The translations under genes were made by a program, and so were the position numbers. The notes beneath the pieces were generated by a model. It saw only the letters and a list, made by a program, of their open reading frames with translations. It did no database searches and was not told where the DNA came from. 64,000 nt of DNA, taken from assembly GCF_000167355.1 (NCBI RefSeq), contig NZ_AAEW02000001.1:248001-312000 (forward strand), given 5' to 3'. Origin of the DNA: Desulfuromonas acetoxidans DSM 684. Its GTDB lineage: Bacteria; Desulfobacterota; Desulfuromonadia; Desulfuromonadales; Desulfuromonadaceae. This document shows, piece after piece, positions 1 through 64,000 of this stretch; within the stretch, counting starts at the first letter, position 1; every line of letters starts with the position of its first letter.

Positions 1-566
1 CCTGCGACGGTATCGAGAGTCGCTTCATCCTGTCCGGAAACAACCTTGATAATTTTGTCGACGGTGTGAACTTTATCGCCCGGATTGATCCGCTCCGGTG
101 AATAGCCCACGGTGAAATCCCGGCCACACTGCAAACCGGAATAATCCTCCAGCAACGGCACACAGATCTCTTCCGTCACCCCGGGATAGACCGTCGATTC
201 ATAAACAACAATGGAGCCCGACTGTAGATATCTCCCCGCAGTGATCGATGCTGAACGCACCGGCGTCAGATCCGGATTATTATTCGCATCAATAGGGGTC
301 GGCACCGTAACAATAATAAACGCAGCCTCACTCAATTGAGCAGCATCGGCGGTATAGGTAATTTTTGTCGCTGCCAGATCTTTAGAACTCACCTCCCCGG
401 TAGCATCATACCCCTGTTTAAGGTCTTCAATTTTCTTTTGATCAATATCAAAGCCGATCACGTCACAGCAAGTGCCAAAAGCAACGGCCAGAGGCAACCC
501 TACATATCCCAGCCCGACAACAGCAACCTTGCTTTTCCCGCTACGAATATCCTCAATTGTTACCAT
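1..566 (-). CDS. Nucleotide-sugar dehydrogenase, N-terminal part (cut by window edge)
   Basis: Only the first 188 codons lie in the window; the gene runs off the left edge. Enzymes of this family oxidise a UDP-hexose or UDP-HexNAc to the uronic acid with NAD+, supplying precursors for surface polysaccharide. Seen: the Rossmann stretch VVGLGYVGLPLA (residues 16-27), VPTPID (88-93), then STVYPGVTEE and SPERINPGD, all typical of the UDP-glucose/UDP-ManNAc dehydrogenase family. It resembles the WbpO/TviB branch, but the substrate cannot be fixed from this part. I chose the ATG at 566 because AAGGA lies about 8 nt upstream; the alternative ATG at 575 has that purine run directly abutting it. The same-strand neighbour at 708-1463 is a polysaccharide-type phosphatase, which fits an EPS locus. 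Confidence 0.9.
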   Translation of the reverse strand, partial: MVTIEDIRSGKSKVAVVGLGYVGLPLAVAFGTCCDVIGFDIDQKKIEDLKQGYDATGEVSSKDLAATKITYTADAAQLSEAAFIIVTVPTPIDANNNPDLTPVRSASITAGRYLQSGSIVVYESTVYPGVTEEICVPLLEDYSGLQCGRDFTVGYSPERINPGDKVHTVDKIIKVVSGQDEATLDTVA

Positions 567-707
567 CTGTTTCATCCTTTTCTACGACATAAAGTAAGCA
601 CATGTAATGCCAAAGAGGCTCATTTCTGTTGAAATCGTTCTCCATCCCAACTGGATCAAAAACCGATCCAGCAACCACCGTGCAAGCATTCTCAACCAAA
701 CATGCGA

Positions 708-1463
708 TTAAACAATCCCTTTCAATCCTACATCAGCTCCACACGAGAATTTCCGATCTCGCTGACACCCCAGTTCAACCAGCCAGTAATTATCCCGGAG
801 AATTCTTTCTGCCTGACGTGGATTATGTCCATCACTACCGATACAGGCATACATCCCATGTTGCTGCAACAGCATTGCCAGTCGTCTGGCATTGGCGCCA
901 TAAACACCGTTAAAGCTACCGAGATCCGCCTGCAGTAAACAGCCCTGATCCACCACATCACGCAAAGCAACAGGCAACAGATCCGCAGGATGACGAGTCA
1001 ACCAACGTTGAACAAAGTCAACCACAGTCAGCTGAAGTTTGCCGGCAAAAAACCGTTCAGGATGCGCCAGAACCGGCTTCAGACCTCTTTTTTTTATCTC
1101 GCACACAGCTTGCGGCAGCATGCGGACATCCCCTGATGAAGGCAGTTCAAATAACAACAGATTTGTTTTGCCCAGTGGCATTGGATGCTCAAGACGACCA
1201 AGAAAAAAATCATCCAGATAATATTCCATACCTGTTTCCAGCTGCAGAGCAATCCCCTCACGATCAAGCTGCTGCTGCAACGCCGCAACTGCAGCACTAA
1301 CCTGTTCACCGGAAAAATCATACAAGCCAGTAATACAATGCGGAGTGCAAAAGACCCGCGAAAAACCTGCTGTCACCAGTTGTCGTGCCATCGCTATGGA
1401 CTCTTTTTCAGTGCGACAACCATCATCAAGCCCCGGAAGAATATGACAATGACAATCGATCAT
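708..1463 (-). CDS. CpsB/CapC-type PHP-fold protein-tyrosine phosphatase
   Basis: A 251-aa PHP-superfamily protein of the manganese-dependent tyrosine-phosphatase type. Such enzymes dephosphorylate the tyrosine-rich tail of the Wzc/CpsD kinase and so control polymerisation and export of capsule or exopolysaccharide. Seen: the metal-binding start MIDCHCHILPGLDDG, a central TPH (FCTPHC), LAHPERF, and a C-terminal GSDGHNPR, giving the His/Asp set expected of the fold. I start at the ATG at 1463 (MIDCHCH, as in most family members), with GAG five nt upstream; a GTG two codons earlier is possible. It lies on the same strand as the nucleotide-sugar dehydrogenase, about 140 nt upstream of it. The kinase partner is not in this window. 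Confidence 0.88.
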   Translation of the reverse strand: MIDCHCHILPGLDDGCRTEKESIAMARQLVTAGFSRVFCTPHCITGLYDFSGEQVSAAVAALQQQLDREGIALQLETGMEYYLDDFFLGRLEHPMPLGKTNLLLFELPSSGDVRMLPQAVCEIKKRGLKPVLAHPERFFAGKLQLTVVDFVQRWLTRHPADLLPVALRDVVDQGCLLQADLGSFNGVYGANARRLAMLLQQHGMYACIGSDGHNPRQAERILRDNYWLVELGCQRDRKFSCGADVGLKGIV

Positions 1464-1560
1464 AGGCACTCATTTTTTGTAAAGACGCACATCAAATATT
1501 TTTACAACCCATTGATTTGTTTTGAGTGAAGGAAGGGCAAAAGAATTAGCACTCCGTACG

Positions 1561-1595
1561 TTAAAAATTCCGACAAAAACTGTCGAAATTCTTAA
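1561..1595. promoter_or_regulatory. Imperfect dyad, possible sigma-54 enhancer (UAS) site
   Basis: Two 15-nt arms, TTAAAAATTCCGACA and TGTCGAAATTCTTAA, are inverted repeats of each other with 13 of 15 positions matching and 5 nt between them. The dyad lies about 105 nt upstream of the -24 element at 1700, a usual distance for a sigma-54 activator site. No coding gene covers it. It could instead be a weak hairpin, but no T-run follows on either strand. Confidence 0.4.
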
Positions 1596-1698
1596 CAACA
1601 ATAAAAGTCTCCCTATGAATGAAGGGCTCCCGGTAGACAACCCTCATAAATACTGCGACTTAGCAAGAGTAGTCCAAACTGGGCGGCCCAGCAATGCC

Positions 1699-1714
1699 CG
1701 GCACAACTTTTGCT
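1699..1714 (+). promoter_or_regulatory. Sigma-54 (RpoN) -24/-12 promoter for the 66-aa gene
   Basis: CGGCACAACTTTTGCT matches the RpoN consensus TGGCAC-N5-TTGC, with GG at 1700-1701 and GC at 1712-1713 separated by exactly 10 nt. Transcription would start near 1725 and give a leader of about 75 nt before the ATG at 1800. A GC-rich palindrome (CTGGGCGGCCCAG) lies just upstream at 1679-1691. Sigma-54 control of extracellular-matrix genes is common in this group. Confidence 0.72.
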
Positions 1715-1799
1715 TATATTATTTATTACATTCTAATTTTACGCACCTATTATCTATAACGCAAATTTTAGCATTTGTTAATGCCTAAAGGAGATTCAC

Positions 1800-2000
1800 A
1801 TGATGATCTATGTTCAGTACTTCGGAGGGCAATATGATTACGTCAAGCCGGACATGCTTGACAACAAACTGATGTCAGGAGAGATTCGGAAGTTCTTGCG
1901 TGCTAACGGCTGGGCTGTTGTTGGCCAGGACCCGATCCGAAAGCCCGATTCCGACGAACACCACTACTTTGGCAAAGAGCGCCGCAGGAGCTTTCATTGA
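1800..2000 (+). CDS. Small conserved-looking protein of unknown function (66 aa)
   Basis: I do not recognise a named family with certainty. The 66-aa product begins MMIYVQYFGGQYDYVKP, has a central segment (EIRKFLRANGWAVVGQDPIR) and ends in a charged tail (HHYFGKERRRSFH). There is no signal peptide or membrane helix, so it should be cytoplasmic. It has an excellent ribosome-binding site (AAAGGAG, 6 nt before the first of two adjacent ATGs), a clear sigma-54 promoter with a possible enhancer dyad, and a strong terminator at 2064-2095, so it is a complete monocistronic unit. I recall similar short proteins near polysaccharide clusters in Geobacter relatives; that is memory, not a search. Together with the flanking EPS genes this suggests a regulatory role in matrix production, which is inference. 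Confidence 0.75.
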   Translation: MMIYVQYFGGQYDYVKPDMLDNKLMSGEIRKFLRANGWAVVGQDPIRKPDSDEHHYFGKERRRSFH

Positions 2001-2063
2001 TCTACAGAACCAAAAGTTAAATACACTGAAAGAAACGTGCTCAAAAACCATCGAGGACTCCAG

Positions 2064-2095
2064 ATCCCCCGACAAAAGCCGGGGGATTATTTTTA
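2064..2095 (+). terminator. Rho-independent terminator of the 66-aa gene
   Basis: An 8-bp stem (ATCCCCCG with CGGGGGAT) with an 8-nt loop is followed by TATTTTT. It lies 64 nt beyond the stop codon at 2000. Confidence 0.85.
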
Positions 2096-2135
2096 GAGTA
2101 ATCGGTGGTCGCTACAGCCTATGAAACATCATACG

Positions 2136-2861
2136 TTACCAGAACTGCCACTGCTCTGTTCTTAACACATAAAGCCCCAAAGCCAGATTTGCAACGAAAT
2201 GACTGAGGATACACTGAGCAATGCTGCGAGTTCGATACAGAAGAAAATTAAACAACGCGCCTGCGGCCATACCTGCAAGAAACAGGTGATGCTCCAACCC
2301 GAATAAAACGGTCGTTACCAGAAAGGAAAAGACACTGAACCGACCAATAGCCACCTGCATAAAATTTCCATCAATGGCATAGCGGATCAAAAATGAGCGC
2401 CAGAAAATCTCCTCCATCACCGGCACCACCAAAACAGCACCAAAAAGACGCGCAATCACCATCATCTCACGCATGCCCTCTTCCGCAAAAAAATTAGGGT
2501 TAAATCCCTGCGACTCCCCCAATGTTGCGAAGTCCCAGGTCATATGGATCCACAACCAGAAAATCCCTCCACCAATAGCGATACTCAACACGGTATGCCG
2601 CCATTGAAGGAGGTCGGAAAACCGCACCTCGCGATAGTGGCGCCAACAAACCACCAACACAGCAGCGACCAACCCCACTTTAACCGGATAAAGGTAGAGA
2701 AAACTCGCTTCTGAAAAATCGCCAGACTGGCCGACGAGGTAACGCAGCCCATCTTCAATTCCGATAAACGCCATATACAAAGCAAAAGGTAAAACACGAG
2801 TCCATAAATTTTTCTGCAAAATCCCCCCCAAGCCATCGTTGAAATTAATAAAAGACAACAT
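2136..2861 (-). CDS. Exosortase-associated CAAX-type (CPBP) intramembrane protease
   Basis: A 241-aa polytopic membrane protein of the CPBP glutamic intramembrane protease family. Seen: the catalytic motif VMEEIFWRSF near residues 148-157 (EE plus R), a following FGLEHH, and a later H in LSHFVANLALG, which complete the active-site set in the membrane. The C-terminal ending EQWQFW and the LYPVKVGLVA segment match the variant I know from exosortase/PEP-CTERM polysaccharide loci (TIGR03008-like). In those loci the protease is linked to extracellular-matrix export, but its substrate is unknown. The start is not well supported: no good Shine-Dalgarno precedes the ATG at 2861. The exosortase itself is not in the window and would be expected to the left. 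Confidence 0.82.
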   Translation of the reverse strand: MLSFINFNDGLGGILQKNLWTRVLPFALYMAFIGIEDGLRYLVGQSGDFSEASFLYLYPVKVGLVAAVLVVCWRHYREVRFSDLLQWRHTVLSIAIGGGIFWLWIHMTWDFATLGESQGFNPNFFAEEGMREMMVIARLFGAVLVVPVMEEIFWRSFLIRYAIDGNFMQVAIGRFSVFSFLVTTVLFGLEHHLFLAGMAAGALFNFLLYRTRSIAQCILSHFVANLALGLYVLRTEQWQFW

Positions 2862-2929
2862 AACGAAAGAAGGCTCTTCAAACCAGCAATTTAATTTGGC
2901 AAAAACCCAACAAGGGTTTCTGTGAAAAA

Positions 2930-2972
2930 TTGAAAAAAAAAGACCCAGCTCACATTGATGTGAACTGGGTCT
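2930..2972. terminator. Bidirectional terminator after tRNA-Arg
   Basis: An AGACCCAG/CTGGGTCT stem, extended by TCACA/TGTGA across one mismatch, closes on a TTGA loop. The run of A at 2930-2940 gives a U-tract for the minus-strand tRNA transcript, and TCTATTTTTT gives one on the plus strand. Confidence 0.85.
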
Positions 2973-2984
2973 CTATTTTTTAAA

Positions 2985-3061
<77 letters not shown>

Positions 3062-3129
3062 AACGGGTGATGGTTATCTCGCATTTGAGCGAGGTTGTCA
3101 ACACTCTTTTTTGCTTTGCTGAAAATAAA

Positions 3130-3378
<249 letters not shown>

Positions 3379-3424
3379 GTTGTGCTTATGCGCTGTACTC
3401 CCTGCTGAATTATGATCAGCAGAA

Positions 3425-3584
3425 GCTTTAACTAAATGGCGGAGGAGGTAGGATTTGCCCACTTCGTCGCCAACATTATGTTGGCTCCTGCGTCAGCTCC
3501 CCTGCGCTCTCTGCCGCGGACATCCTGTCCGCTCTTCCGACATTAAGTCGGCGTTCGCTCCGCTTCAAATCCTATCCAGCGGAT
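3425..3584 (-). repeat. Structured repeat copy 2 with perfect tRNA-Ser 3'-end duplicate
   Basis: A perfect 33-bp direct repeat (3425-3457 and 3585-3617) holds the last 21 nt of tRNA-Ser(TGA), including CCA, plus 12 nt beyond it. Between the copies lies the 109-nt core 3458-3566 with three clean hairpins: GCCAACA-TTA-TGTTGGC (3469-3485), GCGGACA-TCC-TGTCCGC (3516-3532) and CCGAC-ATTAA-GTCGG (3537-3551). An inverted T-arm copy (CAAATCCTA, from 3566) pairs with TAGGATTTG (3449-3457). The arrangement looks like a small element joined to a tRNA 3' end, with the target duplicated as an attachment site would be. Confidence 0.88.
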
Positions 3585-3596
3585 GCTTTAACTAAA

Positions 3597-3682
3597 TGGC
3601 GGAGGAGGTAGGATTTGAACCCACGGTACTTTCGTACAACGGTTTTCAAGACCGCCGCCTTAAGCCACTCGGCCACTCCTCC
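3597..3682 (-). tRNA. tRNA-Ser (anticodon TGA)
   Basis: An 86-nt class II tRNA: acceptor GGAGGAG/CTCCTCC, anticodon loop CTTGAAA in a GCGGT/ACCGT stem, a long variable arm closed by GTAC/GTAC, T-loop TTCAAAT and an encoded CCA. It reads UCN codons. It begins only 9 nt after the serS stop codon on the same strand, so it is probably processed from a serS read-through transcript. Confidence 0.97.
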
Positions 3683-3691
3683 GTACTTAAC

Positions 3692-4978
<1,287 letters not shown>

Positions 4979-5028
4979 TTATCGCTTGCCCGGCAGGACA
5001 GCGCTTGTCGTCAAAAAACCCACATTTC

Positions 5029-5634
5029 CTAACACTTCTGTCCGCTATCGTCAACTCCCTTTGCATTTTTTCCATGCACCCACCAGTCACTGTTGTCATC
5101 AAACCACCAACGGCTGGAATCCGTCGTCCAGATGGCTTCCGCCAATTCACGGGCTACATCGGTCTGCAAACGACGTACGGCAAAGGGATACCACTCGTCC
5201 GCATAACGGTTACCGAGGTCCTTGTATTCTTTGAGCGCCAGAATCATTTCCAGCTGATCGGCATCATGAGCCAAACAGGCTTCCGGGGTTTCCTTGTCGA
5301 CAAATTCACCGAGGGTCTGCTTATACTGTTCACCAAACGGCAGCGTGGCAGCCAGATCGTCAATGGCTTTTTGTTCATCGGCCTGGACATACTTCTTATT
5401 GACGTAGTTCAAGTCGCCAATGCGCGCTTCCGGAACATCGTGAAACAGACACAGCATCACCACCCGCCCACAGTCGACCCCTTCGGACAATTGCGCCAGG
5501 GTATAACCGATCATCGCCGTACGAAAGGAATGCTCAGCGACCGATTGCGCCCCGGAACCGAGAAATTGAAAGCCACTGCGAGGTGTGCGCTTGAGCATCC
5601 CCACTTCAAACAGAAAATTGGCCAGATTTTTCAT
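5029..5634 (-). CDS. HD-domain phosphohydrolase (YfbR/HDDC2-like)
   Basis: A 201-aa single-domain HD protein. Relatives (YfbR, HDDC2) are metal-dependent 5'-deoxynucleotidases that dephosphorylate dNMPs. Seen: the first metal histidine in SVAEHSFRTA (about 31-40), the paired HD in LFHDVPEARIGD (about 63-74) and a distal aspartate in HDADQLEMI, the full ligand set. No membrane helix is seen. GGAGG lies 6 nt before the ATG. It follows the EamA transporter by 2 nt and precedes serS by about 60 nt, so the three are probably one transcript. The exact nucleotide substrate cannot be told from sequence. Confidence 0.85.
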   Translation of the reverse strand: MKNLANFLFEVGMLKRTPRSGFQFLGSGAQSVAEHSFRTAMIGYTLAQLSEGVDCGRVVMLCLFHDVPEARIGDLNYVNKKYVQADEQKAIDDLAATLPFGEQYKQTLGEFVDKETPEACLAHDADQLEMILALKEYKDLGNRYADEWYPFAVRRLQTDVARELAEAIWTTDSSRWWFDDNSDWWVHGKNAKGVDDSGQKC

Positions 5635-5636
5635 CC

Positions 5637-6512
5637 TTACCCTCCAAGATGAATCGTGAGAACACCAAGTAAAATCAGACAGGCTGCGGTCACACGCATA
5701 CGACCATACGATTCGCGCAGAAACAGCAATCCGATCAACACACCAAACAGCACATTCACCTGACGCACGGGCACTGCATAGCTGACCGGAGCCAGGCTCA
5801 AACCGTAGCGAAAAGTGAGAAACGACCCTAGCATAATCGGCCCTGAAGATAAAATGAGCCGTTTATGCTGACGCCACTCCGGTAAAATGCGGCCACGGTA
5901 ACGGTTCCGGCACAGGTTCAGTGACATGATCACCACCATCATCATCACCAGGATATAGGTGAAAAAGAAAGGGGAGTAATCCATGACACCGCTTTTGTCG
6001 GCAATCGAGCCGATCGAGTAGATAAATCCGGCCGCCAACGCCGCACGCACGGACGGGTTGGACAGATTACGCAGCGGGCGCAGAATTGAGTGCAGCGAGA
6101 AATCCGGCAACTGAACACAGTAGGCGCCGGCAACCACACACAACACTCCAATGACACCACCCACCGTGAGCTGCTCATGCAGAAAGAAGACCCCCCACAG
6201 CGGCACATAGATCATGGAGGTTTGTGCCAACGGGTAGGTGAGAGACAGATCACCCTGACGATAGGCAATACCGTTAAACAGATGATACAGAACAAAGCAT
6301 GTGGCGCCGATAATCGCCCACAACCACGTCAGTGCATGAGGAACCGGAAACGGCTCTGGAAGGAACACCATCACCACATTCATCAAAAAACCGGAAGCGA
6401 CAAACATCCACCAGATAAAGACGGTCTTGTCACCACTCTGCTTGACCTGGAGATTCCATAACGCATGCATTAAAGCTGAAAAAACGATAAAAAATAGCGC
6501 GATGGTTTCCAT
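5637..6512 (-). CDS. EamA/DMT-family inner-membrane transporter
   Basis: A 291-aa protein with about ten hydrophobic helices arranged as two EamA halves (residues about 5-135 and 150-288), the drug/metabolite transporter layout. The halves end in VIGVLCVVAGAYCVQL and CLILLGVLTIHL, the usual repeat endings. The family exports amino acids, nucleosides or other metabolites; the substrate is unknown. AAGG lies 7 nt before the ATG. It heads a likely operon with the HD phosphohydrolase and serS, which may hint at a nucleotide or serine-related cargo, but that is only context. Confidence 0.85.
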   Translation of the reverse strand: METIALFFIVFSALMHALWNLQVKQSGDKTVFIWWMFVASGFLMNVVMVFLPEPFPVPHALTWLWAIIGATCFVLYHLFNGIAYRQGDLSLTYPLAQTSMIYVPLWGVFFLHEQLTVGGVIGVLCVVAGAYCVQLPDFSLHSILRPLRNLSNPSVRAALAAGFIYSIGSIADKSGVMDYSPFFFTYILVMMMVVIMSLNLCRNRYRGRILPEWRQHKRLILSSGPIMLGSFLTFRYGLSLAPVSYAVPVRQVNVLFGVLIGLLFLRESYGRMRVTAACLILLGVLTIHLGG

Positions 6513-6655
6513 ATGCTAACCTTATTGCATCCACCTAACGGAAAACAGGTTTTAATAGCTGACAAGTGACAACGGCAAGTGTTAAAAAACGTAACCGCTA
6601 ACAAATAAGCCAAATGTAATATAAGTATGCGAATAGATAAAAAGGAGACGCCATC

Positions 6656-7927
6656 ATGAGTGCGCTCAACGGTAGCCTCAGCACGACCTCGCTGCCTGAA
6701 ATCCTCCGCCAGTGCTCCGTGCAGCAGAAAACCGGCACGCTGAACCTGACTCAGGCGGGAGTCGATAAAAAATTGTATTTCAACAAGGGCCAGCTGATTT
6801 ATATCACGTCCAACAAACCGGGAGAACGGGTTGGCGAATACCTGATTCAACGCGGCGACCTGACCCGCTCCTGGGCCGGATTCCTGCTCAAAGACAGTAA
6901 ACGCAACGGAGTGGCATTCACCCGCAGCCTGCTGCAAAAAAACATCTTCGACAAAGATAAACTGCAAAAAGCCCTGTCCGACCTGGCCAACCTGGCTCTG
7001 GCCGATGTCATGAACTGGACGGTCGGCAATTATGAATTCACCAACCTTCTTCCCAAGCAAGCCCTTGAAGGCCCTATTCAGATCAGTGAAGCCGATGCCC
7101 TGACTCAAATTCTGCAAAGTGGCAGACAGGAGGGGGGGACTGCCAGCACAGATGACATCCTGCGCGACCTGGCCCGGACCATTGTTGCTGATGATTTCAC
7201 CCTGCCCTTACTGGCAACAACGGCCTCAAAATTGGAAAAATGCTGGGAAGACGATGAAAAAAGCAGCGATGAGATCCTCGACCTGGTTCATAAAGATCAG
7301 GTCCTCAGTATCAATCTGTTGAGAGTAGTCAATGCCTCAGTGGCCCATCCACCCAAACAGTGCGTCACGGTAAAACAGGCCATGGAACTCTACCCCCATG
7401 AACGTCTGATAGGCATTGTCCTGGCCCAAGCCGCCAATGCCCACTCGCCCAAACAACCGGACACCGTTTCATTGCTGTTGCAGCACGCCTTGAGCTGTGC
7501 CTGCCTGGCGGAACAGATCGCCGCCCAACTGGGAGAGGATATCGAAGAAGCCTACACCTGCGGCTTGCTCCATAACATCGGGAAAATCCTGTTACTACAG
7601 ATCCTTCCCGAAAACAACATCCCAGAATCACAACTGCCGAAACTGGTGCAGGATTTTCACCAGAATTCAGGAGCTCTGCTGTCACGGCGCTGGAACCTGT
7701 CGCCCAAACTCCACGACTGTATTAAAAACTACTCGGCTCCGGAAAAAGCCAAGGAGTCACAGATCCACGTTGAAATCGTCTGCCTGAGTCACAATCTGCT
7801 GCAGAATGAAGGCGACCTGGACAGTTACCAGAAGCAGTGCCCAACCATCGATTTCGATAGACTCGACATGGACAGTTTACATGACAGCCTGGAACTGATT
7901 GACGAACTGGCGACTTCGACCTATTAA
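6656..7927 (+). CDS. PATAN (DUF4388) - HDOD signalling protein
   Basis: A 423-aa cytoplasmic protein. Residues about 1-120 form a DUF4388/PATAN module (GSLSTTSLPEILRQCSVQQKT start, GQLIYITSNKPGERVGEYL), found in delta-proteobacterial regulators. Residues about 170-400 form an HDOD domain (DLARTIVADDFTLP, LLRVVNASV, CGLLHNIGKILLLQ), related to HD phosphodiesterases but usually non-catalytic; the HN in place of HD in LLHNIGK fits that. The likely role is protein-protein signalling, for example in motility or polarity, but no partner is encoded nearby. AAGGAG lies 8 nt before the ATG. It is divergent from the EamA gene and convergent with rnd. Confidence 0.82.
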   Translation: MSALNGSLSTTSLPEILRQCSVQQKTGTLNLTQAGVDKKLYFNKGQLIYITSNKPGERVGEYLIQRGDLTRSWAGFLLKDSKRNGVAFTRSLLQKNIFDKDKLQKALSDLANLALADVMNWTVGNYEFTNLLPKQALEGPIQISEADALTQILQSGRQEGGTASTDDILRDLARTIVADDFTLPLLATTASKLEKCWEDDEKSSDEILDLVHKDQVLSINLLRVVNASVAHPPKQCVTVKQAMELYPHERLIGIVLAQAANAHSPKQPDTVSLLLQHALSCACLAEQIAAQLGEDIEEAYTCGLLHNIGKILLLQILPENNIPESQLPKLVQDFHQNSGALLSRRWNLSPKLHDCIKNYSAPEKAKESQIHVEIVCLSHNLLQNEGDLDSYQKQCPTIDFDRLDMDSLHDSLELIDELATSTY

Positions 7928-7931
7928 GCAA

Positions 7932-9056
7932 TTACACGTGCAAGCTGGCAATCAACTCCGGTCCGAGCACTTTGCGTTGCCACTCTTTCATGCCATCAAT
8001 CGCCATCAGGTCCTGAGCGTTGCGAGGCTGGCTACGCGCCACCGCCTCGAGCAATGCATTATTGATCACAATTCCCGGATCCATCTCCAACTGTTTGGCT
8101 TTGTCGCTCCGCCAGCTTTTCAGACGGTTAAAACGCTCTTCAGCGGCAACATCACGCACTCGACGTTCGCGACGCGGGAAGTGGGGCAACTGGTCTTTGT
8201 CCACCGCCTGTCCCGTTTCGATCTGTTTGAGGACCGCTCGGCCATAACGATCAGCCAGACGCGCCGGAAATTCTTCGAGATCTTTCAACGCCTCCATGGT
8301 GGTCGGCATGTGGCGCGCGGCACTGAGCAACGGCTTGTTACCCACGACTTTATACGCGGGGCAATCGCGCCGCTGCGCCTCTTTCTCACGCCACTCCAGC
8401 AGGCATTCGAGAATTGCCAGGGCTCGCGGTGGCATGGTCCCAGCGCCCTTGATGCGCAGAAAAGCCGGGCCATCATGCACTCTGAATTTCGCCTGCTCCA
8501 ACAGGCGAAATTCCTCTTCCACCCACCAGAGACGATCTTTTTCCTTTAGTGCCGGTTCAAGTATCGCCACAAGTTTTTCCAGATGACGGGTATCTTCAGC
8601 TGCGTAGTGGCACATCTCCGGGGACAAGGGTCGCTTCGACCAATCAGCCCGTTGAAAACGCTTGTCGAGAGTCACATCAAAGTACTTGCCGAGCACATCC
8701 GCCAGACCAACCTTTTCCTCGCCAAGAAACTGGCTGGCAATCATGGTGTCAAACAGGCCTCTGATTTCAATATCAAAATCGCGCGCCAGACAACGGATAT
8801 CGTAATCTGCGGCATGAAATATCTTGCGGATGGAAGAGTCAGCCAGCACCGGCTTGAGCGGCGCAAGATCACCTGCTGCGAGAGGATCGAGCAAGACCGT
8901 GGTGTCGTGATAAGTAAACTGCAGCAGACACACTTTTTCCTGATAGGAATGCATCGAATCCGCTTCCAGATCAACGGCAAAGACCGCGCAGGTTTCAAGG
9001 TCTTTTGCCAAAGCGACAACAGCATCATCCGTGGTCAGGATCGGTGGTAACGTCAT
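7932..9056 (-). CDS. rnd: Ribonuclease D
   Basis: A 374-aa 3'-to-5' exoribonuclease of the DEDDy class that trims tRNA and other stable RNA 3' ends. Seen: Exo I VDLEADS (about 29-35), Exo II HAADYDIRCL (about 81-90), Exo III YAAEDTRHLEKL with the Tyr-x3-Asp pair, then two HRDC-like helical regions (about 210-290 and 300-370). Length matches E. coli RNase D. AAGGAG lies 9 nt before the ATG. It is the last gene of the mqn-hisC-mutY run, 13 nt after mutY. Three tRNAs lie about 5 kb away, but there is no transcriptional link to them. Confidence 0.93.
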   Translation of the reverse strand: MTLPPILTTDDAVVALAKDLETCAVFAVDLEADSMHSYQEKVCLLQFTYHDTTVLLDPLAAGDLAPLKPVLADSSIRKIFHAADYDIRCLARDFDIEIRGLFDTMIASQFLGEEKVGLADVLGKYFDVTLDKRFQRADWSKRPLSPEMCHYAAEDTRHLEKLVAILEPALKEKDRLWWVEEEFRLLEQAKFRVHDGPAFLRIKGAGTMPPRALAILECLLEWREKEAQRRDCPAYKVVGNKPLLSAARHMPTTMEALKDLEEFPARLADRYGRAVLKQIETGQAVDKDQLPHFPRRERRVRDVAAEERFNRLKSWRSDKAKQLEMDPGIVINNALLEAVARSQPRNAQDLMAIDGMKEWQRKVLGPELIASLHV

Positions 9057-9069
9057 TCAGTTAAACTCC

Positions 9070-10146
9070 TTATTTCTCACGCTGTTTCAGCAGCGTTTCG
9101 ACAATTTTTTTGTGGCTGCCATGCAGCGGCCAGTCTGTCAGCTCGGCTTCTGTCAGCCAGCGACAGGAAGAAAAAGACTCCGCCAGCGGAACATCCGCTT
9201 GCAGATAAAACGTGGTCACATCGACACGAAAGTGGCTGTAGACATGACGAACAACCCCCAGCGTCTGCAACGGTTGATCTTCGTTTCCAATCAAGATTCG
9301 GGCCTGATTCACCAGTTGCTGCGCAGATTGCGGCTGTTTAAAACTCTGTGACGGAAACTCCCACAAACCGGCCAGCATACCGGTCAGAGGCCGTTGTCTG
9401 ACGGCAAAACGACCGTTGTGCTCCACCAGGACAGCCACTTCCTGACGCAACGGCACTGTTTTACGTTGCCGTTTACGCGGCAACTGGTCTTGAATCCCCT
9501 GTTGATAGCCCTGACACAAAGAGATCATGGGACACGCCACACAATTCGGCTGGCGCGGTGTGCACAATGTGGCGCCAAAATCCATGATCGCCTGCGCATA
9601 ATCGTGACAGTGCTGTTGTGGTGTCAACTGAGCGGCCCACTGCCACAACTGCTTTTCCGCAGCGCTACTACGTGGATCATCTTGCCAGGCAAACAAGCGA
9701 CACAACCCCCGCCGGACATTGCCGTCAAGGATCACACCGTACCGATCAAAGGCGATAGCACGAATCGCCCCCGCAGTTGAACGTCCCACACCCGGCAGAG
9801 TCATCAGCGCATCAACGCTGTGCGGAAACTGACCCTGAAACGCTTCACACACCTTTTGTGCTGCCGCATGAAGATTGCGCGCCCGTGAATAATAACCGAG
9901 ACCGGCCCACAGTTCGATCACCGCATCAAGCGGTGCGCTGGCCAGACTTTCGACATCGGGAAATTGGTCAACGAAACGTTCAAAATAGGGGATGACCGCC
10001 TGCACCCCGGTCTGCTGAAGCATCACTTCAGACAGCCAGATCCGATACGGATCACGGCTCAGGCGCCATGGCAACTCTCGGCCGCAACGGTCGTACCACG
10101 CCAGCAATCGCTGCTGAAACACTGCCGCATTGACGGGATCAGTCAT
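9070..10146 (-). CDS. mutY: Adenine DNA glycosylase MutY
   Basis: A 358-aa base-excision enzyme that removes adenine mispaired with 8-oxoguanine. Seen: the catalytic Glu in SEVMLQQTGV (about 39-48), the helix-hairpin-helix LPGVGRSTAGA with the catalytic Asp following in VILDGNVRR, the [4Fe-4S] ligands C-x6-C-x2-C-x5-C in CTPRQPNCVACPMISLC, and a C-terminal NUDIX-like 8-oxoG recognition domain (about 230-358). Its ATG overlaps the hisC stop codon by 1 nt, indicating translational coupling. The family and function are secure; the placement in a menaquinone operon is unusual. Confidence 0.97.
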   Translation of the reverse strand: MTDPVNAAVFQQRLLAWYDRCGRELPWRLSRDPYRIWLSEVMLQQTGVQAVIPYFERFVDQFPDVESLASAPLDAVIELWAGLGYYSRARNLHAAAQKVCEAFQGQFPHSVDALMTLPGVGRSTAGAIRAIAFDRYGVILDGNVRRGLCRLFAWQDDPRSSAAEKQLWQWAAQLTPQQHCHDYAQAIMDFGATLCTPRQPNCVACPMISLCQGYQQGIQDQLPRKRQRKTVPLRQEVAVLVEHNGRFAVRQRPLTGMLAGLWEFPSQSFKQPQSAQQLVNQARILIGNEDQPLQTLGVVRHVYSHFRVDVTTFYLQADVPLAESFSSCRWLTEAELTDWPLHGSHKKIVETLLKQREK

Positions 10147-11195
10147 CAGCCCTGCTGCAAAACCTTGAGTGTGGCTTCCATTTCTTCACGAGTGCCGATG
10201 GAGATGCGCAGACCATGCTTGAGCAATGGATCACTGAAATGACGCACCAGAATCTTGTGGCTCTTGAGCAGTTCATAGACTCGCTCGCCATCACCATCGC
10301 CCGGGCTGGCAAAGACAAAATTACCCTGTGAGGGGATGATGCTAAAACCAATCTTTTCCAATTCTGCCGCAAACCAGTCACGGGTTTCACAAATCTGGGC
10401 CACCCTTTTTTTCAGATAGTCCTGATCCAGCAATGCGGCTTCGGCAGCCACCAGAGCCAGACGGTCCAGGTGGTAGTGATCGCGGATCTTATCCAACGCT
10501 GCCACCACCTCGGGTCGCGCCACGGCCAAACCAAGACGCATACCGGCCAGGGCATAGCTCTTGGACAGGGTACGTGTCACCACCACGTTATCGTACTTTT
10601 TCACCAGCGGCATGGCCGTCTGATCGGAAAAATCGGTGTAGGCTTCATCCACCACCAGCATACCGTCACACCGTTGCGCCAGATCTTCGATCTCTTCCAG
10701 GCTGAAGGTGAAACCCAGCGGTGCGTTAGGGCAGGTGAGAAAAAAGATTTTGCCGCTATATCGCGCCGGGAAGTCCACCAGTTTGTGATGGGCATCAAGA
10801 GCAAACGTTTTTACTTTGGCGCCCTGGATATCGATCAGGGTGCCGTAATACGAATAGGACGGATGGACAAACGCCACCTCGTCACCCTCGTCGGCAAAGG
10901 CGCGTATCAGGTTGTTGAGCAGTTCGTCGGAACCATTGGCCATGATCAGCCAGTCGGCGTCGAAACCGTACAGATCCGCAGCAATCTGCCGCGCTCGACG
11001 ACTGCCGGCATCGGGATATTGACGCAGACTGGCACCATCTTCGCCCAACTCGGCGCGAATCGCTTCAGCCACCTTCGGCGAAGGTGGGTAGGGATTTTCG
11101 TTGGTGTTCAACTTGATCCACTGGTCGGCATCCGCCGGTTGAAACCCCGGCACATAACCGGCCATATCGGCAATCGCTTTTCGTAACACAATCAT
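10146..11195 (-). CDS. hisC: Histidinol-phosphate aminotransferase
   Basis: A 349-aa PLP-dependent fold-type I aminotransferase. It converts imidazole-acetol phosphate to L-histidinol phosphate in histidine synthesis, and many relatives also accept aromatic amino acids. Seen: [13 protein letters not shown] (about 28-40) of the HisC N-terminus, VDEAYTDF (PLP-pyridine Asp), and the Schiff-base lysine in [15 protein letters not shown]. The stop of mqnC overlaps the hisC start (ATGA) and hisC overlaps mutY, so it is fully inside the operon. With no other his genes present, a role in aromatic amino-acid transamination is possible but unproven. Confidence 0.92.
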
Positions 11196-12289
11196 GCCTC
11201 ATCCTTTTTCAAAGGGCCTTCGTACACTTCCAGCACATCGTAGCCGGTGGTCCGGCGCACCGGAGTGAACCCGGCCTGACGGGCCAGTTCAACCAGCTCC
11301 TGTTGCGTCATGCGAAACGACACACCCGCAGCAGCAACGACATTCTCTTCGAGCATGGTGCCCCCGAGATCGTTGGCACCAAAGCGCAGTGCGACCTGAG
11401 CCATGTGTGCGCCTTGAGTCACCCAGCTGGCCTGAATATTATCGATGTTATCGAGCACCAAACGCGACAGTGCCAAGATCTTCAGATAGTCCTGACCGGT
11501 GGCGGTTTCACCGCCCAACTCGGTGTTGGTGGGTTGAAACGACCAACTGATAAATGCGCTGAAGCCACCATGTTTTTCCTGAATCTCGCGCACCCGAAAC
11601 AGATGCTCAACCCGCTGCTCTTCCGTATCGCAGGAACCGAACATCATGGTTGCCGTGGTCTTCATCCCCAGCTCATGGGCGACTTCCATCACCTCGGCCC
11701 ACTGCCGCCAGCCAATCTTGTTGGGCGAAATCGCTTTGCGTACCTCATCGACCAAGACCTCGGCGCCGCCGCCGGGGATCGATTTCAATCCAGCCTGCTG
11801 CAAACGCTGCAGACACTCGCGCAAGGTCAAGCCCGACAAATGGGCGATCTGGGTGATCTCCGCCGGAGACAGCGAATGGATCTGCACCATGGGAAAACGT
11901 TCGGTGAGCTGACGGAACAACTCCTCAAACCAGTCGATGGTCAGGCTGGGATGGACACCGCCCTGCATGAGCAACTGAGTGCCGCCATGATCAACCAACT
12001 CTTGAACCTTAGCGAAAATCTCATCGTAACTAAGCAGATACGCCTGATCATCGTCTTCATCGCAATAAAACGCGCAAAAGCGGCATTTACAACAACACAC
12101 ATTGCTGTAATTGACATTACGATCGACCACGAAACTGACCTGGCCGTCGGGATGGCGTCGTTTGCGCACCTCGTCGGCCAACCGGCCGAGGGTAAGTAGA
12201 TCGACCTCACGCAGCAGAAACAGCGCCTCGTCACGCGTCAGGGCCTGGCCCTGGTCGATTCTTTGTTCAATCGTCGGCAACATCGTCAT
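11192..12289 (-). CDS. mqnC: Cyclic dehypoxanthinyl futalosine synthase (radical SAM)
   Basis: A 365-aa radical SAM enzyme that cyclises dehypoxanthine futalosine in the futalosine route to menaquinone. Seen: the SAM-cluster motif CKCRFCAF (C-x3-C-x2-C) at about residue 65, [19 protein letters not shown], and the late TELGG/SWVTQG segments typical of MqnC rather than MqnE. I place the start at the ATG at 12289 (MTMLPTIEQ): AGGTG lies 9 nt upstream, and longer versions would only extend into mqnE sequence. Even so it overlaps the end of mqnE by 23 nt. The stop overlaps hisC. Confidence 0.93.
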
Positions 12290-13373
12290 ACACCCGCACC
12301 TGCTGATAGAGGGTATCGCGCTCCACGGGCAATTTGCCGGCGCCACGGATCTGACGCAGCAGTTCGGCTTTGCTCAGTTCCTGGGGAGAATCTGCGCCAG
12401 CATCGTGTCCGATCTTCTCCTCAATCACGGTACCGTCGAGATCGTTAACGCCAAAAGCCAACGCCACCTGGGCGATCTTCAGACCGAGCATGACCCAGTA
12501 GGCTTTGATATGTTGAAAGTTATCCAGATAGATGCGGCTAATGGCCAGGGTTTTCAGGCAATCAATCCCGTCCGGCCCCTTGGCATTGGGAATACGCGTG
12601 TTGTCCGGCTGGAATGCCAGCGGAATAAACGACTGGAAACCACCGGTTCGATCCTGAAGTTCACGCAATTTTGCCATGTGGTCGACGCGATCAGCATACC
12701 CTTCGACATGGCCAAACAGCATGGTGGCGTTGCTTTTCAAGCCACCTTCATGAATCTTTTGCGTCACTTCCAGCCAACGCTCCCCGGAGATTTTTTCCGG
12801 ACAGATTTGTTGACGCACCTCGGCACCGAGAATTTCGGCACCACCGCCCGGAGTAGAATCAAGCCCGAGACGTTTCATCTCGGAAATAACGGTTTCCACC
12901 GGCAACTTGGAGATCTTGGAAAAATAATCGACCTCGACAGCCGTAAACGCCTTGATCTTCAGATTGGGGTTATTGGCCTTGATCGTGGTGATCATGCGCA
13001 GATAAAATTCAAATGGCAGTTCTGGATGCAGCCCGCCCACCATATGTAATTCGGTAGCACCGGCAGCACTGGCTTCAGCAGCTTTTTCAAGAATTTCACT
13101 GAGATGATAGGCATAGCCGCCCGGCTGGCCCGGCTCATGACAAAACGCACAAAAGCGGCACTGATTTACACAAAAGTTGGTGTAGTTCAGATGGCGATTG
13201 ACATTGAAAAACACCCGGTTGCCGTTCTTCTTTTCGTTAATTTCAGCGGCAAGCTGGCCAATACCGAACAGATCGTCACTGTTGAACAGATCTAGGGCAT
13301 CCTGATCACTGATCCGTTCGCCGCGCGCCACTTTGTCGCACACTCGAACGACACATTCACTTGATTCCATCAT
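12267..13373 (-). CDS. mqnE: Aminodeoxyfutalosine synthase (radical SAM)
   Basis: A 368-aa radical SAM enzyme that joins SAM-derived adenosyl to 3-[(1-carboxyvinyl)oxy]benzoate in the futalosine menaquinone pathway. Seen: CVNQCRFCAF (C-x3-C-x2-C) at about 69-78, HMVGGLHPELPFEFY, STPGGGAEILGAEVRQ and RIPNAKGPDGIDCLKT, as in MqnE. It overlaps ubiX upstream (ATGA) and mqnC downstream, so all are co-translated. MqnA, MqnB/MTAN and MqnD are not in the window and must lie elsewhere. Confidence 0.94.
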   Translation of the reverse strand: MMESSECVVRVCDKVARGERISDQDALDLFNSDDLFGIGQLAAEINEKKNGNRVFFNVNRHLNYTNFCVNQCRFCAFCHEPGQPGGYAYHLSEILEKAAEASAAGATELHMVGGLHPELPFEFYLRMITTIKANNPNLKIKAFTAVEVDYFSKISKLPVETVISEMKRLGLDSTPGGGAEILGAEVRQQICPEKISGERWLEVTQKIHEGGLKSNATMLFGHVEGYADRVDHMAKLRELQDRTGGFQSFIPLAFQPDNTRIPNAKGPDGIDCLKTLAISRIYLDNFQHIKAYWVMLGLKIAQVALAFGVNDLDGTVIEEKIGHDAGADSPQELSKAELLRQIRGAGKLPVERDTLYQQVRVYDDVADD

Positions 13374-13975
13374 GAGTCTTCTCCCCAGCGGGTAAACAGG
13401 GCATGGGAGATTCCAAGACTGTCGAGCACTTTGCCGACAACGAAATCCACCAGATCGTCCATGCTCTGCGGCTGGCTGTAAAAGGCCGGCATGGCAGGCA
13501 GAATCACTGCCCCGGCTTGAGATAAGGTTAACAGGTTCTGCAGGTGCAGGGTATTTAACGGAGTTTCGCGCGGCACCATAATCAAAGGACGACGCTCTTT
13601 GAGCACCACATCAGCCACCCGTTCAATCAGGTTGCTGCTCAGCGCACAGGCAATACGCCCGACACTGCCCATGGATGCCGGAATCACCACCATGGCATCC
13701 GCTGCAGCCGACCCACTGGCCACCGGTGCGGTAAAATCCTGCTCCGCGTAACAATGCAGTAACGCGGGATCGGCATGGAAATAGCGGCGGGCCTGCTGTT
13801 CCAGTTCAGCCCCATCGTCAGACCAGTCCAACTGTTGTTCCAAGGCCAGCACCTGTCTGCCAGCACCGGACACCAGCAGCGACACCCGGCAGCGCTGTTT
13901 AAGCAGCTCATCCACCAGACGCAGTCCATACACAGCCCCCGAGGCCCCGGTAATGGCGACAGCAACGTGTTTCAT
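13370..13975 (-). CDS. ubiX: UbiX-family flavin prenyltransferase
   Basis: A 201-aa flavoprotein that prenylates FMN to make the prFMN cofactor of UbiD-type decarboxylases. Seen: AITGASGAVYGLRLVDELL at the N-terminus, the SMGSVGRIA segment, and the substrate-site run RETPLNTLHLQNLL followed by GAVILPAMPAFYSQP. Its position between the prenyltransferase and mqnE suggests its prFMN serves decarboxylation of the prenylated naphthoate in menaquinone synthesis, with the UbiD protein at 25052-26389 as likely partner. It overlaps both neighbours by ATGA. Confidence 0.95.
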   Translation of the reverse strand: MKHVAVAITGASGAVYGLRLVDELLKQRCRVSLLVSGAGRQVLALEQQLDWSDDGAELEQQARRYFHADPALLHCYAEQDFTAPVASGSAAADAMVVIPASMGSVGRIACALSSNLIERVADVVLKERRPLIMVPRETPLNTLHLQNLLTLSQAGAVILPAMPAFYSQPQSMDDLVDFVVGKVLDSLGISHALFTRWGEDS

Positions 13976-14847
13976 AAAATCACCACATCAAGCAGTACGA
14001 AGACAAACAGCGTGACACTAATGTAGCCGTTCATGGTAAAAAAGGCCGCGTCCATCTTACTCAGATCCCCCGGTTTGACTAGAGTGTGCTCATAGAGCAA
14101 CATAGCCGCCACCACGGCGACACCGAGCAGGTAGATCCATCCCAGACCACTGCCGGGAAACGCTAGCAACAGAAGCACAATCATGCCGATGTGAAATCCA
14201 CGCACCAGTTTGAACGAGCCCTCTTCGCCAAGTTTTACCGGAATGGAATGTAAGCCCTGCTCGCGATCAAACTCCACATCCTGCAGAGCGTAGAACACAT
14301 CGAATCCGGCCACCCACAGCAGAACAGCCAGTCCTATCATAACAATCGACCAACTGATATCACCGCGCAGGGCAATCCAGGCTCCAACCGGCGCCGCCCC
14401 CAGGCACAAACCAAGAATGACATGCGCATAGGCGGTAAACCGTTTGGCAAAAGAATAGAGCACCAGAAAAAACAGGGCGACAAATGACAGGTAAAAGCAC
14501 AGCGGGTTGAGCATCCAAGCCGACAGGACCAGCAGGCCATAGGCGGCAAGGACCAACAGCCAGGCTTCCCAGCGCGATACCTTACCCGCCGGGATGTGAC
14601 GATCGGCTGTGCGCGGATTGAGTCCATCAATGTGAGCATCGAGCAAACGGTTGAGGCCCATGGCTCCGGAACGCGCTCCGATCATAGCCATACAGATCCA
14701 GAACACCTGACCGATCCCCGGCAACGCGCCATTGGCCTGTGCAGCCATCACCACACCGATCAGGGCAAATGGGAAGGCAAAAATCGTGTGGGAAAATTTG
14801 ATCATCTCCAGTAAGGAGCGGACTTTTTGCGAGACGACCGACGCCAT
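13972..14847 (-). CDS. mqnP: UbiA-family prenyltransferase, probably MqnP
   Basis: A 291-aa integral membrane prenyltransferase with about eight to nine helices. Seen: the first Asp-rich motif NRLLDAHIDGLNPRTADR (N/DxxxD) and the second DVEFDREQGLHSIP (DxxxD), which bind Mg-polyprenyl diphosphate, as in UbiA. Because it leads the mqnE/mqnC operon with ubiX, the aromatic acceptor is probably 1,4-dihydroxy-6-naphthoate (MqnP role) rather than 4-hydroxybenzoate; the family alone would not decide this. The start at 14847 has AAGGAG 7 nt upstream and begins MASVVSQKVRSLLEMIKFSHT. Confidence 0.88.
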   Translation of the reverse strand: MASVVSQKVRSLLEMIKFSHTIFAFPFALIGVVMAAQANGALPGIGQVFWICMAMIGARSGAMGLNRLLDAHIDGLNPRTADRHIPAGKVSRWEAWLLVLAAYGLLVLSAWMLNPLCFYLSFVALFFLVLYSFAKRFTAYAHVILGLCLGAAPVGAWIALRGDISWSIVMIGLAVLLWVAGFDVFYALQDVEFDREQGLHSIPVKLGEEGSFKLVRGFHIGMIVLLLLAFPGSGLGWIYLLGVAVVAAMLLYEHTLVKPGDLSKMDAAFFTMNGYISVTLFVFVLLDVVIL

Positions 14848-14960
14848 GATCGTTCTCCTTTCCGTTGTTACAGTGCAAAACCGTGACACTGTACACCCGA
14901 AAACAAGGGTGGATCAAGGGCTTTAGCTCGCGGGCAGGGGAAGGGTGTGGGTACGCCGTG

Positions 14961-15533
14961 TCAGAATGAGGAAAATACCGAGCGCTGTGCGCCCTGAGAT
15001 GGGGTATTAAGTGGAGAACTCAGACGCAACTCCAAGTCGGGAAATCGGGAGAGTAACAAGGGACGCAACTGGCCGTGATCACAATCGGCTTCGGTCACCA
15101 CCACCACTGGAATCTTCACCCCTGGAATCAGATCATCTACGGCAATTGCCGGAGTTTCGTGAGCCGGGCAATAATCAATCACGGCCAGCAACGAGAAGGT
15201 TTCCCGATCACAAATCACACAGGTAAATTCGCGATCATTCAATTGCGCTTGTTTTTCCGGCTCCCCCCAATCACTACTGCAACCAATGCGCAACAGATCC
15301 TTCAAGCTGACATGCCAGAACAGCCGACAGCTCGAATCAAGCATCTGCTCCAATTGAAGCAACAGGGTCTGGTCCGCCATTGGCACGAGAATTTTTTTCA
15401 CCTGCGGTATCGTTTCACCACTCACCTCGGCCCGTAAAACCCGCCGCAGATACATGGTCAACAGGGCCGCAAGAAGCAATAACACCGATGGGATAAGCAG
15501 AACGTCCAAGGAACCCTCGAAAAGCACTAGCAC
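14961..15533 (-). CDS. Membrane-anchored DUF2726-like protein
   Basis: A 190-aa protein with one N-terminal membrane helix (about residues 10-28) followed by a cytoplasmic domain. Residues about 45-150 (ILVPMADQTLLLQLEQML, FWHVSLKDLLRI, REFTCVICDRETFSLLAVIDYC) follow the layout of DUF2726, a restriction-endonuclease-like fold often called nuclease-related. The usual final D/H motif after the I-D-Y segment is weak here, so catalysis is doubtful. It stands alone, 114 nt downstream of the mqnP start on the same strand and divergent from the Mrp operon. Family placement is by pattern only. Confidence 0.6.
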   Translation of the reverse strand: MLVLFEGSLDVLLIPSVLLLLAALLTMYLRRVLRAEVSGETIPQVKKILVPMADQTLLLQLEQMLDSSCRLFWHVSLKDLLRIGCSSDWGEPEKQAQLNDREFTCVICDRETFSLLAVIDYCPAHETPAIAVDDLIPGVKIPVVVVTEADCDHGQLRPLLLSRFPDLELRLSSPLNTPSQGAQRSVFSSF

Positions 15534-15711
15534 ATAAATAATCTATCAATAGCAAAAACTAATGTTACGCTAGCATGATCATACTCGATAATCAATATTT
15601 ATAATCTTTGCTCATTTAATCAGGTTTGTGAAGGTTAGAAAAACGACCCTTCCCTTTAAAAAAAACAGTGTTATATTATTTAGATGGCACCATACAGGGG
15701 GGAGCACCATC

Positions 15712-16185
15712 ATGATTAAACATCTCATTTACTTGGCGTCGACTCTGGGGCTGTTCTGGCTGATGCTTTCCGGCCACTATACCGGCTTCATGTTCGGCTG
15801 CGCAGCAGCATCTCTGGCATTGACGCTGTTTGTCGCCTGGCGCATGGATGTGGTGGACGATGAAGCGGAACCGATCCACCTGACGGGCCAAATTTTTCTC
15901 TATTGGTTGTGGCTGGCTTGGGAAGTGGCAAAAGCCAACCTGGACGTATGTCGGCGCATCTGGTCGCCACGCCTTGATATTAGTCCAACCATGGTCTGTC
16001 TGACAGCCAACCAGAAAACACCGCTCGGGGTCATGCTGTACGCCAACTCCATCACAGTCACACCCGGCACAGTGTGTGTCAATGTGGAGGGGGATAAGCT
16101 CGAAGTTCATGCCTTGACCTGGAGCGCTGCCGAGGATTTGCTCGAAGGCGAAATGGACCGCCGCGTCTGCCAACTGGAGATTTAA
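15712..16185 (+). CDS. mrpE: Mrp/Mnh cation-proton antiporter subunit E
   Basis: A 157-aa membrane protein, first gene of an Mrp-type antiporter operon. Mrp complexes exchange Na+ (or K+) for H+ across the inner membrane as multi-subunit machines. Seen: two to three N-terminal helices and the family hallmark NSITVTPGTVCVNVEG (about 105-120), then a soluble C-terminal domain. I start at 15712 (MIKHLIYLAS) because GGGGGAG lies 7 nt upstream; a longer in-frame start at 15628 lacks a binding site. Followed by mrpF after 2 nt. Confidence 0.92.
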   Translation: MIKHLIYLASTLGLFWLMLSGHYTGFMFGCAAASLALTLFVAWRMDVVDDEAEPIHLTGQIFLYWLWLAWEVAKANLDVCRRIWSPRLDISPTMVCLTANQKTPLGVMLYANSITVTPGTVCVNVEGDKLEVHALTWSAAEDLLEGEMDRRVCQLEI

Positions 16186-16187
16186 GC

Positions 16188-16472
16188 ATGTATGCCGCCA
16201 CCTGCGTTGCTATCCTGATCGTCATGGGACTGGCCCTGATCCGTGCCATAGTCGGACCAACCGCGTTTGATCGCCTGCTGGCTGTCAACATGTTCGGCAC
16301 CAAGACGGTATTATTTATCGCTGCTTTCGGTTTTCTCACCGAGCGCCCCGATTTTCTCGACATTGCCCTGGTCTATGCCCTGGTCAACTTCCTCGGCACC
16401 ATTGCCGTATTGCGTTTCTTTGAACGCAAACAGCGCGACGCCGCCCAGACAAACGCACAGGAGCCCTCATGA
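16188..16472 (+). CDS. mrpF: Mrp/Mnh antiporter subunit F
   Basis: A 94-aa protein with three membrane helices. Seen: GPTAFDRLLAVNMFGTKTV and DIALVYALVNFLGT, the conserved core of MrpF/MnhF, including the membrane Asp before ALVYAL. It is a required small subunit of the antiporter. It overlaps mrpG by 4 nt (ATGA), as in other Mrp operons. Confidence 0.93.
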   Translation: MYAATCVAILIVMGLALIRAIVGPTAFDRLLAVNMFGTKTVLFIAAFGFLTERPDFLDIALVYALVNFLGTIAVLRFFERKQRDAAQTNAQEPS

Positions 16473-16786
16473 CGGTTTTTCTTGATAGTCTCTCCATAAT
16501 CTGTCTGGCTCTGGGTTGCTTTCTCGGCATCACCGGCGGCATCGGCATCTACCGTTTACCCGATTTTTTCACCCGTTTGCATGCCAGTAGTGTCACGGAT
16601 TCAGCATGTGCTTTTCTTATTCTGTTCGGGCTGGCATTGCAGGCCGGCTGGTCACTGATCACCGTCAAACTGGGTTTGGTGTTCTTTTTTCTGGTGTTGA
16701 GCAGTCCGACAGCCAGCCATGCTCTGGCAAAAACCGCACTGAACAACAACCAGCAGCCGCTGCTGGGTCGGAAGGATAAACGCTGA
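16469..16786 (+). CDS. mrpG: Mrp/Mnh antiporter subunit G
   Basis: A 105-aa protein with three membrane helices. Seen: the hallmark GGIGIYRLPDFFTRLHASS (about 24-42) followed by DSACAFLILFGL, diagnostic of MrpG/MnhG/PhaG. It is an accessory subunit of the antiporter complex. It overlaps mrpF by 4 nt and the next gene by 1 nt. Confidence 0.93.
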   Translation: MTVFLDSLSIICLALGCFLGITGGIGIYRLPDFFTRLHASSVTDSACAFLILFGLALQAGWSLITVKLGLVFFFLVLSSPTASHALAKTALNNNQQPLLGRKDKR

Positions 16787-17346
16787 TGGATATTTTTATC
16801 GATATTATCCTGCTGACGTTTCTCTCCATTGCCGCCTTGGCCATTGCCCGGATCCGCAAACTGTTTTGCGCCATTATGCTGTTCGGCATCTTCAGCCTGG
16901 TCAGCGCCTGTCTGTTTGTCACCATGGATGCAGTAGATGTAGCCTTTACTGAGGCAGCGGTCGGCACCGGCATCTCGACCATCCTGATGCTGGCCACCAT
17001 GGCGTTAACCAGTACTGAAGAGAAACGCCCCCCCTACCAACCCCTCATCGCGTTACTCGTCGTAGTGGTCACCGGCTCGGTACTGGTGTACGGCACGATG
17101 GACTTGCCCGACTACGGTGATCCCATGGCACCAATCCACCAACACGTGGCGCCACGTTACATTCAGCAGTCCCCTGCAGAAGTGGGACCGCCCAATATGG
17201 TCACCTCAGTGCTGGCCAGCTATCGTGGTTTTGACACCCTGGGTGAAACTGCGGTTATTTTTACCGCAGGCATCAGCATCTACGCCCTGCTCGGCATGCG
17301 CCGCCGTGAAGACACTGATTACCATCAGGAGGATGACAATGTCTGA
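16786..17346 (+). CDS. Stand-alone DUF4040-MbhE subunit (MrpA C-terminal equivalent)
   Basis: A 186-aa membrane protein. Residues about 5-80 match DUF4040 (MbhD-like: CAIMLFGIFSLVSAC, DAVDVAFTEAAVGTGIST) and about 115-175 match the MbhE-like part (NMVTSVLASYRGFDTLGETAVIFTAGISIYALL). In classical Mrp operons these two domains form the C-terminal end of the giant MrpA; in hydrogenase-linked Mbh complexes they are separate. Here they are one free subunit and no MrpA is present, its NuoL-like part being supplied by separate genes downstream. It overlaps mrpB by 8 nt. Confidence 0.88.
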   Translation: MDIFIDIILLTFLSIAALAIARIRKLFCAIMLFGIFSLVSACLFVTMDAVDVAFTEAAVGTGISTILMLATMALTSTEEKRPPYQPLIALLVVVVTGSVLVYGTMDLPDYGDPMAPIHQHVAPRYIQQSPAEVGPPNMVTSVLASYRGFDTLGETAVIFTAGISIYALLGMRRREDTDYHQEDDNV

Positions 17347-17764
17347 CCATCTGATTTTGCGCATCATTGCCAAGATGTTCATTCCATTCATTCTGCTGTT
17401 TGCACTTTATGTCCAATTCCATGGTGACTACGGTCCGGGCGGCGGCTTTCAGGCTGGGGTGATTTTCGCCAGTGCCCTGATCCTTTACACGTTGATTTTC
17501 GGCTTGAAAACGGCCATGCGTGTGGTCAGCCCTACCGCTTTACGTATCCTCGCGGCCAGCGGTGTCTTACTCTATGGCGGCACCGGCGTGGCGTGTATGG
17601 TGCGCGGCGGCAATTTCCTTAATTACTCGATGCTGTCCGACACACCTCTGGCCGGACAGCACCTGGGCATCTTCCTGATTGAGCTGGGAGTCGGAACCAC
17701 GGTGTTTGCCGTGATGGTGATGTTATTTTATGCCTTCAGCGGCAGAAAGGGGCCGGAAGTATGA
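17339..17764 (+). CDS. mrpB: Mrp/Mnh antiporter subunit B (MnhB domain)
   Basis: A 141-aa protein with four membrane helices and the MnhB hallmark GDYGPGGGFQAGVIFASA (about 28-45). I use the ATG at 17339 (MSDHLILRIIAKMF) because AGGAGG precedes it by 6 nt; a much longer in-frame ORF opening at 17117 would run inside the previous gene. It overlaps the upstream stop by 8 nt and mrpC by 4 nt. Confidence 0.93.
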   Translation: MSDHLILRIIAKMFIPFILLFALYVQFHGDYGPGGGFQAGVIFASALILYTLIFGLKTAMRVVSPTALRILAASGVLLYGGTGVACMVRGGNFLNYSMLSDTPLAGQHLGIFLIELGVGTTVFAVMVMLFYAFSGRKGPEV

Positions 17765-18120
17765 ACCTGATCGGCCATTACAACTACCTGGTGTCGATCT
17801 TTCTGATGATGGTCGGCTTTTTTGTCGTCATCTGTCGCGGCAACCTGATCAAAAAGCTCATCGGTCTCAACATCTTCTCCACCTCGGTGTTCATCCTCTA
17901 CATCACTATGGGCAAGGTGGCCGGCGGCAGCGCCCCCATCGTTATCGATGGCCCCGGTCCGCACATCTACTCCAATCCGCTGCCCCATGTGCTGATCCTG
18001 ACTGCCATCGTCGTCGGTGTGGCTACCACGGCTGTGGGCCTAGCGCTGACCGTGCGCATCAAGGAACGCTACGGTACCATTGAGGAGGATGAAATCCGCC
18101 TGAAGGATGAATCCCTATGA
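17761..18120 (+). CDS. mrpC: Mrp/Mnh antiporter subunit C (NuoK-like)
   Basis: A 119-aa protein with three membrane helices, homologous to NuoK of complex I. Seen: GNLIKKLIGLNIFSTSVFIL and the third-helix LTAIVVGVATTAVGLALTVR. MrpC forms part of the ion path next to the large antiporter subunits. It overlaps mrpB and mrpD by 4 nt each, so translation is coupled. Confidence 0.94.
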   Translation: MNLIGHYNYLVSIFLMMVGFFVVICRGNLIKKLIGLNIFSTSVFILYITMGKVAGGSAPIVIDGPGPHIYSNPLPHVLILTAIVVGVATTAVGLALTVRIKERYGTIEEDEIRLKDESL

Positions 18121-19616
18121 GTATGTCATGGACCCATCACCTTCCCGTTCTTCAGGTGATCCTGCCACTGCTGGGTGCGCCGCTGTGCATGCTGACCCGT
18201 TCCAGCCGTCTCAACTGGCTGATTACCGTGGTCATTTCGTGGTCGGCACTTATCATCAGCATACTATTGGCGCGCCAGGTGTGGGTGCACGGCCCCATCA
18301 CCTACAACATGGGTGGCTGGTGTGCACCCTGGGGTATCACCTACCACATCGATGCGCTTAATGCCTTTGTACTGCTGATTGTCACATCCATCGCGGCTCT
18401 GGTCGCTCCCTATGCGCGTAAAAGCGTGCAAAAGGAGGTCGAAGCACATCGTCAGGCGGTGTTTTATGCCTTGCTGCTGCTGTGCCAGGCCGGGCTGCTC
18501 GGCATTGTCATCACCGGCGACGCCTTTAATATGTATGTATTTCTCGAGCTGTCATCGCTCTCATCCTATGCTCTAATCGGCATCGGCAGGAGGCGGCGCG
18601 GACTGACCGCCGCATTTCAATACCTGATCATGGGCACCATCGGGGCAACTTTTATCCTGATCGGCATCGGCCTCTTGTACAATCTGACCGGCACTTTGAA
18701 CATTCTCGACCTGGCTGAACAGCTCAATCGACACAACCTGATCACCACCGGCAATCGCACTCTGATCACGGCTTTCGCCTTTCTCACCGTCGGTTTGAGT
18801 CTCAAGCTGGCCCTGTTCCCGCTGCACCTGTGGCTGCCGAACGCTTACAGCTATGCACCGTCGGTGGTCACGATTTTCCTGGCGGCCACGGCCACCAAAG
18901 TGGCGGTGTACATGCTGCTGCGTTTCTGCTTCACCATCCTCGGTCACGGTGCACTGTTCCAAATGACATTGGGTAAGATCGTCCTGCTGCCGTCGTTGTG
19001 CGCTATTTTCATCGGCTCCATCGTCGCCATCTTCCAGTACGATATTAAGCGAATGCTGGCCTACTCAAGTATTGCCCAGATCGGCTACATGACCCTCGGT
19101 ATCACCATGGCGACACCATTGGGCCTCACAGCCGGTATTGTCCACCTGTTCAACCACGCCCTGATGAAAGGGCTGCTATTCATGACCATGGGCGCGGTGA
19201 TCTATCGGGTTGATTCTGTCTACCTGAGCGACTTTCGCGGACTGGGAAAACGAATGCCGTGGACCATGGCTGCGTTTGTCGTCGGCGGACTCAGCCTGAT
19301 GGGGGTTCCGCTGACTGCCGGTTTTATCAGCAAATGGTACCTGGTGCAATCCGCGCTGGAGTGCGGCTGGTGGCCGGTAGCAGGACTGATTCTCATCGGC
19401 TCGCTACTGGCCGTGATCTACGTGTGGCGGGTCGTGGAAACCGCCTACTTCAATCCCGACCACGAGCTGGAGCAGCGCAGCCATGAAGCGCCGTTATCAC
19501 TACTGATTCCCATGTGGATTTTGGTACTGGCTAATATCTACTTCGGCATCAACAGTGACCTGCCGCTGAGCATGGCGAGCCGGGCCGCCCATCTTCTCCT
19601 GGGGGTAGCGGTATGA
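18117..19616 (+). CDS. mrpD: Mrp antiporter subunit D (NuoN/M-like)
   Basis: A 499-aa protein of about 14 membrane helices, of the proton-conducting transporter family shared with NuoL/M/N. Seen: FVFLELSSLSSYALIGIGR (functional Glu of helix 5), LALFPLHLWLPNAYSYAPS (helix 7-8 region with conserved His), and DIKRMLAYSSIAQIGYM (broken-helix region). It is the most MrpD-like of the three large subunits of this operon. It overlaps mrpC and the next antiporter gene by 4 nt. Confidence 0.93.
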   Translation: MSMSWTHHLPVLQVILPLLGAPLCMLTRSSRLNWLITVVISWSALIISILLARQVWVHGPITYNMGGWCAPWGITYHIDALNAFVLLIVTSIAALVAPYARKSVQKEVEAHRQAVFYALLLLCQAGLLGIVITGDAFNMYVFLELSSLSSYALIGIGRRRRGLTAAFQYLIMGTIGATFILIGIGLLYNLTGTLNILDLAEQLNRHNLITTGNRTLITAFAFLTVGLSLKLALFPLHLWLPNAYSYAPSVVTIFLAATATKVAVYMLLRFCFTILGHGALFQMTLGKIVLLPSLCAIFIGSIVAIFQYDIKRMLAYSSIAQIGYMTLGITMATPLGLTAGIVHLFNHALMKGLLFMTMGAVIYRVDSVYLSDFRGLGKRMPWTMAAFVVGGLSLMGVPLTAGFISKWYLVQSALECGWWPVAGLILIGSLLAVIYVWRVVETAYFNPDHELEQRSHEAPLSLLIPMWILVLANIYFGINSDLPLSMASRAAHLLLGVAV

Positions 19617-21082
19617 CAATAGCCACCCTGATGCAGTTATGCCTGATCATTCCAGCCGCTGGTGCGCTATTTATTGTCCTCAGCCACCGCCTGCGCGACC
19701 TACGCGAAGGGGTAACTCTGTTCAGTGCCGCGGCCCTGTTCGCTGTGGTTTTTCAGCTGTTCCGTCGTCCTGATGCTCTGGATGCCTCACCCGTCATTCT
19801 GGCCACACCGTTGCCGGGTCTGGAACTGGCTCTGGACCTCGAGCCATTGGGTTTGCTGTTTGCCGGTATCGCCAGCCTGTTGTGGATGATCACATCGCTG
19901 TACACCATCGGCTACATGCGTGGCAACCGCGAACAGCAGCAAACCATTCTTTATGCCTGCTTCGCTCTGGCTCTGGCCAGTACCATGGGCATTGCCCTGG
20001 CTGGCAACCTGCTGACGCTATTTGTGTTTTACGAAATGCTTACCCTTTCGACCTACCCACTGGTCACCCACAAACGTGATCACGATGCCTTGACCGGCGG
20101 CCGTTTTTATCTCGGGATTCTGGTCGGCAGCTCCATTGGCCTGCTGCTCCCCGCCATTATCTGGACCTGGCACCTGACCGGGACGACCGCATTTCAATTT
20201 GGCGGCATTCTGCCAACAGACACCTCGAAAACCGTGGTCACAGCCCTGCTGCTGCTTTACGCCTTCGGCATCGGCAAGGCGGCGCTGATGCCCCTGCATC
20301 GCTGGCTACCCGAAGCCATGGTCGCGCCGACACCGGTCAGCGCCCTGCTGCATGCCGTGGCCGTGGTCAAAGCCGGGGTGTTCTGTATTGTCAAGGTAGT
20401 GCTTTACGTGTTTGGCACCGAAATACTCATCGGCAGCGACGGCCTGTTTATCCTCCAGGTGATTGCGGCGTTTACGTTGCTGTGCGCTTCGCTCATTGCC
20501 TTGCAGCAGGACAACTTGAAACGACGCCTGGCTTATTCCACCATCAGCCAGCTGTCCTACATCACGCTGGCTACGGCGATCCTGGCACCACTGTCCATCA
20601 CCGGAGCGGTGGTCCACATTGCCGCCCATGCCGTCGGGAAGATCACCCTGTTTTTTGCTGCCGGTGCCATCTATACAGCGGCCCATAAAACCCGGGTCAG
20701 TGAACTGAATGGCATCGGTAAACGCATGCCATGGACCATGGGCGCGTTTGCCGTCGCCACATTATCAATGATCGGACTGCCACCGGCCGCAGGATTTCTC
20801 TCCAAGTGGTTTATGTTGCAAGGGGCGTTTCAATCCGGCCAGCTCTGGGTTATTGCCGTGTTGCTCCTCAGCACCTTGCTTAACGCTGGATATTTTATCC
20901 CCATTGTCTATGCCGCTTTTTTCAAACCGGAAGACCATGTCCCTGATCATGCCCACGGTGAAGCCCCGCTGAGCATGGTTGTTGCTTTGTCGGCAACCGC
21001 AGGCCTGACTCTGGTGCTGTTTTTCTGGCCGGATCTGATTGTTACCATCGCCTCACGTCTGGGGCAGGGAGGTGTATTATGA
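19613..21082 (+). CDS. Second antiporter-like subunit (MrpD/NuoL family), cassette gene 1
   Basis: A 489-aa proton-conducting transporter family protein with about 14 helices. Seen: YTIGYMRGNREQQQT, the helix-5 Glu in FYEMLTLSTYPLVTH, ALMPLHRWLPEAMVAPTPVSALLHA and NLKRRLAYSTISQLSY. It is clearly closer to the gene at 58496-59989 in the second nuo cluster (which has FYEIVSIFTYPLVMH and GYMRGLDEHAQT) than to mrpD beside it. It overlaps mrpD and the small gene downstream by 4 nt each. I infer that it forms a pumping channel in the complex. Confidence 0.92.
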   Translation: MTIATLMQLCLIIPAAGALFIVLSHRLRDLREGVTLFSAAALFAVVFQLFRRPDALDASPVILATPLPGLELALDLEPLGLLFAGIASLLWMITSLYTIGYMRGNREQQQTILYACFALALASTMGIALAGNLLTLFVFYEMLTLSTYPLVTHKRDHDALTGGRFYLGILVGSSIGLLLPAIIWTWHLTGTTAFQFGGILPTDTSKTVVTALLLLYAFGIGKAALMPLHRWLPEAMVAPTPVSALLHAVAVVKAGVFCIVKVVLYVFGTEILIGSDGLFILQVIAAFTLLCASLIALQQDNLKRRLAYSTISQLSYITLATAILAPLSITGAVVHIAAHAVGKITLFFAAGAIYTAAHKTRVSELNGIGKRMPWTMGAFAVATLSMIGLPPAAGFLSKWFMLQGAFQSGQLWVIAVLLLSTLLNAGYFIPIVYAAFFKPEDHVPDHAHGEAPLSMVVALSATAGLTLVLFFWPDLIVTIASRLGQGGVL

Positions 21083-21282
21083 AACGGATCATGACGCCTT
21101 TGCTGCTCACCGCTCTCGCCATTGTTGTGGTGATCGACCCGTGGCTCCATCATCATACGCCGTTGTCAACTCAGCCTGTCGGCCTGTTTGTCCTGATCAG
21201 CCTTGGTGGCTGTCTGCTGTGTGTTGCCATTGCTTTGGTTCTGGCTCCACTGCTTTCACGTCGGGAGGATTATTATGACTGA
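21079..21282 (+). CDS. Two-helix small membrane protein, cassette gene 2 (67 aa)
   Basis: No named family. The 67-aa product has two predicted membrane helices (about 5-20 and 33-57) joined by a short loop with HHH, and ends in SRREDYYD. It resembles the 82-aa protein at 58251-58499: both have an Asp after helix 1 (VIDPW and VFDFF), a His-rich loop, VG at the start of helix 2, an L-x-GC inside it, and an R-x2-D-(Y/H)-YD ending. Both lie between two large antiporter-like genes. Overlaps of 4 and 8 nt with its neighbours show it is translated with them. A linker or assembly role is inference. Confidence 0.82.
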   Translation: MKRIMTPLLLTALAIVVVIDPWLHHHTPLSTQPVGLFVLISLGGCLLCVAIALVLAPLLSRREDYYD

Positions 21283-23008
21283 TCTGCTCCTGCCCCCCGG
21301 CGTGTTGCTGCTGTGTGTTGTTCCGGCGCTGGCCTTGTTACCACGAATCCTGTGCCGCTGGATTCTCGCATTAAGTCCACCGCTGGTACTGCTTTATCTG
21401 TGGATGTTGCCCGAAAACGCTGCGTTGTCCGTCCATCTGGCCGGATTTGACCTGCACCTGGTGCAGCTCAGCGCTATGGGCCGCCTGTTTGCCAGTGCGT
21501 TTCTGCTCGCGACCTGGGCTGGGAGTCTGTTTGCATTTCCGGCCCAGCGCCGCGAGTGGTGTGCCGCCTATCTCTACGCCGGCAGTGCGGTGGCCATCAG
21601 CCACTGCGGTGATTGGATCAGTCTGTTTTTGTTCTGGGAAGTGATGGCCGTTGCTTCAACGGTTCTGGTGTGGACGGGTGGGTTCAAACAGAGCGCGGCT
21701 TCCGGTATGCGCTATCTGCTGGTTCATTTGACCGGAGGCGTTCTGCTGATGAGCGGAATTGCAGCCCACCTGCTGGCACAGGACTCTACCCTGATAACAC
21801 CTCTGACCGATGGCACCGTTGGATCGGTGCTGATACTCGCCGGTTTCCTCGTCAATGCCGGAGCCCCGCCACTGTCGTTCTGGGTGGCTGATGCCTATCC
21901 GCAGTCGAGTCCCAGCGCCATGGTGTTTTTGTCGGCACTGACGACCAAGACAGCGGTCTTTGTGCTGGCCAGTTGCTTCGCCGGGTGGTCGATATTAATC
22001 CCCATTGGTGGCTACATGGCTATTTACGGCATCATCTATGCCTTACGTGAAAACGATGTCCGACGTATCCTTGCCTACAGCATCGTCAACCAGGTTGGTT
22101 TTATGGTGGTGGCCATTGGCATTGGCGGCGAAACTGCCATCAACGGTGTCACTCTCCATGCTCTGGCCCACATTTTTTACAAAACAGTTCTGGTTATTGC
22201 GGCGGGTGTCATATTACGGGAGACCGGTGCACGCCATGCCACTCAACTGGGTGGACTGGCGCGCCGCTATCCGCTGGTGACGGCTTGTACCCTGATCGGC
22301 GCTGCCGCAAGCATGGGCGTGCCGCTCACCTCCAGCTTCATCAGCAAGGGGGTGATTCTCCAGGCCGCCGTGGAACACCACGTACTGTGGATATGGGTGC
22401 TATTGCTCGCTTGTTCAGCTGCAGTGGCCTTTAATGCCGGTATCCGTTTCCCCTGGCTGGTTTTTTTCCGTACACAACAGAAGCCTTTGCCGGAAAAACC
22501 GCTACAGCTTTGCCCTTCCTCTTTATCGGCGATTCTGCTGCCAACGCTGCTGTGTCTGGCGATCGGCATGTTCCCCCAAAAGCTTTTCGCCTTGCTGCCG
22601 TTTTCAGCGGTCTATCACCCCTATACCGTTCTCCACATGGCCGAGCAATTTCAGATTCTGGTGCCGGCCATCGCTCTGTTCTGGTGGTTACGACCGTTAA
22701 TGGTTCCACGACCGTTGACCCAGCTCGATCTCGACTGGCTTTTGCGACGCTTGTTGTTTTTTGCCTGGGAGGAGGGCGTTCTGCGGTTGCTCTATCTCAG
22801 TGTTAATGTACGAGATGTGTTGCTGACATCGTCGGTGCGTGGTTTCAAGTTTCTGTTCCGCCACTACGGCCCTCGCGGCATCCTGGCTCGCTCCTGGCCG
22901 ACCGGCAGCATCGCCCTGTGGGTTGCGCTGATTCTCGCCAGCTATGTGGTTCTGTACAGCCTGCAAAGTCGCTCATTGTGGCAATTCATCCACTCAAGCT
23001 TCAGTTGA
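21275..23008 (+). CDS. Third antiporter-like subunit with C-terminal extension, cassette gene 3
   Basis: A 577-aa proton-conducting transporter family protein. Seen: the helix-5 Glu in FWEVMAVASTVLVW, NAGAPPLSFWVADAYPQSS, TTKTAVFVLASCFAG and NDVRRILAYSIVNQVGFM, followed after residue about 430 by a long extension ending in another membrane helix, like the lateral arm of NuoL. Its closest counterpart here is the 588-aa protein of nuo cluster 2. The usual His of the PPxHxWLPDAYP segment is replaced (PPLSFWVADAYP), so this subunit may conduct differently. Start at 21275: GGAGG lies 6 nt upstream. It is the last gene of the Mrp operon. Confidence 0.92.
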   Translation: MTDLLLPPGVLLLCVVPALALLPRILCRWILALSPPLVLLYLWMLPENAALSVHLAGFDLHLVQLSAMGRLFASAFLLATWAGSLFAFPAQRREWCAAYLYAGSAVAISHCGDWISLFLFWEVMAVASTVLVWTGGFKQSAASGMRYLLVHLTGGVLLMSGIAAHLLAQDSTLITPLTDGTVGSVLILAGFLVNAGAPPLSFWVADAYPQSSPSAMVFLSALTTKTAVFVLASCFAGWSILIPIGGYMAIYGIIYALRENDVRRILAYSIVNQVGFMVVAIGIGGETAINGVTLHALAHIFYKTVLVIAAGVILRETGARHATQLGGLARRYPLVTACTLIGAAASMGVPLTSSFISKGVILQAAVEHHVLWIWVLLLACSAAVAFNAGIRFPWLVFFRTQQKPLPEKPLQLCPSSLSAILLPTLLCLAIGMFPQKLFALLPFSAVYHPYTVLHMAEQFQILVPAIALFWWLRPLMVPRPLTQLDLDWLLRRLLFFAWEEGVLRLLYLSVNVRDVLLTSSVRGFKFLFRHYGPRGILARSWPTGSIALWVALILASYVVLYSLQSRSLWQFIHSSFS

Positions 23009-23030
23009 TTTTTTATCCGCGCGCATAAAA

Positions 23031-23061
23031 AAGGGCAGGCTGCTTAAAGCAACCTGCCCTT
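23031..23061. terminator. Terminator between the Mrp operon and the nitroreductase
   Basis: A 9-bp stem AAGGGCAGG/CCTGCCCTT, extended by AGCA/TGCT pairing in the loop. On the minus strand it is followed by TTTTTTATG, so it is strong for the nitroreductase; on the plus strand it lacks a T-run and would act weakly. Confidence 0.8.
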
Positions 23062-23085
23062 GAATGTTGTCGCAATCGCCAACGA

Positions 23086-23691
23086 TCAGTATTTGAGAAT
23101 AATACTGTCCAGGCTCCGCTTAGGCAGATGGTAATTGCCCTGGTCATCGTGCCAGCCATAGGCATCGGCCCCAGGCTCCTGATGTTCGAGAACAATCTCC
23201 TCGCCCGGCTTACCGATGGCAATAACCAGCAGAATCTCATAACGGGTCGGCAAATCGAGCGCTTCACGCAACTTACGCCGCTGGACCTTGGCAGCAATGC
23301 ACCCGCCCAACCCTTTATTCGTGTCGCCAAGCAAGATCGACTGAGCGGCAATGCCCTGATCGGCAACATAACTGCTGCACACGGTTTTATCACCAAGTAC
23401 GATGATATAGCCAGTCGGCTTGACCCCTTTGATCGGGCCGCCCCAACCACGCAGGTACCCCTGCCAGGACAACGTTTCGAAAATCTTTTCATTGCGCTCT
23501 TCTTCACAGGCGATCAGATAGCGCAACGGCTGAAGATTCAAGTTGCTGGTTGATGGTGCCAGACGGGCGTAATCCACCAGCTCGCGCAACATCTCTTCGG
23601 TGACTTTCTCTGACTCGACAAAATAGTGATAGTTTCGTGTCTTTTCGATCAACCCTCTGAAATCACAGTTGTTCAAAGTGCAATCGCTCAT
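23086..23691 (-). CDS. Nitroreductase-family protein
   Basis: A 201-aa FMN-dependent nitroreductase-fold protein. Seen: an N-terminal FRGLIEKTRNYHYF, LARLAPSTSNLN-like flavin-binding segment (YARLAPSTSNLNLQPLRY, about 40-57), DQGIAAQSILL and GLGGCIAAKVQRRKLREAL. The family reduces nitro compounds, quinones or flavins with NAD(P)H; the substrate is unknown. I place the start at 23691 (MSDCTLNN) with AAAGGA 7 nt upstream rather than the longer reading from 23811. It stands alone with its own terminator and about 650 nt of non-coding DNA upstream. Confidence 0.88.
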   Translation of the reverse strand: MSDCTLNNCDFRGLIEKTRNYHYFVESEKVTEEMLRELVDYARLAPSTSNLNLQPLRYLIACEEERNEKIFETLSWQGYLRGWGGPIKGVKPTGYIIVLGDKTVCSSYVADQGIAAQSILLGDTNKGLGGCIAAKVQRRKLREALDLPTRYEILLVIAIGKPGEEIVLEHQEPGADAYGWHDDQGNYHLPKRSLDSIILKY

Positions 23692-24024
23692 AATGTGTTC
23701 CTTTTCTGCCAGCGTGAACCGTCTCCTTCCCCCACATGGATGGAAAACGATTCGACCCATACCAAACCACGATACGAGATATTTTTTCTTTGGTGATTCT
23801 TTCGCTGGCAACCTGAATCCAGCCCAAATAAAACACCTCGTTCTAATTACCCACGTAAATAAAATACCGTTTGTTTTTTATTGTTGCAAGTCTTTTTTCC
23901 ACATTTCGCATTGCTTTACCGTTAATCTCATAGCCGTCCCTCATCATCATCCATTGCATATTCTGAAAATATGAGCCCAATTAACCCTTTAAATACAGCA
24001 TACTACCTACAGAAAGACAACTGG

Positions 24025-24035
24025 ATACCGTATAC
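24025..24035. promoter_or_regulatory. ATACCGTATAC operator-like palindrome
   Basis: The 9-bp palindrome ATACCGTAT, with GTATAC overlapping it, is the same motif as upstream of nuoA (36841) and nqrA (44853). It lies 334 nt upstream of the nitroreductase start. Confidence 0.4.
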
Positions 24036-24185
24036 GTTTTCAGGATGCTAGTACGTGTCTTTCTTAATAGATTAAAGCGGACTTTTTGAATGTCAATGGC
24101 GGGAGGCAATTTACTGAGAAAGGAACATTTGTCTTTCAGAGCCTTTATAACAGTGTTTACAGCTCTTGTTTAGACATCACACTAA

Positions 24186-24330
24186 CAGGCAGTTGAAAAA
24201 CAGCCTGCGGAGCCCATGGACGGGCGACCAACATCAAGGACTCTTTTTCAGGTCCTTGATGTTGGTCGAAAGATGGAAATCGCATTTTCGGCATGCGCCG
24301 TTAAAAAGCCCCCCGAATAGGACTTTTTCT
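24186..24330. repeat. Palindromic repeat-like element with 17-bp stem
   Basis: A perfect 17-bp inverted repeat (24225-24241 with 24252-24268, CGACCAACATCAAGGAC arm, 10-nt loop) follows a smaller dyad CAGGC/GCCTG around GTTGAAAAACA. The segment ends in GGACTTTTTC. Such GTTGAAAAA/CTTTTTC-bounded pieces look like interspersed repeats I associate with this group; only one copy is in this window. It could also terminate transcription arriving from rsmE's direction reversed, but no clean T-run follows. Confidence 0.55.
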
Positions 24331-24338
24331 ACACCCAG

Positions 24339-25052
24339 CTAAAACGGACTTAGCCGAGCCACAGCACTGGTCATAGCAGCTTCAACTTTAAGGATACGCG
24401 AGCCCAACACAAGTGGGACCATCCCCTGATCCAGCAGCAGGTTAACTTCATAGGGAATAAAGCCACCTTCAGGACCAATCGCCAGCACATACCTGTCTGA
24501 GACAGGCGCTGTGTGCGGCGCTTCGACATGAGGATGGGCGACAACACCTTGCTTTCCCACCAGTTGCCCAGGCAGGACATCTTCAGCATAGGGTTTAAAC
24601 AATGGATAACAATCCACCTGCGGAAGTACCGTATCACAGCACTGCTCCAGCCCTTCAACCAGAAACTCGCGAATTCTCTCCGACACAAGCAACGGAGTCT
24701 GCCAAAAGCTCTTTTCTACCCGCCAGGAGTTAATCAGTGTAATTCGCTTAATCCCTAATGTGGTCGCCGTGATCAGCGTTCGTTTCAAGACTTTTGGCCG
24801 TGGCAGCGCCAAGACCAGCTCGACACAACTGGGCGAAGGAGCGGGCTGGTCACAGCACACCTTCATCACCAGCTTTTGGTCGGTTAATTCAGTAATGGTG
24901 CCGGTACCAAGCTGCCCGTTCAATTGCCCGACCCGCAACCGGTCACCAACAGATGCCCGGTGAACCTGATCAACATGACAACGACGGCGCCCTGTCAGGC
25001 AAACCATATCGGGCTTGAAATAATCATCTTCAAACAACAGAATCAGGTTCAT
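24339..25052 (-). CDS. rsmE: 16S rRNA m3U1498 methyltransferase
   Basis: A 237-aa SPOUT methyltransferase that methylates U1498 of 16S rRNA with SAM. Seen: an N-terminal PUA-like RNA-binding domain (about 1-70, with HVDQVHRASVGDRLRVG), then the knotted SAM-binding motifs AIGPEGGF (about 194-201) and LGSRILKVEAAMTSAVA at the C-terminus. Length is standard. Its ATG overlaps the stop of the ubiD gene (TAATG), so the two are translationally coupled although functionally unrelated. Confidence 0.95.
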   Translation of the reverse strand: MNLILLFEDDYFKPDMVCLTGRRRCHVDQVHRASVGDRLRVGQLNGQLGTGTITELTDQKLVMKVCCDQPAPSPSCVELVLALPRPKVLKRTLITATTLGIKRITLINSWRVEKSFWQTPLLVSERIREFLVEGLEQCCDTVLPQVDCYPLFKPYAEDVLPGQLVGKQGVVAHPHVEAPHTAPVSDRYVLAIGPEGGFIPYEVNLLLDQGMVPLVLGSRILKVEAAMTSAVARLSPF

Positions 25053-26389
25053 TACAGTCCTCTATGCATATCGAGATTCCATCGCTTCAAACGCTGCTCA
25101 ACCCGACGCCGAACCTGGCTGTCCGATTCGAGCCTCTGCCGACTGCCGATCTGTGTTGCATCAACAACGAGCGTCTCTTTATGATAATAAACCACTTCTC
25201 TCCAAGGCACGTTGAAGCACTGCCATACAATCTGCTCAGGACAGCTCAAATCGGCGCTCTGATCCACCAGAACTACCATGGATGCACCCTTCATCAATTG
25301 ATGGCCAAATAGGACGTCTCGGCCATTCTCGTTGCAATAATCTTTTATCTGAACAATCAGCGCATTGTGATATTCCGCTGTCTCAATCCATTTCACATCC
25401 GTCACCCATTCAAAGTCACGGGTCATCCGCCACTTGACATAGGGAAGCCGCGCACGTGCCAGGCAATAACTCTCAGCCGGAGGAGGACCAACCACGGTCA
25501 CCGGACAGATCGCATCTTCACGCCCCCATATCTGGTCAACCGTCATAACCGGACACAAGACTGGCGTGGTGTAGGTCCCGCGGAAATTTCCATGAGGCCC
25601 ATCCATTTTTGGATCATCGCGACCAACAACCCCCTCCAGCACCACCTCACAGTGGCTGGGCATCGGCAATCCATGCTCAGGACTGGCACAACAGGAGATC
25701 GCTTCGCCCTGCATCCAACCAGCAAAACCGATGGGATCGACATCTGTGTCAAGAGGCAACAACGCACTCAACAGCACTGCGGGGTCAATACCCATAACCA
25801 CGACCATCGGCATCTCCTGTCCCGCCTGTTGATAGTCCCGATAAATCTGTTGAGTTCGCGACCCTGGAAGACAATGCACAGTTAATTGCCGTGGCCCCTG
25901 AAACTGTAGACGATACACTCCGCAGTGAATTGTCCCTTCCAATGCGCGAACAATGGCAACCGACAACGAAAGGTACGGACCTGCATCACCCGGCCAATAG
26001 CGCAACAAGGGCAGATCGTAGAGTGTCTCAACCTTTTTGAGATCAGAACACAACTGATCCTGCAGCAGGTACGCATAGTCGGATTGTGTGTTGAGCCATG
26101 CCGCCAGAGACAACGTGCCGGGAACAGCATCGGGGATAGCCGCCAACGCGTCGCAAAAACCATCCCGTGCCCCAGAAAAAACATCGTCTGATCCGCATGG
26201 AAAGAACAGGTTGGCGACAACAGAAAACCTTGAGCTGTCCAATTTCTGCAAGTGAATGGCAAAGGGGAAGGATTGGTGACTGAGCTGTCGGACAATTTCC
26301 GCAGCTTCAAGGTGACAATCTACCTGTTGATCAATGGTGTGCAGTTGATGGCGGCTTTTAAGCCAGGCAAGGTGTTGTCGAAAGTTCAT
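25052..26389 (-). CDS. UbiD-family prFMN-dependent decarboxylase
   Basis: A 445-aa UbiD-fold enzyme that uses prenyl-FMN to decarboxylate aromatic or alpha,beta-unsaturated acids. Seen: the family core KMDGPHGNFRGTYTT with the E-x-D/E region before it (EVVLEGVVGRDDPKMDGP), VGPPPAES, and the EYHNALIVQIKDY segment. With ubiX in the mqn operon and no other UbiD seen, a role in decarboxylating the prenylated naphthoate of menaquinone synthesis (MqnL role) is likely but not proven. The start lies 8 nt beyond the nuo terminator stem, so the only Shine-Dalgarno-like GGGG is inside that hairpin. Confidence 0.88.
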   Translation of the reverse strand: MNFRQHLAWLKSRHQLHTIDQQVDCHLEAAEIVRQLSHQSFPFAIHLQKLDSSRFSVVANLFFPCGSDDVFSGARDGFCDALAAIPDAVPGTLSLAAWLNTQSDYAYLLQDQLCSDLKKVETLYDLPLLRYWPGDAGPYLSLSVAIVRALEGTIHCGVYRLQFQGPRQLTVHCLPGSRTQQIYRDYQQAGQEMPMVVVMGIDPAVLLSALLPLDTDVDPIGFAGWMQGEAISCCASPEHGLPMPSHCEVVLEGVVGRDDPKMDGPHGNFRGTYTTPVLCPVMTVDQIWGREDAICPVTVVGPPPAESYCLARARLPYVKWRMTRDFEWVTDVKWIETAEYHNALIVQIKDYCNENGRDVLFGHQLMKGASMVVLVDQSADLSCPEQIVWQCFNVPWREVVYYHKETLVVDATQIGSRQRLESDSQVRRRVEQRLKRWNLDMHRGL

Positions 26390-26417
26390 AAAAAAAACCC
26401 CGGTTAAAGAACCGGGG
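26390..26417 (-). terminator. Terminator of the first nuo operon
   Basis: A CCCCGGTT/AACCGGGG stem with a 4-nt loop is followed on the minus strand by eight Ts (26390-26397), immediately before the ATG of the UbiD gene at 26389. On the plus strand the hairpin is followed by CTTTTTG, so it may work both ways. Confidence 0.88.
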
Positions 26418-26431
26418 CTTTTTGTTCATCA

Positions 26432-27892
26432 TTACAGGATCGCCTGTCGCGCCAACGACATGATACCGCTGGGTACGATTCCCATGTAGAGAACCGCAAT
26501 GACCGACAAGACAATGCAGATGGTCGCCCCGGGCTTAAGCTGAATCCAGGCGAAATCTTCCTCCGGATCCTTGAAGTACATGAATACCATAACCCGCAGG
26601 TAGTAGTATAGGGATACTGCCGAGTTAAGAACACCCAGTACCGCGAGCCAGACATACCCAGCATTCAAAGCACCGGCAAAGATATAGAACTTGCCACTGA
26701 AACCGGCAGACGGCGGAATCCCCATCAAGGAGAACAGACAGATGGATAACAGAACCGCCAGCAACGGACGCTTATAACCAAATCCTGCGACCCCCTGTAG
26801 CGTCAGGTTGTCTTCACCCTGCTTGCCAATCAGAACCAGAACAGCAAAAGCACCGATGTTCATAAACGTATAGGCCAGCATGTAGTAGAGAACACCGGAA
26901 ATTCCGATTTCGTTGGCCGCAACCAGACCAACAAGAGCGTAACCAGCATGCGCAATGGACGAATAGGCCAGCATCCGCTTAAGATTTGTCTGATTGAGGG
27001 CAATGAAGTTACCGAAAATCATAGTCAGAACAGCCAGAACCCACAGCAGCGAAGTCCAGGTGCCCTGCATACCCACCAGACTGACCATGAAGATGCGCAT
27101 AAATGCAGCAAAGGCAGCGGCTTTGGGTCCGGCACTCATAAATGCGGTAATCGGTGTCGGTGCGCCCTGGTAGACATCAGGTGTCCACATGTGGAACGGA
27201 GCAATAGCAATCTTAAACAGGAATCCGGTTGCCATCAGCAGCATGCCGGCAACCGCAACAGGATTGCCCAACGCGGCTGGAAAGGCCTGAAAAAAAGAAC
27301 CGATATCAACCAGATTAGTTGTACCGGCCACGCCATAAATCAGCGCCATACCATAGAGCAGAAAGCCTGTGGAGAACGCGCCAAGAAGGAAATATTTCAG
27401 ACCTGCTTCGTTGGATTGACGTTGATTACGGAAGAATCCGGCCAAAACATACAGTGAGACCGACAGAACCTCAAGACCGAGGAAGATGGTCATTAAGTCG
27501 GTTCCGGAAGCCATCAGCATGGCACCAACAGTACTGAACAGAATCAGAGAATAGTATTCTCCAACAGGATAGCCTTCCCGTTTCAAGTAATTGTCCGACA
27601 TCAGGATTGTCAGAGCTGCCGAGATCAGAAAGACGATTGTGAAGAAGATCGAAAAGTTATCCAGAACAACGTGTCCGGCAAAACCGGCCTGGGCATTGTT
27701 CCAGCTACCAACAGCGACAATCCCGGTCGCCAAAAGAGCCACAAGGCTCATTCCGGCAACATGTGCCGTGGCGCCGCGCTTGGAGAATGCATTCACAAGC
27801 AACATCACCATCGCAAAGCATGCCAGAACAATGGATGGCATGAGTGCGGCAAAGTTGATGTTTTGCATGGCTGTTTGCACCAGATTTTCCAT
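26432..27892 (-). CDS. nuoN: NADH-quinone oxidoreductase subunit N
   Basis: A 486-aa membrane subunit, one of three antiporter-like subunits of complex I, with 14 predicted helices. Seen: the helix-5 Glu in FLGLEVLSVSLYVLAGF, the helix-7/8 segment APFHMWTPDVYQGAP and NLKRMLAYSSIAHAGYA. It couples quinone reduction to proton transfer. AAAGGAG lies 7 nt before the ATG. It is the last gene of the nuoABCDHIJKLMN operon and is followed by a terminator. Confidence 0.96.
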   Translation of the reverse strand: MENLVQTAMQNINFAALMPSIVLACFAMVMLLVNAFSKRGATAHVAGMSLVALLATGIVAVGSWNNAQAGFAGHVVLDNFSIFFTIVFLISAALTILMSDNYLKREGYPVGEYYSLILFSTVGAMLMASGTDLMTIFLGLEVLSVSLYVLAGFFRNQRQSNEAGLKYFLLGAFSTGFLLYGMALIYGVAGTTNLVDIGSFFQAFPAALGNPVAVAGMLLMATGFLFKIAIAPFHMWTPDVYQGAPTPITAFMSAGPKAAAFAAFMRIFMVSLVGMQGTWTSLLWVLAVLTMIFGNFIALNQTNLKRMLAYSSIAHAGYALVGLVAANEIGISGVLYYMLAYTFMNIGAFAVLVLIGKQGEDNLTLQGVAGFGYKRPLLAVLLSICLFSLMGIPPSAGFSGKFYIFAGALNAGYVWLAVLGVLNSAVSLYYYLRVMVFMYFKDPEEDFAWIQLKPGATICIVLSVIAVLYMGIVPSGIMSLARQAIL

Positions 27893-27947
27893 GAAGATGC
27901 TCCTTTAGAAGCGGTTTAACGCAAGTTACTTAAATTCAGCTCAACGC

Positions 27948-29534
27948 TTAATGACCGTGTCCATGATGCGCGGCAGGAGCCTCAACGGGCTCGTGAACCG
28001 CAGCTGGTACAGCCGACGGCATCGGGATCGGTTGTTTCCCGGACACTTGTTCGATCATTTGATCAATCGCCGGAGTCATTTTTTCCAGGAACGTGTTGGG
28101 ATACACACCGATCCAGAAGACAAACACCAGCAGTGGCAGGATCACACACAGCTCACGCAGGTTGAGATCTTTGAGAACCTGATTTTTGGGGTTATCCAGC
28201 TTGCCGAACATGACACGCTGGAACATCCACAGCATGTAAACCGCTGCGAGAATAACACCGGAAGTCGCCACAACCGCAAACCAGCGCAGTTCACTCTGAA
28301 AAGCACCGAGCAGGATCATAAACTCACCGACAAAACCGTTGGTCGCCGGCAAACCGATAGAGGACAGTGTCACGATCATAAAGATGACAGCAAATACCGG
28401 CATCTGCTTAGAGAGGCCACCAAATTCACTGATCAAACGGGTATGACGACGCTCATAGATAAAGCCGACAATAAGGAACAACGCACCGGTTGAAATACCA
28501 TGGTTAATCATCTGCAGTACGGCACCACTGACACCAACGGTATTCAGGGCAAAGATACCCAGCATGACAAAACCAAGGTGAGACACCGAGGAGTAGGCAA
28601 CCAGTTTTTTGACGTCCTTCTGCATCATGGCGACCAAGGCACCGTAAACGATACCAATCACCGCCAAAGCTGTCATATAAGGCAGAAAGGTTTGTGTTGC
28701 TTCCGGAAACAGCGGCATGGCGAAGCGGACATAACCATAAGTACCCATCTTCAACATGACGGCAGCAAGAATAACTGAGCCGGCCGTCGGTGCTTCGGTA
28801 TGCGCATCAGGCAACCAGGTGTGTACCGGAAACATGGGAACTTTGATGGCGAAACTGAATGCAAATGCCAGAAACAGCCATTTCTGCAGTGCCGGGTCCA
28901 GAGACAGGTTGTAAAAGTCAGCAATGCTGAAACCGGAGATATCCATACCGGAGTTCACAGCAGCATAGTAGATGAAGAGAATCGCTACCAGCATCAACAG
29001 TGAACCAACGGCAGTGTAAATAAAGAATTTCACCGCTGCATAGATCCGGTTTGCCCCACCCCAGATGCCGATCATGAAATACATCGGAATCAGCATCAGC
29101 TCCCAGAAAATATAGAACAGGAACAGATCAAGAGCGATAAACGCACCGAGCATGGCTGTTTCGAGCAGCAACATCAAAGCCATATACCCTTTGACGTTTT
29201 TGGTTACAGCCTGCCAGGTTGACAGGACGGCAATCGGCATGATGAATGTCGTCAACATGACCAGCCACAGACTGATTCCATCAATCCCGACACTGTAATT
29301 CATCTGAAAATAGTTTGTGACACTGATCCATTCAGCGAACTCAGTATAGTGCATGCCACCCGACGTTTTAAAGACAGGGTCAAGGGCCAGAGGCAAGCTG
29401 ATCACAAACGTGATCAAAGTAAAGACCAGTGTCGCACCTTTAAGCAATCCACCATTATTCTTGGGCAGCATCAGGACGATGAACATACCCAGAAGGGGGA
29501 AGAATGTCATCAGGCTGAGAAGATGTTCTGACAT
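27948..29534 (-). CDS. nuoM: NADH-quinone oxidoreductase subunit M
   Basis: A 528-aa antiporter-like subunit of complex I. Seen: YIFWELMLIPMYFMIGIWGG with the functional Glu, PVHTWLPDAHTEAPTAGS and DVKKLVAYSSVSHLGFVMLG, as in NuoM. The C-terminus is extended and ends in AAHHGHGH, a small His-rich tail that could bind metal. I place the start at 29534 (MSEHLLSLMTFFP): AAGGAG lies 9 nt upstream, while a longer reading to 29708 would overlap nuoL. It follows nuoL by 43 nt. Confidence 0.96.
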   Translation of the reverse strand: MSEHLLSLMTFFPLLGMFIVLMLPKNNGGLLKGATLVFTLITFVISLPLALDPVFKTSGGMHYTEFAEWISVTNYFQMNYSVGIDGISLWLVMLTTFIMPIAVLSTWQAVTKNVKGYMALMLLLETAMLGAFIALDLFLFYIFWELMLIPMYFMIGIWGGANRIYAAVKFFIYTAVGSLLMLVAILFIYYAAVNSGMDISGFSIADFYNLSLDPALQKWLFLAFAFSFAIKVPMFPVHTWLPDAHTEAPTAGSVILAAVMLKMGTYGYVRFAMPLFPEATQTFLPYMTALAVIGIVYGALVAMMQKDVKKLVAYSSVSHLGFVMLGIFALNTVGVSGAVLQMINHGISTGALFLIVGFIYERRHTRLISEFGGLSKQMPVFAVIFMIVTLSSIGLPATNGFVGEFMILLGAFQSELRWFAVVATSGVILAAVYMLWMFQRVMFGKLDNPKNQVLKDLNLRELCVILPLLVFVFWIGVYPNTFLEKMTPAIDQMIEQVSGKQPIPMPSAVPAAVHEPVEAPAAHHGHGH

Positions 29535-29577
29535 TAGAAGTTGCTCCTTGTATATGAGATTCCAGTCACAGCCGTCA

Positions 29578-31557
29578 TTAGTTGAAAACGTAGATGGCGA
29601 GGATAACCACAACACCCAACACCATGGACATGGCATAATTGTGGGTAAATCCTGTTTGCGTATGTCGTAAAACGCGACCGGTGCCGCGCACCACCAGGGC
29701 AACGCCATTCACCAGGCCATCTACCAGGCGGACATCGAAAACCTGCCACAACAGAGTGCCGAGACGCTTGGTCGGGTTGACAATCAGGGCATCGTAAAAC
29801 TCATCGATATACCATTTGTTGAAGATCGTCTTATGCAGTTTCGGCACTTTGGCAACAATCTGTGCCGGCATCTGCGGATTCTTGCAGTACATAAACCAGG
29901 CCAGACCGATCCCAAAGACGGCAATACCGACCGAAATACCCATAAAGGTAAACTCGGTTGCAGCGGTCCCGTGTGCCTCAATATGGTGCATATGCTGTGT
30001 GTGTTCAAAAATAGGTGCTAAGAAATGCTCGATCTTATTCGGGAAATGGCCGAACAGATTGCCGAGTACATGCGGAACACCAAGGAAGCCGCCGAAAGTC
30101 GCCAAGGCAGCAAGAATCATCAGCGGCAGGGTAATCACCAACGGAGATTCAGGGATATGATCCTTGGCACGGGCATCGGTTTTCTGCTCGCCAAAGAACG
30201 TCATGAACACCAGGCGGAACATGTAGAAAGCCGTCAATGCGGCAGCAAGTGCACCCACCAGCCACAGAACCCAATGGCCACGCGTGGAGGCCAGAGCCCA
30301 CCAGAGAATCTCATCCTTGGAGAAGAAGCCTGAGAAAAATGGAATCCCCGAGATCGCCAGCGTGGACAGCAGAAACGTCCAGAACGTGATCGGCATTTTC
30401 TTACGCAGACCACCCATATTGCGCATATCCTGCGGATCATCATGTAAATGAGCATGGTGATAGGCATGATGCATGCCGTGAATAACCGAGCCGGAACCGA
30501 GGAACAGGCAGGCCTTGAAGAATGCATGCGTCAGCAAATGGAAGATACCTGCAGTGAATGCGCCAACGCCCATGGCCAAGAACATGTAACCTAATTGCGA
30601 AACAGTTGAATAGGCCAGTACGCGTTTTATATCATTTTGTGCCAGACCGATTGTGGCGGCAAACAGGGCCGTCGCACCACCGACAATGGCGATCACCATC
30701 ATGGTATCCGGTGCCATGGCGAACAGGCCGTTCATCCGGCCGATCATGTAGACACCGGCGGTGACCATGGTGGCAGCATGGATCAATGCGGAAACAGGAG
30801 TCGGACCCTCCATGGCATCAGGCAGCCAAGTGTACAATGGAATCTGAGCTGACTTACCCGTCGCACCGAGGAAGAAACACAGGGTGACTATGGTCACAAT
30901 GATCCCGCCGTTTTCCAGCAGATGAGCATTTGCAGAAATTTCCGTAAAGCGGATCGTCCAAACCCCTTCCTGTCCAAGAGACCAGAACAGTGTGAACAGA
31001 CCGAGCAGAAAGCCAAAGTCACCGACACGGTTAACAACAAAGGCCTTCTTACCGGCATCACTGGCACTTTTCTTTTCAAAGTAGTAGCCGATCAGCAGGT
31101 AGGAACACAGACCAACACCTTCCCAACCGACAAACATAACCAGAGCGTTGTTGCCCATAACCAGCATCAACATGGCAAAGGTAAACAGGTTGAGATAGGC
31201 GAAGAACCGATAGTAGCCCTCTTCACCGTGCATGTAGCCGATGGAATACAAGTGGATCAGGGTCGACAAACCAGTAACGTTCATCATCATCAGCCCGGAA
31301 AGTGGATCCAGGAGGAAACCCCAGTCGACCTGAAGAGGAGCAACTGTCATCCAGCTCGCAACAATCACTTCGTGCGTCTTCTGACTGTCACCAAGTAATT
31401 GCAGGAAATATTTGCAGGACACGATAAAGGACGAGAAGATCGCCAGGGTGGCAATGGCCCCGATCACCTTTTCATTTTTAATCTTTTTGCCCAGCAGACC
31501 GTTGATCAGGAACCCAAGAAAGGGCAGCAACGGAATAAGCCATAATTTGTCGTACAT
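29578..31557 (-). CDS. nuoL: NADH-quinone oxidoreductase subunit L
   Basis: A 659-aa antiporter-like subunit, the distal end of the membrane arm. Seen: FVGWEGVGLCSYLLIGYYF (functional Glu), IPLYTWLPDAMEGPTPVSAL, NDIKRVLAYSTVSQLGYMF, a His-rich loop HGMHHAYHHAHLHDD (about 358-372), and the long C-terminal lateral helix ending in one last membrane helix (VLRHTQTGFTHNYAMSM). GAGGAG lies 6 nt before the ATG. Typical length for a bacterial NuoL. Confidence 0.97.
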   Translation of the reverse strand: MYDKLWLIPLLPFLGFLINGLLGKKIKNEKVIGAIATLAIFSSFIVSCKYFLQLLGDSQKTHEVIVASWMTVAPLQVDWGFLLDPLSGLMMMNVTGLSTLIHLYSIGYMHGEEGYYRFFAYLNLFTFAMLMLVMGNNALVMFVGWEGVGLCSYLLIGYYFEKKSASDAGKKAFVVNRVGDFGFLLGLFTLFWSLGQEGVWTIRFTEISANAHLLENGGIIVTIVTLCFFLGATGKSAQIPLYTWLPDAMEGPTPVSALIHAATMVTAGVYMIGRMNGLFAMAPDTMMVIAIVGGATALFAATIGLAQNDIKRVLAYSTVSQLGYMFLAMGVGAFTAGIFHLLTHAFFKACLFLGSGSVIHGMHHAYHHAHLHDDPQDMRNMGGLRKKMPITFWTFLLSTLAISGIPFFSGFFSKDEILWWALASTRGHWVLWLVGALAAALTAFYMFRLVFMTFFGEQKTDARAKDHIPESPLVITLPLMILAALATFGGFLGVPHVLGNLFGHFPNKIEHFLAPIFEHTQHMHHIEAHGTAATEFTFMGISVGIAVFGIGLAWFMYCKNPQMPAQIVAKVPKLHKTIFNKWYIDEFYDALIVNPTKRLGTLLWQVFDVRLVDGLVNGVALVVRGTGRVLRHTQTGFTHNYAMSMVLGVVVILAIYVFN

Positions 31558-31603
31558 CTATATCTCCTCTAGGCGGACTGAACCAGAGACAGCCCTGAAG
31601 AAG

Positions 31604-31906
31604 TTACCATTTCAACAGGCTGAAATCCTCAACGTCAATGGACTCTCTGTTACGGAAAAAGGCGATCATCAGTGCCAGACCGACAGCGGCTTCCGCTGCG
31701 GCAACTGTCATAATGAAAAACACGAAGATCTGACCATCCATATTACCGAGATGACTTGACAGGGCGATGAACGTTAAGTTGACCGCATTCAGCATCAACT
31801 CGACGCACATAAAAACTACGATGGCATTTTTACGGGTCAGGACACCAATCGTTCCCATCGAGAACAAAATAGCGCTCAAAACCATATAATGAGTAATTGT
31901 AATCAT
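31604..31906 (-). CDS. nuoK: NADH-quinone oxidoreductase subunit K
   Basis: A 100-aa three-helix membrane subunit. Seen: [17 protein letters not shown] with the membrane Glu, and [17 protein letters not shown] with the second Glu, both needed for the proton path between NuoN and NuoH. GGGAG lies 7 nt before the ATG. Standard length. Confidence 0.97.
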
Positions 31907-31924
31907 ATTGATTCTCCCGTCCCT

Positions 31925-32437
31925 TTATACTTCCCGTTTGGCCAAAACAACAGCACCGACGATGGCCACCAGCAACAGAATGGATGCAATCTCGAACGGC
32001 AGCAGGAAGTCCGTGAACATCGCCTTACCGATCAATTCGACATGACCGACACTTTGCACGACGTCACCATTAATCGGACCAACAGGACCACTCACGCCAC
32101 CATCTTTAAGGATGACGACAATCTGCACCAACATAACGATGGCGAAAATAAACGCTCCGGTCACAGCATGGCGATAACGGGCGATCACTTCCGAGCCCTG
32201 ATTGAGCAACATCATGACGAAAATAATCAGCACCATGATGGCGCCGGCATAGACCATGATCTGCACTGCGGCCATAAAAGGTGCATGAAGCATGACATAG
32301 AAGATCGCCAGGCAAAAAAATGTCATAACGAGAGAGATGGCACTATTGATCGGGTTTTTGCATGAGATCACGCAAAACCCGGAAACAACGGCGACAAACG
32401 CGACAAGATAAAAGAAGAACAACTGCAGTAATTCCAT
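31925..32437 (-). CDS. nuoJ: NADH-quinone oxidoreductase subunit J
   Basis: A 170-aa five-helix membrane subunit. Seen: CKNPINSAISLVMTFFCLA at the N-terminus and QIMVYAGAIMVLIIFVMML, the helix with the pi-bulge that links the quinone site to the proton channels. AGGAG lies 8 nt before the ATG. It lies 20 nt downstream of nuoI. Confidence 0.96.
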   Translation of the reverse strand: MELLQLFFFYLVAFVAVVSGFCVISCKNPINSAISLVMTFFCLAIFYVMLHAPFMAAVQIMVYAGAIMVLIIFVMMLLNQGSEVIARYRHAVTGAFIFAIVMLVQIVVILKDGGVSGPVGPINGDVVQSVGHVELIGKAMFTDFLLPFEIASILLLVAIVGAVVLAKREV

Positions 32438-32457
32438 GAGGGTGGCTCCTATACCGA

Positions 32458-32853
32458 TTATTTGAGCAAACGCTCCTTGGTGAAGCAGAAGTCTTCACGC
32501 TTATAATTGGCCAATTCGTATTCGCCGGTCATCTCGATGGCTTCAACAGGACACGCCTCGACGCAGTATCCACAGAAGATACAGCGCAGCATATCAATCT
32601 GATAGACCGTGGGATACTTGACGCCGTTCTCATCCTCTGCTGCCTCCACCGTGATGCATTTTGCCGGGCAGACGGTCGGACACAGATAGCAAGCCACACA
32701 TTTTTCCCGATTATGATCAGGAACCAGACGGTGCAGGCCACGAAAACGATCAGACGGTTCAAGCTTGACTTTCGGATAGTCAACCGTTGTTGAATTACCC
32801 GGAAGAAGATGCTTTGCCGTTATACTTAAGCCCTGGATAAACTCTTTAATCAT
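32458..32853 (-). CDS. nuoI: NADH-quinone oxidoreductase subunit I (2x[4Fe-4S])
   Basis: A 131-aa ferredoxin-like subunit that carries clusters N6a and N6b toward the quinone site. Seen: CVACYLCPTVCPAKC and CIFCGYCVEACPVEAIE, two complete C-x2-C-x2/3-C-x3-C sets, after a short N-terminal helical stretch. In an enzyme without NuoEFG this subunit, with NuoB, would have to take electrons from an external donor such as a ferredoxin; that is inference. Confidence 0.96.
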   Translation of the reverse strand: MIKEFIQGLSITAKHLLPGNSTTVDYPKVKLEPSDRFRGLHRLVPDHNREKCVACYLCPTVCPAKCITVEAAEDENGVKYPTVYQIDMLRCIFCGYCVEACPVEAIEMTGEYELANYKREDFCFTKERLLK

Positions 32854-32883
32854 GGGTCAATCCTCTATACATTGGGTACTGCG

Positions 32884-33897
32884 TTAAAAAACAACAACGG
32901 CACCGGTAATCACAATATTCAGCAATGCCAACGGCAGGAACACTTTCCAGCCCATAAACATCAACTGGTCGTAACGAACACGCGGGAAGGTGGCACGAAT
33001 CCAGATAAACAGGAACATGAAACAGAACACCTTCAGCAGCAGGTTGATGGGTCCGGGGAAAGGCCCTGCAGGGCCACCGAGAAACAGCGTGGCCGTAATC
33101 GCGGAAACCACGATCATGTTGGCATATTCCGCCATGAAGAACAGTGCATATTTCATGGAGGAGTACTCGGTACAGAAACCGGAGACCAGCTCTGTTTCTG
33201 CCTCGGGAAGGTCAAACGGTGTCCGGTTGATTTCAGCCAGTGATGTCACAACAAACAGGCAGAAGGCCAACGGCTGCGAAAAGATATACCAATCGAAAAC
33301 CGAACCGGCCTGAGCCTCGACAATGCCGCTCAGACTCAACGTCTCAGAAAGCATAAACACGGAGATGATTGCCAGACCAGCGGCCAGTTCATAGGAAACC
33401 ATCTGTGCAGCACTCCGAACACCACCAAGCAGCGAGTACTTGTTGTTGGAGGCCCAGCCCGCCAGAACGATGCCATAGACACCGAGCCCGGCCATGGCCA
33501 GCACATACAAGATGCCGATATTCAAATCGGTAATCTGCAATGGCACCAGATAGCCACCAACGGTGATGGTGCCACCAAAGGGCACAACAGCGACGGTAAT
33601 AAAGGCCGGAACCAGGATCATCATCGGCGCCAGAACAAAAGCCAGCTTGCTCGACTGTGCCGGAATGATGTCTTCTTTGAAAAACAGCTTTAAACCGTCA
33701 GCGATCGGCTGCAACAATCCGAGGGGGCCGGTCATGGTCGGTCCAAGACGGGTCTGCATGCGACCGATAATCTTACGTTCGGCATAGGTCGCATAAGCAA
33801 CAATCAGAACCACCACGATAAACACGGCCAGAATTTTGGCAATCATCACGCCGATAAACAGCAGTGGATCGTTCGAGAGGCTAAGCAGTTCAGACAT
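32884..33897 (-). CDS. nuoH: NADH-quinone oxidoreductase subunit H
   Basis: A 337-aa membrane subunit with eight helices that forms the quinone-binding cavity with NuoB and NuoD. Seen: YAERKIIGRMQTRLGP, GLLQPIADGLKLFFKEDI and the acidic loop EINRTPFDLPEAETELVSGF, all diagnostic. GAGGAA lies before the ATG. It lies directly after nuoD with only 90 nt between, where nuoEFG would sit in a 14-gene operon. Confidence 0.97.
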   Translation of the reverse strand: MSELLSLSNDPLLFIGVMIAKILAVFIVVVLIVAYATYAERKIIGRMQTRLGPTMTGPLGLLQPIADGLKLFFKEDIIPAQSSKLAFVLAPMMILVPAFITVAVVPFGGTITVGGYLVPLQITDLNIGILYVLAMAGLGVYGIVLAGWASNNKYSLLGGVRSAAQMVSYELAAGLAIISVFMLSETLSLSGIVEAQAGSVFDWYIFSQPLAFCLFVVTSLAEINRTPFDLPEAETELVSGFCTEYSSMKYALFFMAEYANMIVVSAITATLFLGGPAGPFPGPINLLLKVFCFMFLFIWIRATFPRVRYDQLMFMGWKVFLPLALLNIVITGAVVVF

Positions 33898-33987
33898 GAT
33901 TTTCCTCTTTCCTTCCTCTAAAGACCCGTCGTAACAACCGACAGGCCACTTAACGATGGAGCAAAGTCCATCCGCAGGTGACTCAAA

Positions 33988-35166
33988 TTAACGGTCAATC
34001 TCTCCCAGAACGATATCCAGGGTACCAATGGCAGCGATAACGTCAGCCAGTAATGCACCTTCAATCATCTGTGGCAGAGCCTGGAGATTGACAAAAGACG
34101 GTGGCCGGATTTTCATACGAAACGGGTTGGCGCTACCATCGGAAACCATGTAGTAGCCCAGTTCCCCTTTCGGCGCCTCAATCCCCTGGTAGACTTCACC
34201 AGGCTCGGGCTTGAAACCTTCGGTAATGATTTTGAACTGATGGATCAAACCTTCGATGCTGTTAACCACCTTTTTCTTCTCGGGCAAGCACACTGAAGGC
34301 ACGTCCGCCAGAATCGGTCCGGGCTGCAGCTTTTCAAGTGCCTGCCGGATGATTTTGCACGACTCACGCATCTCATCGAGACGGATTTTGTAGCGATCAA
34401 AGGTGTCGCAGCCGTCACGGGTGATCACTTTGAAATCATAGTCCTCATAGCCCGTATAGGGGTTATCACGACGCAGGTCCCAGTCCACACCACTACCGCG
34501 CAGAGCCGGACCAGTCAGTCCGATATCGATGGCATCTTCGGCACTGATCTTCGCGACACCGATGGTCCGTTTCTGCCAGATTTTGTTGCCGGTCAGCAGA
34601 CCTTCATAGGTATCGATATGGCCGGGCATGGCATCGATGAAATCACGCACATCGTTTTCAAACCCTTCAGGCAGATCAAGTGACAAACCACCGACGCGGA
34701 AATAGTTTGATGTCATCCGGGCACCGGATAGTTTCTCATACATGTCCATAATCGCTTCTCGCTCACGGAAGCAGTACAGGAACACGGTCATGGCGCCAAT
34801 ATCAAGGGCGTGGGTTGCCAGCCAGACCAGGTGACTTTTGATCCGGGTCAGCTCAGCCATCATCACGCGGACGACCTTTGCCCGTTCCGGAATCTGATCG
34901 GTAATACCCAACAGTTTTTCAACGGCCAGAACATAGCCGAGGTTGTTACTCATCGGCGCCAGATAGTCCAGACGGTCAGTCAGGGGCAGAGCGCGGTGGT
35001 AACTGCGATTTTCCGACAGCTTCTCAACACCACGGTGCAAAAATCCGATATGGGGCACCGCTTTAACAACGGTCTCACCATCCAGCTCAAGAACCAGCTG
35101 CAACACGCCGTGGGTCGACGGATGCTGCGGTCCCATATTGATTGTCATCGTCTCTGTAGTTGCCAT
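33988..35166 (-). CDS. nuoD: NADH-quinone oxidoreductase subunit D
   Basis: A 392-aa subunit of the 49-kDa type that forms the quinone site with NuoB. Seen: NMGPQHPSTHGVL with the quinone-site His, PHIGFLHRGVEKL, ELTRIKSHLVWL and the C-terminal ALLADVIAAIGTLDIVLGEIDR ending. It is separate from NuoC. GAGG lies 8 nt before the ATG. Related to the large subunit of [NiFe] hydrogenases but without the metal-binding cysteines. Confidence 0.97.
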   Translation of the reverse strand: MATTETMTINMGPQHPSTHGVLQLVLELDGETVVKAVPHIGFLHRGVEKLSENRSYHRALPLTDRLDYLAPMSNNLGYVLAVEKLLGITDQIPERAKVVRVMMAELTRIKSHLVWLATHALDIGAMTVFLYCFREREAIMDMYEKLSGARMTSNYFRVGGLSLDLPEGFENDVRDFIDAMPGHIDTYEGLLTGNKIWQKRTIGVAKISAEDAIDIGLTGPALRGSGVDWDLRRDNPYTGYEDYDFKVITRDGCDTFDRYKIRLDEMRESCKIIRQALEKLQPGPILADVPSVCLPEKKKVVNSIEGLIHQFKIITEGFKPEPGEVYQGIEAPKGELGYYMVSDGSANPFRMKIRPPSFVNLQALPQMIEGALLADVIAAIGTLDIVLGEIDR

Positions 35167-35200
35167 GTGTTATGCCTCGTCTTAATCGGTTGCGCTGAAA

Positions 35201-35680
35201 TTACGAAAGTCGTCCCTGATACGGATCGCGACCAGGGCCCTGCAACGGATAGTCCTTGCGCAGGGGATGGCCTTCCCAATCAGCAGGCATAAGAATCCGG
35301 CGCAGATCCGGATGTCCTGCGAACGAGATCCCCATCAAATCCCAGCACTCACGCTCAGGCCAGTTGGCCGTCGACCAGATTCCGCTGACCGTATCGACAC
35401 AGCAGTCCTGCTCTTCAACCGGCACTTTGACCCGCAGGCGCTCTTTGGTCGTGATGTTGTACAGGTTGTACACCACCATGAAACGAGGGGTTTGACCGAG
35501 ATAATCAACTCCACACAGATCACACAAAAAGTTATAGCCGGCTTCCTCTTTGAGATAGCGGCAGATATCAACGATATCTTCCTTTTTCACCGTGACCGTA
35601 ACTTCACCGCGATGCTCTTTGACTTCCAGCACAGATGCGGCGAAGGTTCCTTTCAGCTTTGCTACGACAGCTTGGCTCAT
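35201..35680 (-). CDS. nuoC: NADH-quinone oxidoreductase subunit C
   Basis: A 159-aa peripheral-arm subunit. Seen: DLCGVDYLG, FMVVYNLYNI, WPERECWDLMGISFAGHPDLRRIL-type core (about 108-131) and HPLRKDYPL at the end, the usual NuoC signature. It stabilises the NuoB/D/I module. It lies 34 nt upstream of nuoD and 38 nt after nuoB. Confidence 0.96.
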   Translation of the reverse strand: MSQAVVAKLKGTFAASVLEVKEHRGEVTVTVKKEDIVDICRYLKEEAGYNFLCDLCGVDYLGQTPRFMVVYNLYNITTKERLRVKVPVEEQDCCVDTVSGIWSTANWPERECWDLMGISFAGHPDLRRILMPADWEGHPLRKDYPLQGPGRDPYQGRLS

Positions 35681-35718
35681 TTTTTAATCCCTATTTGATC
35701 GGTTTAAACCGGAAAGAA

Positions 35719-36248
<530 letters not shown>

Positions 36249-36258
<10 letters not shown>

Positions 36259-36605
36259 TCCAATGCTCCTTTTTTCCAGACATAAACATAGCCAACCAGC
36301 AGGATTACGATGAAGACGCCCATCTCAATAAAGCCGAACATCCCCAGACGCTTGAACACAACCGCCCATGGATAGAGGAAAACAGCCTCAATATCGAACA
36401 GAATGAACAGCATGGCGACAATGTAAAACTTGACCGAGAAACGCTCACGAGCTGTACCGATCAGCGGCATCCCGCATTCATAGGGGGCAAGCTTGACAGC
36501 ACTGGGCTTTTTGGGGCCGAAAAGAAACGAGAAAGTCACCGAACCTAATGCAAACAAAAGTGCAACGGTTATGAGGACGAGTATCGGCAGATAACTCTCA
36601 AGCAT
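36249..36605 (-). CDS. nuoA: NADH-quinone oxidoreductase subunit A
   Basis: A 118-aa three-helix subunit next to the quinone cavity. Seen: the loop [23 protein letters not shown] with the conserved Cys, and [14 protein letters not shown] with the membrane acidic residues. AGGAGG lies 10 nt before the ATG. It is the first gene of the first nuo operon, with about 400 nt of regulatory DNA upstream. Confidence 0.97.
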
Positions 36606-36665
36606 GGGAACAGCTCCTCCTGACAGGGGTTACTTAATATTTTTTAAACAAAGCATAATTCACTA

Positions 36666-36709
36666 ATTTTAGCGTCGTGCAAGTTAAGTCAAAACGCCCC
36701 CTTTGTCAA
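36666..36709 (-). promoter_or_regulatory. Candidate sigma-70 promoter of the nuoA operon
   Basis: On the minus strand, TTGACA (36704-36709) and a second -35-like TTGACT (36687-36692) precede TAAAAT (36666-36671). TTGACT to TAAAAT has a 15-nt spacer; TTGACA has a poor TAACTT at 17 nt. Transcription would begin near 36659, about 55 nt before the nuoA start. Confidence 0.4.
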
Positions 36710-36722
36710 GGGAAAAATAGAG

Positions 36723-36739
36723 TATACTGTATGCAATTT
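36723..36739. promoter_or_regulatory. Operator-like site shared with the nqr promoter
   Basis: TATACTGTATGCAATTT is identical at 16 of 17 positions to TATACTGTATACAATTT at 44852-44868 upstream of nqrA. Its core ATACTGTAT is palindromic. It lies about 13 nt upstream of the TTGACA of the nuoA promoter. Confidence 0.55.
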
Positions 36740-36840
36740 ACAAGCGATTTAATCCTAATTTTACAAGCACTTACGAGGTATACATCCTTAAAAAACCCGT
36801 GATTTAGAGCTCCATTTTCCAGCGCAAAAAAGGCTAAAAA

Positions 36841-36851
36841 ATACCGTATAC
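36841..36851. promoter_or_regulatory. Second ATACCGTATAC palindrome upstream of nuoA
   Basis: ATACCGTATAC repeats the core seen at 36724, 44853 and 24025. It lies about 110 nt further upstream of nuoA and roughly 160 nt upstream of the divergent NDUFA9-like gene, so it might act on either. Confidence 0.42.
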
Positions 36852-37010
36852 TCAACCACTTCCCAAACAAATAAAACACCTTTTCACAAAAATATCCCAC
36901 AGCGTGGTTCTGCTCAAATACACAGCCGCCAATTGTGCAATTTCTTGCTGTTGACACAAATTTGTTATACTCAAGAAAAACCCCTTTATCTCTCACGACA
37001 GGAGAAAAGT

Positions 37011-37904
37011 ATGCGTATTTTTCTTACCGGTGCCACCGGTTTTGTCGGCCACCATGTCATCCAGGCCCTCCTGCTGAACGGTCACACGGTTCGCTGCCTG
37101 GTGCGCAAACCAACCCCATCTCTGACCAGCCTTGTACAAGTAGAAACGGTTCAGGGCGACATCACCAACCCTGCAGAACTGAAACAGGCCATGTCCGACT
37201 GCGATGCCATCATCCATCTGGTCGGCATCATTCGCGCCTTCCCACAGCGGGGAATCACCTTTGAAAAACTTCACGTTGAGGCGACTCGCAACATCATAAC
37301 GGCGGCAGCAGAAGCCGGTATTGACCGCTACCTACATATGAGTGCCAACGGTGCCAGTCCAGACTGCCCCGAAGCCTATGGCGCAACCAAGTGGCGTGCC
37401 GAGGAGCTAGTGCGACAGTCCCGGCTCACGTGGACGATTTTCCGCCCGTCGCTCATCTTTGGCCCTGACGGCGAGTTCACGCGCATGCTCATCCAGCAGC
37501 TTCGCTTCCTGCCGATGATTCCGATCATCGGTGATGGCCATTATCAGCTTAGCCCCGTCAACGTGGACGATGTCGCGCTCGGCTTCGCCAACGCCTTATC
37601 CTCTCCTCAGGCCATCGGCAAAATCTACCACTGTTGCGGTCCGGACACCTGCAGCTACAATGACCTGATCGACCTCATTGGCCATGCCCTGGGCCGCAAA
37701 CGCGTCTTCAAACTGCATCACCCCCTGATCCTGATGCAACCGATAACGCGGTTTATGGAACGATTTGCCTTTTTTCCCGTCACCAGCGACCAGATCTCCA
37801 TGCTGATTCGCGGTAATGTCTGCAACCTCGAACCTTGGGCCAGCGAACTGAACCTCACACCAACTCCTCTCGCCGACATCATTAAAAAAGCCCTGGCCGG
37901 TTAA
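37011..37904 (+). CDS. NDUFA9-like NAD(P)-binding protein (atypical SDR)
   Basis: A 297-aa extended or atypical short-chain dehydrogenase. Seen: FLTGATGFVGHHVIQALL at the very N-terminus (nucleotide-binding G-x2-G-x2-G), DAIIHLVGI, and YGATKWRAEELVRQS, where the usual Y-x3-K catalytic pair is present. The sequence style matches the complex-I-associated NDUFA9-like group, which binds NADPH in mitochondria without known catalysis. Its position divergent from nuoA supports a link to complex I, but the family is broad. I start at 37011 (AGGAG 6 nt upstream). The stop codon sits in the loop of a terminator. Confidence 0.85.
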   Translation: MRIFLTGATGFVGHHVIQALLLNGHTVRCLVRKPTPSLTSLVQVETVQGDITNPAELKQAMSDCDAIIHLVGIIRAFPQRGITFEKLHVEATRNIITAAAEAGIDRYLHMSANGASPDCPEAYGATKWRAEELVRQSRLTWTIFRPSLIFGPDGEFTRMLIQQLRFLPMIPIIGDGHYQLSPVNVDDVALGFANALSSPQAIGKIYHCCGPDTCSYNDLIDLIGHALGRKRVFKLHHPLILMQPITRFMERFAFFPVTSDQISMLIRGNVCNLEPWASELNLTPTPLADIIKKALAG

Positions 37905-37918
37905 TCCGGCCAGGGCTT
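37888..37918. terminator. Shared terminator overlapping the end of the NDUFA9-like gene
   Basis: A 13-bp stem AAGCCCTGGCCGG/CCGGCCAGGGCTT closes on TTAAT, which contains the stop codon. On the minus strand it is followed by TTTTTTAATG, so it mainly serves the convergent scaffold gene at 37942; on the plus strand the T-run is poor. Confidence 0.85.
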
Positions 37919-37941
37919 CAAAGGGGCTTCTTAGTATTAAG

Positions 37942-38325
37942 TTACGACGCGGCGCCCTCTTCAGGAGGCGTCAGATAGCGGGTTACGGCGGCTCGAATCG
38001 CTGTGGCCGCAAGATTGGAACAGTGCATCTTACTGTCCGGCAGGCCCCCTAACGCTTCAGCAACTTTTTCATCGGTCACCTCCAGAGCCTCTTCAAGGGT
38101 CTTACCCTCAACCATGGTACTGGCCATCGACGTTGTCGCAATGGCGGCCCCACATCCATACACCTTGTACTTCACATCGGTAATGACATTGTCGTCGATC
38201 TTTAAAAAAATCAGAACCGCATCACCACAGCCGGGATCCCCCACCTTAACAACGACATTGGGGTTCTCGATCTGCCCTACATTTCTCGGATTAGAGAAAT
38301 GATCCATTACTTTATCCGTGTACAT
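37942..38325 (-). CDS. Iron-sulfur cluster assembly scaffold (IscU/NifU N-terminal type)
   Basis: A 127-aa U-type scaffold that assembles [2Fe-2S]/[4Fe-4S] clusters for transfer to apo-proteins. Seen: MYTDKVMDHFSNPRNVG at the start, and the three ligand cysteines in VGDPGCGDA, VYGCGAAIAT and MHCSNLA, with Asp after the first Cys. It lacks the extra C-terminal Nfu domain of full NifU. I start at 38325, where homologues begin; two longer in-frame starts are possible. No cysteine desulfurase is adjacent. Confidence 0.9.
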   Translation of the reverse strand: MYTDKVMDHFSNPRNVGQIENPNVVVKVGDPGCGDAVLIFLKIDDNVITDVKYKVYGCGAAIATTSMASTMVEGKTLEEALEVTDEKVAEALGGLPDSKMHCSNLAATAIRAAVTRYLTPPEEGAAS

Positions 38326-38567
38326 AGCCCTTACCGCTCCCATCCAAAACATTCTTGAGCAAAACGCTCTGATTTATTTTTCTATCGTAAAACAGCTTTA
38401 CCGCATGAGTCAAGAACAAGTAGTATAGACAGTTCGTCACGATTGCACAGAACTTCTATCGTAGTCAGCCGCGCCCGATCAGACAATAGTATTTTTTATG
38501 TGCAGCAGCAACCATCACCGCAGATTTATCGTGCGATACTCTCAAAGCAGCGAAAGCATTTAACACC

Positions 38568-41120
38568 GTGGCCCCACAAACCGAAAACATTACCACCAGC
38601 TACGCTGACCACTGCCTGGAAACCATGCGTCAAGCCATCCAGGACTCCGGTGGCAACGAACTGTTCTTCCTCGGCCACACCGATGACAACCTGTCCATTA
38701 CCGACATCACCATCCTGGCCCGAGGGCATCGCTCAGCCGTTCCAGCCATCACCAGCCGCTGCCGTTGCGGCGACACGGTTATCCACAACCACCCGTCGGG
38801 AAATTTAACCCCGTCCAATGCCGACCTCGGCATTGCTGCGCGACTGGGCGAAACTGGCATCGGTTTTCACATTGTGGATAACCTTGTTGAAAACGTGTAT
38901 AAAGTCGTCGACGCCTGCCCGGAGCCACAATCAACAACCATTCGCCATGACGCCGTCGCCCACGTGCTAGCCGCCCACGGCCCCCTGGCCAGTCATCTGG
39001 GCAGCTACGAGGAGCGCCCGGAGCAACTGCGCATGGCACTGGCGGTTGCCGAGGCGTTTAACCAAAACGGATTGGCCACCATTGAGGCCGGGACCGGCAC
39101 AGGAAAAAGCTTGGCTTATCTGATTCCGGCAATCATGTGGGCCCTTGACAACGAACAGCCAGTGGCCATCTCCACCAACACCATCAACCTTCAGGAGCAA
39201 CTGATCAGCAAAGACCTACCATTGCTTAAGGAGGTCATGGACCGAGAATTTCATTCCGTTCTGGTCAAAGGGCGCAACAACTATCTGTGCCTGAGAAGAC
39301 TGGACAGCGCCCACCGCGAACCGGACCTGTTCCAAAACGAACAATCCGGCGAACTCGCCCAATTACACGAATGGGCTGCAGCCACCAATGTCGGCAGCCG
39401 CGACGAACTGACGTTCATCCCTTCATCCGCCGTATGGATGGAAGTGTGCTGCGAAATGGATCAATGCCCACGAACACGCTGCCCCCATTACAGCCGTTGT
39501 TTTTTTCATAAAGCCCGGCGGCGAGCTGCTCATGCCGACCTGCTGGTGGTTAACCACGCCCTGCTGCTCTCCGATCTGTCTCTGCGCGCCGAGACGGAAA
39601 ACTACAGCGCAGCCGCGGTCCTGCCGCCCTACAGTCGCATTGTTTTTGATGAGGCCCACCACCTTGAAGATGCGGCGACCCGCAATTTTTCCATCCGGTT
39701 AAGCCATCTGAGCTTTGCCTACAGCCTCAACCGTCTGGTCCATCCACGCAAACCGGAAAAGGGCCTACTACCCCGACTGTTGTCGACACTGGCCCGCGAA
39801 CTGCCGGACACGTTGAGCGCGCTTTATGACAGCCTCTATCGCCGCATCGAAACCGCCGCCCTAGACTGTCGGCAACTGCGCGACGACCTCGGAGAAACGT
39901 TTACCGGCCAACGCGACAAACTGCTGCAAACCGACGAGTCGGCATCTGCCAACGGATTCTGCTGGCGCATCACCCCCCAATGTACAGAAACCGAACGCTG
40001 GCTGGTGCTGCAAAAAGGGTTCGCCCCACTGATCAAGCAGTGCGAGTCACTGTCGAACCACCTCGACCAATTGATCAAAGCCTGCGAACAACTCCCGGAA
40101 AAATTGTTCGAGCAGGTGAGCGGACAACTGACCGATATCCGTGCCATGTCCGGCCGCATCCAATGCATGGGCAGTGAGCTGGCCATTGTCCTGAGTGCCG
40201 GCGACAGCGCCTGCACCTGGATTGAGATTAACGAGTCACGCGGCCGCAAGAGAGATAAAATACTCTGGCTGAACAGCGCACCGATCAGTGTCGCCGCTAC
40301 CCTTAAGCAAGCGGTCTACGATCGCTTCCGCAGTATCGTTTTCACCAGTGCCACACTGACTGTCAATCGTCAATTTCACTATTTCCATCAACGCACCGGT
40401 CTCAACCTGTGCCCGGAGAAAAGGCGCCAGCAACTCTGCCTTGACTCGCCGTTTGACTTTGCCTCTCAAGCCAGGGTCGTCATCCCAACGGACATCGTGC
40501 CGCCCACCCACCAAAACTATGCCGCCATGTTGGCCGAACAGGTTGAACAGGCGGTGATTGCTTCTGAAGGGCGCAGTTTCGTGCTGTTTACCGCCTACTC
40601 CCTGCTGAAAAAACTCTACAATGAGCTGGAGCCACCGCTCCATGCCCGCGGTTTCAACTGCCTTTATCAGGGGCAGAGCGCCCGCCATTTGTTGCTGAAA
40701 AAATTCCGCCTCGACCAAAAGCACATCCTGTTCGGCACCGATTCGTTCTGGGAGGGGGTCGATGTTCCCGGCCAGGCATTGCAGCAGGTGATCATCACCC
40801 GCCTACCGTTTCGGGTACCCACCGAACCAATTCAGATCGCCCGCAGCGAACACCTCGAACAGATGGGCGTTGATCCGTTTATGCACTATACGGTTCCCCA
40901 AGCGGTGCTGCGACTTAAACAGGGCTTCGGCCGTCTGATCCGCCACCGCCAGGACCGGGGCGTCGTCTTGATTCTCGACCAGCGCGTGATCAGCAAAGGC
41001 TACGGCCGGATCTTTCTCAACTCCCTGCCTCCGGCACAACGACTGACCGGACCGGCACAAACCATCCAACAGCAACTCCGGCAATTCTTTTGCTCTGCCG
41101 ACCCGACCTCGGAGGAATGA
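38568..41120 (+). CDS. JAMM(RadC-like)-DinG fusion: XPD-family helicase
   Basis: An 850-aa two-part protein. Residues about 1-115 form a RadC-like JAMM/MPN domain: an upstream Glu (GGNELFFLGH) and the complete zinc motif HNHPSGNLTPSNAD (H-x-H-P-x6-S-x2-D). Residues about 150-840 form a DinG/XPD superfamily 2 helicase: Walker A EAGTGTGKSLAYL, iron-sulfur cysteines around CCEMDQCPRTRCPHYSRC, DEAH box VFDEAHHLED, and late motifs FGTDSFWEGVDVPG and GRLIRHRQDRG. DinG unwinds DNA and R-loops 5'-to-3'. The start is a GTG with a weak binding site, so the exact N-terminus is uncertain. It overlaps nothing and is followed by dgkA at 4 nt. Confidence 0.88.
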   Translation: MAPQTENITTSYADHCLETMRQAIQDSGGNELFFLGHTDDNLSITDITILARGHRSAVPAITSRCRCGDTVIHNHPSGNLTPSNADLGIAARLGETGIGFHIVDNLVENVYKVVDACPEPQSTTIRHDAVAHVLAAHGPLASHLGSYEERPEQLRMALAVAEAFNQNGLATIEAGTGTGKSLAYLIPAIMWALDNEQPVAISTNTINLQEQLISKDLPLLKEVMDREFHSVLVKGRNNYLCLRRLDSAHREPDLFQNEQSGELAQLHEWAAATNVGSRDELTFIPSSAVWMEVCCEMDQCPRTRCPHYSRCFFHKARRRAAHADLLVVNHALLLSDLSLRAETENYSAAAVLPPYSRIVFDEAHHLEDAATRNFSIRLSHLSFAYSLNRLVHPRKPEKGLLPRLLSTLARELPDTLSALYDSLYRRIETAALDCRQLRDDLGETFTGQRDKLLQTDESASANGFCWRITPQCTETERWLVLQKGFAPLIKQCESLSNHLDQLIKACEQLPEKLFEQVSGQLTDIRAMSGRIQCMGSELAIVLSAGDSACTWIEINESRGRKRDKILWLNSAPISVAATLKQAVYDRFRSIVFTSATLTVNRQFHYFHQRTGLNLCPEKRRQQLCLDSPFDFASQARVVIPTDIVPPTHQNYAAMLAEQVEQAVIASEGRSFVLFTAYSLLKKLYNELEPPLHARGFNCLYQGQSARHLLLKKFRLDQKHILFGTDSFWEGVDVPGQALQQVIITRLPFRVPTEPIQIARSEHLEQMGVDPFMHYTVPQAVLRLKQGFGRLIRHRQDRGVVLILDQRVISKGYGRIFLNSLPPAQRLTGPAQTIQQQLRQFFCSADPTSEE

Positions 41121-41124
41121 CGCC

Positions 41125-41487
41125 ATGGCTAAACCCGGAAAAACCGGTTTGACCCGCATTTTTAATGCCACCGGCTATTCGCTTGCCGGCCTTAAGGCCG
41201 CTTGGCACAACGAAGCAGCCTTTCGCCAGGAAGTCATCCTGGCCCTCATATTCACCCCGCTGGCATTCTGGATATCTTCCAGCCTGACACAAACGGCCCT
41301 ACTCCTAACCAGCCTGTACCTGATCCTGCTGATGGAACTGGCCAATTCCGCGTTGGAAGCCGTTGTCGACCGCATCAGTGACGAGCATCACCCGCTATCG
41401 GGACGGGCAAAGGATATCGGCTCCGCCATGGTGTTTGTCTCTCTGGCAGGAGCTGCTGCGGTGTGGCTTTTGGTGTTGTTAGACTAG
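41125..41487 (+). CDS. dgkA: Diacylglycerol kinase
   Basis: A 120-aa trimeric inner-membrane kinase with three helices, recycling diacylglycerol to phosphatidic acid with ATP. Seen: RIFNATGYSLAGLKAAWHNEAAFRQEV at the N-terminus, MELANSALEAVVDRI with the catalytic Glu and Asn, and HPLSGRAKDIGSAMV. Length is standard. GGAGG lies 10 nt before the ATG, inside the end of the helicase gene. Confidence 0.95.
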   Translation: MAKPGKTGLTRIFNATGYSLAGLKAAWHNEAAFRQEVILALIFTPLAFWISSSLTQTALLLTSLYLILLMELANSALEAVVDRISDEHHPLSGRAKDIGSAMVFVSLAGAAAVWLLVLLD

Positions 41488-41800
41488 CCTTCAAAGACTC
41501 TGTGCAAATACACAGGAGCTAAACAATAAATCGTCCTCAAAAGAATACGAGTTACCACGTAGCGAAGAAACGGTCTGTTAGCTATAGTCTAACCATCAAC
41601 AGCAGGAAACGGTTTTTCCACAGAAAACCTCCTACTTTTTGGCCGGCAGCCTCCCCTCGCCGGCCTTTTTTTTGCTCTAATCCGACTCAGGTCTGTGTTA
41701 GTCTGACGGCTCAAACAACAGACACAAAGGAAAACACCATAAATCAGCACGGCCTTCCGGCAACGTTCCACCGCGAACGGAAGGTTAAGGATCAAAAATA
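41488..41800. other. 313-bp intergenic region between dgkA and the protease gene
   Basis: No gene is seen. It contains one strong terminator at 41641-41673. The 150 nt between dgkA and that hairpin have no ORF of note and could be a long 3' leader or hold a small RNA; nothing in the sequence decides this. Confidence 0.5.
41641..41673 (+). terminator. Rho-independent terminator after dgkA
   Basis: A GGCCGGC/GCCGGCC stem with an 11-nt loop is followed by nine Ts. It lies 154 nt beyond the dgkA stop. Confidence 0.88.
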
Positions 41801-43906
41801 ATGACATCTTCGACACCGTTGCTCCGCCGCGTCCTGACACTCTGCACCCTGGCATGCCTATTATGGACATTGCCAGCCTCAGCCAGCCCCCTGCCCAACC
41901 AGAACTTTGATCCACAGCGCGCCAAGCTGCTCGGCTACATCGTCAGCCAACACCTCACCCGCCATCACTATTCGCACAAGAGTCTTGACGACGATCTGTC
42001 TGTGGCCGCATTTGATCTGTACCTCAAGCAACTCGACGCTCAAAAGCGCTTTCTGCTGACCACGGACGTCAAGATGCTCGGGGCCTACGAAAGCTATATC
42101 GACAACGAAATCCGCCGTGGTGAAATCCACCTGCCGATTTACAGTGCTCAGATCATGGCGGAGCGAATCCCCGTTGTTGAAAACATGATTGAAGAACTGC
42201 TGGCAAAACCGTTTAATTTCACCCTTGATGAGCAACTGGAAACCGACAATAAAAAGCTTGAGTTCTGCCGGACAGACCAGGAACTCAAAGAGCGCTGGCG
42301 AAAAATCCTCAAGTTCCAGGTGGCCAATCGCTACCTCGACCTCAAAGAGGAGCAGGAGCAACCGGCCGCGGAAAGCGACTCTGCAGAAAAGGCATCTACG
42401 GACACGCCCGCCAAGAAACTGAGCGACGACGAGCTGCGCCAACAGGCACGGGAAAAAGTGGCCAAACGTTACCAGCACCTGATGGCACGCATGCTCAAAG
42501 AGAAAGAAGACGAGCATTTCGACCGCTACCTCAACGCCATCTCCCGTGCTTACGACCCTCACAGCAACTACCTGCCTCCGGCACAAAAGGAGGATTTTGA
42601 TATCCACATGCGCGGTTCCCTGGAGGGGATCGGTGCGCTACTGCGCGAGGAGGACGGCTACATCAAGGTCGTCAGCCTGATCCCTGGTGGCGCGGCAGAA
42701 CAAGAAGGACAACTGGAGAGTGAAGACACCATTCTCAAAGTCGCTGAAGGCGATCAGGAACCGGTTGACATTACCGACACCCGTATCCGTGATGCCGTTT
42801 CCCTGATTCGAGGCCCCAAAGGCACCGAGGTCCGACTCCACGTCAAAAAAGCGGACGGCTCGAGACGCATCATCTCCATTGTCCGTGAGGTGGTTCAGAT
42901 CAAGGAAACATTTGTCAAATCCACGGTCATCACCCCACCAGACAGCACAGAATCCTTTGGCTACCTGAAAATCCCCAGTTTCTACCGGGATTTCAAGAAC
43001 GGCGACAAAAACGCCCGCAACGTCACCCGCGATACGCGCCTGGAATTGGAAAAACTGCGTAAAAGCAACATCAACGGTCTGATCATTGACCTGCGCAACA
43101 ATGGCGGCGGCTCTCTTTCCGATGCCGTGGACACAACAGGGCTGTTCATCAAAAAAGGCCCGGTGGTTCAGGTGAAGGACAGTACCGGAGACATTCAGGT
43201 TCTTGCCGATGAAGACCCGAAACAGTATTACGACGGCCCCATCATTGTACTGGTCAACAAATTCAGCGCCTCCGCCTCTGAAATCCTTGCTGGAGCGCTA
43301 CAGGACTACCACCGCGCCATCATTGTCGGCAGCAAACACACTCACGGGAAAGGCACGGTTCAGGCCGTTCTCGACCTCGACGACAACCTGCCGTTTCGCA
43401 ACATGGAGCAGTTCAAGCCGTTAGGCGCACTGAAAATTACCGTGCAAAAATTCTATCGCGTCAGCGGTGGGTCTACTCAGTACCGTGGCATTGTTCCCGA
43501 CATCATCCTGCCGGATCGGTTTGAAGCCGTAAAAAGCGGTGAACAATATATTGACTATTCGTTGCCGTGGGATACTATACAAAGTAGTGATTACAAGCCA
43601 TTGGCAATGCAAACACCCCTGCTTCACCTTCAGAAGAGCAGCTCCGAACGTGTGGCTGACGATCCGGATATGCAACGCATTGCCAAGCAGGCAGAAGAAG
43701 CGCGCGAACGAATCGAGAATACGCGCCATGATTTAACCCTGGCCGCCATTCGTGCTGAGCGCCACGCCTTTGAAGCCGAAAAAGAGGGCATGCCGGGCTC
43801 TGACAACGCCTCGGATCAGGACGACGACTGGCAGCAACAGGTCAACGAAGACCCCTATGTCCATGAAGGCATGGCGATCATTCACGACCTATTGACCTTG
43901 AGTTGA
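41801..43906 (+). CDS. prc: Periplasmic tail-specific (C-terminal processing) protease
   Basis: A 701-aa S41-family serine protease that degrades or trims periplasmic proteins from a non-polar C-terminus. Seen: a signal peptide (about 1-28, cut after LPASA), an N-terminal helical domain with a low-complexity EQPAAESDSAEKA linker, a PDZ domain (about 255-350, GSLEGIGALLREEDGYIKV), and the catalytic Ser-Lys dyad in NKFSASASEILAGALQ (near 487) and THGKGTVQ (near 515). Length is in the range of E. coli Prc (682 aa). AAGGA lies 9 nt before the ATG. It is followed by the PilZ gene after 33 nt. Confidence 0.94.
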   Translation: MTSSTPLLRRVLTLCTLACLLWTLPASASPLPNQNFDPQRAKLLGYIVSQHLTRHHYSHKSLDDDLSVAAFDLYLKQLDAQKRFLLTTDVKMLGAYESYIDNEIRRGEIHLPIYSAQIMAERIPVVENMIEELLAKPFNFTLDEQLETDNKKLEFCRTDQELKERWRKILKFQVANRYLDLKEEQEQPAAESDSAEKASTDTPAKKLSDDELRQQAREKVAKRYQHLMARMLKEKEDEHFDRYLNAISRAYDPHSNYLPPAQKEDFDIHMRGSLEGIGALLREEDGYIKVVSLIPGGAAEQEGQLESEDTILKVAEGDQEPVDITDTRIRDAVSLIRGPKGTEVRLHVKKADGSRRIISIVREVVQIKETFVKSTVITPPDSTESFGYLKIPSFYRDFKNGDKNARNVTRDTRLELEKLRKSNINGLIIDLRNNGGGSLSDAVDTTGLFIKKGPVVQVKDSTGDIQVLADEDPKQYYDGPIIVLVNKFSASASEILAGALQDYHRAIIVGSKHTHGKGTVQAVLDLDDNLPFRNMEQFKPLGALKITVQKFYRVSGGSTQYRGIVPDIILPDRFEAVKSGEQYIDYSLPWDTIQSSDYKPLAMQTPLLHLQKSSSERVADDPDMQRIAKQAEEARERIENTRHDLTLAAIRAERHAFEAEKEGMPGSDNASDQDDDWQQQVNEDPYVHEGMAIIHDLLTLS

Positions 43907-43939
43907 CTAGCGATAGCGGATCGCACGGAAAGGACCTCC

Positions 43940-44662
43940 ATGGCTCAGCACAGCATACTCATATCCGCTGACGTTCAGGCGCTTCTTAATCTGGATGACG
44001 ATTTCTCCAAGAAGGAAGGCTTTTCCATTCTGGTGGCGTCATCGGCTAAGGATCTCCTCAAGCAGGCACGCGAGCACCATCCGAACATCATCTTCCTCAT
44101 TCCATCTATGGAAGTGGATCAGCGCAATTGCTGTCGCCTGCTCAAGGAAGATTCCCGCGTCAGTGACATTCCGGTTGTTGCCGTCGTCAACAGCACGACT
44201 GCCGACGATCTTGACCACTGTCACCATGCACGCCCAGACGACATCCTGTTCACTCCGATCAACAACCATCTGTTTCTGACCTCGGCCCGCCGCATTCTCG
44301 GCCTGGCCCACCGATCCTTTTCCCGACTCCAGACCAGTCTTGTCGTCGACTACGGAACGGACAAAGACCAAAAAAGGGTCGCCTGCGCTTACAATCTCAG
44401 CACCGGCGGCATTTTCATCTCAACGGAGATTCCCCCCAAGGTAAACCAACAGGTTTTTATCAGCCTGGCTTTGCCTCCCAACAAAGAAACCCTCCATTGC
44501 GAAGGCATTGTCACCTGGATCAACCACACCAAGAATCCGGCCTATCCCGACATCCCCCCCGGCTTCGGCGTACAGTTTATGTCTCTGAACATCTCAGACC
44601 TGTTTGCTATCCGCAATTTTATCGACAATCAGGAAAAAAAGCGTTTGACTGCCGAGGACTGA
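43940..44662 (+). CDS. Pseudo-receiver - PilZ domain protein
   Basis: A 240-aa cytoplasmic protein. Residues about 5-115 have the layout of a response-regulator receiver, but the phosphoacceptor Asp after the third strand is missing (HHPNIIFLIPSMEVDQ) and the late Lys is replaced (ILFTPI), so it is likely not phosphorylated. Residues about 125-230 form a PilZ domain with NLSTGG (N-x-S-x2-G), but the preceding R-x3-R that contacts cyclic di-GMP is not evident (DKDQKRVACAYN). Cyclic di-GMP binding is therefore uncertain. AAGGA lies 5 nt before the ATG. Confidence 0.8.
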   Translation: MAQHSILISADVQALLNLDDDFSKKEGFSILVASSAKDLLKQAREHHPNIIFLIPSMEVDQRNCCRLLKEDSRVSDIPVVAVVNSTTADDLDHCHHARPDDILFTPINNHLFLTSARRILGLAHRSFSRLQTSLVVDYGTDKDQKRVACAYNLSTGGIFISTEIPPKVNQQVFISLALPPNKETLHCEGIVTWINHTKNPAYPDIPPGFGVQFMSLNISDLFAIRNFIDNQEKKRLTAED

Positions 44663-44802
44663 AGAATACGCTAACCCCTTTTAGTGTATACATTTTTTAT
44701 ACGATTTCTCCGGTCATTCAGCAAATCCATCCCCTGAGCAGATAAAAGACTGCAAAAGCATCACGAAAATCAGCGAAAGCCCCCTTTTTCATCATCCACC
44801 TA

Positions 44803-44832
44803 TTGACACACACGCGCATTACATCGTAATAG
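44803..44832 (+). promoter_or_regulatory. Candidate sigma-70 promoter of the nqr operon
   Basis: TTGACA (44803-44808) is separated by 18 nt from TAATAG (44827-44832). A TACAAT at 44840-44845 is an alternative -10 with a poor -35. The transcript would carry a leader of more than 300 nt. Confidence 0.42.
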
Positions 44833-44851
44833 TAGCTGTTACAATATGCAC

Positions 44852-44868
44852 TATACTGTATACAATTT
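44852..44868. promoter_or_regulatory. Operator-like site of the nqr promoter
   Basis: TATACTGTATACAATTT contains the palindrome ATACTGTAT and a GTATAC, and matches 16 of 17 positions at 36723-36739 upstream of nuoA. It would lie about 20 nt after the -10, around the start of transcription, a position suited to repression. Confidence 0.55.
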
Positions 44869-44989
44869 TGGAGAGTAATTGCGTGGGTGGACGGGGGTTT
44901 ACTCACATTCTGATGTTGTGCCGCGCCAACCGAGCTAATTCTGATGCTTCGCGGCCTTTTGGATTTAATTGAAAGGGGAGGTAATAATT

Positions 44990-45106
44990 ATGCAGTGGGT
45001 TACAGCTGTTCGTGCAGGTCCTCATCCATCGTCTGTTCACCAACCAATCAACCACGTCCATTTTGCCCCGAAAAGAATTCGCACAGTTCGGAAGATGCAA
45101 AGTTGA
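44990..45106 (+). CDS. 38-aa leader ORF ahead of nqrA
   Basis: No recognised family. GGGGAGG lies 7 nt before the ATG, the strongest ribosome-binding site in this region. The product starts MQWVTAVRAGPHPSSVHQ, is basic and rich in His, Pro and Arg, and ends RKMQS. The stop at 45104-45106 lies 41 nt before the nqrA start. It could be a translated leader controlling nqr, a true small protein, or chance; codon use is not informative at this length. Confidence 0.45.
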   Translation: MQWVTAVRAGPHPSSVHQPINHVHFAPKRIRTVRKMQS

Positions 45107-45147
45107 ACTGAGATTGATTCATAACCCTATTTAGAAAGTGCATTGAA

Positions 45148-46485
45148 ATGATCAAAATTAACAAGGGCTTGGATCTGCCGATCACCGGCAGCCCCGAACA
45201 GAGCATCTCTGACGGCCCGGCGGTGAAAACCGTCGCCGTACTCGGCCCAGACTATGTCGGCATGAAGCCGAGTATGAGTGTAAAGGTGGGAGACCAGGTA
45301 AAACTTGGTCAAGAGCTGTTTGCAGACAAAAAGACCGAAGGCGTCATCTACACAGCGCCGGGCTGTGGCAAGGTCGTTGCCGTCAATCGCGGCTACCGTC
45401 GTGTCCTGCAATCAGTTGTTATTGAACTTAACGGTGATGATGCGGAAACATTCGCTTCCTACAAGGAAGAGGAACTTGCCGGTCTTGATCGCGAGAAAGT
45501 TGTCACCAACCTGGTAAAGTCAGGTCTATGGACGGCTCTGCGCACACGTCCTTACAGCAAGGTTCCTGCAATCGACAGCACCCCGGCTTCGATTTTTGTT
45601 GCCGCCATGGATACCAATCCTCTCTGTGCTAAAGCCGAATTGATTATCAAGGAAGAGGAACAAGCCTTCGCCAACGGCTTGAAAGTCCTGACGCGCCTGA
45701 CTGACGGCTCTGTGTACGTTTGCCAGAAACCGAACGCGGTTCTGCCCAAGGTTGATGGAACGCGTACTGAGGAATTCGACGGTCCCCACCCTGCAGGACT
45801 CGCCGGAACTCACATCCACTTCCTTGATCCTGTCAACGAACATAAAATGGTCTGGACCATCAACTACCAGGATGTCATTGCATTCGGTAAGTTTTTTGTC
45901 ACCGGCCAGTTGCCCCTTGACCGGGTTATTGCTCTGGGTGGTCCTGGCGTTAAAAGTCCCCGCCTGATTCGTACCCGCATGGGTGCCAGCCTTGACGAGC
46001 TGCTGGCAGGAGAACTGAATGCCGGCAACCAACGCGTTGTCTCCGGCTCGGTCCTGCACGGTACAACGGCTGAAGGCCCCCTGGCCTTTCTGGGGCGCTA
46101 CCATCTGCAAGTTTCCGTACTTCCGGAAAAACGTGAGCGTGAGTTCCTCGCGTCACTGACTGCCGGTGGTGACCGCTTCTCACTGAAGCGCGTCTTCCTG
46201 TCCGCCTTTACCGGTGGCCCCTCTGCTCCGATGAATACCAGCCAGTACGGTCGCAAAGGTAATATCCTTTCGATTGGTTCTTTCGAAAAAGTGATGCCTT
46301 TGGAGATTCTGCCCAACTTCCTGCTGCGCAGCTTAGCTGCCGGAGACACCGACCAGGCACAGCTGCTGGGCTGCCTGGAACTGGATGAAGAAGATCTGGC
46401 CCTGTGTACATACGCCTGTTCCGGCAAAAACGACTACGGCGTTATGCTGCGTGAGGCACTTACCACCATCGAGAAAGAGGGATAA
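45148..46485 (+). CDS. nqrA: Na+-translocating NADH-quinone reductase subunit A
   Basis: A 445-aa peripheral subunit of the sodium-pumping NADH:quinone oxidoreductase, thought to take part in quinone binding. Seen: [18 protein letters not shown] at the start and a biotin-carrier-like [20 protein letters not shown], the RnfC-like fold, then a central [16 protein letters not shown]. Length is standard. The ribosome-binding site is weak (GAAAGTG), in contrast to the leader ORF upstream. First gene of nqrABCDEF. Confidence 0.97.
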
Positions 46486-46490
46486 TAGCC

Positions 46491-47654
46491 GTGAAATTAC
46501 TCGACGAATTGAAACCTCACTTTGAGAAGGGTGGCAAGTGGGAAAAGTATGCCGCCGTTCACGAAGCCATTGATACAACTCTGTACTCCCCCGCCGATGT
46601 AACGACGGGTTATACCCATGTTCGTGATAGCATCAACCACAAACGCGTCATGAGCGTTATCATGCTCGCCCTGCTGCCGTGTATCTTCATGGCCATGTGG
46701 AACAGCGGTTATCAAGAGAACCTGACCCTGAACCAAATGCTCGCAGCCGGCCAGATTGATGCACTGCCCGGTTTCAGTGACAGCTCCTCGGTTCTGGCTA
46801 ATGTGCTTACCGGCGCAGGCATGCTGCTTCCGGTCTTTCTCGTCGCCATTATCACCCAGGCTGTCTGGGTTGTTGTTTTCGCAGCAATGCGCAAAAAAAC
46901 CATCGACGCCGGCTTTCTCGTAACCGCCGCGTTGATTGCACTGCTGATGCCGCCGACAGTTCCCTTGTGGCAGGTTGCCATTGCAACCTCCTTCGGTGTT
47001 GTTATCGGCCGCGAAGTATTTGGCGGTATTGGCATGAACTTTCTCAACCCGGCCCTGGTTGCCTGGGTTTTCTTGTCACTGGCCCATCCGACATCCATGT
47101 CCGGCGATGCCGTGTGGACAGCCGTTGATGGCTACACCGGCGCAACCCCACTGGCCATGGCATTAAGTGACGGAACAGCCAGCCTCGCGGCTCAAGGGAT
47201 CACCTGGAAATCGGCGTTCCTCGGCACAATTCCCGGCAGCATGGGTGAAACATCCGCCCTGGCCTGCTTGTTCGGTGCTGCAATTCTGCTGATTTCCGGC
47301 ATCGCATCCTGGCGCATTATGGCTTCTGTTGTTCTTGGCGTTATTGCACTGTCTTCACTGCTGTGCATGTTCGACTCTAATGCGATGAACCCGGCCTGGC
47401 ACTTGGTACTTGGTGGCCTGGCTTTCGGTACGGTCTTTTTAGCTACTGACCATTCTTCTGCGGCTATGACAACAAAAGGCCAGTGGATTTATGGCATTCT
47501 GATCGGTGTTCTCGTCGTTGCTGTTCGAGTTTACAACCCGATGATGCCTGAGAGTGTCGGCATGATCATCCTGTTCGGCAACGTTGCAGCACCGCTGATT
47601 GACCGGCTGATCGTGAACGCACACATCAAGAAAAGGAAGTTGCGCCATGTCTAA
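46491..47654 (+). CDS. nqrB: Na+-translocating NADH-quinone reductase subunit B
   Basis: A 387-aa membrane subunit that carries covalent FMN and riboflavin and forms the sodium channel. Seen: many helices in the 55-380 region, GFGVVIG-like FGVVIGREVFGGIGMNFLNPAL, and the FMN attachment motif DGYTGATPLAM (Thr of TGAT). It is slightly shorter at the N-terminus than the Vibrio protein. It overlaps nqrC by 8 nt. Confidence 0.97.
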   Translation: MKLLDELKPHFEKGGKWEKYAAVHEAIDTTLYSPADVTTGYTHVRDSINHKRVMSVIMLALLPCIFMAMWNSGYQENLTLNQMLAAGQIDALPGFSDSSSVLANVLTGAGMLLPVFLVAIITQAVWVVVFAAMRKKTIDAGFLVTAALIALLMPPTVPLWQVAIATSFGVVIGREVFGGIGMNFLNPALVAWVFLSLAHPTSMSGDAVWTAVDGYTGATPLAMALSDGTASLAAQGITWKSAFLGTIPGSMGETSALACLFGAAILLISGIASWRIMASVVLGVIALSSLLCMFDSNAMNPAWHLVLGGLAFGTVFLATDHSSAAMTTKGQWIYGILIGVLVVAVRVYNPMMPESVGMIILFGNVAAPLIDRLIVNAHIKKRKLRHV

Positions 47655-48417
47655 TGATTCTATCTTTAAAACATTTCTGGTCGCTTTCCTGCTGTGCATC
47701 GTTTGCTCGGTACTGGTCTGCCTGGCTGCGATCGTGCGTATCGACCGGGAAGCGTATAATAAACAACTTGAGATTCGTAAAACCGTCCTCGCCGCAGCTG
47801 GTTTTCAGCAGCAAATTGACGACGGAGGCAACATTGACGAATTGTTCACTACCAACATGCAACCGAAAATCCTTGATATCGCAACCGGTGAATACACTGA
47901 TGCGGTTGACGTAGCAACCTACAACCAAAAGGAAGCCATGGAGAATCCTGAGCTGACCGTCAAAATTCCTGCAGACAAGGATTTGGCCGGCATGGGTTCA
48001 CGTGCAAAATACGCGACTGTCTATCTGGCGGAAAACGGCGATGTCATTCTGCCGATTCGCGGTGCAGGTATGTGGGGCCCTATGTATGGCTATATTGCCG
48101 TGGCCAATGACGGTAATACCGTCAAGGGCATGACCTTCTATCAACACGCTGAAACACCTGGCCTTGGTGCTGAGGTTGACAACCCAAAATGGAAAGCACA
48201 ATGGCCCGGCAAAGAGATTTATGCTGGGGACAACGTTGCTTTGAAAGTCGTTAAAAACGGCGCCTATGACCCCAAAGCATCAGATGCAGCCAATACTATT
48301 GACGGCTTAGCCGGTGCAACGGTAACGGGTACTAAAGTTCAGGGGATCATCCGCTACTGGTTCAGCGATCATGGCTTTGGCCCCTTCCTGGCCAAACTGA
48401 AAGCAAAGAGAGGTTAA
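47647..48417 (+). CDS. nqrC: Na+-translocating NADH-quinone reductase subunit C
   Basis: A 256-aa subunit with one N-terminal membrane helix (about 10-30) and a periplasmic FMN-binding domain. Seen: [14 protein letters not shown] and the covalent FMN motif [13 protein letters not shown] (Thr of GAT), the target of ApbE. The apbE gene lies 3 kb downstream. It follows nqrB with an 8-nt overlap and precedes nqrD by 2 nt. Confidence 0.97.
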
Positions 48418-48419
48418 TC

Positions 48420-49034
48420 ATGGCAAAAGCAAAAGATGCTCTGCTGGATCCATTATTTAATAACAACCCCATCGCATTACAGATCCTTGGTATCTGTTCT
48501 GCCCTGGCGGTTACCAACAAGCTGTCGACAGCTTTTACCATGACTATCGCGGTAACGATTGTTACCGGATGCTCTAACGCTGCCGTCAGTGCGATTCGCA
48601 ATCACATTCCTAACAGTATCCGGATCATCGTTCAGATGACCATTATCGCAACACTGGTTATCATTGTTGACCAGATGCTTAAGGCGTACGCTTACGAGAT
48701 GAGTAAAGCGCTTTCTGTCTACGTTGGTCTGATCATTACCAACTGCATCGTCATGGGTCGCGCCGAAGCCTATGCCATGAAAAATCCTGTTGTTGAAAGT
48801 TTCATGGACGGTATCGGTAATGGCCTGGGTTACGGCCTGGTTCTCATGCTGGTCGGTTTTGTTCGCGAACTGTTTGGTTCAGGCAAATTGTTTGGACTGA
48901 CCGTTCTGAGTCCCGTTAATGACGGTGGTTGGTATGTCACCAATGGCCTGATGCTGTTGGCACCCAGCGCCTTCTTCCTGATTGGCTTCATTATCTGGGG
49001 TTTACGGACCTGGAAGCCTGAACTCCAAGAATAG
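48420..49034 (+). CDS. nqrD: Na+-translocating NADH-quinone reductase subunit D
   Basis: A 204-aa membrane subunit with six helices, paired with NqrE around an intramembrane iron centre. Seen: ligand cysteines in [16 protein letters not shown] and [16 protein letters not shown], and the conserved [14 protein letters not shown]. Length is standard. Confidence 0.97.
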
Positions 49035-49045
49035 GAATAGACGCC

Positions 49046-49654
49046 ATGTCACATTATTTCACGATTTTTTTTAATTCTGTATTTATTGACAACATTGCAC
49101 TGACCTTCTTCCTCGGCATGTGTACGTTTATTGCCGTTTCCAAAAAGGTTGACACGGCAATGATGCTGGGACTCGCGGTTATCGCCGTTGAACTCATCAC
49201 AGTCCCTGTTAACAATTTGCTCTACACGCTGCTGCTTAAAAAGGGCGCACTGGCCTGGGCCGGATACCCGGAACTGGACCTGAGCTTTCTCGGCCTGATC
49301 TGTTATATTGCCGTTATCGCAGCGATTGTTCAGATCCTTGAGATGGCTCTGGACAAGTACCTGCCCTCCCTTTACAACGCTTTGGGTATTTTCCTGCCGC
49401 TGATCACAGTTAACTGCGCCATCCTCGGTGCGTCACTGTTTATGGTAGAGCGTGACTACAATGTCATGGAAAGTACCGTTTACGGTGTCGGTGTCGGTGC
49501 TGGTTTCGCTTTGGCGATCATGCTTTTGGCAGGTATTCGTGAGAAACTGACCTACAGCGATGTCCCTAAAGGACTGCAAGGCGTCGGTATCACATTCATC
49601 ATTGTCGGTCTGATGGCTATGTCATTTAAAGCCTTCTCCGGCCTGACTTTTTAA
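49046..49654 (+). CDS. nqrE: Na+-translocating NADH-quinone reductase subunit E
   Basis: A 202-aa six-helix membrane subunit homologous to NqrD in inverted topology. Seen: [17 protein letters not shown] and [18 protein letters not shown], with the two cysteines of the intramembrane iron site, and [18 protein letters not shown] near the end. It lies 11 nt after nqrD. Confidence 0.97.
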
Positions 49655-49690
49655 GCACAGAACACTGTACTTATAGGATTGGATGAAATT

Positions 49691-50923
49691 ATGGATTTAA
49701 CACTCGTAGTAGCCGGTTGCACAATGTTCACCGGTGTGATCCTGGCTCTTGTTGCTATCATTTTGGTGGCACGCAAGGGTCTGGTTCCCAGCGGCGACAT
49801 TAATTTTTATATTAACGATGATCCCAGCAAGACGATTACCACCAAGCCCGGTGGTAAACTGCTGGGAGCCCTTGCCGACCAAGGTATCTTTATTCCCTCT
49901 GCATGTGGTGGTGGCGGTACCTGTGGTCAGTGCCATGTCAAAGTCTTCGAAGGTGGTGGCGACATCCTGCCGACAGAGACCGGCCATATTAACAAGCGTG
50001 AAGCCCGTGAAGGTTTGCGTTTGGCCTGTCAGGTAAACGTTAAGCAAGACATGAAACTGGGTATTCCCCGCGAAATTTTTGACATCAAGAAATGGGAATG
50101 CACCGTACGTTCCAACGAAGGTCGCGCAACCTTTATTAAAGAATTTGTTGTTGAACTGCCCGAAGGCGAGGATTGCGATTTCCGCGCTGGTGGTTACATC
50201 CAGATTGAAGCACCTCCCCATGAGCTGTCTTATTCCGATTTCGATATTGAAGAAGAATACCGTGCGGACTGGGATCAATTTGATCTGTGGCGTTATAAAT
50301 CGGTCGTTAAAGAGCCGATCATGCGTGCTTACTCCATGGCCAACTACCCTCTGGAGAAAGGCATCATCATGCTCAATGTCCGGGTTTGCCCGCCACCGCC
50401 AAGTGCTCCCGACGCACCTCCGGGACAGATGTCCTCTTATATTTTCAATCTTAAGCCCGGTGACAAGGTCACTATCTCCGGTCCTTACGGTGAGTTCTTC
50501 GCCCGTGAAACGGACAACGAGATGGTCTTCATCGGTGGTGGTGCCGGTATGGCTCCGATGCGTTCTCACATCCTTGACCAACTGCTGCGTCTCAACACAG
50601 ACCGTAAGATGACCTACTTCTACGGTGCACGTAGCTTGAAAGAGATGTTCTACGTCGAAGAGCTTAATGGCCTGCAAGAGAAGTACCCCAACTTCTCATG
50701 GCATTGCGCATTATCTGATCCGATGCCGGAAGACAACTGGGAAGGGCCGGTCGGATTTATCCACAATGTCATGTACGACCTGTACATCAAAGACCACGAG
50801 GCCCCGGAAGACTGCGAATACTACATGTGCGGTCCTCCGATGATGGCCAACGCCGTCACCAACATGCTCATGGAGCAAGGTGTCGAGCGTGAAAACATCA
50901 TGTTTGACGACTTCGGTGGTTAA
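49691..50923 (+). CDS. nqrF: Na+-translocating NADH-quinone reductase subunit F
   Basis: A 410-aa electron-input subunit. Seen: an N-terminal membrane helix (about 5-27), a [2Fe-2S] ferredoxin domain ([16 protein letters not shown] and a later ACQVNV), an FAD domain with RAYSMANYP, and an NADH-binding domain with [12 protein letters not shown] and YMCGPPMM. It oxidises NADH and passes electrons to the FMN of NqrC and NqrB. I start at the ATG at 49691; an in-frame TTG 12 nt earlier is less likely. A strong terminator follows. Confidence 0.97.
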
Positions 50924-50942
50924 ACTGATTAAGTTGTGATAT

Positions 50943-50996
50943 CGCCCCCTTATGTTATTCTTTTGACAGGATCAACATAAGGGGGCGTCTTTTATT
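50943..50996 (+). terminator. Terminator after nqrF
   Basis: A perfect 14-bp stem CGCCCCCTTATGTT/AACATAAGGGGGCG with a 17-nt loop is followed by TCTTTTATT. Since the next genes serve the same enzyme, partial read-through is plausible. Confidence 0.88.
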
Positions 50997-51010
50997 CTGG
51001 AGGGAATGTC

Positions 51011-51466
51011 ATGCCATACGGACAAGCAAAAGAGATCTTAGAATATGCTCGTGAATTTCATCGCAAGGCAGGTGCTTATTATCAAAAGCTTTCCTGTCAG
51101 ACCCAGAGTGCTCGTGTCAAACTGCTTCTCGACTACCTGGTGCGCCATGAAAAGCATCTCGAGAAAACCTTGAGTGATTATGAGCAAAGTATCGCAACAA
51201 AAGCGCTGAACAGCTGGTATCAGTTTTCTCAAGACCAAAGAACTTTCCAACCACTGGACTCTCTTAGTTATTCCGAAGAGATGACGGTCGATGAGATCAT
51301 CAAATCAGGCACGACCATTGACAACTGCCTGATCGCATCGTACAAAGGGATGGCAGACACGGCGACATCCGCAGAGATTCGAGAGATCTTCGAAAACCTG
51401 CTCGCCATGGAAGAACAGGAAAAACATGTCAAAGCCCGCATTGCATTGGGGATTAATGACATGTAA
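51011..51466 (+). CDS. Ferritin-like (rubrerythrin-fold) helical protein
   Basis: I do not recognise a named family. The 151-aa product is almost wholly helical and has the spacing of a four-helix bundle with repeated E-x2-H-type pairs: EFHRKAGAYY (about 15-24), RHEKHLEKTL (about 45-54), late MEEQEKHVKARI (about 133-144). This suggests a ferritin-like di-iron protein, but the second helix pair lacks an obvious E-x2-H, so metal binding is uncertain. GGAGG lies 7 nt before the ATG. It sits between nqrF and apbE and is followed by its own terminator. Confidence 0.68.
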   Translation: MPYGQAKEILEYAREFHRKAGAYYQKLSCQTQSARVKLLLDYLVRHEKHLEKTLSDYEQSIATKALNSWYQFSQDQRTFQPLDSLSYSEEMTVDEIIKSGTTIDNCLIASYKGMADTATSAEIREIFENLLAMEEQEKHVKARIALGINDM

Positions 51467-51494
51467 GAGAAGCTCAACTCTCTTGATATTTTCG

Positions 51495-51530
51495 GGCCAC
51501 GTCTGCATAGACGTGGCCTTTCTTATTTTC
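51495..51530 (+). terminator. Terminator after the ferritin-like gene
   Basis: A 10-bp stem GGCCACGTCT/AGACGTGGCC with a GCAT loop is followed by TTTCTTATTTT. It lies just before the apbE ribosome-binding site. Confidence 0.85.
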
Positions 51531-51543
51531 TGGAGTCCTTTTC

Positions 51544-52578
51544 ATGCTTCGACGCATTATTATCCTCGTAACACTGGTTCTTATCGGTACCGTCGTGTAT
51601 CTTAACCACGCGCCAAAAGGCCAAATCGGCCCCCTGTTGCTTAGTGGTTCAACTATGGGAACAACGTATCACTTAAAGGTTTTTGTTCCACCAGAGTCTA
51701 AATTAAACACTGACGAGATCTCTAAACAGGTCAGCGCATCTCTTGATAAGATCGATCGGCTGATGTCAACATACAAAGAGGATTCTGAGGTCTCCCGATT
51801 TAACGCGCTGCCGAGTAATCAGTGGTTACCCATCTCCGAACCCACCTATCACGTCATTAATGCGGCAGTGCGCTACAGCGCTATGAGTGATGGTGCATTT
51901 GATATTACAGTTGGAAAACTTGTCAATTTATGGGGCTTTGGACCAACCATTAATGTCAATGCAATCCCGGATGCAAAAAACATCGACCGACTTCGCAACA
52001 AAATCGGCTACACCAAATTACAGATGCGTCCTGATCCGATGGAAATTTTGAAAGAATCTGACGCAATCTATATTGATCTTTCCGCAATTGCCAAAGGCTA
52101 TGCAGTTGATGCGGTGGCTGCCGTTCTTGAACAAAATGCCCTGCATAACTACATGGTCGAAATCGGCGGGGAGATCAGAACATCAGGACACAAACAAACA
52201 GGACAGCCATGGTCTATAGGTATTGAAAGCCCGGTCACCGATCAGCGCTCTGTACAAAAAGTGCTCCATTTGCAACAATCTGCCATGGCAACTTCCGGCG
52301 ACTATCGCAACTATTTTGAACACAATGGACAGCGTTTCTCCCATACCATTGATCCACGCACCGGTTATCCGATCACACATAAACTGGCCTCAGTCACCGT
52401 TCTTGCGGAAACCTGCATGGACGCTGATGCTTTAGCCACATTGTTGACCGTTTTAGGTCCTGAGTCGGGTATGGAATTTGCTGAGAAAAACAACTTAGCT
52501 GTTTTTATGATTATTAAAACCAACGATGGATTTACAGAAAAATCCAGTACGTCCTTCACCCCATTCCTCAAACAGTAA
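51544..52578 (+). CDS. apbE: FAD:protein FMN transferase
   Basis: A 344-aa ApbE-family enzyme that attaches FMN from FAD to Thr in NqrB and NqrC. Seen: an uncleaved-looking N-terminal helix (about 4-21, no lipobox Cys), GSTMGTTYHLKVF, IDRLMSTYKEDSEVSRFN, DLSAIAKGYAVDAVA (metal-binding) and SHTIDPRTGYPI. It would act in the periplasm, anchored to the membrane. GGAG lies 8 nt before the ATG. It is followed by nqrM after 13 nt. Confidence 0.96.
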   Translation: MLRRIIILVTLVLIGTVVYLNHAPKGQIGPLLLSGSTMGTTYHLKVFVPPESKLNTDEISKQVSASLDKIDRLMSTYKEDSEVSRFNALPSNQWLPISEPTYHVINAAVRYSAMSDGAFDITVGKLVNLWGFGPTINVNAIPDAKNIDRLRNKIGYTKLQMRPDPMEILKESDAIYIDLSAIAKGYAVDAVAAVLEQNALHNYMVEIGGEIRTSGHKQTGQPWSIGIESPVTDQRSVQKVLHLQQSAMATSGDYRNYFEHNGQRFSHTIDPRTGYPITHKLASVTVLAETCMDADALATLLTVLGPESGMEFAEKNNLAVFMIIKTNDGFTEKSSTSFTPFLKQ

Positions 52579-52591
52579 ACGGGTAAACTTT

Positions 52592-52861
52592 ATGAAAATA
52601 TTCATCCCTGCAATTCTCATTTTTTTATTGGCTTTTATCGGATTATCCATTGGCATCATTTTCGGTCGCAAAGGAATCAGCGGTTCCTGCAGCAGCAATG
52701 AAGGCAAACTTGCGGATTTAACGTGTACATGCGGTCGTGATGAAAATGATGGAACGAGTTGCGAAAACATCGCAGTCGAAGTCATTGATCCGGTGAAAAA
52801 TCCTGAAGCATATCAAGAACTTTTAGCTGATATAAAAAAGCGAGACGTTACTGCCCAGTAA
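52592..52861 (+). CDS. nqrM: NQR maturation protein NqrM (DUF539)
   Basis: An 89-aa protein with one N-terminal membrane helix followed by GIIFGRKGISGSC, the hallmark of NqrM/DUF539, then three more cysteines (LTCTCGRD and GTSC). NqrM is needed to insert iron into the NqrD/NqrE site. Start at 52592 (MKIFIPAILIF); a longer reading would run into apbE. Its presence right after apbE confirms that the nqr locus encodes a genuine NQR rather than RNF. Confidence 0.93.
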   Translation: MKIFIPAILIFLLAFIGLSIGIIFGRKGISGSCSSNEGKLADLTCTCGRDENDGTSCENIAVEVIDPVKNPEAYQELLADIKKRDVTAQ

Positions 52862-52962
52862 TTTTGTTCATAAATATTCGCCGTACACTGTTTATGATCG
52901 TACTTTTATTTCACTATATCTTTCCGTTTTGACACTACAGTTTGCCTAGCAGGGGTGCTAGA

Positions 52963-53012
52963 GGGCGTTGTTATCAATCTGATGATTGATAACAACGCCC
53001 TTCCCTTTTCAT
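52963..53012 (+). terminator. Terminator of the apbE-nqrM unit
   Basis: A perfect 17-bp stem (GGGCGTTGTTATCAATC arm) with a TGAT loop is followed by TTCCCTTTTC. The length and perfection of the stem are unusual for a simple terminator, and the U-tract is imperfect. Confidence 0.8.
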
Positions 53013-53354
53013 TATGGCCAATTTGGTGACCACCCATGAGCTGTAGATCATACCTGCCCCTTTAATCGCTTTAATGGCGTTCTTGCACAGCTAAAACATT
53101 GCAATGGACACAATCGCAACAGACTTTTCACGCTCTTACAATAGCCTCAGGGTGAGCATATACGTCCGGTGATTTCATCATCACCCACACCAGTCGAGTT
53201 ATTGACAATTTCCATTCAACATCACGGCCACAAGATCATTCTTTAATTCCACACACACCCAAATTCTGGCCATCGACTTCATATATATCCCTGTATGTTT
53301 TATCGTTTTTGATCGCTCAGATGTAAAGATATCTATAAATGAAACGCCAGACAC

Positions 53355-53389
53355 AAAAAAGCCCTTCGGGAAAATCCGAAGGGCTTTTT
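53355..53389. terminator. Bidirectional terminator at the end of the second nuo operon
   Basis: AAAAAAGCCCTTCGG/CCGAAGGGCTTTTT surrounds a 6-nt loop. The flanking A and T runs give U-tracts on both strands. Confidence 0.9.
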
Positions 53390-53412
53390 ATTCAGCGTGA
53401 TCTGACGACGTA

Positions 53413-54831
53413 TTACATCAATGTTTCAACGGCATGCTTTGCTGTCGCCAAAAGGCTCTGAGGCATGGCACCGATGATAATAATGGCCAGAATAAAGAAT
53501 GTTCCGAGCAATTTAGCCGTGAACGGCAATGCAATCACCTCCTGATCGGAGTCAGGAGCACAATAGGCTGCTCGGGCCATCTTGAGATAGTAAAATGCAG
53601 CCACAGCCGCATTGATAACGGCAAGAATAACCAGTGCATAAAAACCCTTATGAATTGCCCCGGTAAACAGCATAAACTTACCAATAAAACCGATTGTCGG
53701 CGGAATACCGGCCATACCAAAGGCAGAGACCAACAAAGTCAACGCCAACAAGGGTGAACGGCGAGACAGTCCTTTCAAGTCATCAAAAGAGACGTTCTCA
53801 CCATCCGGAGCTACGTTGTAAATGACGTAGAAACAACCCAGATTCATCAGCAGGTAGCCAATGACATAGAACACGGCCGCAGACATACCCATCTCATCAG
53901 CGGTCAGGATACCAATCATGACATAACCGGCGTGGGCAATACTGGAATACGCCAGCAGACGCTTAAGATCCGTCTGTACCAAGGCAGTCAAGTTACCAAG
54001 GGTCATAGACAGAACCGCGATAACAGCAAGAACCCAGGTTAACTGGCTGACATCATAACCAGCGACAGCAACAAAACGGATCAGCAACAGAACGGCACCA
54101 ACTTTCGGCAGCGTTGCAACAAAGCTGGTTGTTTCGTTGGATGCACCCTGATAAACATCAGGAGTCCAGAAATGCATCGGAAACAGTGCCAGTTTGTAGA
54201 AAAACGCCGTCATGACAAGAATCATGGCGATAACAGCCAAAGGTTGAGTTGCAACCAGTGACGGCATCAACTGAGCCAGTTCATTGAGGTAGGTGGTATG
54301 GGCCAGGCCGAAAATATAGCTCATGCCATACAGGGTCAGTCCAGTTGAAGCAGCACCAAACAGAACATACTTGATACCGGCTTCCACGTGGATACGCCCC
54401 TGGCCATTGCGAAACGGAATCACCACATACAGTGCGTAAGATGAAATCTCGAGGCTAAGCAGAATCGTCAATAACTCCACTGAACTGCTCAGGAACATCA
54501 GCCCCAGAGCACTGATAGCCAGAAACATGTTGTATTCACAGTGGAGCTTACCTTCGATCCCGGTTAAACCACGACCAAGCAAGAACACCAGAAACAGGCC
54601 CCCGACAATCACCATCTTAAACAACTGAGAAAGCGAATCGACCAGATAAGCATCAAAGAAAAGACTGTCTTGTGCGTTCATGGACATAAACGTGGCCACA
54701 AGCGTCACGGCAGTCAATAACAGGCTGGCACCTTGAATGGTACCAGTGCGAAACTTGCCCAAGGTCATGAAGAACAAGACCAGGACCGTTAACATCAGTG
54801 CCAACTCGGGCAGAAAAGCTGTGTTTAACAT
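53413..54831 (-). CDS. nuoN: NADH-quinone oxidoreductase subunit N, second copy
   Basis: A 472-aa antiporter-like membrane subunit. Seen: LSLEISSYALYVVIPFRNG with the functional Glu, LFPMHFWTPDVYQGA and DLKRLLAYSSIAHAGYVM. It is clearly different from the first NuoN, so the duplication is old. I start at 54831 (MLNTAFLPELAL); a longer in-frame reading to 54945 would lie inside nuoM-2. Last gene of the second nuo operon. Confidence 0.95.
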   Translation of the reverse strand: MLNTAFLPELALMLTVLVLFFMTLGKFRTGTIQGASLLLTAVTLVATFMSMNAQDSLFFDAYLVDSLSQLFKMVIVGGLFLVFLLGRGLTGIEGKLHCEYNMFLAISALGLMFLSSSVELLTILLSLEISSYALYVVIPFRNGQGRIHVEAGIKYVLFGAASTGLTLYGMSYIFGLAHTTYLNELAQLMPSLVATQPLAVIAMILVMTAFFYKLALFPMHFWTPDVYQGASNETTSFVATLPKVGAVLLLIRFVAVAGYDVSQLTWVLAVIAVLSMTLGNLTALVQTDLKRLLAYSSIAHAGYVMIGILTADEMGMSAAVFYVIGYLLMNLGCFYVIYNVAPDGENVSFDDLKGLSRRSPLLALTLLVSAFGMAGIPPTIGFIGKFMLFTGAIHKGFYALVILAVINAAVAAFYYLKMARAAYCAPDSDQEVIALPFTAKLLGTFFILAIIIIGAMPQSLLATAKHAVETLM

Positions 54832-54850
54832 AATTGATCCGATTCTTGAG

Positions 54851-56443
54851 TTAGAAGAGGTTCTTGACCCAGGCACCTGCTTGATTAAGCAGGGCGTGGT
54901 GTTCACCATGGTGAACAGCTTCCTGTACCGCGCTACCGGCATCAACCTGATGGATCAGGTGAGCCACACTGGTATCCATCATGTCAAGCAACGGCGTCGG
55001 ATGTAAACCGATCCAGAATACGAATACGGTCAAGAATGCCAGTTGAATAAATTCTCTAAAGTTACAATCGGTCAGATGGTGTTCATCGCCATGATCATCA
55101 CCGTGGTGGCCATGACCATCTGAATCGTCCCAAACCATTTTTTGCAACAGACGCAGCATATAGGCTGCTGCGAGAATCGCACCAGGAATTGCCAAAGCGC
55201 CAACCAGAGGATATTTATCAAACGCTCCGAACAGAACCAGGAATTCGCCGACAAAACTATTGGTACCTGGGAAGGCCAGCGAAGACAGGGAGAAGATGCC
55301 GAGGAAAGTGACATAAATCGGCATGAACATCCCCAGCTTACTGTTATCGGAAATCTCACGGCTATGTGTACGCTCATAGATCAGACCGATCAGGATAAAC
55401 AGAGCACCTGTCGTGACACCGTGGTTGATCATCTGCAGCATGGCACCTTTGATACCGGCATCATTCAGCAGGAAAATACCCAGTGTGACAAAACCCATGT
55501 GGCCAACAGAGGAGTAAGCAATCAACTTCTTAATATCCGATTGACCAAGAGCCAGATAGCCACCAACGATGATACTGACCAACGACATGATGATCAGGTA
55601 CGGCATGCAGTAGACCGTTGCGGCAGGTGCCATGGGCAGGCAGAAACGCAGGAAACCGTAACCACCCATTTTCAGCAGGATACTGGCCAGAATAACTGAA
55701 CCGGCGACCGGGGCCTGAACGTGAGCAGCAGGCAGCCAGGTATGGAACGGGAACATCGGCATTTTGATGGCGAAGCCGAGAGCACACGCCAGGAAGATCC
55801 ACATCTGATAGGAGAACGCAAAGTTATGATCCATCAACTCAGGGATAAAGAAGGTCCCTGTGGTGATGTACATCGCAACAATGGAAACCAGCAGGAAGAT
55901 ACTACCGGCAAAGGTGTAAAGGAAGAACTTGATCGAAGCATAATCCTTCCTGTCACCACCCCAGATTGCGATGATGAGATACATCGGCACCAGCATCCCT
56001 TCCCAGAAGATATAGAAGAGAACCGTGTTCAGGCTGACAAAAACGCCGAGCATCGCTGTTTCCATCAACAAGGTCACAATGATGAATTCCTTCATCCGTG
56101 TCTTGATATAGGTCCAAGAGCACAGGATACACAGCGGCATGACCAGCGTCGTCAACAGAACCAGCAGGACACTGATTCCATCCACACCAACCACATAATC
56201 GAGGTTGAGTGCCGGGAACCAATGGCGCAGTTCGACGAACTGATATTTCGCCGTGGTCTGATCAAATCGAGACCACAACGGCAATGAGATAACAGCAGTC
56301 ACCAGAGTCACTGCCAGACCCCAGAATTTCAATAGTGTGTCACCACGCAAAAACATGGCCACAACAGCCCCGACTACCGGTATCAGCAGCAGCATCGATA
56401 AGATCGGGAAATTTAATGTATTCAGGATTAGATACTTTTCCAT
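54851..56443 (-). CDS. nuoM: NADH-quinone oxidoreductase subunit M, second copy
   Basis: A 530-aa antiporter-like subunit. Seen: LFYIFWEGMLVPMYLIIAIWGG (functional Glu region), FPFHTWLPAAHVQAPVAGS and DIKKLIAYSSVGHMGFVTLG. A cytoplasmic loop near 439-456 is strikingly rich in His and Asp (SDGHGHHGDDHGDEHH), and a second His cluster (VHHGEHH) lies near the C-terminus; metal or proton buffering is possible. It precedes nuoN-2 by 19 nt. Confidence 0.95.
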   Translation of the reverse strand: MEKYLILNTLNFPILSMLLLIPVVGAVVAMFLRGDTLLKFWGLAVTLVTAVISLPLWSRFDQTTAKYQFVELRHWFPALNLDYVVGVDGISVLLVLLTTLVMPLCILCSWTYIKTRMKEFIIVTLLMETAMLGVFVSLNTVLFYIFWEGMLVPMYLIIAIWGGDRKDYASIKFFLYTFAGSIFLLVSIVAMYITTGTFFIPELMDHNFAFSYQMWIFLACALGFAIKMPMFPFHTWLPAAHVQAPVAGSVILASILLKMGGYGFLRFCLPMAPAATVYCMPYLIIMSLVSIIVGGYLALGQSDIKKLIAYSSVGHMGFVTLGIFLLNDAGIKGAMLQMINHGVTTGALFILIGLIYERTHSREISDNSKLGMFMPIYVTFLGIFSLSSLAFPGTNSFVGEFLVLFGAFDKYPLVGALAIPGAILAAAYMLRLLQKMVWDDSDGHGHHGDDHGDEHHLTDCNFREFIQLAFLTVFVFWIGLHPTPLLDMMDTSVAHLIHQVDAGSAVQEAVHHGEHHALLNQAGAWVKNLF

Positions 56444-56494
56444 GACTTCCTACTGTCTATGAGTAATTGCCTATCCACTTACACGCAGGCTGTG

Positions 56495-58261
56495 TCAGAT
56501 CAGAACCACGACAATCAGTACCAGGAAGAGCAGTACAACAGCCCCGCCAATGTATTGTTGCAATTTACCGGTCTGGAACTGACGAACCTGCTCGCCTCCC
56601 TTGACGACTCCGCGCGCACTGCCATCCAGTGCCCAGTCAATGCCTTCCCAATCAAACCAGGAAAGAGCGCGAGCCATCGCCATGGTAAAACGCAATCCGA
56701 CAGTCTGGTAAACATTACTAACCCACTCATTGGTTGCACTGATGGGCTTGCGGGCGACCCACATGAACCAACCGGCACCGCGACGGTAAAACCAGTCGAG
56801 ATCGAGGTTGGACACATCGTGGGGTTTGAGGTACTTCACCATGAGATAGAAACCCAAGCCGGTGAAACCGAGCAGATGAAACGTCTCTGTCAGGTGATAG
56901 CTGTTGTACGGATGGTAATTAACCGCGTACGGCAGCATGTCGTACAGGTAATCCGGGTAAACACCAAGGAAGATGCACATAAAGGCTGCCATAAACATAC
57001 CGACTTGCATATTCCAGTAAGCTTCTTTCGGTTTGAGGCCGCAATCGTTAGGTCCAAACCAGATGAAGTAAGGCAGCTTGATGCCGACCGAAAGGAACGT
57101 ACCAACGGCCGCCAGAGAAAGCATCAGCATCAGGATCAACTGATGGTTGGCACCTGCCGCAGCAATGATCATCGACTTACTGATAAATCCACTAGTGAGC
57201 GGGAAGCCAGAGATGGCGATACCGCCTATGACCGTAAAAATCATCGACAAGGGCATGTATTTGTAAAGGCCACCAAGCTCACTAAGCTTAGAACGACCCG
57301 TCATCTCCAGGACACTACCAACACCCATGAACAACAGGGCTTTATAGAGGATGTGAGCATAGGCATGAGCACAGGCACCGTTAATTGCCATCTCGGTGCC
57401 GATCCCAACACCACATACCATGTAACCGACCTGACTGACAATGTGATAGGCCAGAATCCGGCGGGCGTCATTTTCGATAACCGCGTAGCCAACCCCATAC
57501 AGGGTCATGATGGCACCCATGATCGCCAGTGTTTCAAAACCGGCAAACCCACGTGCCAGAACATAAACGGCTGTTTTGGTGGTAAACGCACACATGAAAA
57601 CCGCGCCCGTTACCGTTGCTTCCGGATAAGCATCCGGCAGCCAGGCATGGATGGGCGGTACAGCGGCGTTAAGCATGAAACCGATCATGATCAGATAATC
57701 TGCCAGGGTTGCGGTATCCGGTGAAATCGGAACAAAAGTCAGATCACCGAGGTTCTGGTAGCGCAAGAATATCCCGCCGAGCAAAACCAGGCCGCCGAAG
57801 GTGTGCACAAGCAGATAGCGATAACCGGCTTCAATGGACCGCTTACGTTTGCGGTACCACACCAGGAAAACGGAGGCAAAGGCCATCAGTTCCCAGAAGA
57901 TGAAGACCACCAGATAATCACCTGCCAGGGTGGTACCCAATGAACCGGCAACATAAAGCCATGCTGCAGCGTGTTGGCCACTCTCCTTGACATGCAGACC
58001 GAAGATGCTGCCAATCAGCGCCATCAACGTGAAAACATGCAAAAAAACCATGGTCAACTCATCAACACGACCAAACTGCAGCTTAAAACCAAGCCATTCA
58101 ACGCAACCAAAGGATGCCGGCAGATACTTAATCTGAATAAAGGCCAGCAGCGGTACAACGACCAGCCAGATCTTCTGGGCGTTGAATTTTTTGAATAAGG
58201 GAAGCAGCAGCGCACCGACAATAAACATGGTGGCTGGGTGCATAAAAATACTACTTGTCAT
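56495..58261 (-). CDS. NuoL/MrpD-like subunit with lateral-arm extension, cassette gene 3
   Basis: A 588-aa proton-conducting transporter family protein that takes the NuoL place in this operon. Seen: FWELMAFASVFLVWYRK (functional Glu), NAAVPPIHAWLPDAYPEAT, TTKTAVYVLARGFAG and NDARRILAYHIVSQVGYM, then a long C-terminal part with amphipathic helices and a final membrane helix (QYIGGAVVLLFLVL), like the lateral arm of NuoL. Its sequence style is MrpD, and its nearest relative in the window is the 577-aa Mrp gene at 21275. I start at 58261, overlapping the small gene by 11 nt. Confidence 0.9.
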   Translation of the reverse strand: MTSSIFMHPATMFIVGALLLPLFKKFNAQKIWLVVVPLLAFIQIKYLPASFGCVEWLGFKLQFGRVDELTMVFLHVFTLMALIGSIFGLHVKESGQHAAAWLYVAGSLGTTLAGDYLVVFIFWELMAFASVFLVWYRKRKRSIEAGYRYLLVHTFGGLVLLGGIFLRYQNLGDLTFVPISPDTATLADYLIMIGFMLNAAVPPIHAWLPDAYPEATVTGAVFMCAFTTKTAVYVLARGFAGFETLAIMGAIMTLYGVGYAVIENDARRILAYHIVSQVGYMVCGVGIGTEMAINGACAHAYAHILYKALLFMGVGSVLEMTGRSKLSELGGLYKYMPLSMIFTVIGGIAISGFPLTSGFISKSMIIAAAGANHQLILMLMLSLAAVGTFLSVGIKLPYFIWFGPNDCGLKPKEAYWNMQVGMFMAAFMCIFLGVYPDYLYDMLPYAVNYHPYNSYHLTETFHLLGFTGLGFYLMVKYLKPHDVSNLDLDWFYRRGAGWFMWVARKPISATNEWVSNVYQTVGLRFTMAMARALSWFDWEGIDWALDGSARGVVKGGEQVRQFQTGKLQQYIGGAVVLLFLVLIVVVLI

Positions 58262-58499
58262 AATGATCCGTGCCCCTCTCCAGCCATACGTGTGACAGCC
58301 CTTTACAGAATACAATCAATGCCAAACACCCGATCAGGCCGAACACAGCCCAGAAACCGACGATGTGGTCACCCCAGAAGTGCGCGTGGTGACGATCAGC
58401 AAAGAAATCGAATACGAGAGCGAACGCCAAAAACGACATAAACAGCCATTTCAACATGCTCGGTCTCTCACGCAGATAAGTAAGAAATTTCACAATCAT
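58251..58499 (-). CDS. Two-helix small membrane protein, cassette gene 2 (82 aa)
   Basis: No named family. The 82-aa product has a basic start (IVKFLTYLRERPS), one membrane helix (about 17-32), an Asp and a His-rich loop (DFFADRHHAHFWGDH), a second helix with VG and L-x-GC (about 46-65), and an R-x2-D-HYD ending. It resembles the 67-aa Mrp protein at 21079-21282 in order, motifs and gene position. It overlaps both neighbours, so it is co-translated with two antiporter-like subunits. I infer a structural or assembly part of the complex. Confidence 0.82.
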   Translation of the reverse strand: MIVKFLTYLRERPSMLKWLFMSFLAFALVFDFFADRHHAHFWGDHIVGFWAVFGLIGCLALIVFCKGLSHVWLERGTDHYDK

Positions 58500-59989
58500 G
58501 ACTTCACCATCAGGTTAATGAGGTCGAGAAACAGATCAGGATAAATACCGATCAAAACAGAGATCGTTCCGGTGATCACCAGGGGAACCACCATGAACAG
58601 AATCAGAGGTTTCTTTTCAAGGCTACCGGTCAGCCCTTCATCAGCGGGCAACGGCTTGCCGAAGAACGCCTGAAGAAAGACCGGAACAAAATAACCGGCA
58701 TTGAGCAAACTACTGGCAAGAAGGACACACAACAGAATCCAGTTGTGAATATCCATCGTACCCAGAGCCAGGTACCATTTCGTGACAAAACCACCAACCG
58801 GAGGCGCACCGATCATACCCAGAGAAGCGACACCAAACGCCATCATGGTAAATGGCATCCGCTTGCCCAGACCGCCCATCTCGGTAATATCTTTTTTACC
58901 GCTGGCAACAAAGATACAACCTGCCGCGAAGAACAGTGTGATCTTAGCAAAGGCGTGGTTGGCGATATGGATCAAACCACCAGTGATCGAGTTCGGCGTC
59001 AGCATGGCGACACCGAGAATGATGTACGACAACTGACTGACCGTTGAGTACGCCAAACGCGCTTTGAGGTTGGTCTTAGTAAGTGCGATGACCGAGGCGG
59101 TCAAGATGGTAAATGAAACAAAGTAGGCGGTAAAAATACCCAGCCCTGTTTCATGAAGGATGTTGGTACCGAAAATCGACAGCATGACACGACAGGTCGA
59201 GAACACACCAACCTTAACAACAACAACCGCATGAAGCAATGCACTAACCGGTGTCGGTGCCACCATTGCGTCAGGCAACCAGTTGTGCAGCGGCATGATA
59301 CCGGACTTGGCAAAACCAAACAGACACAGCAGGTAAGCGATTCCAACCACAAAGCGATCTGCCTCCGCCGGGAAAATACCCTGTGCAACATTGGCGGTAT
59401 TAAAGTCAAGCGTTCCACACAGAACGTAGATAATGACCATGGCCGGGAGTAAAAAGGCCTTGGAAGTGAACATCAAGTAGACGATGTACTTCTTGGCACC
59501 GGCATAGCCCTCTTCATCCTGATGGTGCATAACCAGCGGGTAGGTGAAGATGGAGACGATCTCGTAAAACAGATATAAGGTAAACAGGTTGCCGGCGAAT
59601 GCCGCACCCATGGCTGCACCAACCGAAACGGCATAGCAGACATAGAATCGGGTCTGAGCATGCTCATCCAGCCCGCGCATATAACCGACACAGTAAAGAC
59701 TGGCCAGAATCCACAGGAATGAGGCGACCAAAGCAAAGACAACACCCAGCGCATCCAGATTCAATTTAACAGAGATGCCAGGATACAACTCAAACAGCGT
59801 ATATTGGAGTTGTTGTCCGTCCAGAATGATCGGCAGAAAGTTCAGGACCGAAACGAAAGTGATAATGGCGCCGAGCGTCGACCAACTGTCGCGCAGATTC
59901 GGCTTTTTGCCCGAAAACATGACGAGCAATCCCGTAATCATCGGGATCAGCGTTGTCAGAATAATCTTGCTGGTGATAATCGTGTTCAT
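58496..59989 (-). CDS. Extra MrpD-like antiporter subunit, cassette gene 1
   Basis: A 497-aa proton-conducting transporter family protein with about 14 helices. Seen: YCVGYMRGLDEHAQT, FYEIVSIFTYPLVMH (functional Glu), GIMPLHNWLPDAMVAPTPVSALLHA and NLKARLAYSTVSQLSY. It matches the 489-aa Mrp gene at 19613 rather than NuoL, NuoM or NuoN. A normal complex I has three such subunits; with this one the second operon has four. The start has no strong ribosome-binding site. Confidence 0.9.
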   Translation of the reverse strand: MNTIITSKIILTTLIPMITGLLVMFSGKKPNLRDSWSTLGAIITFVSVLNFLPIILDGQQLQYTLFELYPGISVKLNLDALGVVFALVASFLWILASLYCVGYMRGLDEHAQTRFYVCYAVSVGAAMGAAFAGNLFTLYLFYEIVSIFTYPLVMHHQDEEGYAGAKKYIVYLMFTSKAFLLPAMVIIYVLCGTLDFNTANVAQGIFPAEADRFVVGIAYLLCLFGFAKSGIMPLHNWLPDAMVAPTPVSALLHAVVVVKVGVFSTCRVMLSIFGTNILHETGLGIFTAYFVSFTILTASVIALTKTNLKARLAYSTVSQLSYIILGVAMLTPNSITGGLIHIANHAFAKITLFFAAGCIFVASGKKDITEMGGLGKRMPFTMMAFGVASLGMIGAPPVGGFVTKWYLALGTMDIHNWILLCVLLASSLLNAGYFVPVFLQAFFGKPLPADEGLTGSLEKKPLILFMVVPLVITGTISVLIGIYPDLFLDLINLMVKS

Positions 59990-60074
59990 TGCAAGTGCTT
60001 TCTCAAGTGGTGTGTCGCGCTAGCAGAGCTGCGTGACTGCCGTTACAGATTCCATAACCGTCAGCAAAGCGATA

Positions 60075-60392
60075 TCACATCTTAAGATCCTGAACCTGCT
60101 CAGGATCTTCACTTCGATATTTGCGGTACACTGCGATAATGATACTGACCACAATTGCTGCTTCAGCGGCTGCGATACCCATGATGAACAGGGTGTAAAT
60201 CTGTCCGACAGCGGGGTTGGGTGCAACAAACCGGTTAAAGGCCATAAAGTTGAGCGCTGCACCATTCAGAATGAATTCACTTGAAATCAGCATGCCGATG
60301 AGAGAGCGGTGACGCAGCATGCCGTACAGACCGATGACCAGCAGAATGGCTGCAATAATCAGATAGGTATTTAAGTTATCGCTGATGATCAT
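60075..60392 (-). CDS. nuoK: NADH-quinone oxidoreductase subunit K, second copy
   Basis: A 105-aa three-helix subunit. Seen: GMLISSEFILNGAALNFMAF with the membrane Glu and MGIAAAEAAIVVSIIIAVYRK with the second Glu. It overlaps nuoJ-2 by 4 nt. After its stop an 85-nt gap precedes the antiporter genes. Confidence 0.95.
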   Translation of the reverse strand: MIISDNLNTYLIIAAILLVIGLYGMLRHRSLIGMLISSEFILNGAALNFMAFNRFVAPNPAVGQIYTLFIMGIAAAEAAIVVSIIIAVYRKYRSEDPEQVQDLKM

Positions 60393-60913
60393 TTTGCCAC
60401 TTCCTCCCGACCGCCTCGCGCCAGAATGATGGCACCGATAATTGCCGTCAACAAAATGACCGAAATCAATTCGAAGGCCAGGCAGTATTTGAACAGCAGA
60501 TTCTCACCGATAAAGCGGATCGACATGTCGCCGATTTTTTCAGCCGCCGGTGCAAACTTAGTCTGCTGAATCGCGATAAACAAGGTCACAAAACCTGTGG
60601 AACACGCCCCTAAAGCAAGCAGCATATTCCGTCGACTGAGTTTGTCGGAAGACAATTGATCAGGTGTATTTCCGAGCATGACCCCGAGAACAATCATGAT
60701 ACAAACCGCACCCACATAGATGAGAATCTGCATCATGGCCAGAAAAGGACTACCAAGGTGGAAGTACAGGCCTGCAACACCAAACAGTGAAACAGCCAGG
60801 CCCAGTACCGCATGCATCAGCATCCGCGACCGAACGGCCATAAACCCGCCCATGAAAGTTAAAATCATGAACGCATAAAAGAGGGCTTCGGCGATGTATT
60901 CAAAAGCTATCAT
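60389..60913 (-). CDS. nuoJ: NADH-quinone oxidoreductase subunit J, second copy
   Basis: A 174-aa five-helix subunit. Seen: RSRMLMHAVLGLAVSLFGVA, MMQILIYVGAVCIMIVLGVML and a fifth helix ending IILARGGREEVAK. It overlaps nuoI-2 and nuoK-2 by 4 nt each. Confidence 0.95.
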   Translation of the reverse strand: MIAFEYIAEALFYAFMILTFMGGFMAVRSRMLMHAVLGLAVSLFGVAGLYFHLGSPFLAMMQILIYVGAVCIMIVLGVMLGNTPDQLSSDKLSRRNMLLALGACSTGFVTLFIAIQQTKFAPAAEKIGDMSIRFIGENLLFKYCLAFELISVILLTAIIGAIILARGGREEVAK

Positions 60914-61350
60914 TCCCGTTCCTCCAACCTCTTCAGAATGTCATAGTGAAAATCTTCACGTTTGAATCCAGCCAGCTCGTATTCGTTGCTGTAATCAAGC
61001 GCATCTGTCGGACACACTTCAACACAGGCACCACACAGGCTGCACTTGGTAAAATCGAGAGTGAATTTAGTCAGGACCTTTCCTTTGACCCCTTCACGTT
61101 TTTCACCATCGACAACAATACAATCGGAAGGACACTCACGCATACAGCTTCCACAGGTAATGCATTTGTGGCTGCCGCTTTCGCTGTCTTTCACCAGATC
61201 AATGTGACCACGATAGTTCGGTGTCACCTCGATCTTCTGACGAGGATAATGTGTCGTTACCGTCGGTGAAAACAACGCCTTGAGAGTGACCTTCAGACCA
61301 ACAATGAGGCTCCATCCGCCCGTAAATAATTCTGAGAAATAGGCTTTCAT
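60910..61350 (-). CDS. nuoI: NADH-quinone oxidoreductase subunit I, second copy
   Basis: A 146-aa two-cluster ferredoxin-like subunit. Seen: CITCGSCMRECPSDCIVV and CSLCGACVEVCPTDALDY, two complete ligand sets, preceded by an N-terminal helix. Between the sets is a longer insert (EKREGVKGKVLTKF) than in the first copy. It overlaps nuoH-2 and nuoJ-2 by 4 nt. Confidence 0.95.
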   Translation of the reverse strand: MKAYFSELFTGGWSLIVGLKVTLKALFSPTVTTHYPRQKIEVTPNYRGHIDLVKDSESGSHKCITCGSCMRECPSDCIVVDGEKREGVKGKVLTKFTLDFTKCSLCGACVEVCPTDALDYSNEYELAGFKREDFHYDILKRLEERE

Positions 61351-62336
61351 ATCAGCTTCACAATCACAACAGTAAGAAGAAGATTAACCAGTGAGAACGG
61401 AATGAGATATTTCCAGCAGAAGTTCATCAACTGATCGAAACGGGTACGAGGATAGGTCCAACGGATCCACACCAGGAAGAACATGAGGAAGTAGACCTTG
61501 GCCAGGAACCAGATGATTCCAGTGTATTCAAAATAGGGCAGAGGAATACCAGACGTGCCGCCGAGGAAAAACACTGTGGCGATACTACAAGCGATGAACA
61601 TGTTGGTATATTCAGCCATCATAAACAGACTGAAACTCATGCCGCTGTATTCGGTATGGAAACCAGCCGTCAGCTCACTCTCGGCCTCAGGGAGGTCGAA
61701 AGGTGCGCGGTTTGTTTCAGCAACCATACAGATGATATAAATCAGGAATGCCAGAGGTTGAAAGAACAGGAACCAACTACCTCCAGACTGTGCGGCAACA
61801 ATCCCTTTAAGACTGAACGTATTGGTCACAAAGACAACCGACAGCAGGGCAATCAGCATCGGGATTTCATAGGCGACGTTCTGAGCAACGGAACGAAAAG
61901 CACCAAACAGGGAGTATTTATTGTTTGAGCCCCAACCGCCGACAAGAACGGCCAGTACGTTGATGGAGGCAACTGCCAGAATAAACAGCAGACCGACATC
62001 CAGATCAAACGCCTGAATTTTGTCGCTGAAGGGGATAACCAGCAGCGGCAGAAAAACAGGAACAAAAGACAGCATCGGTGCCAGGATAAACAGTTTTTTA
62101 TCAGCCTGCGCCGGAACCACCAGCTGTTTGCCCATCAATTTGAAACCATCGACAAGCAGTTGAAGAATACCATGGAAACCAACTTCCATCGGGCCAGGCC
62201 GACGCTGGAAATGTCCAGCCAGTTTCCGCTCCATATATCCCATCACCAGCGCGTTGCCAAACACAACGACAATCGCACCGATCAGGAATGCAACCAACCG
62301 GACTAACACCGGTACCATATTCGCTACAGTTTCCAT
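61347..62336 (-). CDS. nuoH: NADH-quinone oxidoreductase subunit H, second copy
   Basis: A 329-aa eight-helix subunit. Seen: GYMERKLAGHFQRRPGPMEVG, GILQLLVDGFKLMGKQLV and ETNRAPFDLPEAESELTAGF. The position of ERK and the acidic loop are conserved, but the loop GPMEVGFHG differs from the canonical LGPMTGPLG of the first copy. It lies 5 nt after nuoD-2, leaving no space for nuoEFG. Confidence 0.95.
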   Translation of the reverse strand: METVANMVPVLVRLVAFLIGAIVVVFGNALVMGYMERKLAGHFQRRPGPMEVGFHGILQLLVDGFKLMGKQLVVPAQADKKLFILAPMLSFVPVFLPLLVIPFSDKIQAFDLDVGLLFILAVASINVLAVLVGGWGSNNKYSLFGAFRSVAQNVAYEIPMLIALLSVVFVTNTFSLKGIVAAQSGGSWFLFFQPLAFLIYIICMVAETNRAPFDLPEAESELTAGFHTEYSGMSFSLFMMAEYTNMFIACSIATVFFLGGTSGIPLPYFEYTGIIWFLAKVYFLMFFLVWIRWTYPRTRFDQLMNFCWKYLIPFSLVNLLLTVVIVKLI

Positions 62337-62341
62337 ACGAT

Positions 62342-63466
62342 CTACCTGTCAATCTCGGGGATTACGAGGTCCAGCGCACCCATTGCCGAAACAACGTCGG
62401 CAATCATCATCCCTTTGCACATTTCAGGAACAACACTCAGGTTGGAATAAGATGGGGTACGCACTTTCAGACGATAAGGAACATCACTGCCGTCGGCCAC
62501 CAGGTAATAGGACAGTTCACCACGTGGTGCTTCGACAGAACTGTTGTAATCACCTGCAGGAATTTTAAGTTTCTTGGGCACCTTGGCCGCCATAACCGGA
62601 CCTTCAGGCAATTTGTCCAGCGCCTGCTCAATAATGCGCAGACTTTGTTCCATTTCGCGGAAACGCACATTGAATGACGCCCAGGCATCGCCGCCGGGAT
62701 CCGTGGGAATTTCGAAGTCAAATTCCGGATAGACGGAATAAGGCTCAGCGCGACGCAGGTCATAGGAAATACCAGCACCACGCAGCAGCGGGCCGGTTAC
62801 ACCGTAGCGGGCGCACAGTTCAGGCGTGTATTCGCCGATCCCCTTCAAACGTTTCTGCAGAATGATATTACCGTTGACCAGCTCCTCATACATGGGGAAC
62901 CGACCGCGCAGACGATCGATAAAATTGCGGGTCGAGGCGACAAACTTGTCGTCAATATCCTTGCAGACTCCACCGACCCGGAAGTAGCAGTAGGTCAAGC
63001 GGGAACCGGTCACATCCTCAAGGATGTCGAGAATTTCTTCACGATCATCAAAGGCATACATGATCGGGGTGAAGGCACCGAGGTCGAGCAGGTAAGCACC
63101 AAACCACAACAGGTGACTTTGAATGCGGTTCAATTCCGACGTGATAACACGAATGTAATCAGCACGACGAGGAACCTCAATGCCTGTTGCTTTCTCAAGC
63201 AGCAGGGCATAACCGTGATTGTAAATCAACGCGCCGAGATAATCCATGCGAGCCGTATTGGGCATAAACGACTTGGCCGGTTTGAATTCAGCGATCTTCT
63301 CATGACACCGATGGCCGTACCCGAGAACAGGTTGGGGCTCAATAACATACTCCCCTTCCATCTCCAGCAACACACGAAGTACCCCGTGGGTACTGGGATG
63401 CTGAGGTCCCATATTCAGTACGAAGCGATGATGTCTTTCATCTTGCAATACTTCTGTATTCATCAT
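62342..63466 (-). CDS. nuoD: NADH-quinone oxidoreductase subunit D, second copy
   Basis: A 374-aa 49-kDa-type subunit. Seen: NMGPQHPSTHGVLRVLLEMEG-type start with the quinone-site His (about 19-32), YGHRCHEKIAEF in place of the FLHRGVEKL of the first copy, ELNRIQSHLLWFG, and the end ADVVSAMGALDLVIPEIDR. The HRC variant at the quinone site may point to a different quinone or electron partner. It follows nuoC-2 by 5 nt. Confidence 0.94.
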   Translation of the reverse strand: MMNTEVLQDERHHRFVLNMGPQHPSTHGVLRVLLEMEGEYVIEPQPVLGYGHRCHEKIAEFKPAKSFMPNTARMDYLGALIYNHGYALLLEKATGIEVPRRADYIRVITSELNRIQSHLLWFGAYLLDLGAFTPIMYAFDDREEILDILEDVTGSRLTYCYFRVGGVCKDIDDKFVASTRNFIDRLRGRFPMYEELVNGNIILQKRLKGIGEYTPELCARYGVTGPLLRGAGISYDLRRAEPYSVYPEFDFEIPTDPGGDAWASFNVRFREMEQSLRIIEQALDKLPEGPVMAAKVPKKLKIPAGDYNSSVEAPRGELSYYLVADGSDVPYRLKVRTPSYSNLSVVPEMCKGMMIADVVSAMGALDLVIPEIDR

Positions 63467-63471
63467 GGCGA

Positions 63472-63987
63472 TCAGCTTTGCTCCGGTTTCTTGGCGGCTT
63501 CAGGTTTCGCTGCTTCGTCAGAAGGCTCAGCCCGGCGTACGGCCGCAGCATCCTTCAACGCCTTTTCACTCTTAAGCAACGGCTTCAAATCCACATCCTC
63601 TTCCGCCAGAATCAGCGGCTCGAGGTTGGGATGGCCAACAAAGACAACTCCGTGGAAATCGCGCGTCTCACGCTCATGCCAGTTTGCACCGTGATAGATA
63701 TCGGCGATGGTCGGCAATTCGCTTTTTTCGTTAACAAATGCACGCGCCATGACTCGGCAACGGGTTTCAACATGAGCAAACTGATAAACCACTTCAACAG
63801 CCGGATTAACATGCACGGCCATCAGGTCGACCAGATAAAAACCGTCTTTGAGCATCTGCATGGCAAAATCGCGCAGCTTGTCACCGGTCACGCTCAGGTC
63901 GTAGTCATAACCCGTTGTGGCGTAATCGACGGCTTCAACCTTTTCCGTAACAGCTTTCCACTGTTTAACAACGGTAGTCACATCCAT
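63472..63987 (-). CDS. nuoC: NADH-quinone oxidoreductase subunit C, second copy
   Basis: A 171-aa peripheral-arm subunit. Seen: FYLVDLMAVH, VYQFAHVETRCRVMARAF, and NWHERETRDFHGVVFVGHPNL with the conserved E-R-E-T-x-D-F core. The C-terminus is an unusual Ala/Glu/Lys-rich tail (SDEAAKPEAAKKPEQS) that looks disordered. Its start is 13 nt from the window edge; a TGA just upstream suggests nuoB-2 ends there, but too little is visible to annotate it. Confidence 0.92.
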   Translation of the reverse strand: MDVTTVVKQWKAVTEKVEAVDYATTGYDYDLSVTGDKLRDFAMQMLKDGFYLVDLMAVHVNPAVEVVYQFAHVETRCRVMARAFVNEKSELPTIADIYHGANWHERETRDFHGVVFVGHPNLEPLILAEEDVDLKPLLKSEKALKDAAAVRRAEPSDEAAKPEAAKKPEQS

Positions 63988-64000
63988 GATCAGCGACCCT

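What the first reader, a model, noticed from the sequence alone, without database searches (positions are those of the whole stretch)
19613..59989. A three-gene antiporter cassette shared by the Mrp operon and the second complex I operon
In the Mrp operon the genes 19613 (489 aa), 21079 (67 aa) and 21275 (577 aa) follow each other. In the second nuo operon 58496 (497 aa), 58251 (82 aa) and 56495 (588 aa) have the same order. Pairs share private motifs: FYE-x5-TYPLV-x-H with GYMRG in the first; FWE-x-MA-x-AS in the third; and in the small protein a post-helix Asp, His-rich loop, VG, L-x-GC and R-x2-D-x-YD end. The small proteins overlap both neighbours. Seen: order and motifs. Known: Mrp and complex I antiporter subunits are homologous. 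Inferred: the cassette moved or duplicated as a unit, and the small protein holds two adjacent antiporter subunits together.
Basis: partly seen in the sequence, partly recalled or inferred. Interest (0 to 1): 0.8.

Follow-up and report, generated by a model that had tools for sequence, protein, structure and literature searches.

The report
Shared antiporter cassette with unnamed subunit
Two energy-converting membrane machines of this bacterium share a three-gene module, and the tiny unnamed protein in its middle turns out to be the regular companion of one of the two ion-channel subunits in many kinds of bacteria.

Summary
X1 (489/497 aa), S (67/82 aa) and X3 (577/588 aa) lie in the same order in the Mrp operon and the second nuo operon, and each pair is homologous (45%, 28%, 36% identity). 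In the nuo operon the cassette stands where NuoL is expected, giving four antiporter-like subunits: the published 'green complex I', in which two MrpD-like subunits replace NuoL.

New here: S is a two-helix membrane protein with no Pfam or NCBIfam family and no solved relative found. In 148 genomes of the phylum, 78 of 79 S genes lie directly before X3 and 78 of 79 X3 genes directly after S; both exceptions are at contig ends. S tracks X3, not X1 (partial correlations 0.68 and 0.01). In two groups S and the X3 core appear to have changed operon type without X1, while X3 kept an Mrp-type tail. So 'moved as a unit' and 'S ties the two antiporters together' are only partly right. The conserved C-terminal motif of S also carries X3's ribosome-binding site and start codon. 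X3's lateral helix in complex I is 25 residues longer than that of ordinary NuoL, as expected for one more antiporter. How S works is inferred.

The parts
19613..21082 (+). X1 of the Mrp operon, MrpD-like antiporter subunit, 489 aa
   Evidence: best NCBIfam NF006236 at 561.7 bits, below its cut-off of 663; 45% identical to the nuo copy
21079..21282 (+). S of the Mrp operon, 67 aa, two-helix membrane protein
   Evidence: no NCBIfam family, Pfam only at E 0.12 or worse; 28% identical to the nuo copy, E 1e-6
21263..21277 (+). GGGAGGA ribosome-binding site and ATG of X3, lying inside the S tail codons
   Evidence: sequence read; family-wide codon bias
21275..23008 (+). X3 of the Mrp operon, NuoL/MrpA-like antiporter subunit with C-terminal tail and final helix, 577 aa; tail about as long as in ordinary NuoL
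   Evidence: best NCBIfam NF009310 at 509.4 bits, below its cut-off of 564; tail measure 69
15628..19616 (+). Rest of the Mrp operon: MrpE, F, G, MbhD/E-like, MrpB, MrpC, MrpD
   Evidence: ORFs; families of 16786-17346, 17117-17764 and 18117-19616; E, F, G and C named by eye
58496..59989 (-). X1 of the second nuo operon, MrpD-like, 497 aa
   Evidence: NF006236 at 751.9 bits, over its cut-off of 663
58251..58499 (-). S of the second nuo operon, 82 aa; predicted helices 2-11, 13-33, 42-45 and 49-73
56495..58261 (-). X3 of the second nuo operon, 588 aa; predicted lateral helix 489-560 and final helix 567-587; tail 25 residues longer than in ordinary NuoL
   Evidence: NF009310 at 738.3 bits, over its cut-off of 564
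53413..56443 (-). NuoN and NuoM of the second nuo operon, downstream of the cassette
   Evidence: ORFs; NuoM family; tree position of both
60075..63987 (-). NuoK, J, I, H, D, C of the second nuo operon, upstream of the cassette; nuoA and nuoB lie further upstream in genus mates
   Evidence: ORFs, named by eye; genus mates L059-L061 show A-B-C-D-H-I-J-K-X1-S-X3-M-N by similarity to the window's genes

Best explanation
The second nuo operon encodes a 'green'-type complex I with four antiporter-like subunits: N, M, X1 and X3, with X1-S-X3 in the place of NuoL. The Mrp operon encodes a cation/proton antiporter with three: D, X1 and X3. Shown: gene order, homology, the one-to-one S-X3 pairing, the S-X3 co-evolution, and the extra 25 residues in X3's tail. 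Inferred: X3 is the outermost subunit, as NuoL and MrpA are, with X1 between it and M (complex I) or D (Mrp). Its lateral helix runs back over the inner subunits and is tuned to the host complex. S is a structural subunit dedicated to X3: a two-helix hairpin with both ends inside, translated just before X3 by overlap coupling, packing on X3's core and stabilising it, probably on the face towards X1. Redox energy (complex I) or the ion gradient (Mrp) then drives ion movement through all antiporter subunits, complex I moving about one more ion per turnover than the canonical enzyme.
For: X1 and X3 clades 100*. Of 80 named loci from many phyla the S profile is found in 79; the 80th, L117, is cut at X3. 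122 of 122 S profile hits in the fetched loci lie just before X3 (121 of these ORFs were the profile's seeds, chosen by similarity to the window's S and not by place). In 148 whole genomes 78 adjacent S-X3 pairs of 79 S (E <= 1e-3) and 79 X3 (E <= 1e-100), the two exceptions at contig ends. Mirror trees on 116 cassettes: partial S-X3 given X1 0.68 [0.56, 0.77], S-X1 given X3 0.01 [-0.12, 0.14]; same direction in nuo-only (n 81: 0.39 and 0.09) and mrp-only (n 29, MrpD included: 0.74 and 0.13) sets. S-X3 repeated without a second X1 in L139 and L195; S-X3 without X1 in L141. Tail measure 49 in 27 of 30 distinct NuoL against 74 in 51 of 81 nuo-context X3 (misses in the full report); [quoted passage not shown] E124, K229, K307 and K362, which I take (recalled) for the antiporter charges, are invariant in 47 X3 rows.
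Against: No structure or biochemistry of S was available, and no complex prediction could be run. Co-evolution may partly reflect genetic linkage, since S carries X3's ribosome-binding site. S-X1 contact is not excluded. The second X3-like gene of L141 has no S of its own. The helix ruler has exceptions: L131 and L148 measure 100 with one NuoM gene seen in the locus, one nuo-context X3 gave only 65 and 18 of 81 could not be measured, and most Mrp-context X3 outside this family and L159/L160 have a different, longer tail. In one subset S also correlates with NuoH (partial 0.24, n 56).
Confidence: 0.7

Rival explanations
1. S is an assembly factor or membrane chaperone for X3: co-translated and needed for its insertion, but absent from the mature complex.
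For: One-to-one pairing with X3, translational coupling and no counterpart found in solved structures by sequence or fold fit equally well.
Against: Conserved residues within or next to the membrane helices (D31 49 of 57 plus 4 Glu, G54 55 of 57, C58 50 of 57, K66 53 of 57) suit a permanent interface; assembly factors are usually less strictly tied to one operon position (recalled).
Confidence: 0.2
2. S bridges X1 and X3 symmetrically, as the first reader proposed (not exclusive of the best explanation).
For: S lies between the two genes in nearly all loci seen and in the window and the two annotated rhizobial plasmids overlaps both.
Against: S tracks X3, not X1; S-X3 was exchanged and repeated without X1; S is present without X1 in L141.
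Confidence: 0.15
3. The S reading frame is conserved mainly as a leader that couples X1 and X3 translation; the peptide has little function of its own.
For: The S tail carries the ribosome-binding site and start codon of X3: GAG 92 of 107 Glu codons at positions -6/-5 against 53% background, tail Tyr codon TAT 98 of 120 against 50%.
Against: Conservation extends over the whole protein with a defined two-helix fold, pLDDT 86, and an S tree that mirrors X3.
Confidence: 0.04

Closest known systems
Green complex I of rhizobia (Degli Esposti and Martinez Romero 2016, not read; described in PMC9040806, passages)
   Same: Two MrpD-like subunits replace NuoL. On S. meliloti pSymA and an Ensifer adhaerens plasmid, which I take for this type, the order is J-K-X1-S-X3-M-N with S annotated 'hypothetical protein'.
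   Different: Those clusters also list nuoE and nuoF (nuoG too in Ensifer); in the window's genome one search for NuoF gave only a partial match below cut-off. The passages of PMC9040806 that I saw do not mention S.
Complex_I_3 of Ca. Manganitrophaceae (PMC9040806, passages)
   Same: Two MrpD-like subunits in place of NuoL; extended lateral helix in the second.
   Different: Five pumps with a second NuoM and a further 26-residue insert; the window has four.
2M complex I of Nitrospira (Chadwick et al. 2018, not held; described in PMC9040806 and PMC7784846, passages)
   Same: A fourth antiporter-like subunit and an insertion in the lateral helix.
   Different: The extra subunit there is a NuoM copy; here NuoL is replaced by X1 and X3.
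Mrp clusters with extra antiporter genes (cyanobacterial and group 3 clusters, PMC5703873, passages; Ca. Nitrospira alkalitolerans, PMC7784846, passages)
   Same: Additional MrpA/MrpD-like genes in the cluster, in Ca. N. alkalitolerans directly after mrpD.
   Different: The passages seen do not mention a small gene between them or a cassette shared with complex I.
MBS of Pyrococcus, subunit MbsH' (PDB 6u8y; PMC7684303, passages; that chain X is MbsH' is my reading)
   Same: Chain 6u8y_X is the best solved sequence relative of X3 (E 1e-59); MbsH' has a lateral helix and final helix holding two antiporter-like subunits together.
   Different: Two antiporter-like subunits; no MBS chain was among the four weak hits of the S profile.

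Membership tests
Green complex I (two MrpD-like subunits replace NuoL) | nuo genes A-D and H-K, M, N in one cluster | tested here: met
   C, D, H-K, M, N in the window (mostly named by eye); A and B in genus mates L059-L061
Green complex I (two MrpD-like subunits replace NuoL) | no NuoL in the cluster; two MrpD-like genes between K and M | tested here: met
   no gene labelled NuoL between K and M in the nuo-context loci
Green complex I (two MrpD-like subunits replace NuoL) | the two subunits are orthologous to the rhizobial ones | tested here: met
   Ensifer L081 X1 and X3 fall inside the same 100* clades; same overlap pattern and middle gene in L079 and L080
Green complex I (two MrpD-like subunits replace NuoL) | assembled, redox-active complex | not testable with these tools
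   no biochemistry possible
Mrp antiporter (CPA3) | MrpB, C, D, E, F, G genes in one operon | tested here: met
   B and D by family models, the rest named by eye and found again in order in relatives
Mrp antiporter (CPA3) | MrpA as one large gene with NuoL-like and C-terminal domains | tested here: not met
   the MbhD/E-like part is a separate 186-aa gene and the NuoL-like part is taken to be X3; irregular clusters are known in other groups (PMC5703873, passages)
2M complex I | duplicated NuoM | tested here: not met
   one NuoM in the second operon
NCBIfam NF009310 and NF006236 equivalogs | score over the curated cut-off | tested here: inconclusive
   nuo-context P0006 and P0004 over, Mrp-context P0003 and P0001 under

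The most novel reading that the evidence does not exclude
S is a previously unnamed subunit shared by one type of respiratory complex I and by Mrp antiporters, and it takes part in ion transfer: its near-invariant membrane-edge Asp31 and Lys66 complete or gate the ion path of the outermost antiporter X3. S plus the X3 core would be a portable end-of-arm pump module that evolution swaps between complex I and Mrp, while the lateral-helix tail of X3 stays matched to the host complex.
Probability: 0.15. Interest if true: 0.85.

Novelty: new variant of a known kind. Interest (0 to 1): 0.6.

Why it matters
Complex I and Mrp antiporters have been studied for decades, yet a widespread variant appears to carry an extra small membrane subunit that is annotated 'hypothetical protein' in the two plasmid records looked at. 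Because it pairs one-to-one with a single antiporter subunit and occurs on a Sinorhizobium megaplasmid, the role of an accessory subunit at the end of the pumping arm, and the rule that the lateral helix grows by about 25 residues per added pump, can be tested directly. It also suggests that parts of a pump, not only whole operons, are exchanged between redox-driven and gradient-driven machines.

Tried and rejected
Tried without result: S against the PDB by profile (4 hits, E 0.09-0.22, taken as chance) and by fold (2 hits, E 5.3 and 9.2); S against Pfam and NCBIfam, 57 members one by one (7 Pfam families and 1 NCBIfam family, each in 1 or 2 members, best E 0.0024); tblastn of the window's S against plasmids (no match even at E 10, although L079 and L080 carry S, so this search is too weak). 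Suspected X1-S fusions from long open frames (G331, G297) were frames open by chance, X1 and S being in different frames. A recent duplication as the origin of the two window copies was rejected by the tree. I first supposed the tail of X3 in complex I to be of ordinary length, which would put X1 outermost; measuring NuoL gave 49 against 74, so this was dropped. For L159/L160 I suspected long-branch error; an AU test rejected joining their X3 core to the window-type Mrp X3 (p 0.0027, but the group was named after seeing a tree and long branches are involved). L065, scored as lacking S, has a diverged S by eye.

Left out of counts: L139, L141 and L152 from the mirror trees, and 3 further sets without a full X1 or X3 (L106, L121 and L143 by the lengths), leaving 116 with the window's two; rows without the anchor motifs in the tail counts (3 of 31 NuoL rows, 18 of 81 nuo-context, 21 of 31 mrp-context and 3 of 12 undetermined X3 rows). 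PHROGs and PADLOC were not searched.
Full report
What is there. The window holds an Mrp operon (15628-23008, plus strand), an ordinary nuo operon (26432-36605, minus; genes named by eye, its L, M and N placed by the tree) and a second nuo operon (53413-63987, minus, at the window's edge). All ten Proton_antipo_M matches in the 3.82 Mb genome lie in the window. In the Mrp operon the genes X1, S and X3 follow mrpD; in the second nuo operon the same three stand between nuoK and nuoM, where nuoL is expected. Identities are 45% (X1), 36% (X3) and 28% (S, E 1e-6 pairwise). NCBIfam places X1 nearest NF006236 and X3 nearest NF009310; the nuo copies pass the curated cut-offs and the Mrp copies do not. 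S has no NCBIfam match and only chance-level Pfam matches; 57 family members scanned one by one gave only scattered weak hits.

The cassette elsewhere. In the window's class NF009310 is over its cut-off in 99 of 277 genomes, and in an even draw of the phylum in 173 of 395. I fetched 40 class loci picked from those hits: S was found by profile in 39, and the fortieth (L065) has a diverged one by eye. S was found in 79 of the 80; L117 begins at X3. Of the 79, 64 lie in nuo clusters, 5 in mrp clusters and 10 could not be told, 7 of these with nuoM downstream. No gene labelled NuoL lies between K and M in those nuo clusters. The S profile gave 122 hits in all loci L039-L160, 122 just before X3 and none elsewhere. 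The profile's 121 seeds came from the same loci, chosen by similarity to the window's S and not by place, so this count is not independent of the loci.

Genome-wide test. The loci above were found through X3, so I searched whole genomes with S itself. In 148 genomes drawn from the phylum (minimum completeness 90) S has 79 matches (E <= 1e-3) in 72 genomes, and X3 has 79 matches (NF009310, E <= 1e-100) in 71. 78 are adjacent pairs. The lone S (G424) is followed by the first 55 residues of X3 at the contig end, and the lone X3 (G439) starts at base 3 of its contig. The window's own S are rows of the profile, so its own hits count for nothing. More distant X3 below the E limit were not looked at.

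S belongs to X3. Mirror trees (FastTree) over 116 cassettes give Spearman S-X3 0.82, S-X1 0.64 and X1-X3 0.77. Partial correlations are 0.68 [0.56, 0.77] for S-X3 given X1 and 0.01 [-0.12, 0.14] for S-X1 given X3, with X3 ahead in 300 of 300 bootstraps. Within nuo loci only (n 81): X3 0.39, X1 0.09, X3 ahead in 196 of 200. With NuoM added (n 72): X3 0.48, X1 0.10, M -0.12. With NuoM and NuoH (n 56): X3 0.41, X1 0.05, H 0.24, M -0.24. Within mrp loci (n 29, MrpD included): X3 0.74, X1 0.13, D -0.09. Gene order agrees: S-X3 is repeated without X1 in L139 (second X3 cut by the contig end) and L195, and L141 has mrpD-S-X3-X3' with no X1 found; the second X3' there has no S of its own. Linkage through the shared ribosome-binding site may contribute to the signal.

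History. In a 108-row tree (quick method, SH-aLRT only) X1 (36 rows) and X3 (39 rows) are each one clade at 100*, apart from NuoM, NuoN, MrpD and NuoL (the program warns of long branches at the deepest joins). The window's two copies are true pairs from old lineages, not a recent duplication. L058 (mrp context) has X1 and X3 inside nuo clades (97*, 100*), which fits transfer of the whole cassette. In L041 and L046 (mrp context) X1 sits in a 100* set of mrp sequences while X3 is nested among nuo sequences (L057 joins them); the S of L041 and L046 is nearest, after L057 and each other, to nuo-type S of L134 and L142. X1 of L159 (mrp context) groups with the window's Mrp X1 (99*), its X3 core with nuo-type L107 (99*, L160 with it), and its S, after L160, with L107. 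Forcing the X3 cores of L159/L160 together with the window type is rejected (p-AU 0.0027, with the caveats printed there). The C-terminal tails of these X3 nevertheless have forms seen in Mrp: L041, L046 and L057 the 'PGxxxQ ... YPVG' form of other Mrp X3, L159/L160 the 'HGP[RQ]GILAR ... PTGS' form of the window's Mrp X3. This suggests that S and the X3 core were exchanged while the tail stayed with the host complex. The mosaic is read from motifs and was not tested formally.

The S tail is double-coding. S stop and X3 start overlap by 8 nt in 78 and by 11 nt in 36 of 124 cases. A Shine-Dalgarno-like tetramer precedes the X3 start in 106 of 122. Glu codons at positions -6/-5 of S are GAG in 92 of 107 against 53% in X1/X3. 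The tail Tyr, which matches the only invariant column of the 57-row alignment, is TAT in 98 of 120 readable cases (124 examined) against 50% background, and in 96 of 124 its last two bases open an ATG. Sequences are related, so these are not independent counts. Conservation that stands on its own: D31 (49 of 57, plus 4 Glu), P47 (41) and G48 (46), G54 (55), C58 (50), K66 (53) and the His-rich loop.

Structure. AlphaFold2 on S (57 rows): pLDDT 86.4, pTM 0.57, helices 2-11, 13-33, 42-45 and 49-73, a membrane hairpin. By charge I place both ends inside (inference). No solved relative by profile or fold. AlphaFold2 on X3 (47 rows): pLDDT 86.2, a long C-terminal helix 489-560 (pLDDT about 55-77) and a final helix 567-587; the best Foldseek matches are MrpA, NdhF and NuoL chains.

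Helix ruler. From the D-[EW]-x-Y anchor to the T-G anchor before the last helix, NuoL measures 49 in 28 of 31 rows: the 30 best TIGR01974 matches of 38 class genomes plus the window's, which is one of those 30, so 27 of 30 distinct. Seven rows give a second reading of 41 and 3 lack the motif. Except for the window and its genus mates I did not look at the operons of these NuoL. Nuo-context X3 measures 74 in 51 of 81 (6 with a second reading), 73 in 4, 75-76 in 5, 100 in 2 (L131, L148), 65 alone in 1, and 18 could not be measured. A hydropathy measure agrees: window NuoL 66 (my arithmetic), X3 of nuo 92, X3 of Mrp 69. [quoted passage not shown] The four-pump X3 being one such step longer than NuoL supports X3 as the outermost of four. 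Against a strict ruler: L131 measures 100 with one NuoM and one NuoN seen in the locus, L148 with one NuoM before the locus ends, PMC9040806 itself reports inserts in enzymes without extra pumps, and most Mrp-context X3 outside this family and L159/L160 carry a different tail of about 90-100 by hydropathy (113 in L139).

How it most likely works. Complex I with N-M-X1-X3 and Mrp with D-X1-X3, S bound to X3, as set out in the best explanation. Shown: membership, order, pairing, co-evolution, helix length. Inferred: position of S, permanence of S in the complex, and ion stoichiometry.

What is known. Green complex I and Complex_I_3 are in print (PMC9040806, passages; the original 2016 paper was not opened, and Chadwick 2018 is not held). 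Ca. Nitrospira alkalitolerans has two NuoM/NuoL-like genes after mrpD (PMC7784846, passages). Ten paper searches were made (listings, with passages of seven papers opened). Only asked for a small membrane or hypothetical protein beside these genes; it listed one paper, not opened. The words 'hypothetical' and 'uncharacterized' do not occur in the main text of PMC9040806. Nothing I saw names S; that is a statement about this library and these searches only. In S. meliloti pSymA and an Ensifer adhaerens plasmid the S gene is annotated 'hypothetical protein'.

Verdict. The finding is real. Its frame (green complex I) is known. The small protein as a strict partner of X3, and the apparent exchange of S with the X3 core between two kinds of machine, look new and are testable.

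Noticed in passing
window 26432-36605 and 53413-63987: Neither nuo cluster has nuoE/F/G between D and H, and one genome search for NuoF gave only a partial match below cut-off (E 5e-17, contig C2), so the electron donor is unclear. NuoE and NuoG were not searched, and flanking unlabelled genes were not identified.
   Followed up: partly
L131, L148: Nitrospirota X3 with a tail another 26 residues longer although the fetched locus shows one NuoM (and one NuoN in L131), an exception to the helix ruler.
   Followed up: partly
L041, L046, L057, L159, L160: X3 looks mosaic: core grouping with complex I sequences, C-terminal tail of a form seen in Mrp.
   Followed up: partly
L111, L197: Rearranged nuo clusters: K-M-X1-S-X3-N in L111 and J-K-M-N-X1-S-X3 in L197.
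   Followed up: no
L139, L195, L141: Mrp operons with X1-S-X3-S-X3' (L139, L195) or mrpD-S-X3-X3' with no X1 found (L141).
   Followed up: partly
L152: Scalindua locus with what looks like a frame-broken S remnant directly before the intact S-X3 pair.
   Followed up: no
L072 (10697-18833): In an order mate the Mrp operon is followed by a radical-SAM gene and hrcA-grpE-dnaK-dnaJ; genes of similar size follow X3 in several other order mates (by eye).
   Followed up: partly
window 49679-50923 and 51544-52578: By eye these look like NqrF and ApbE (Na+-translocating NADH:quinone reductase), beside two complex I operons and Mrp; not tested with a family search.
   Followed up: no
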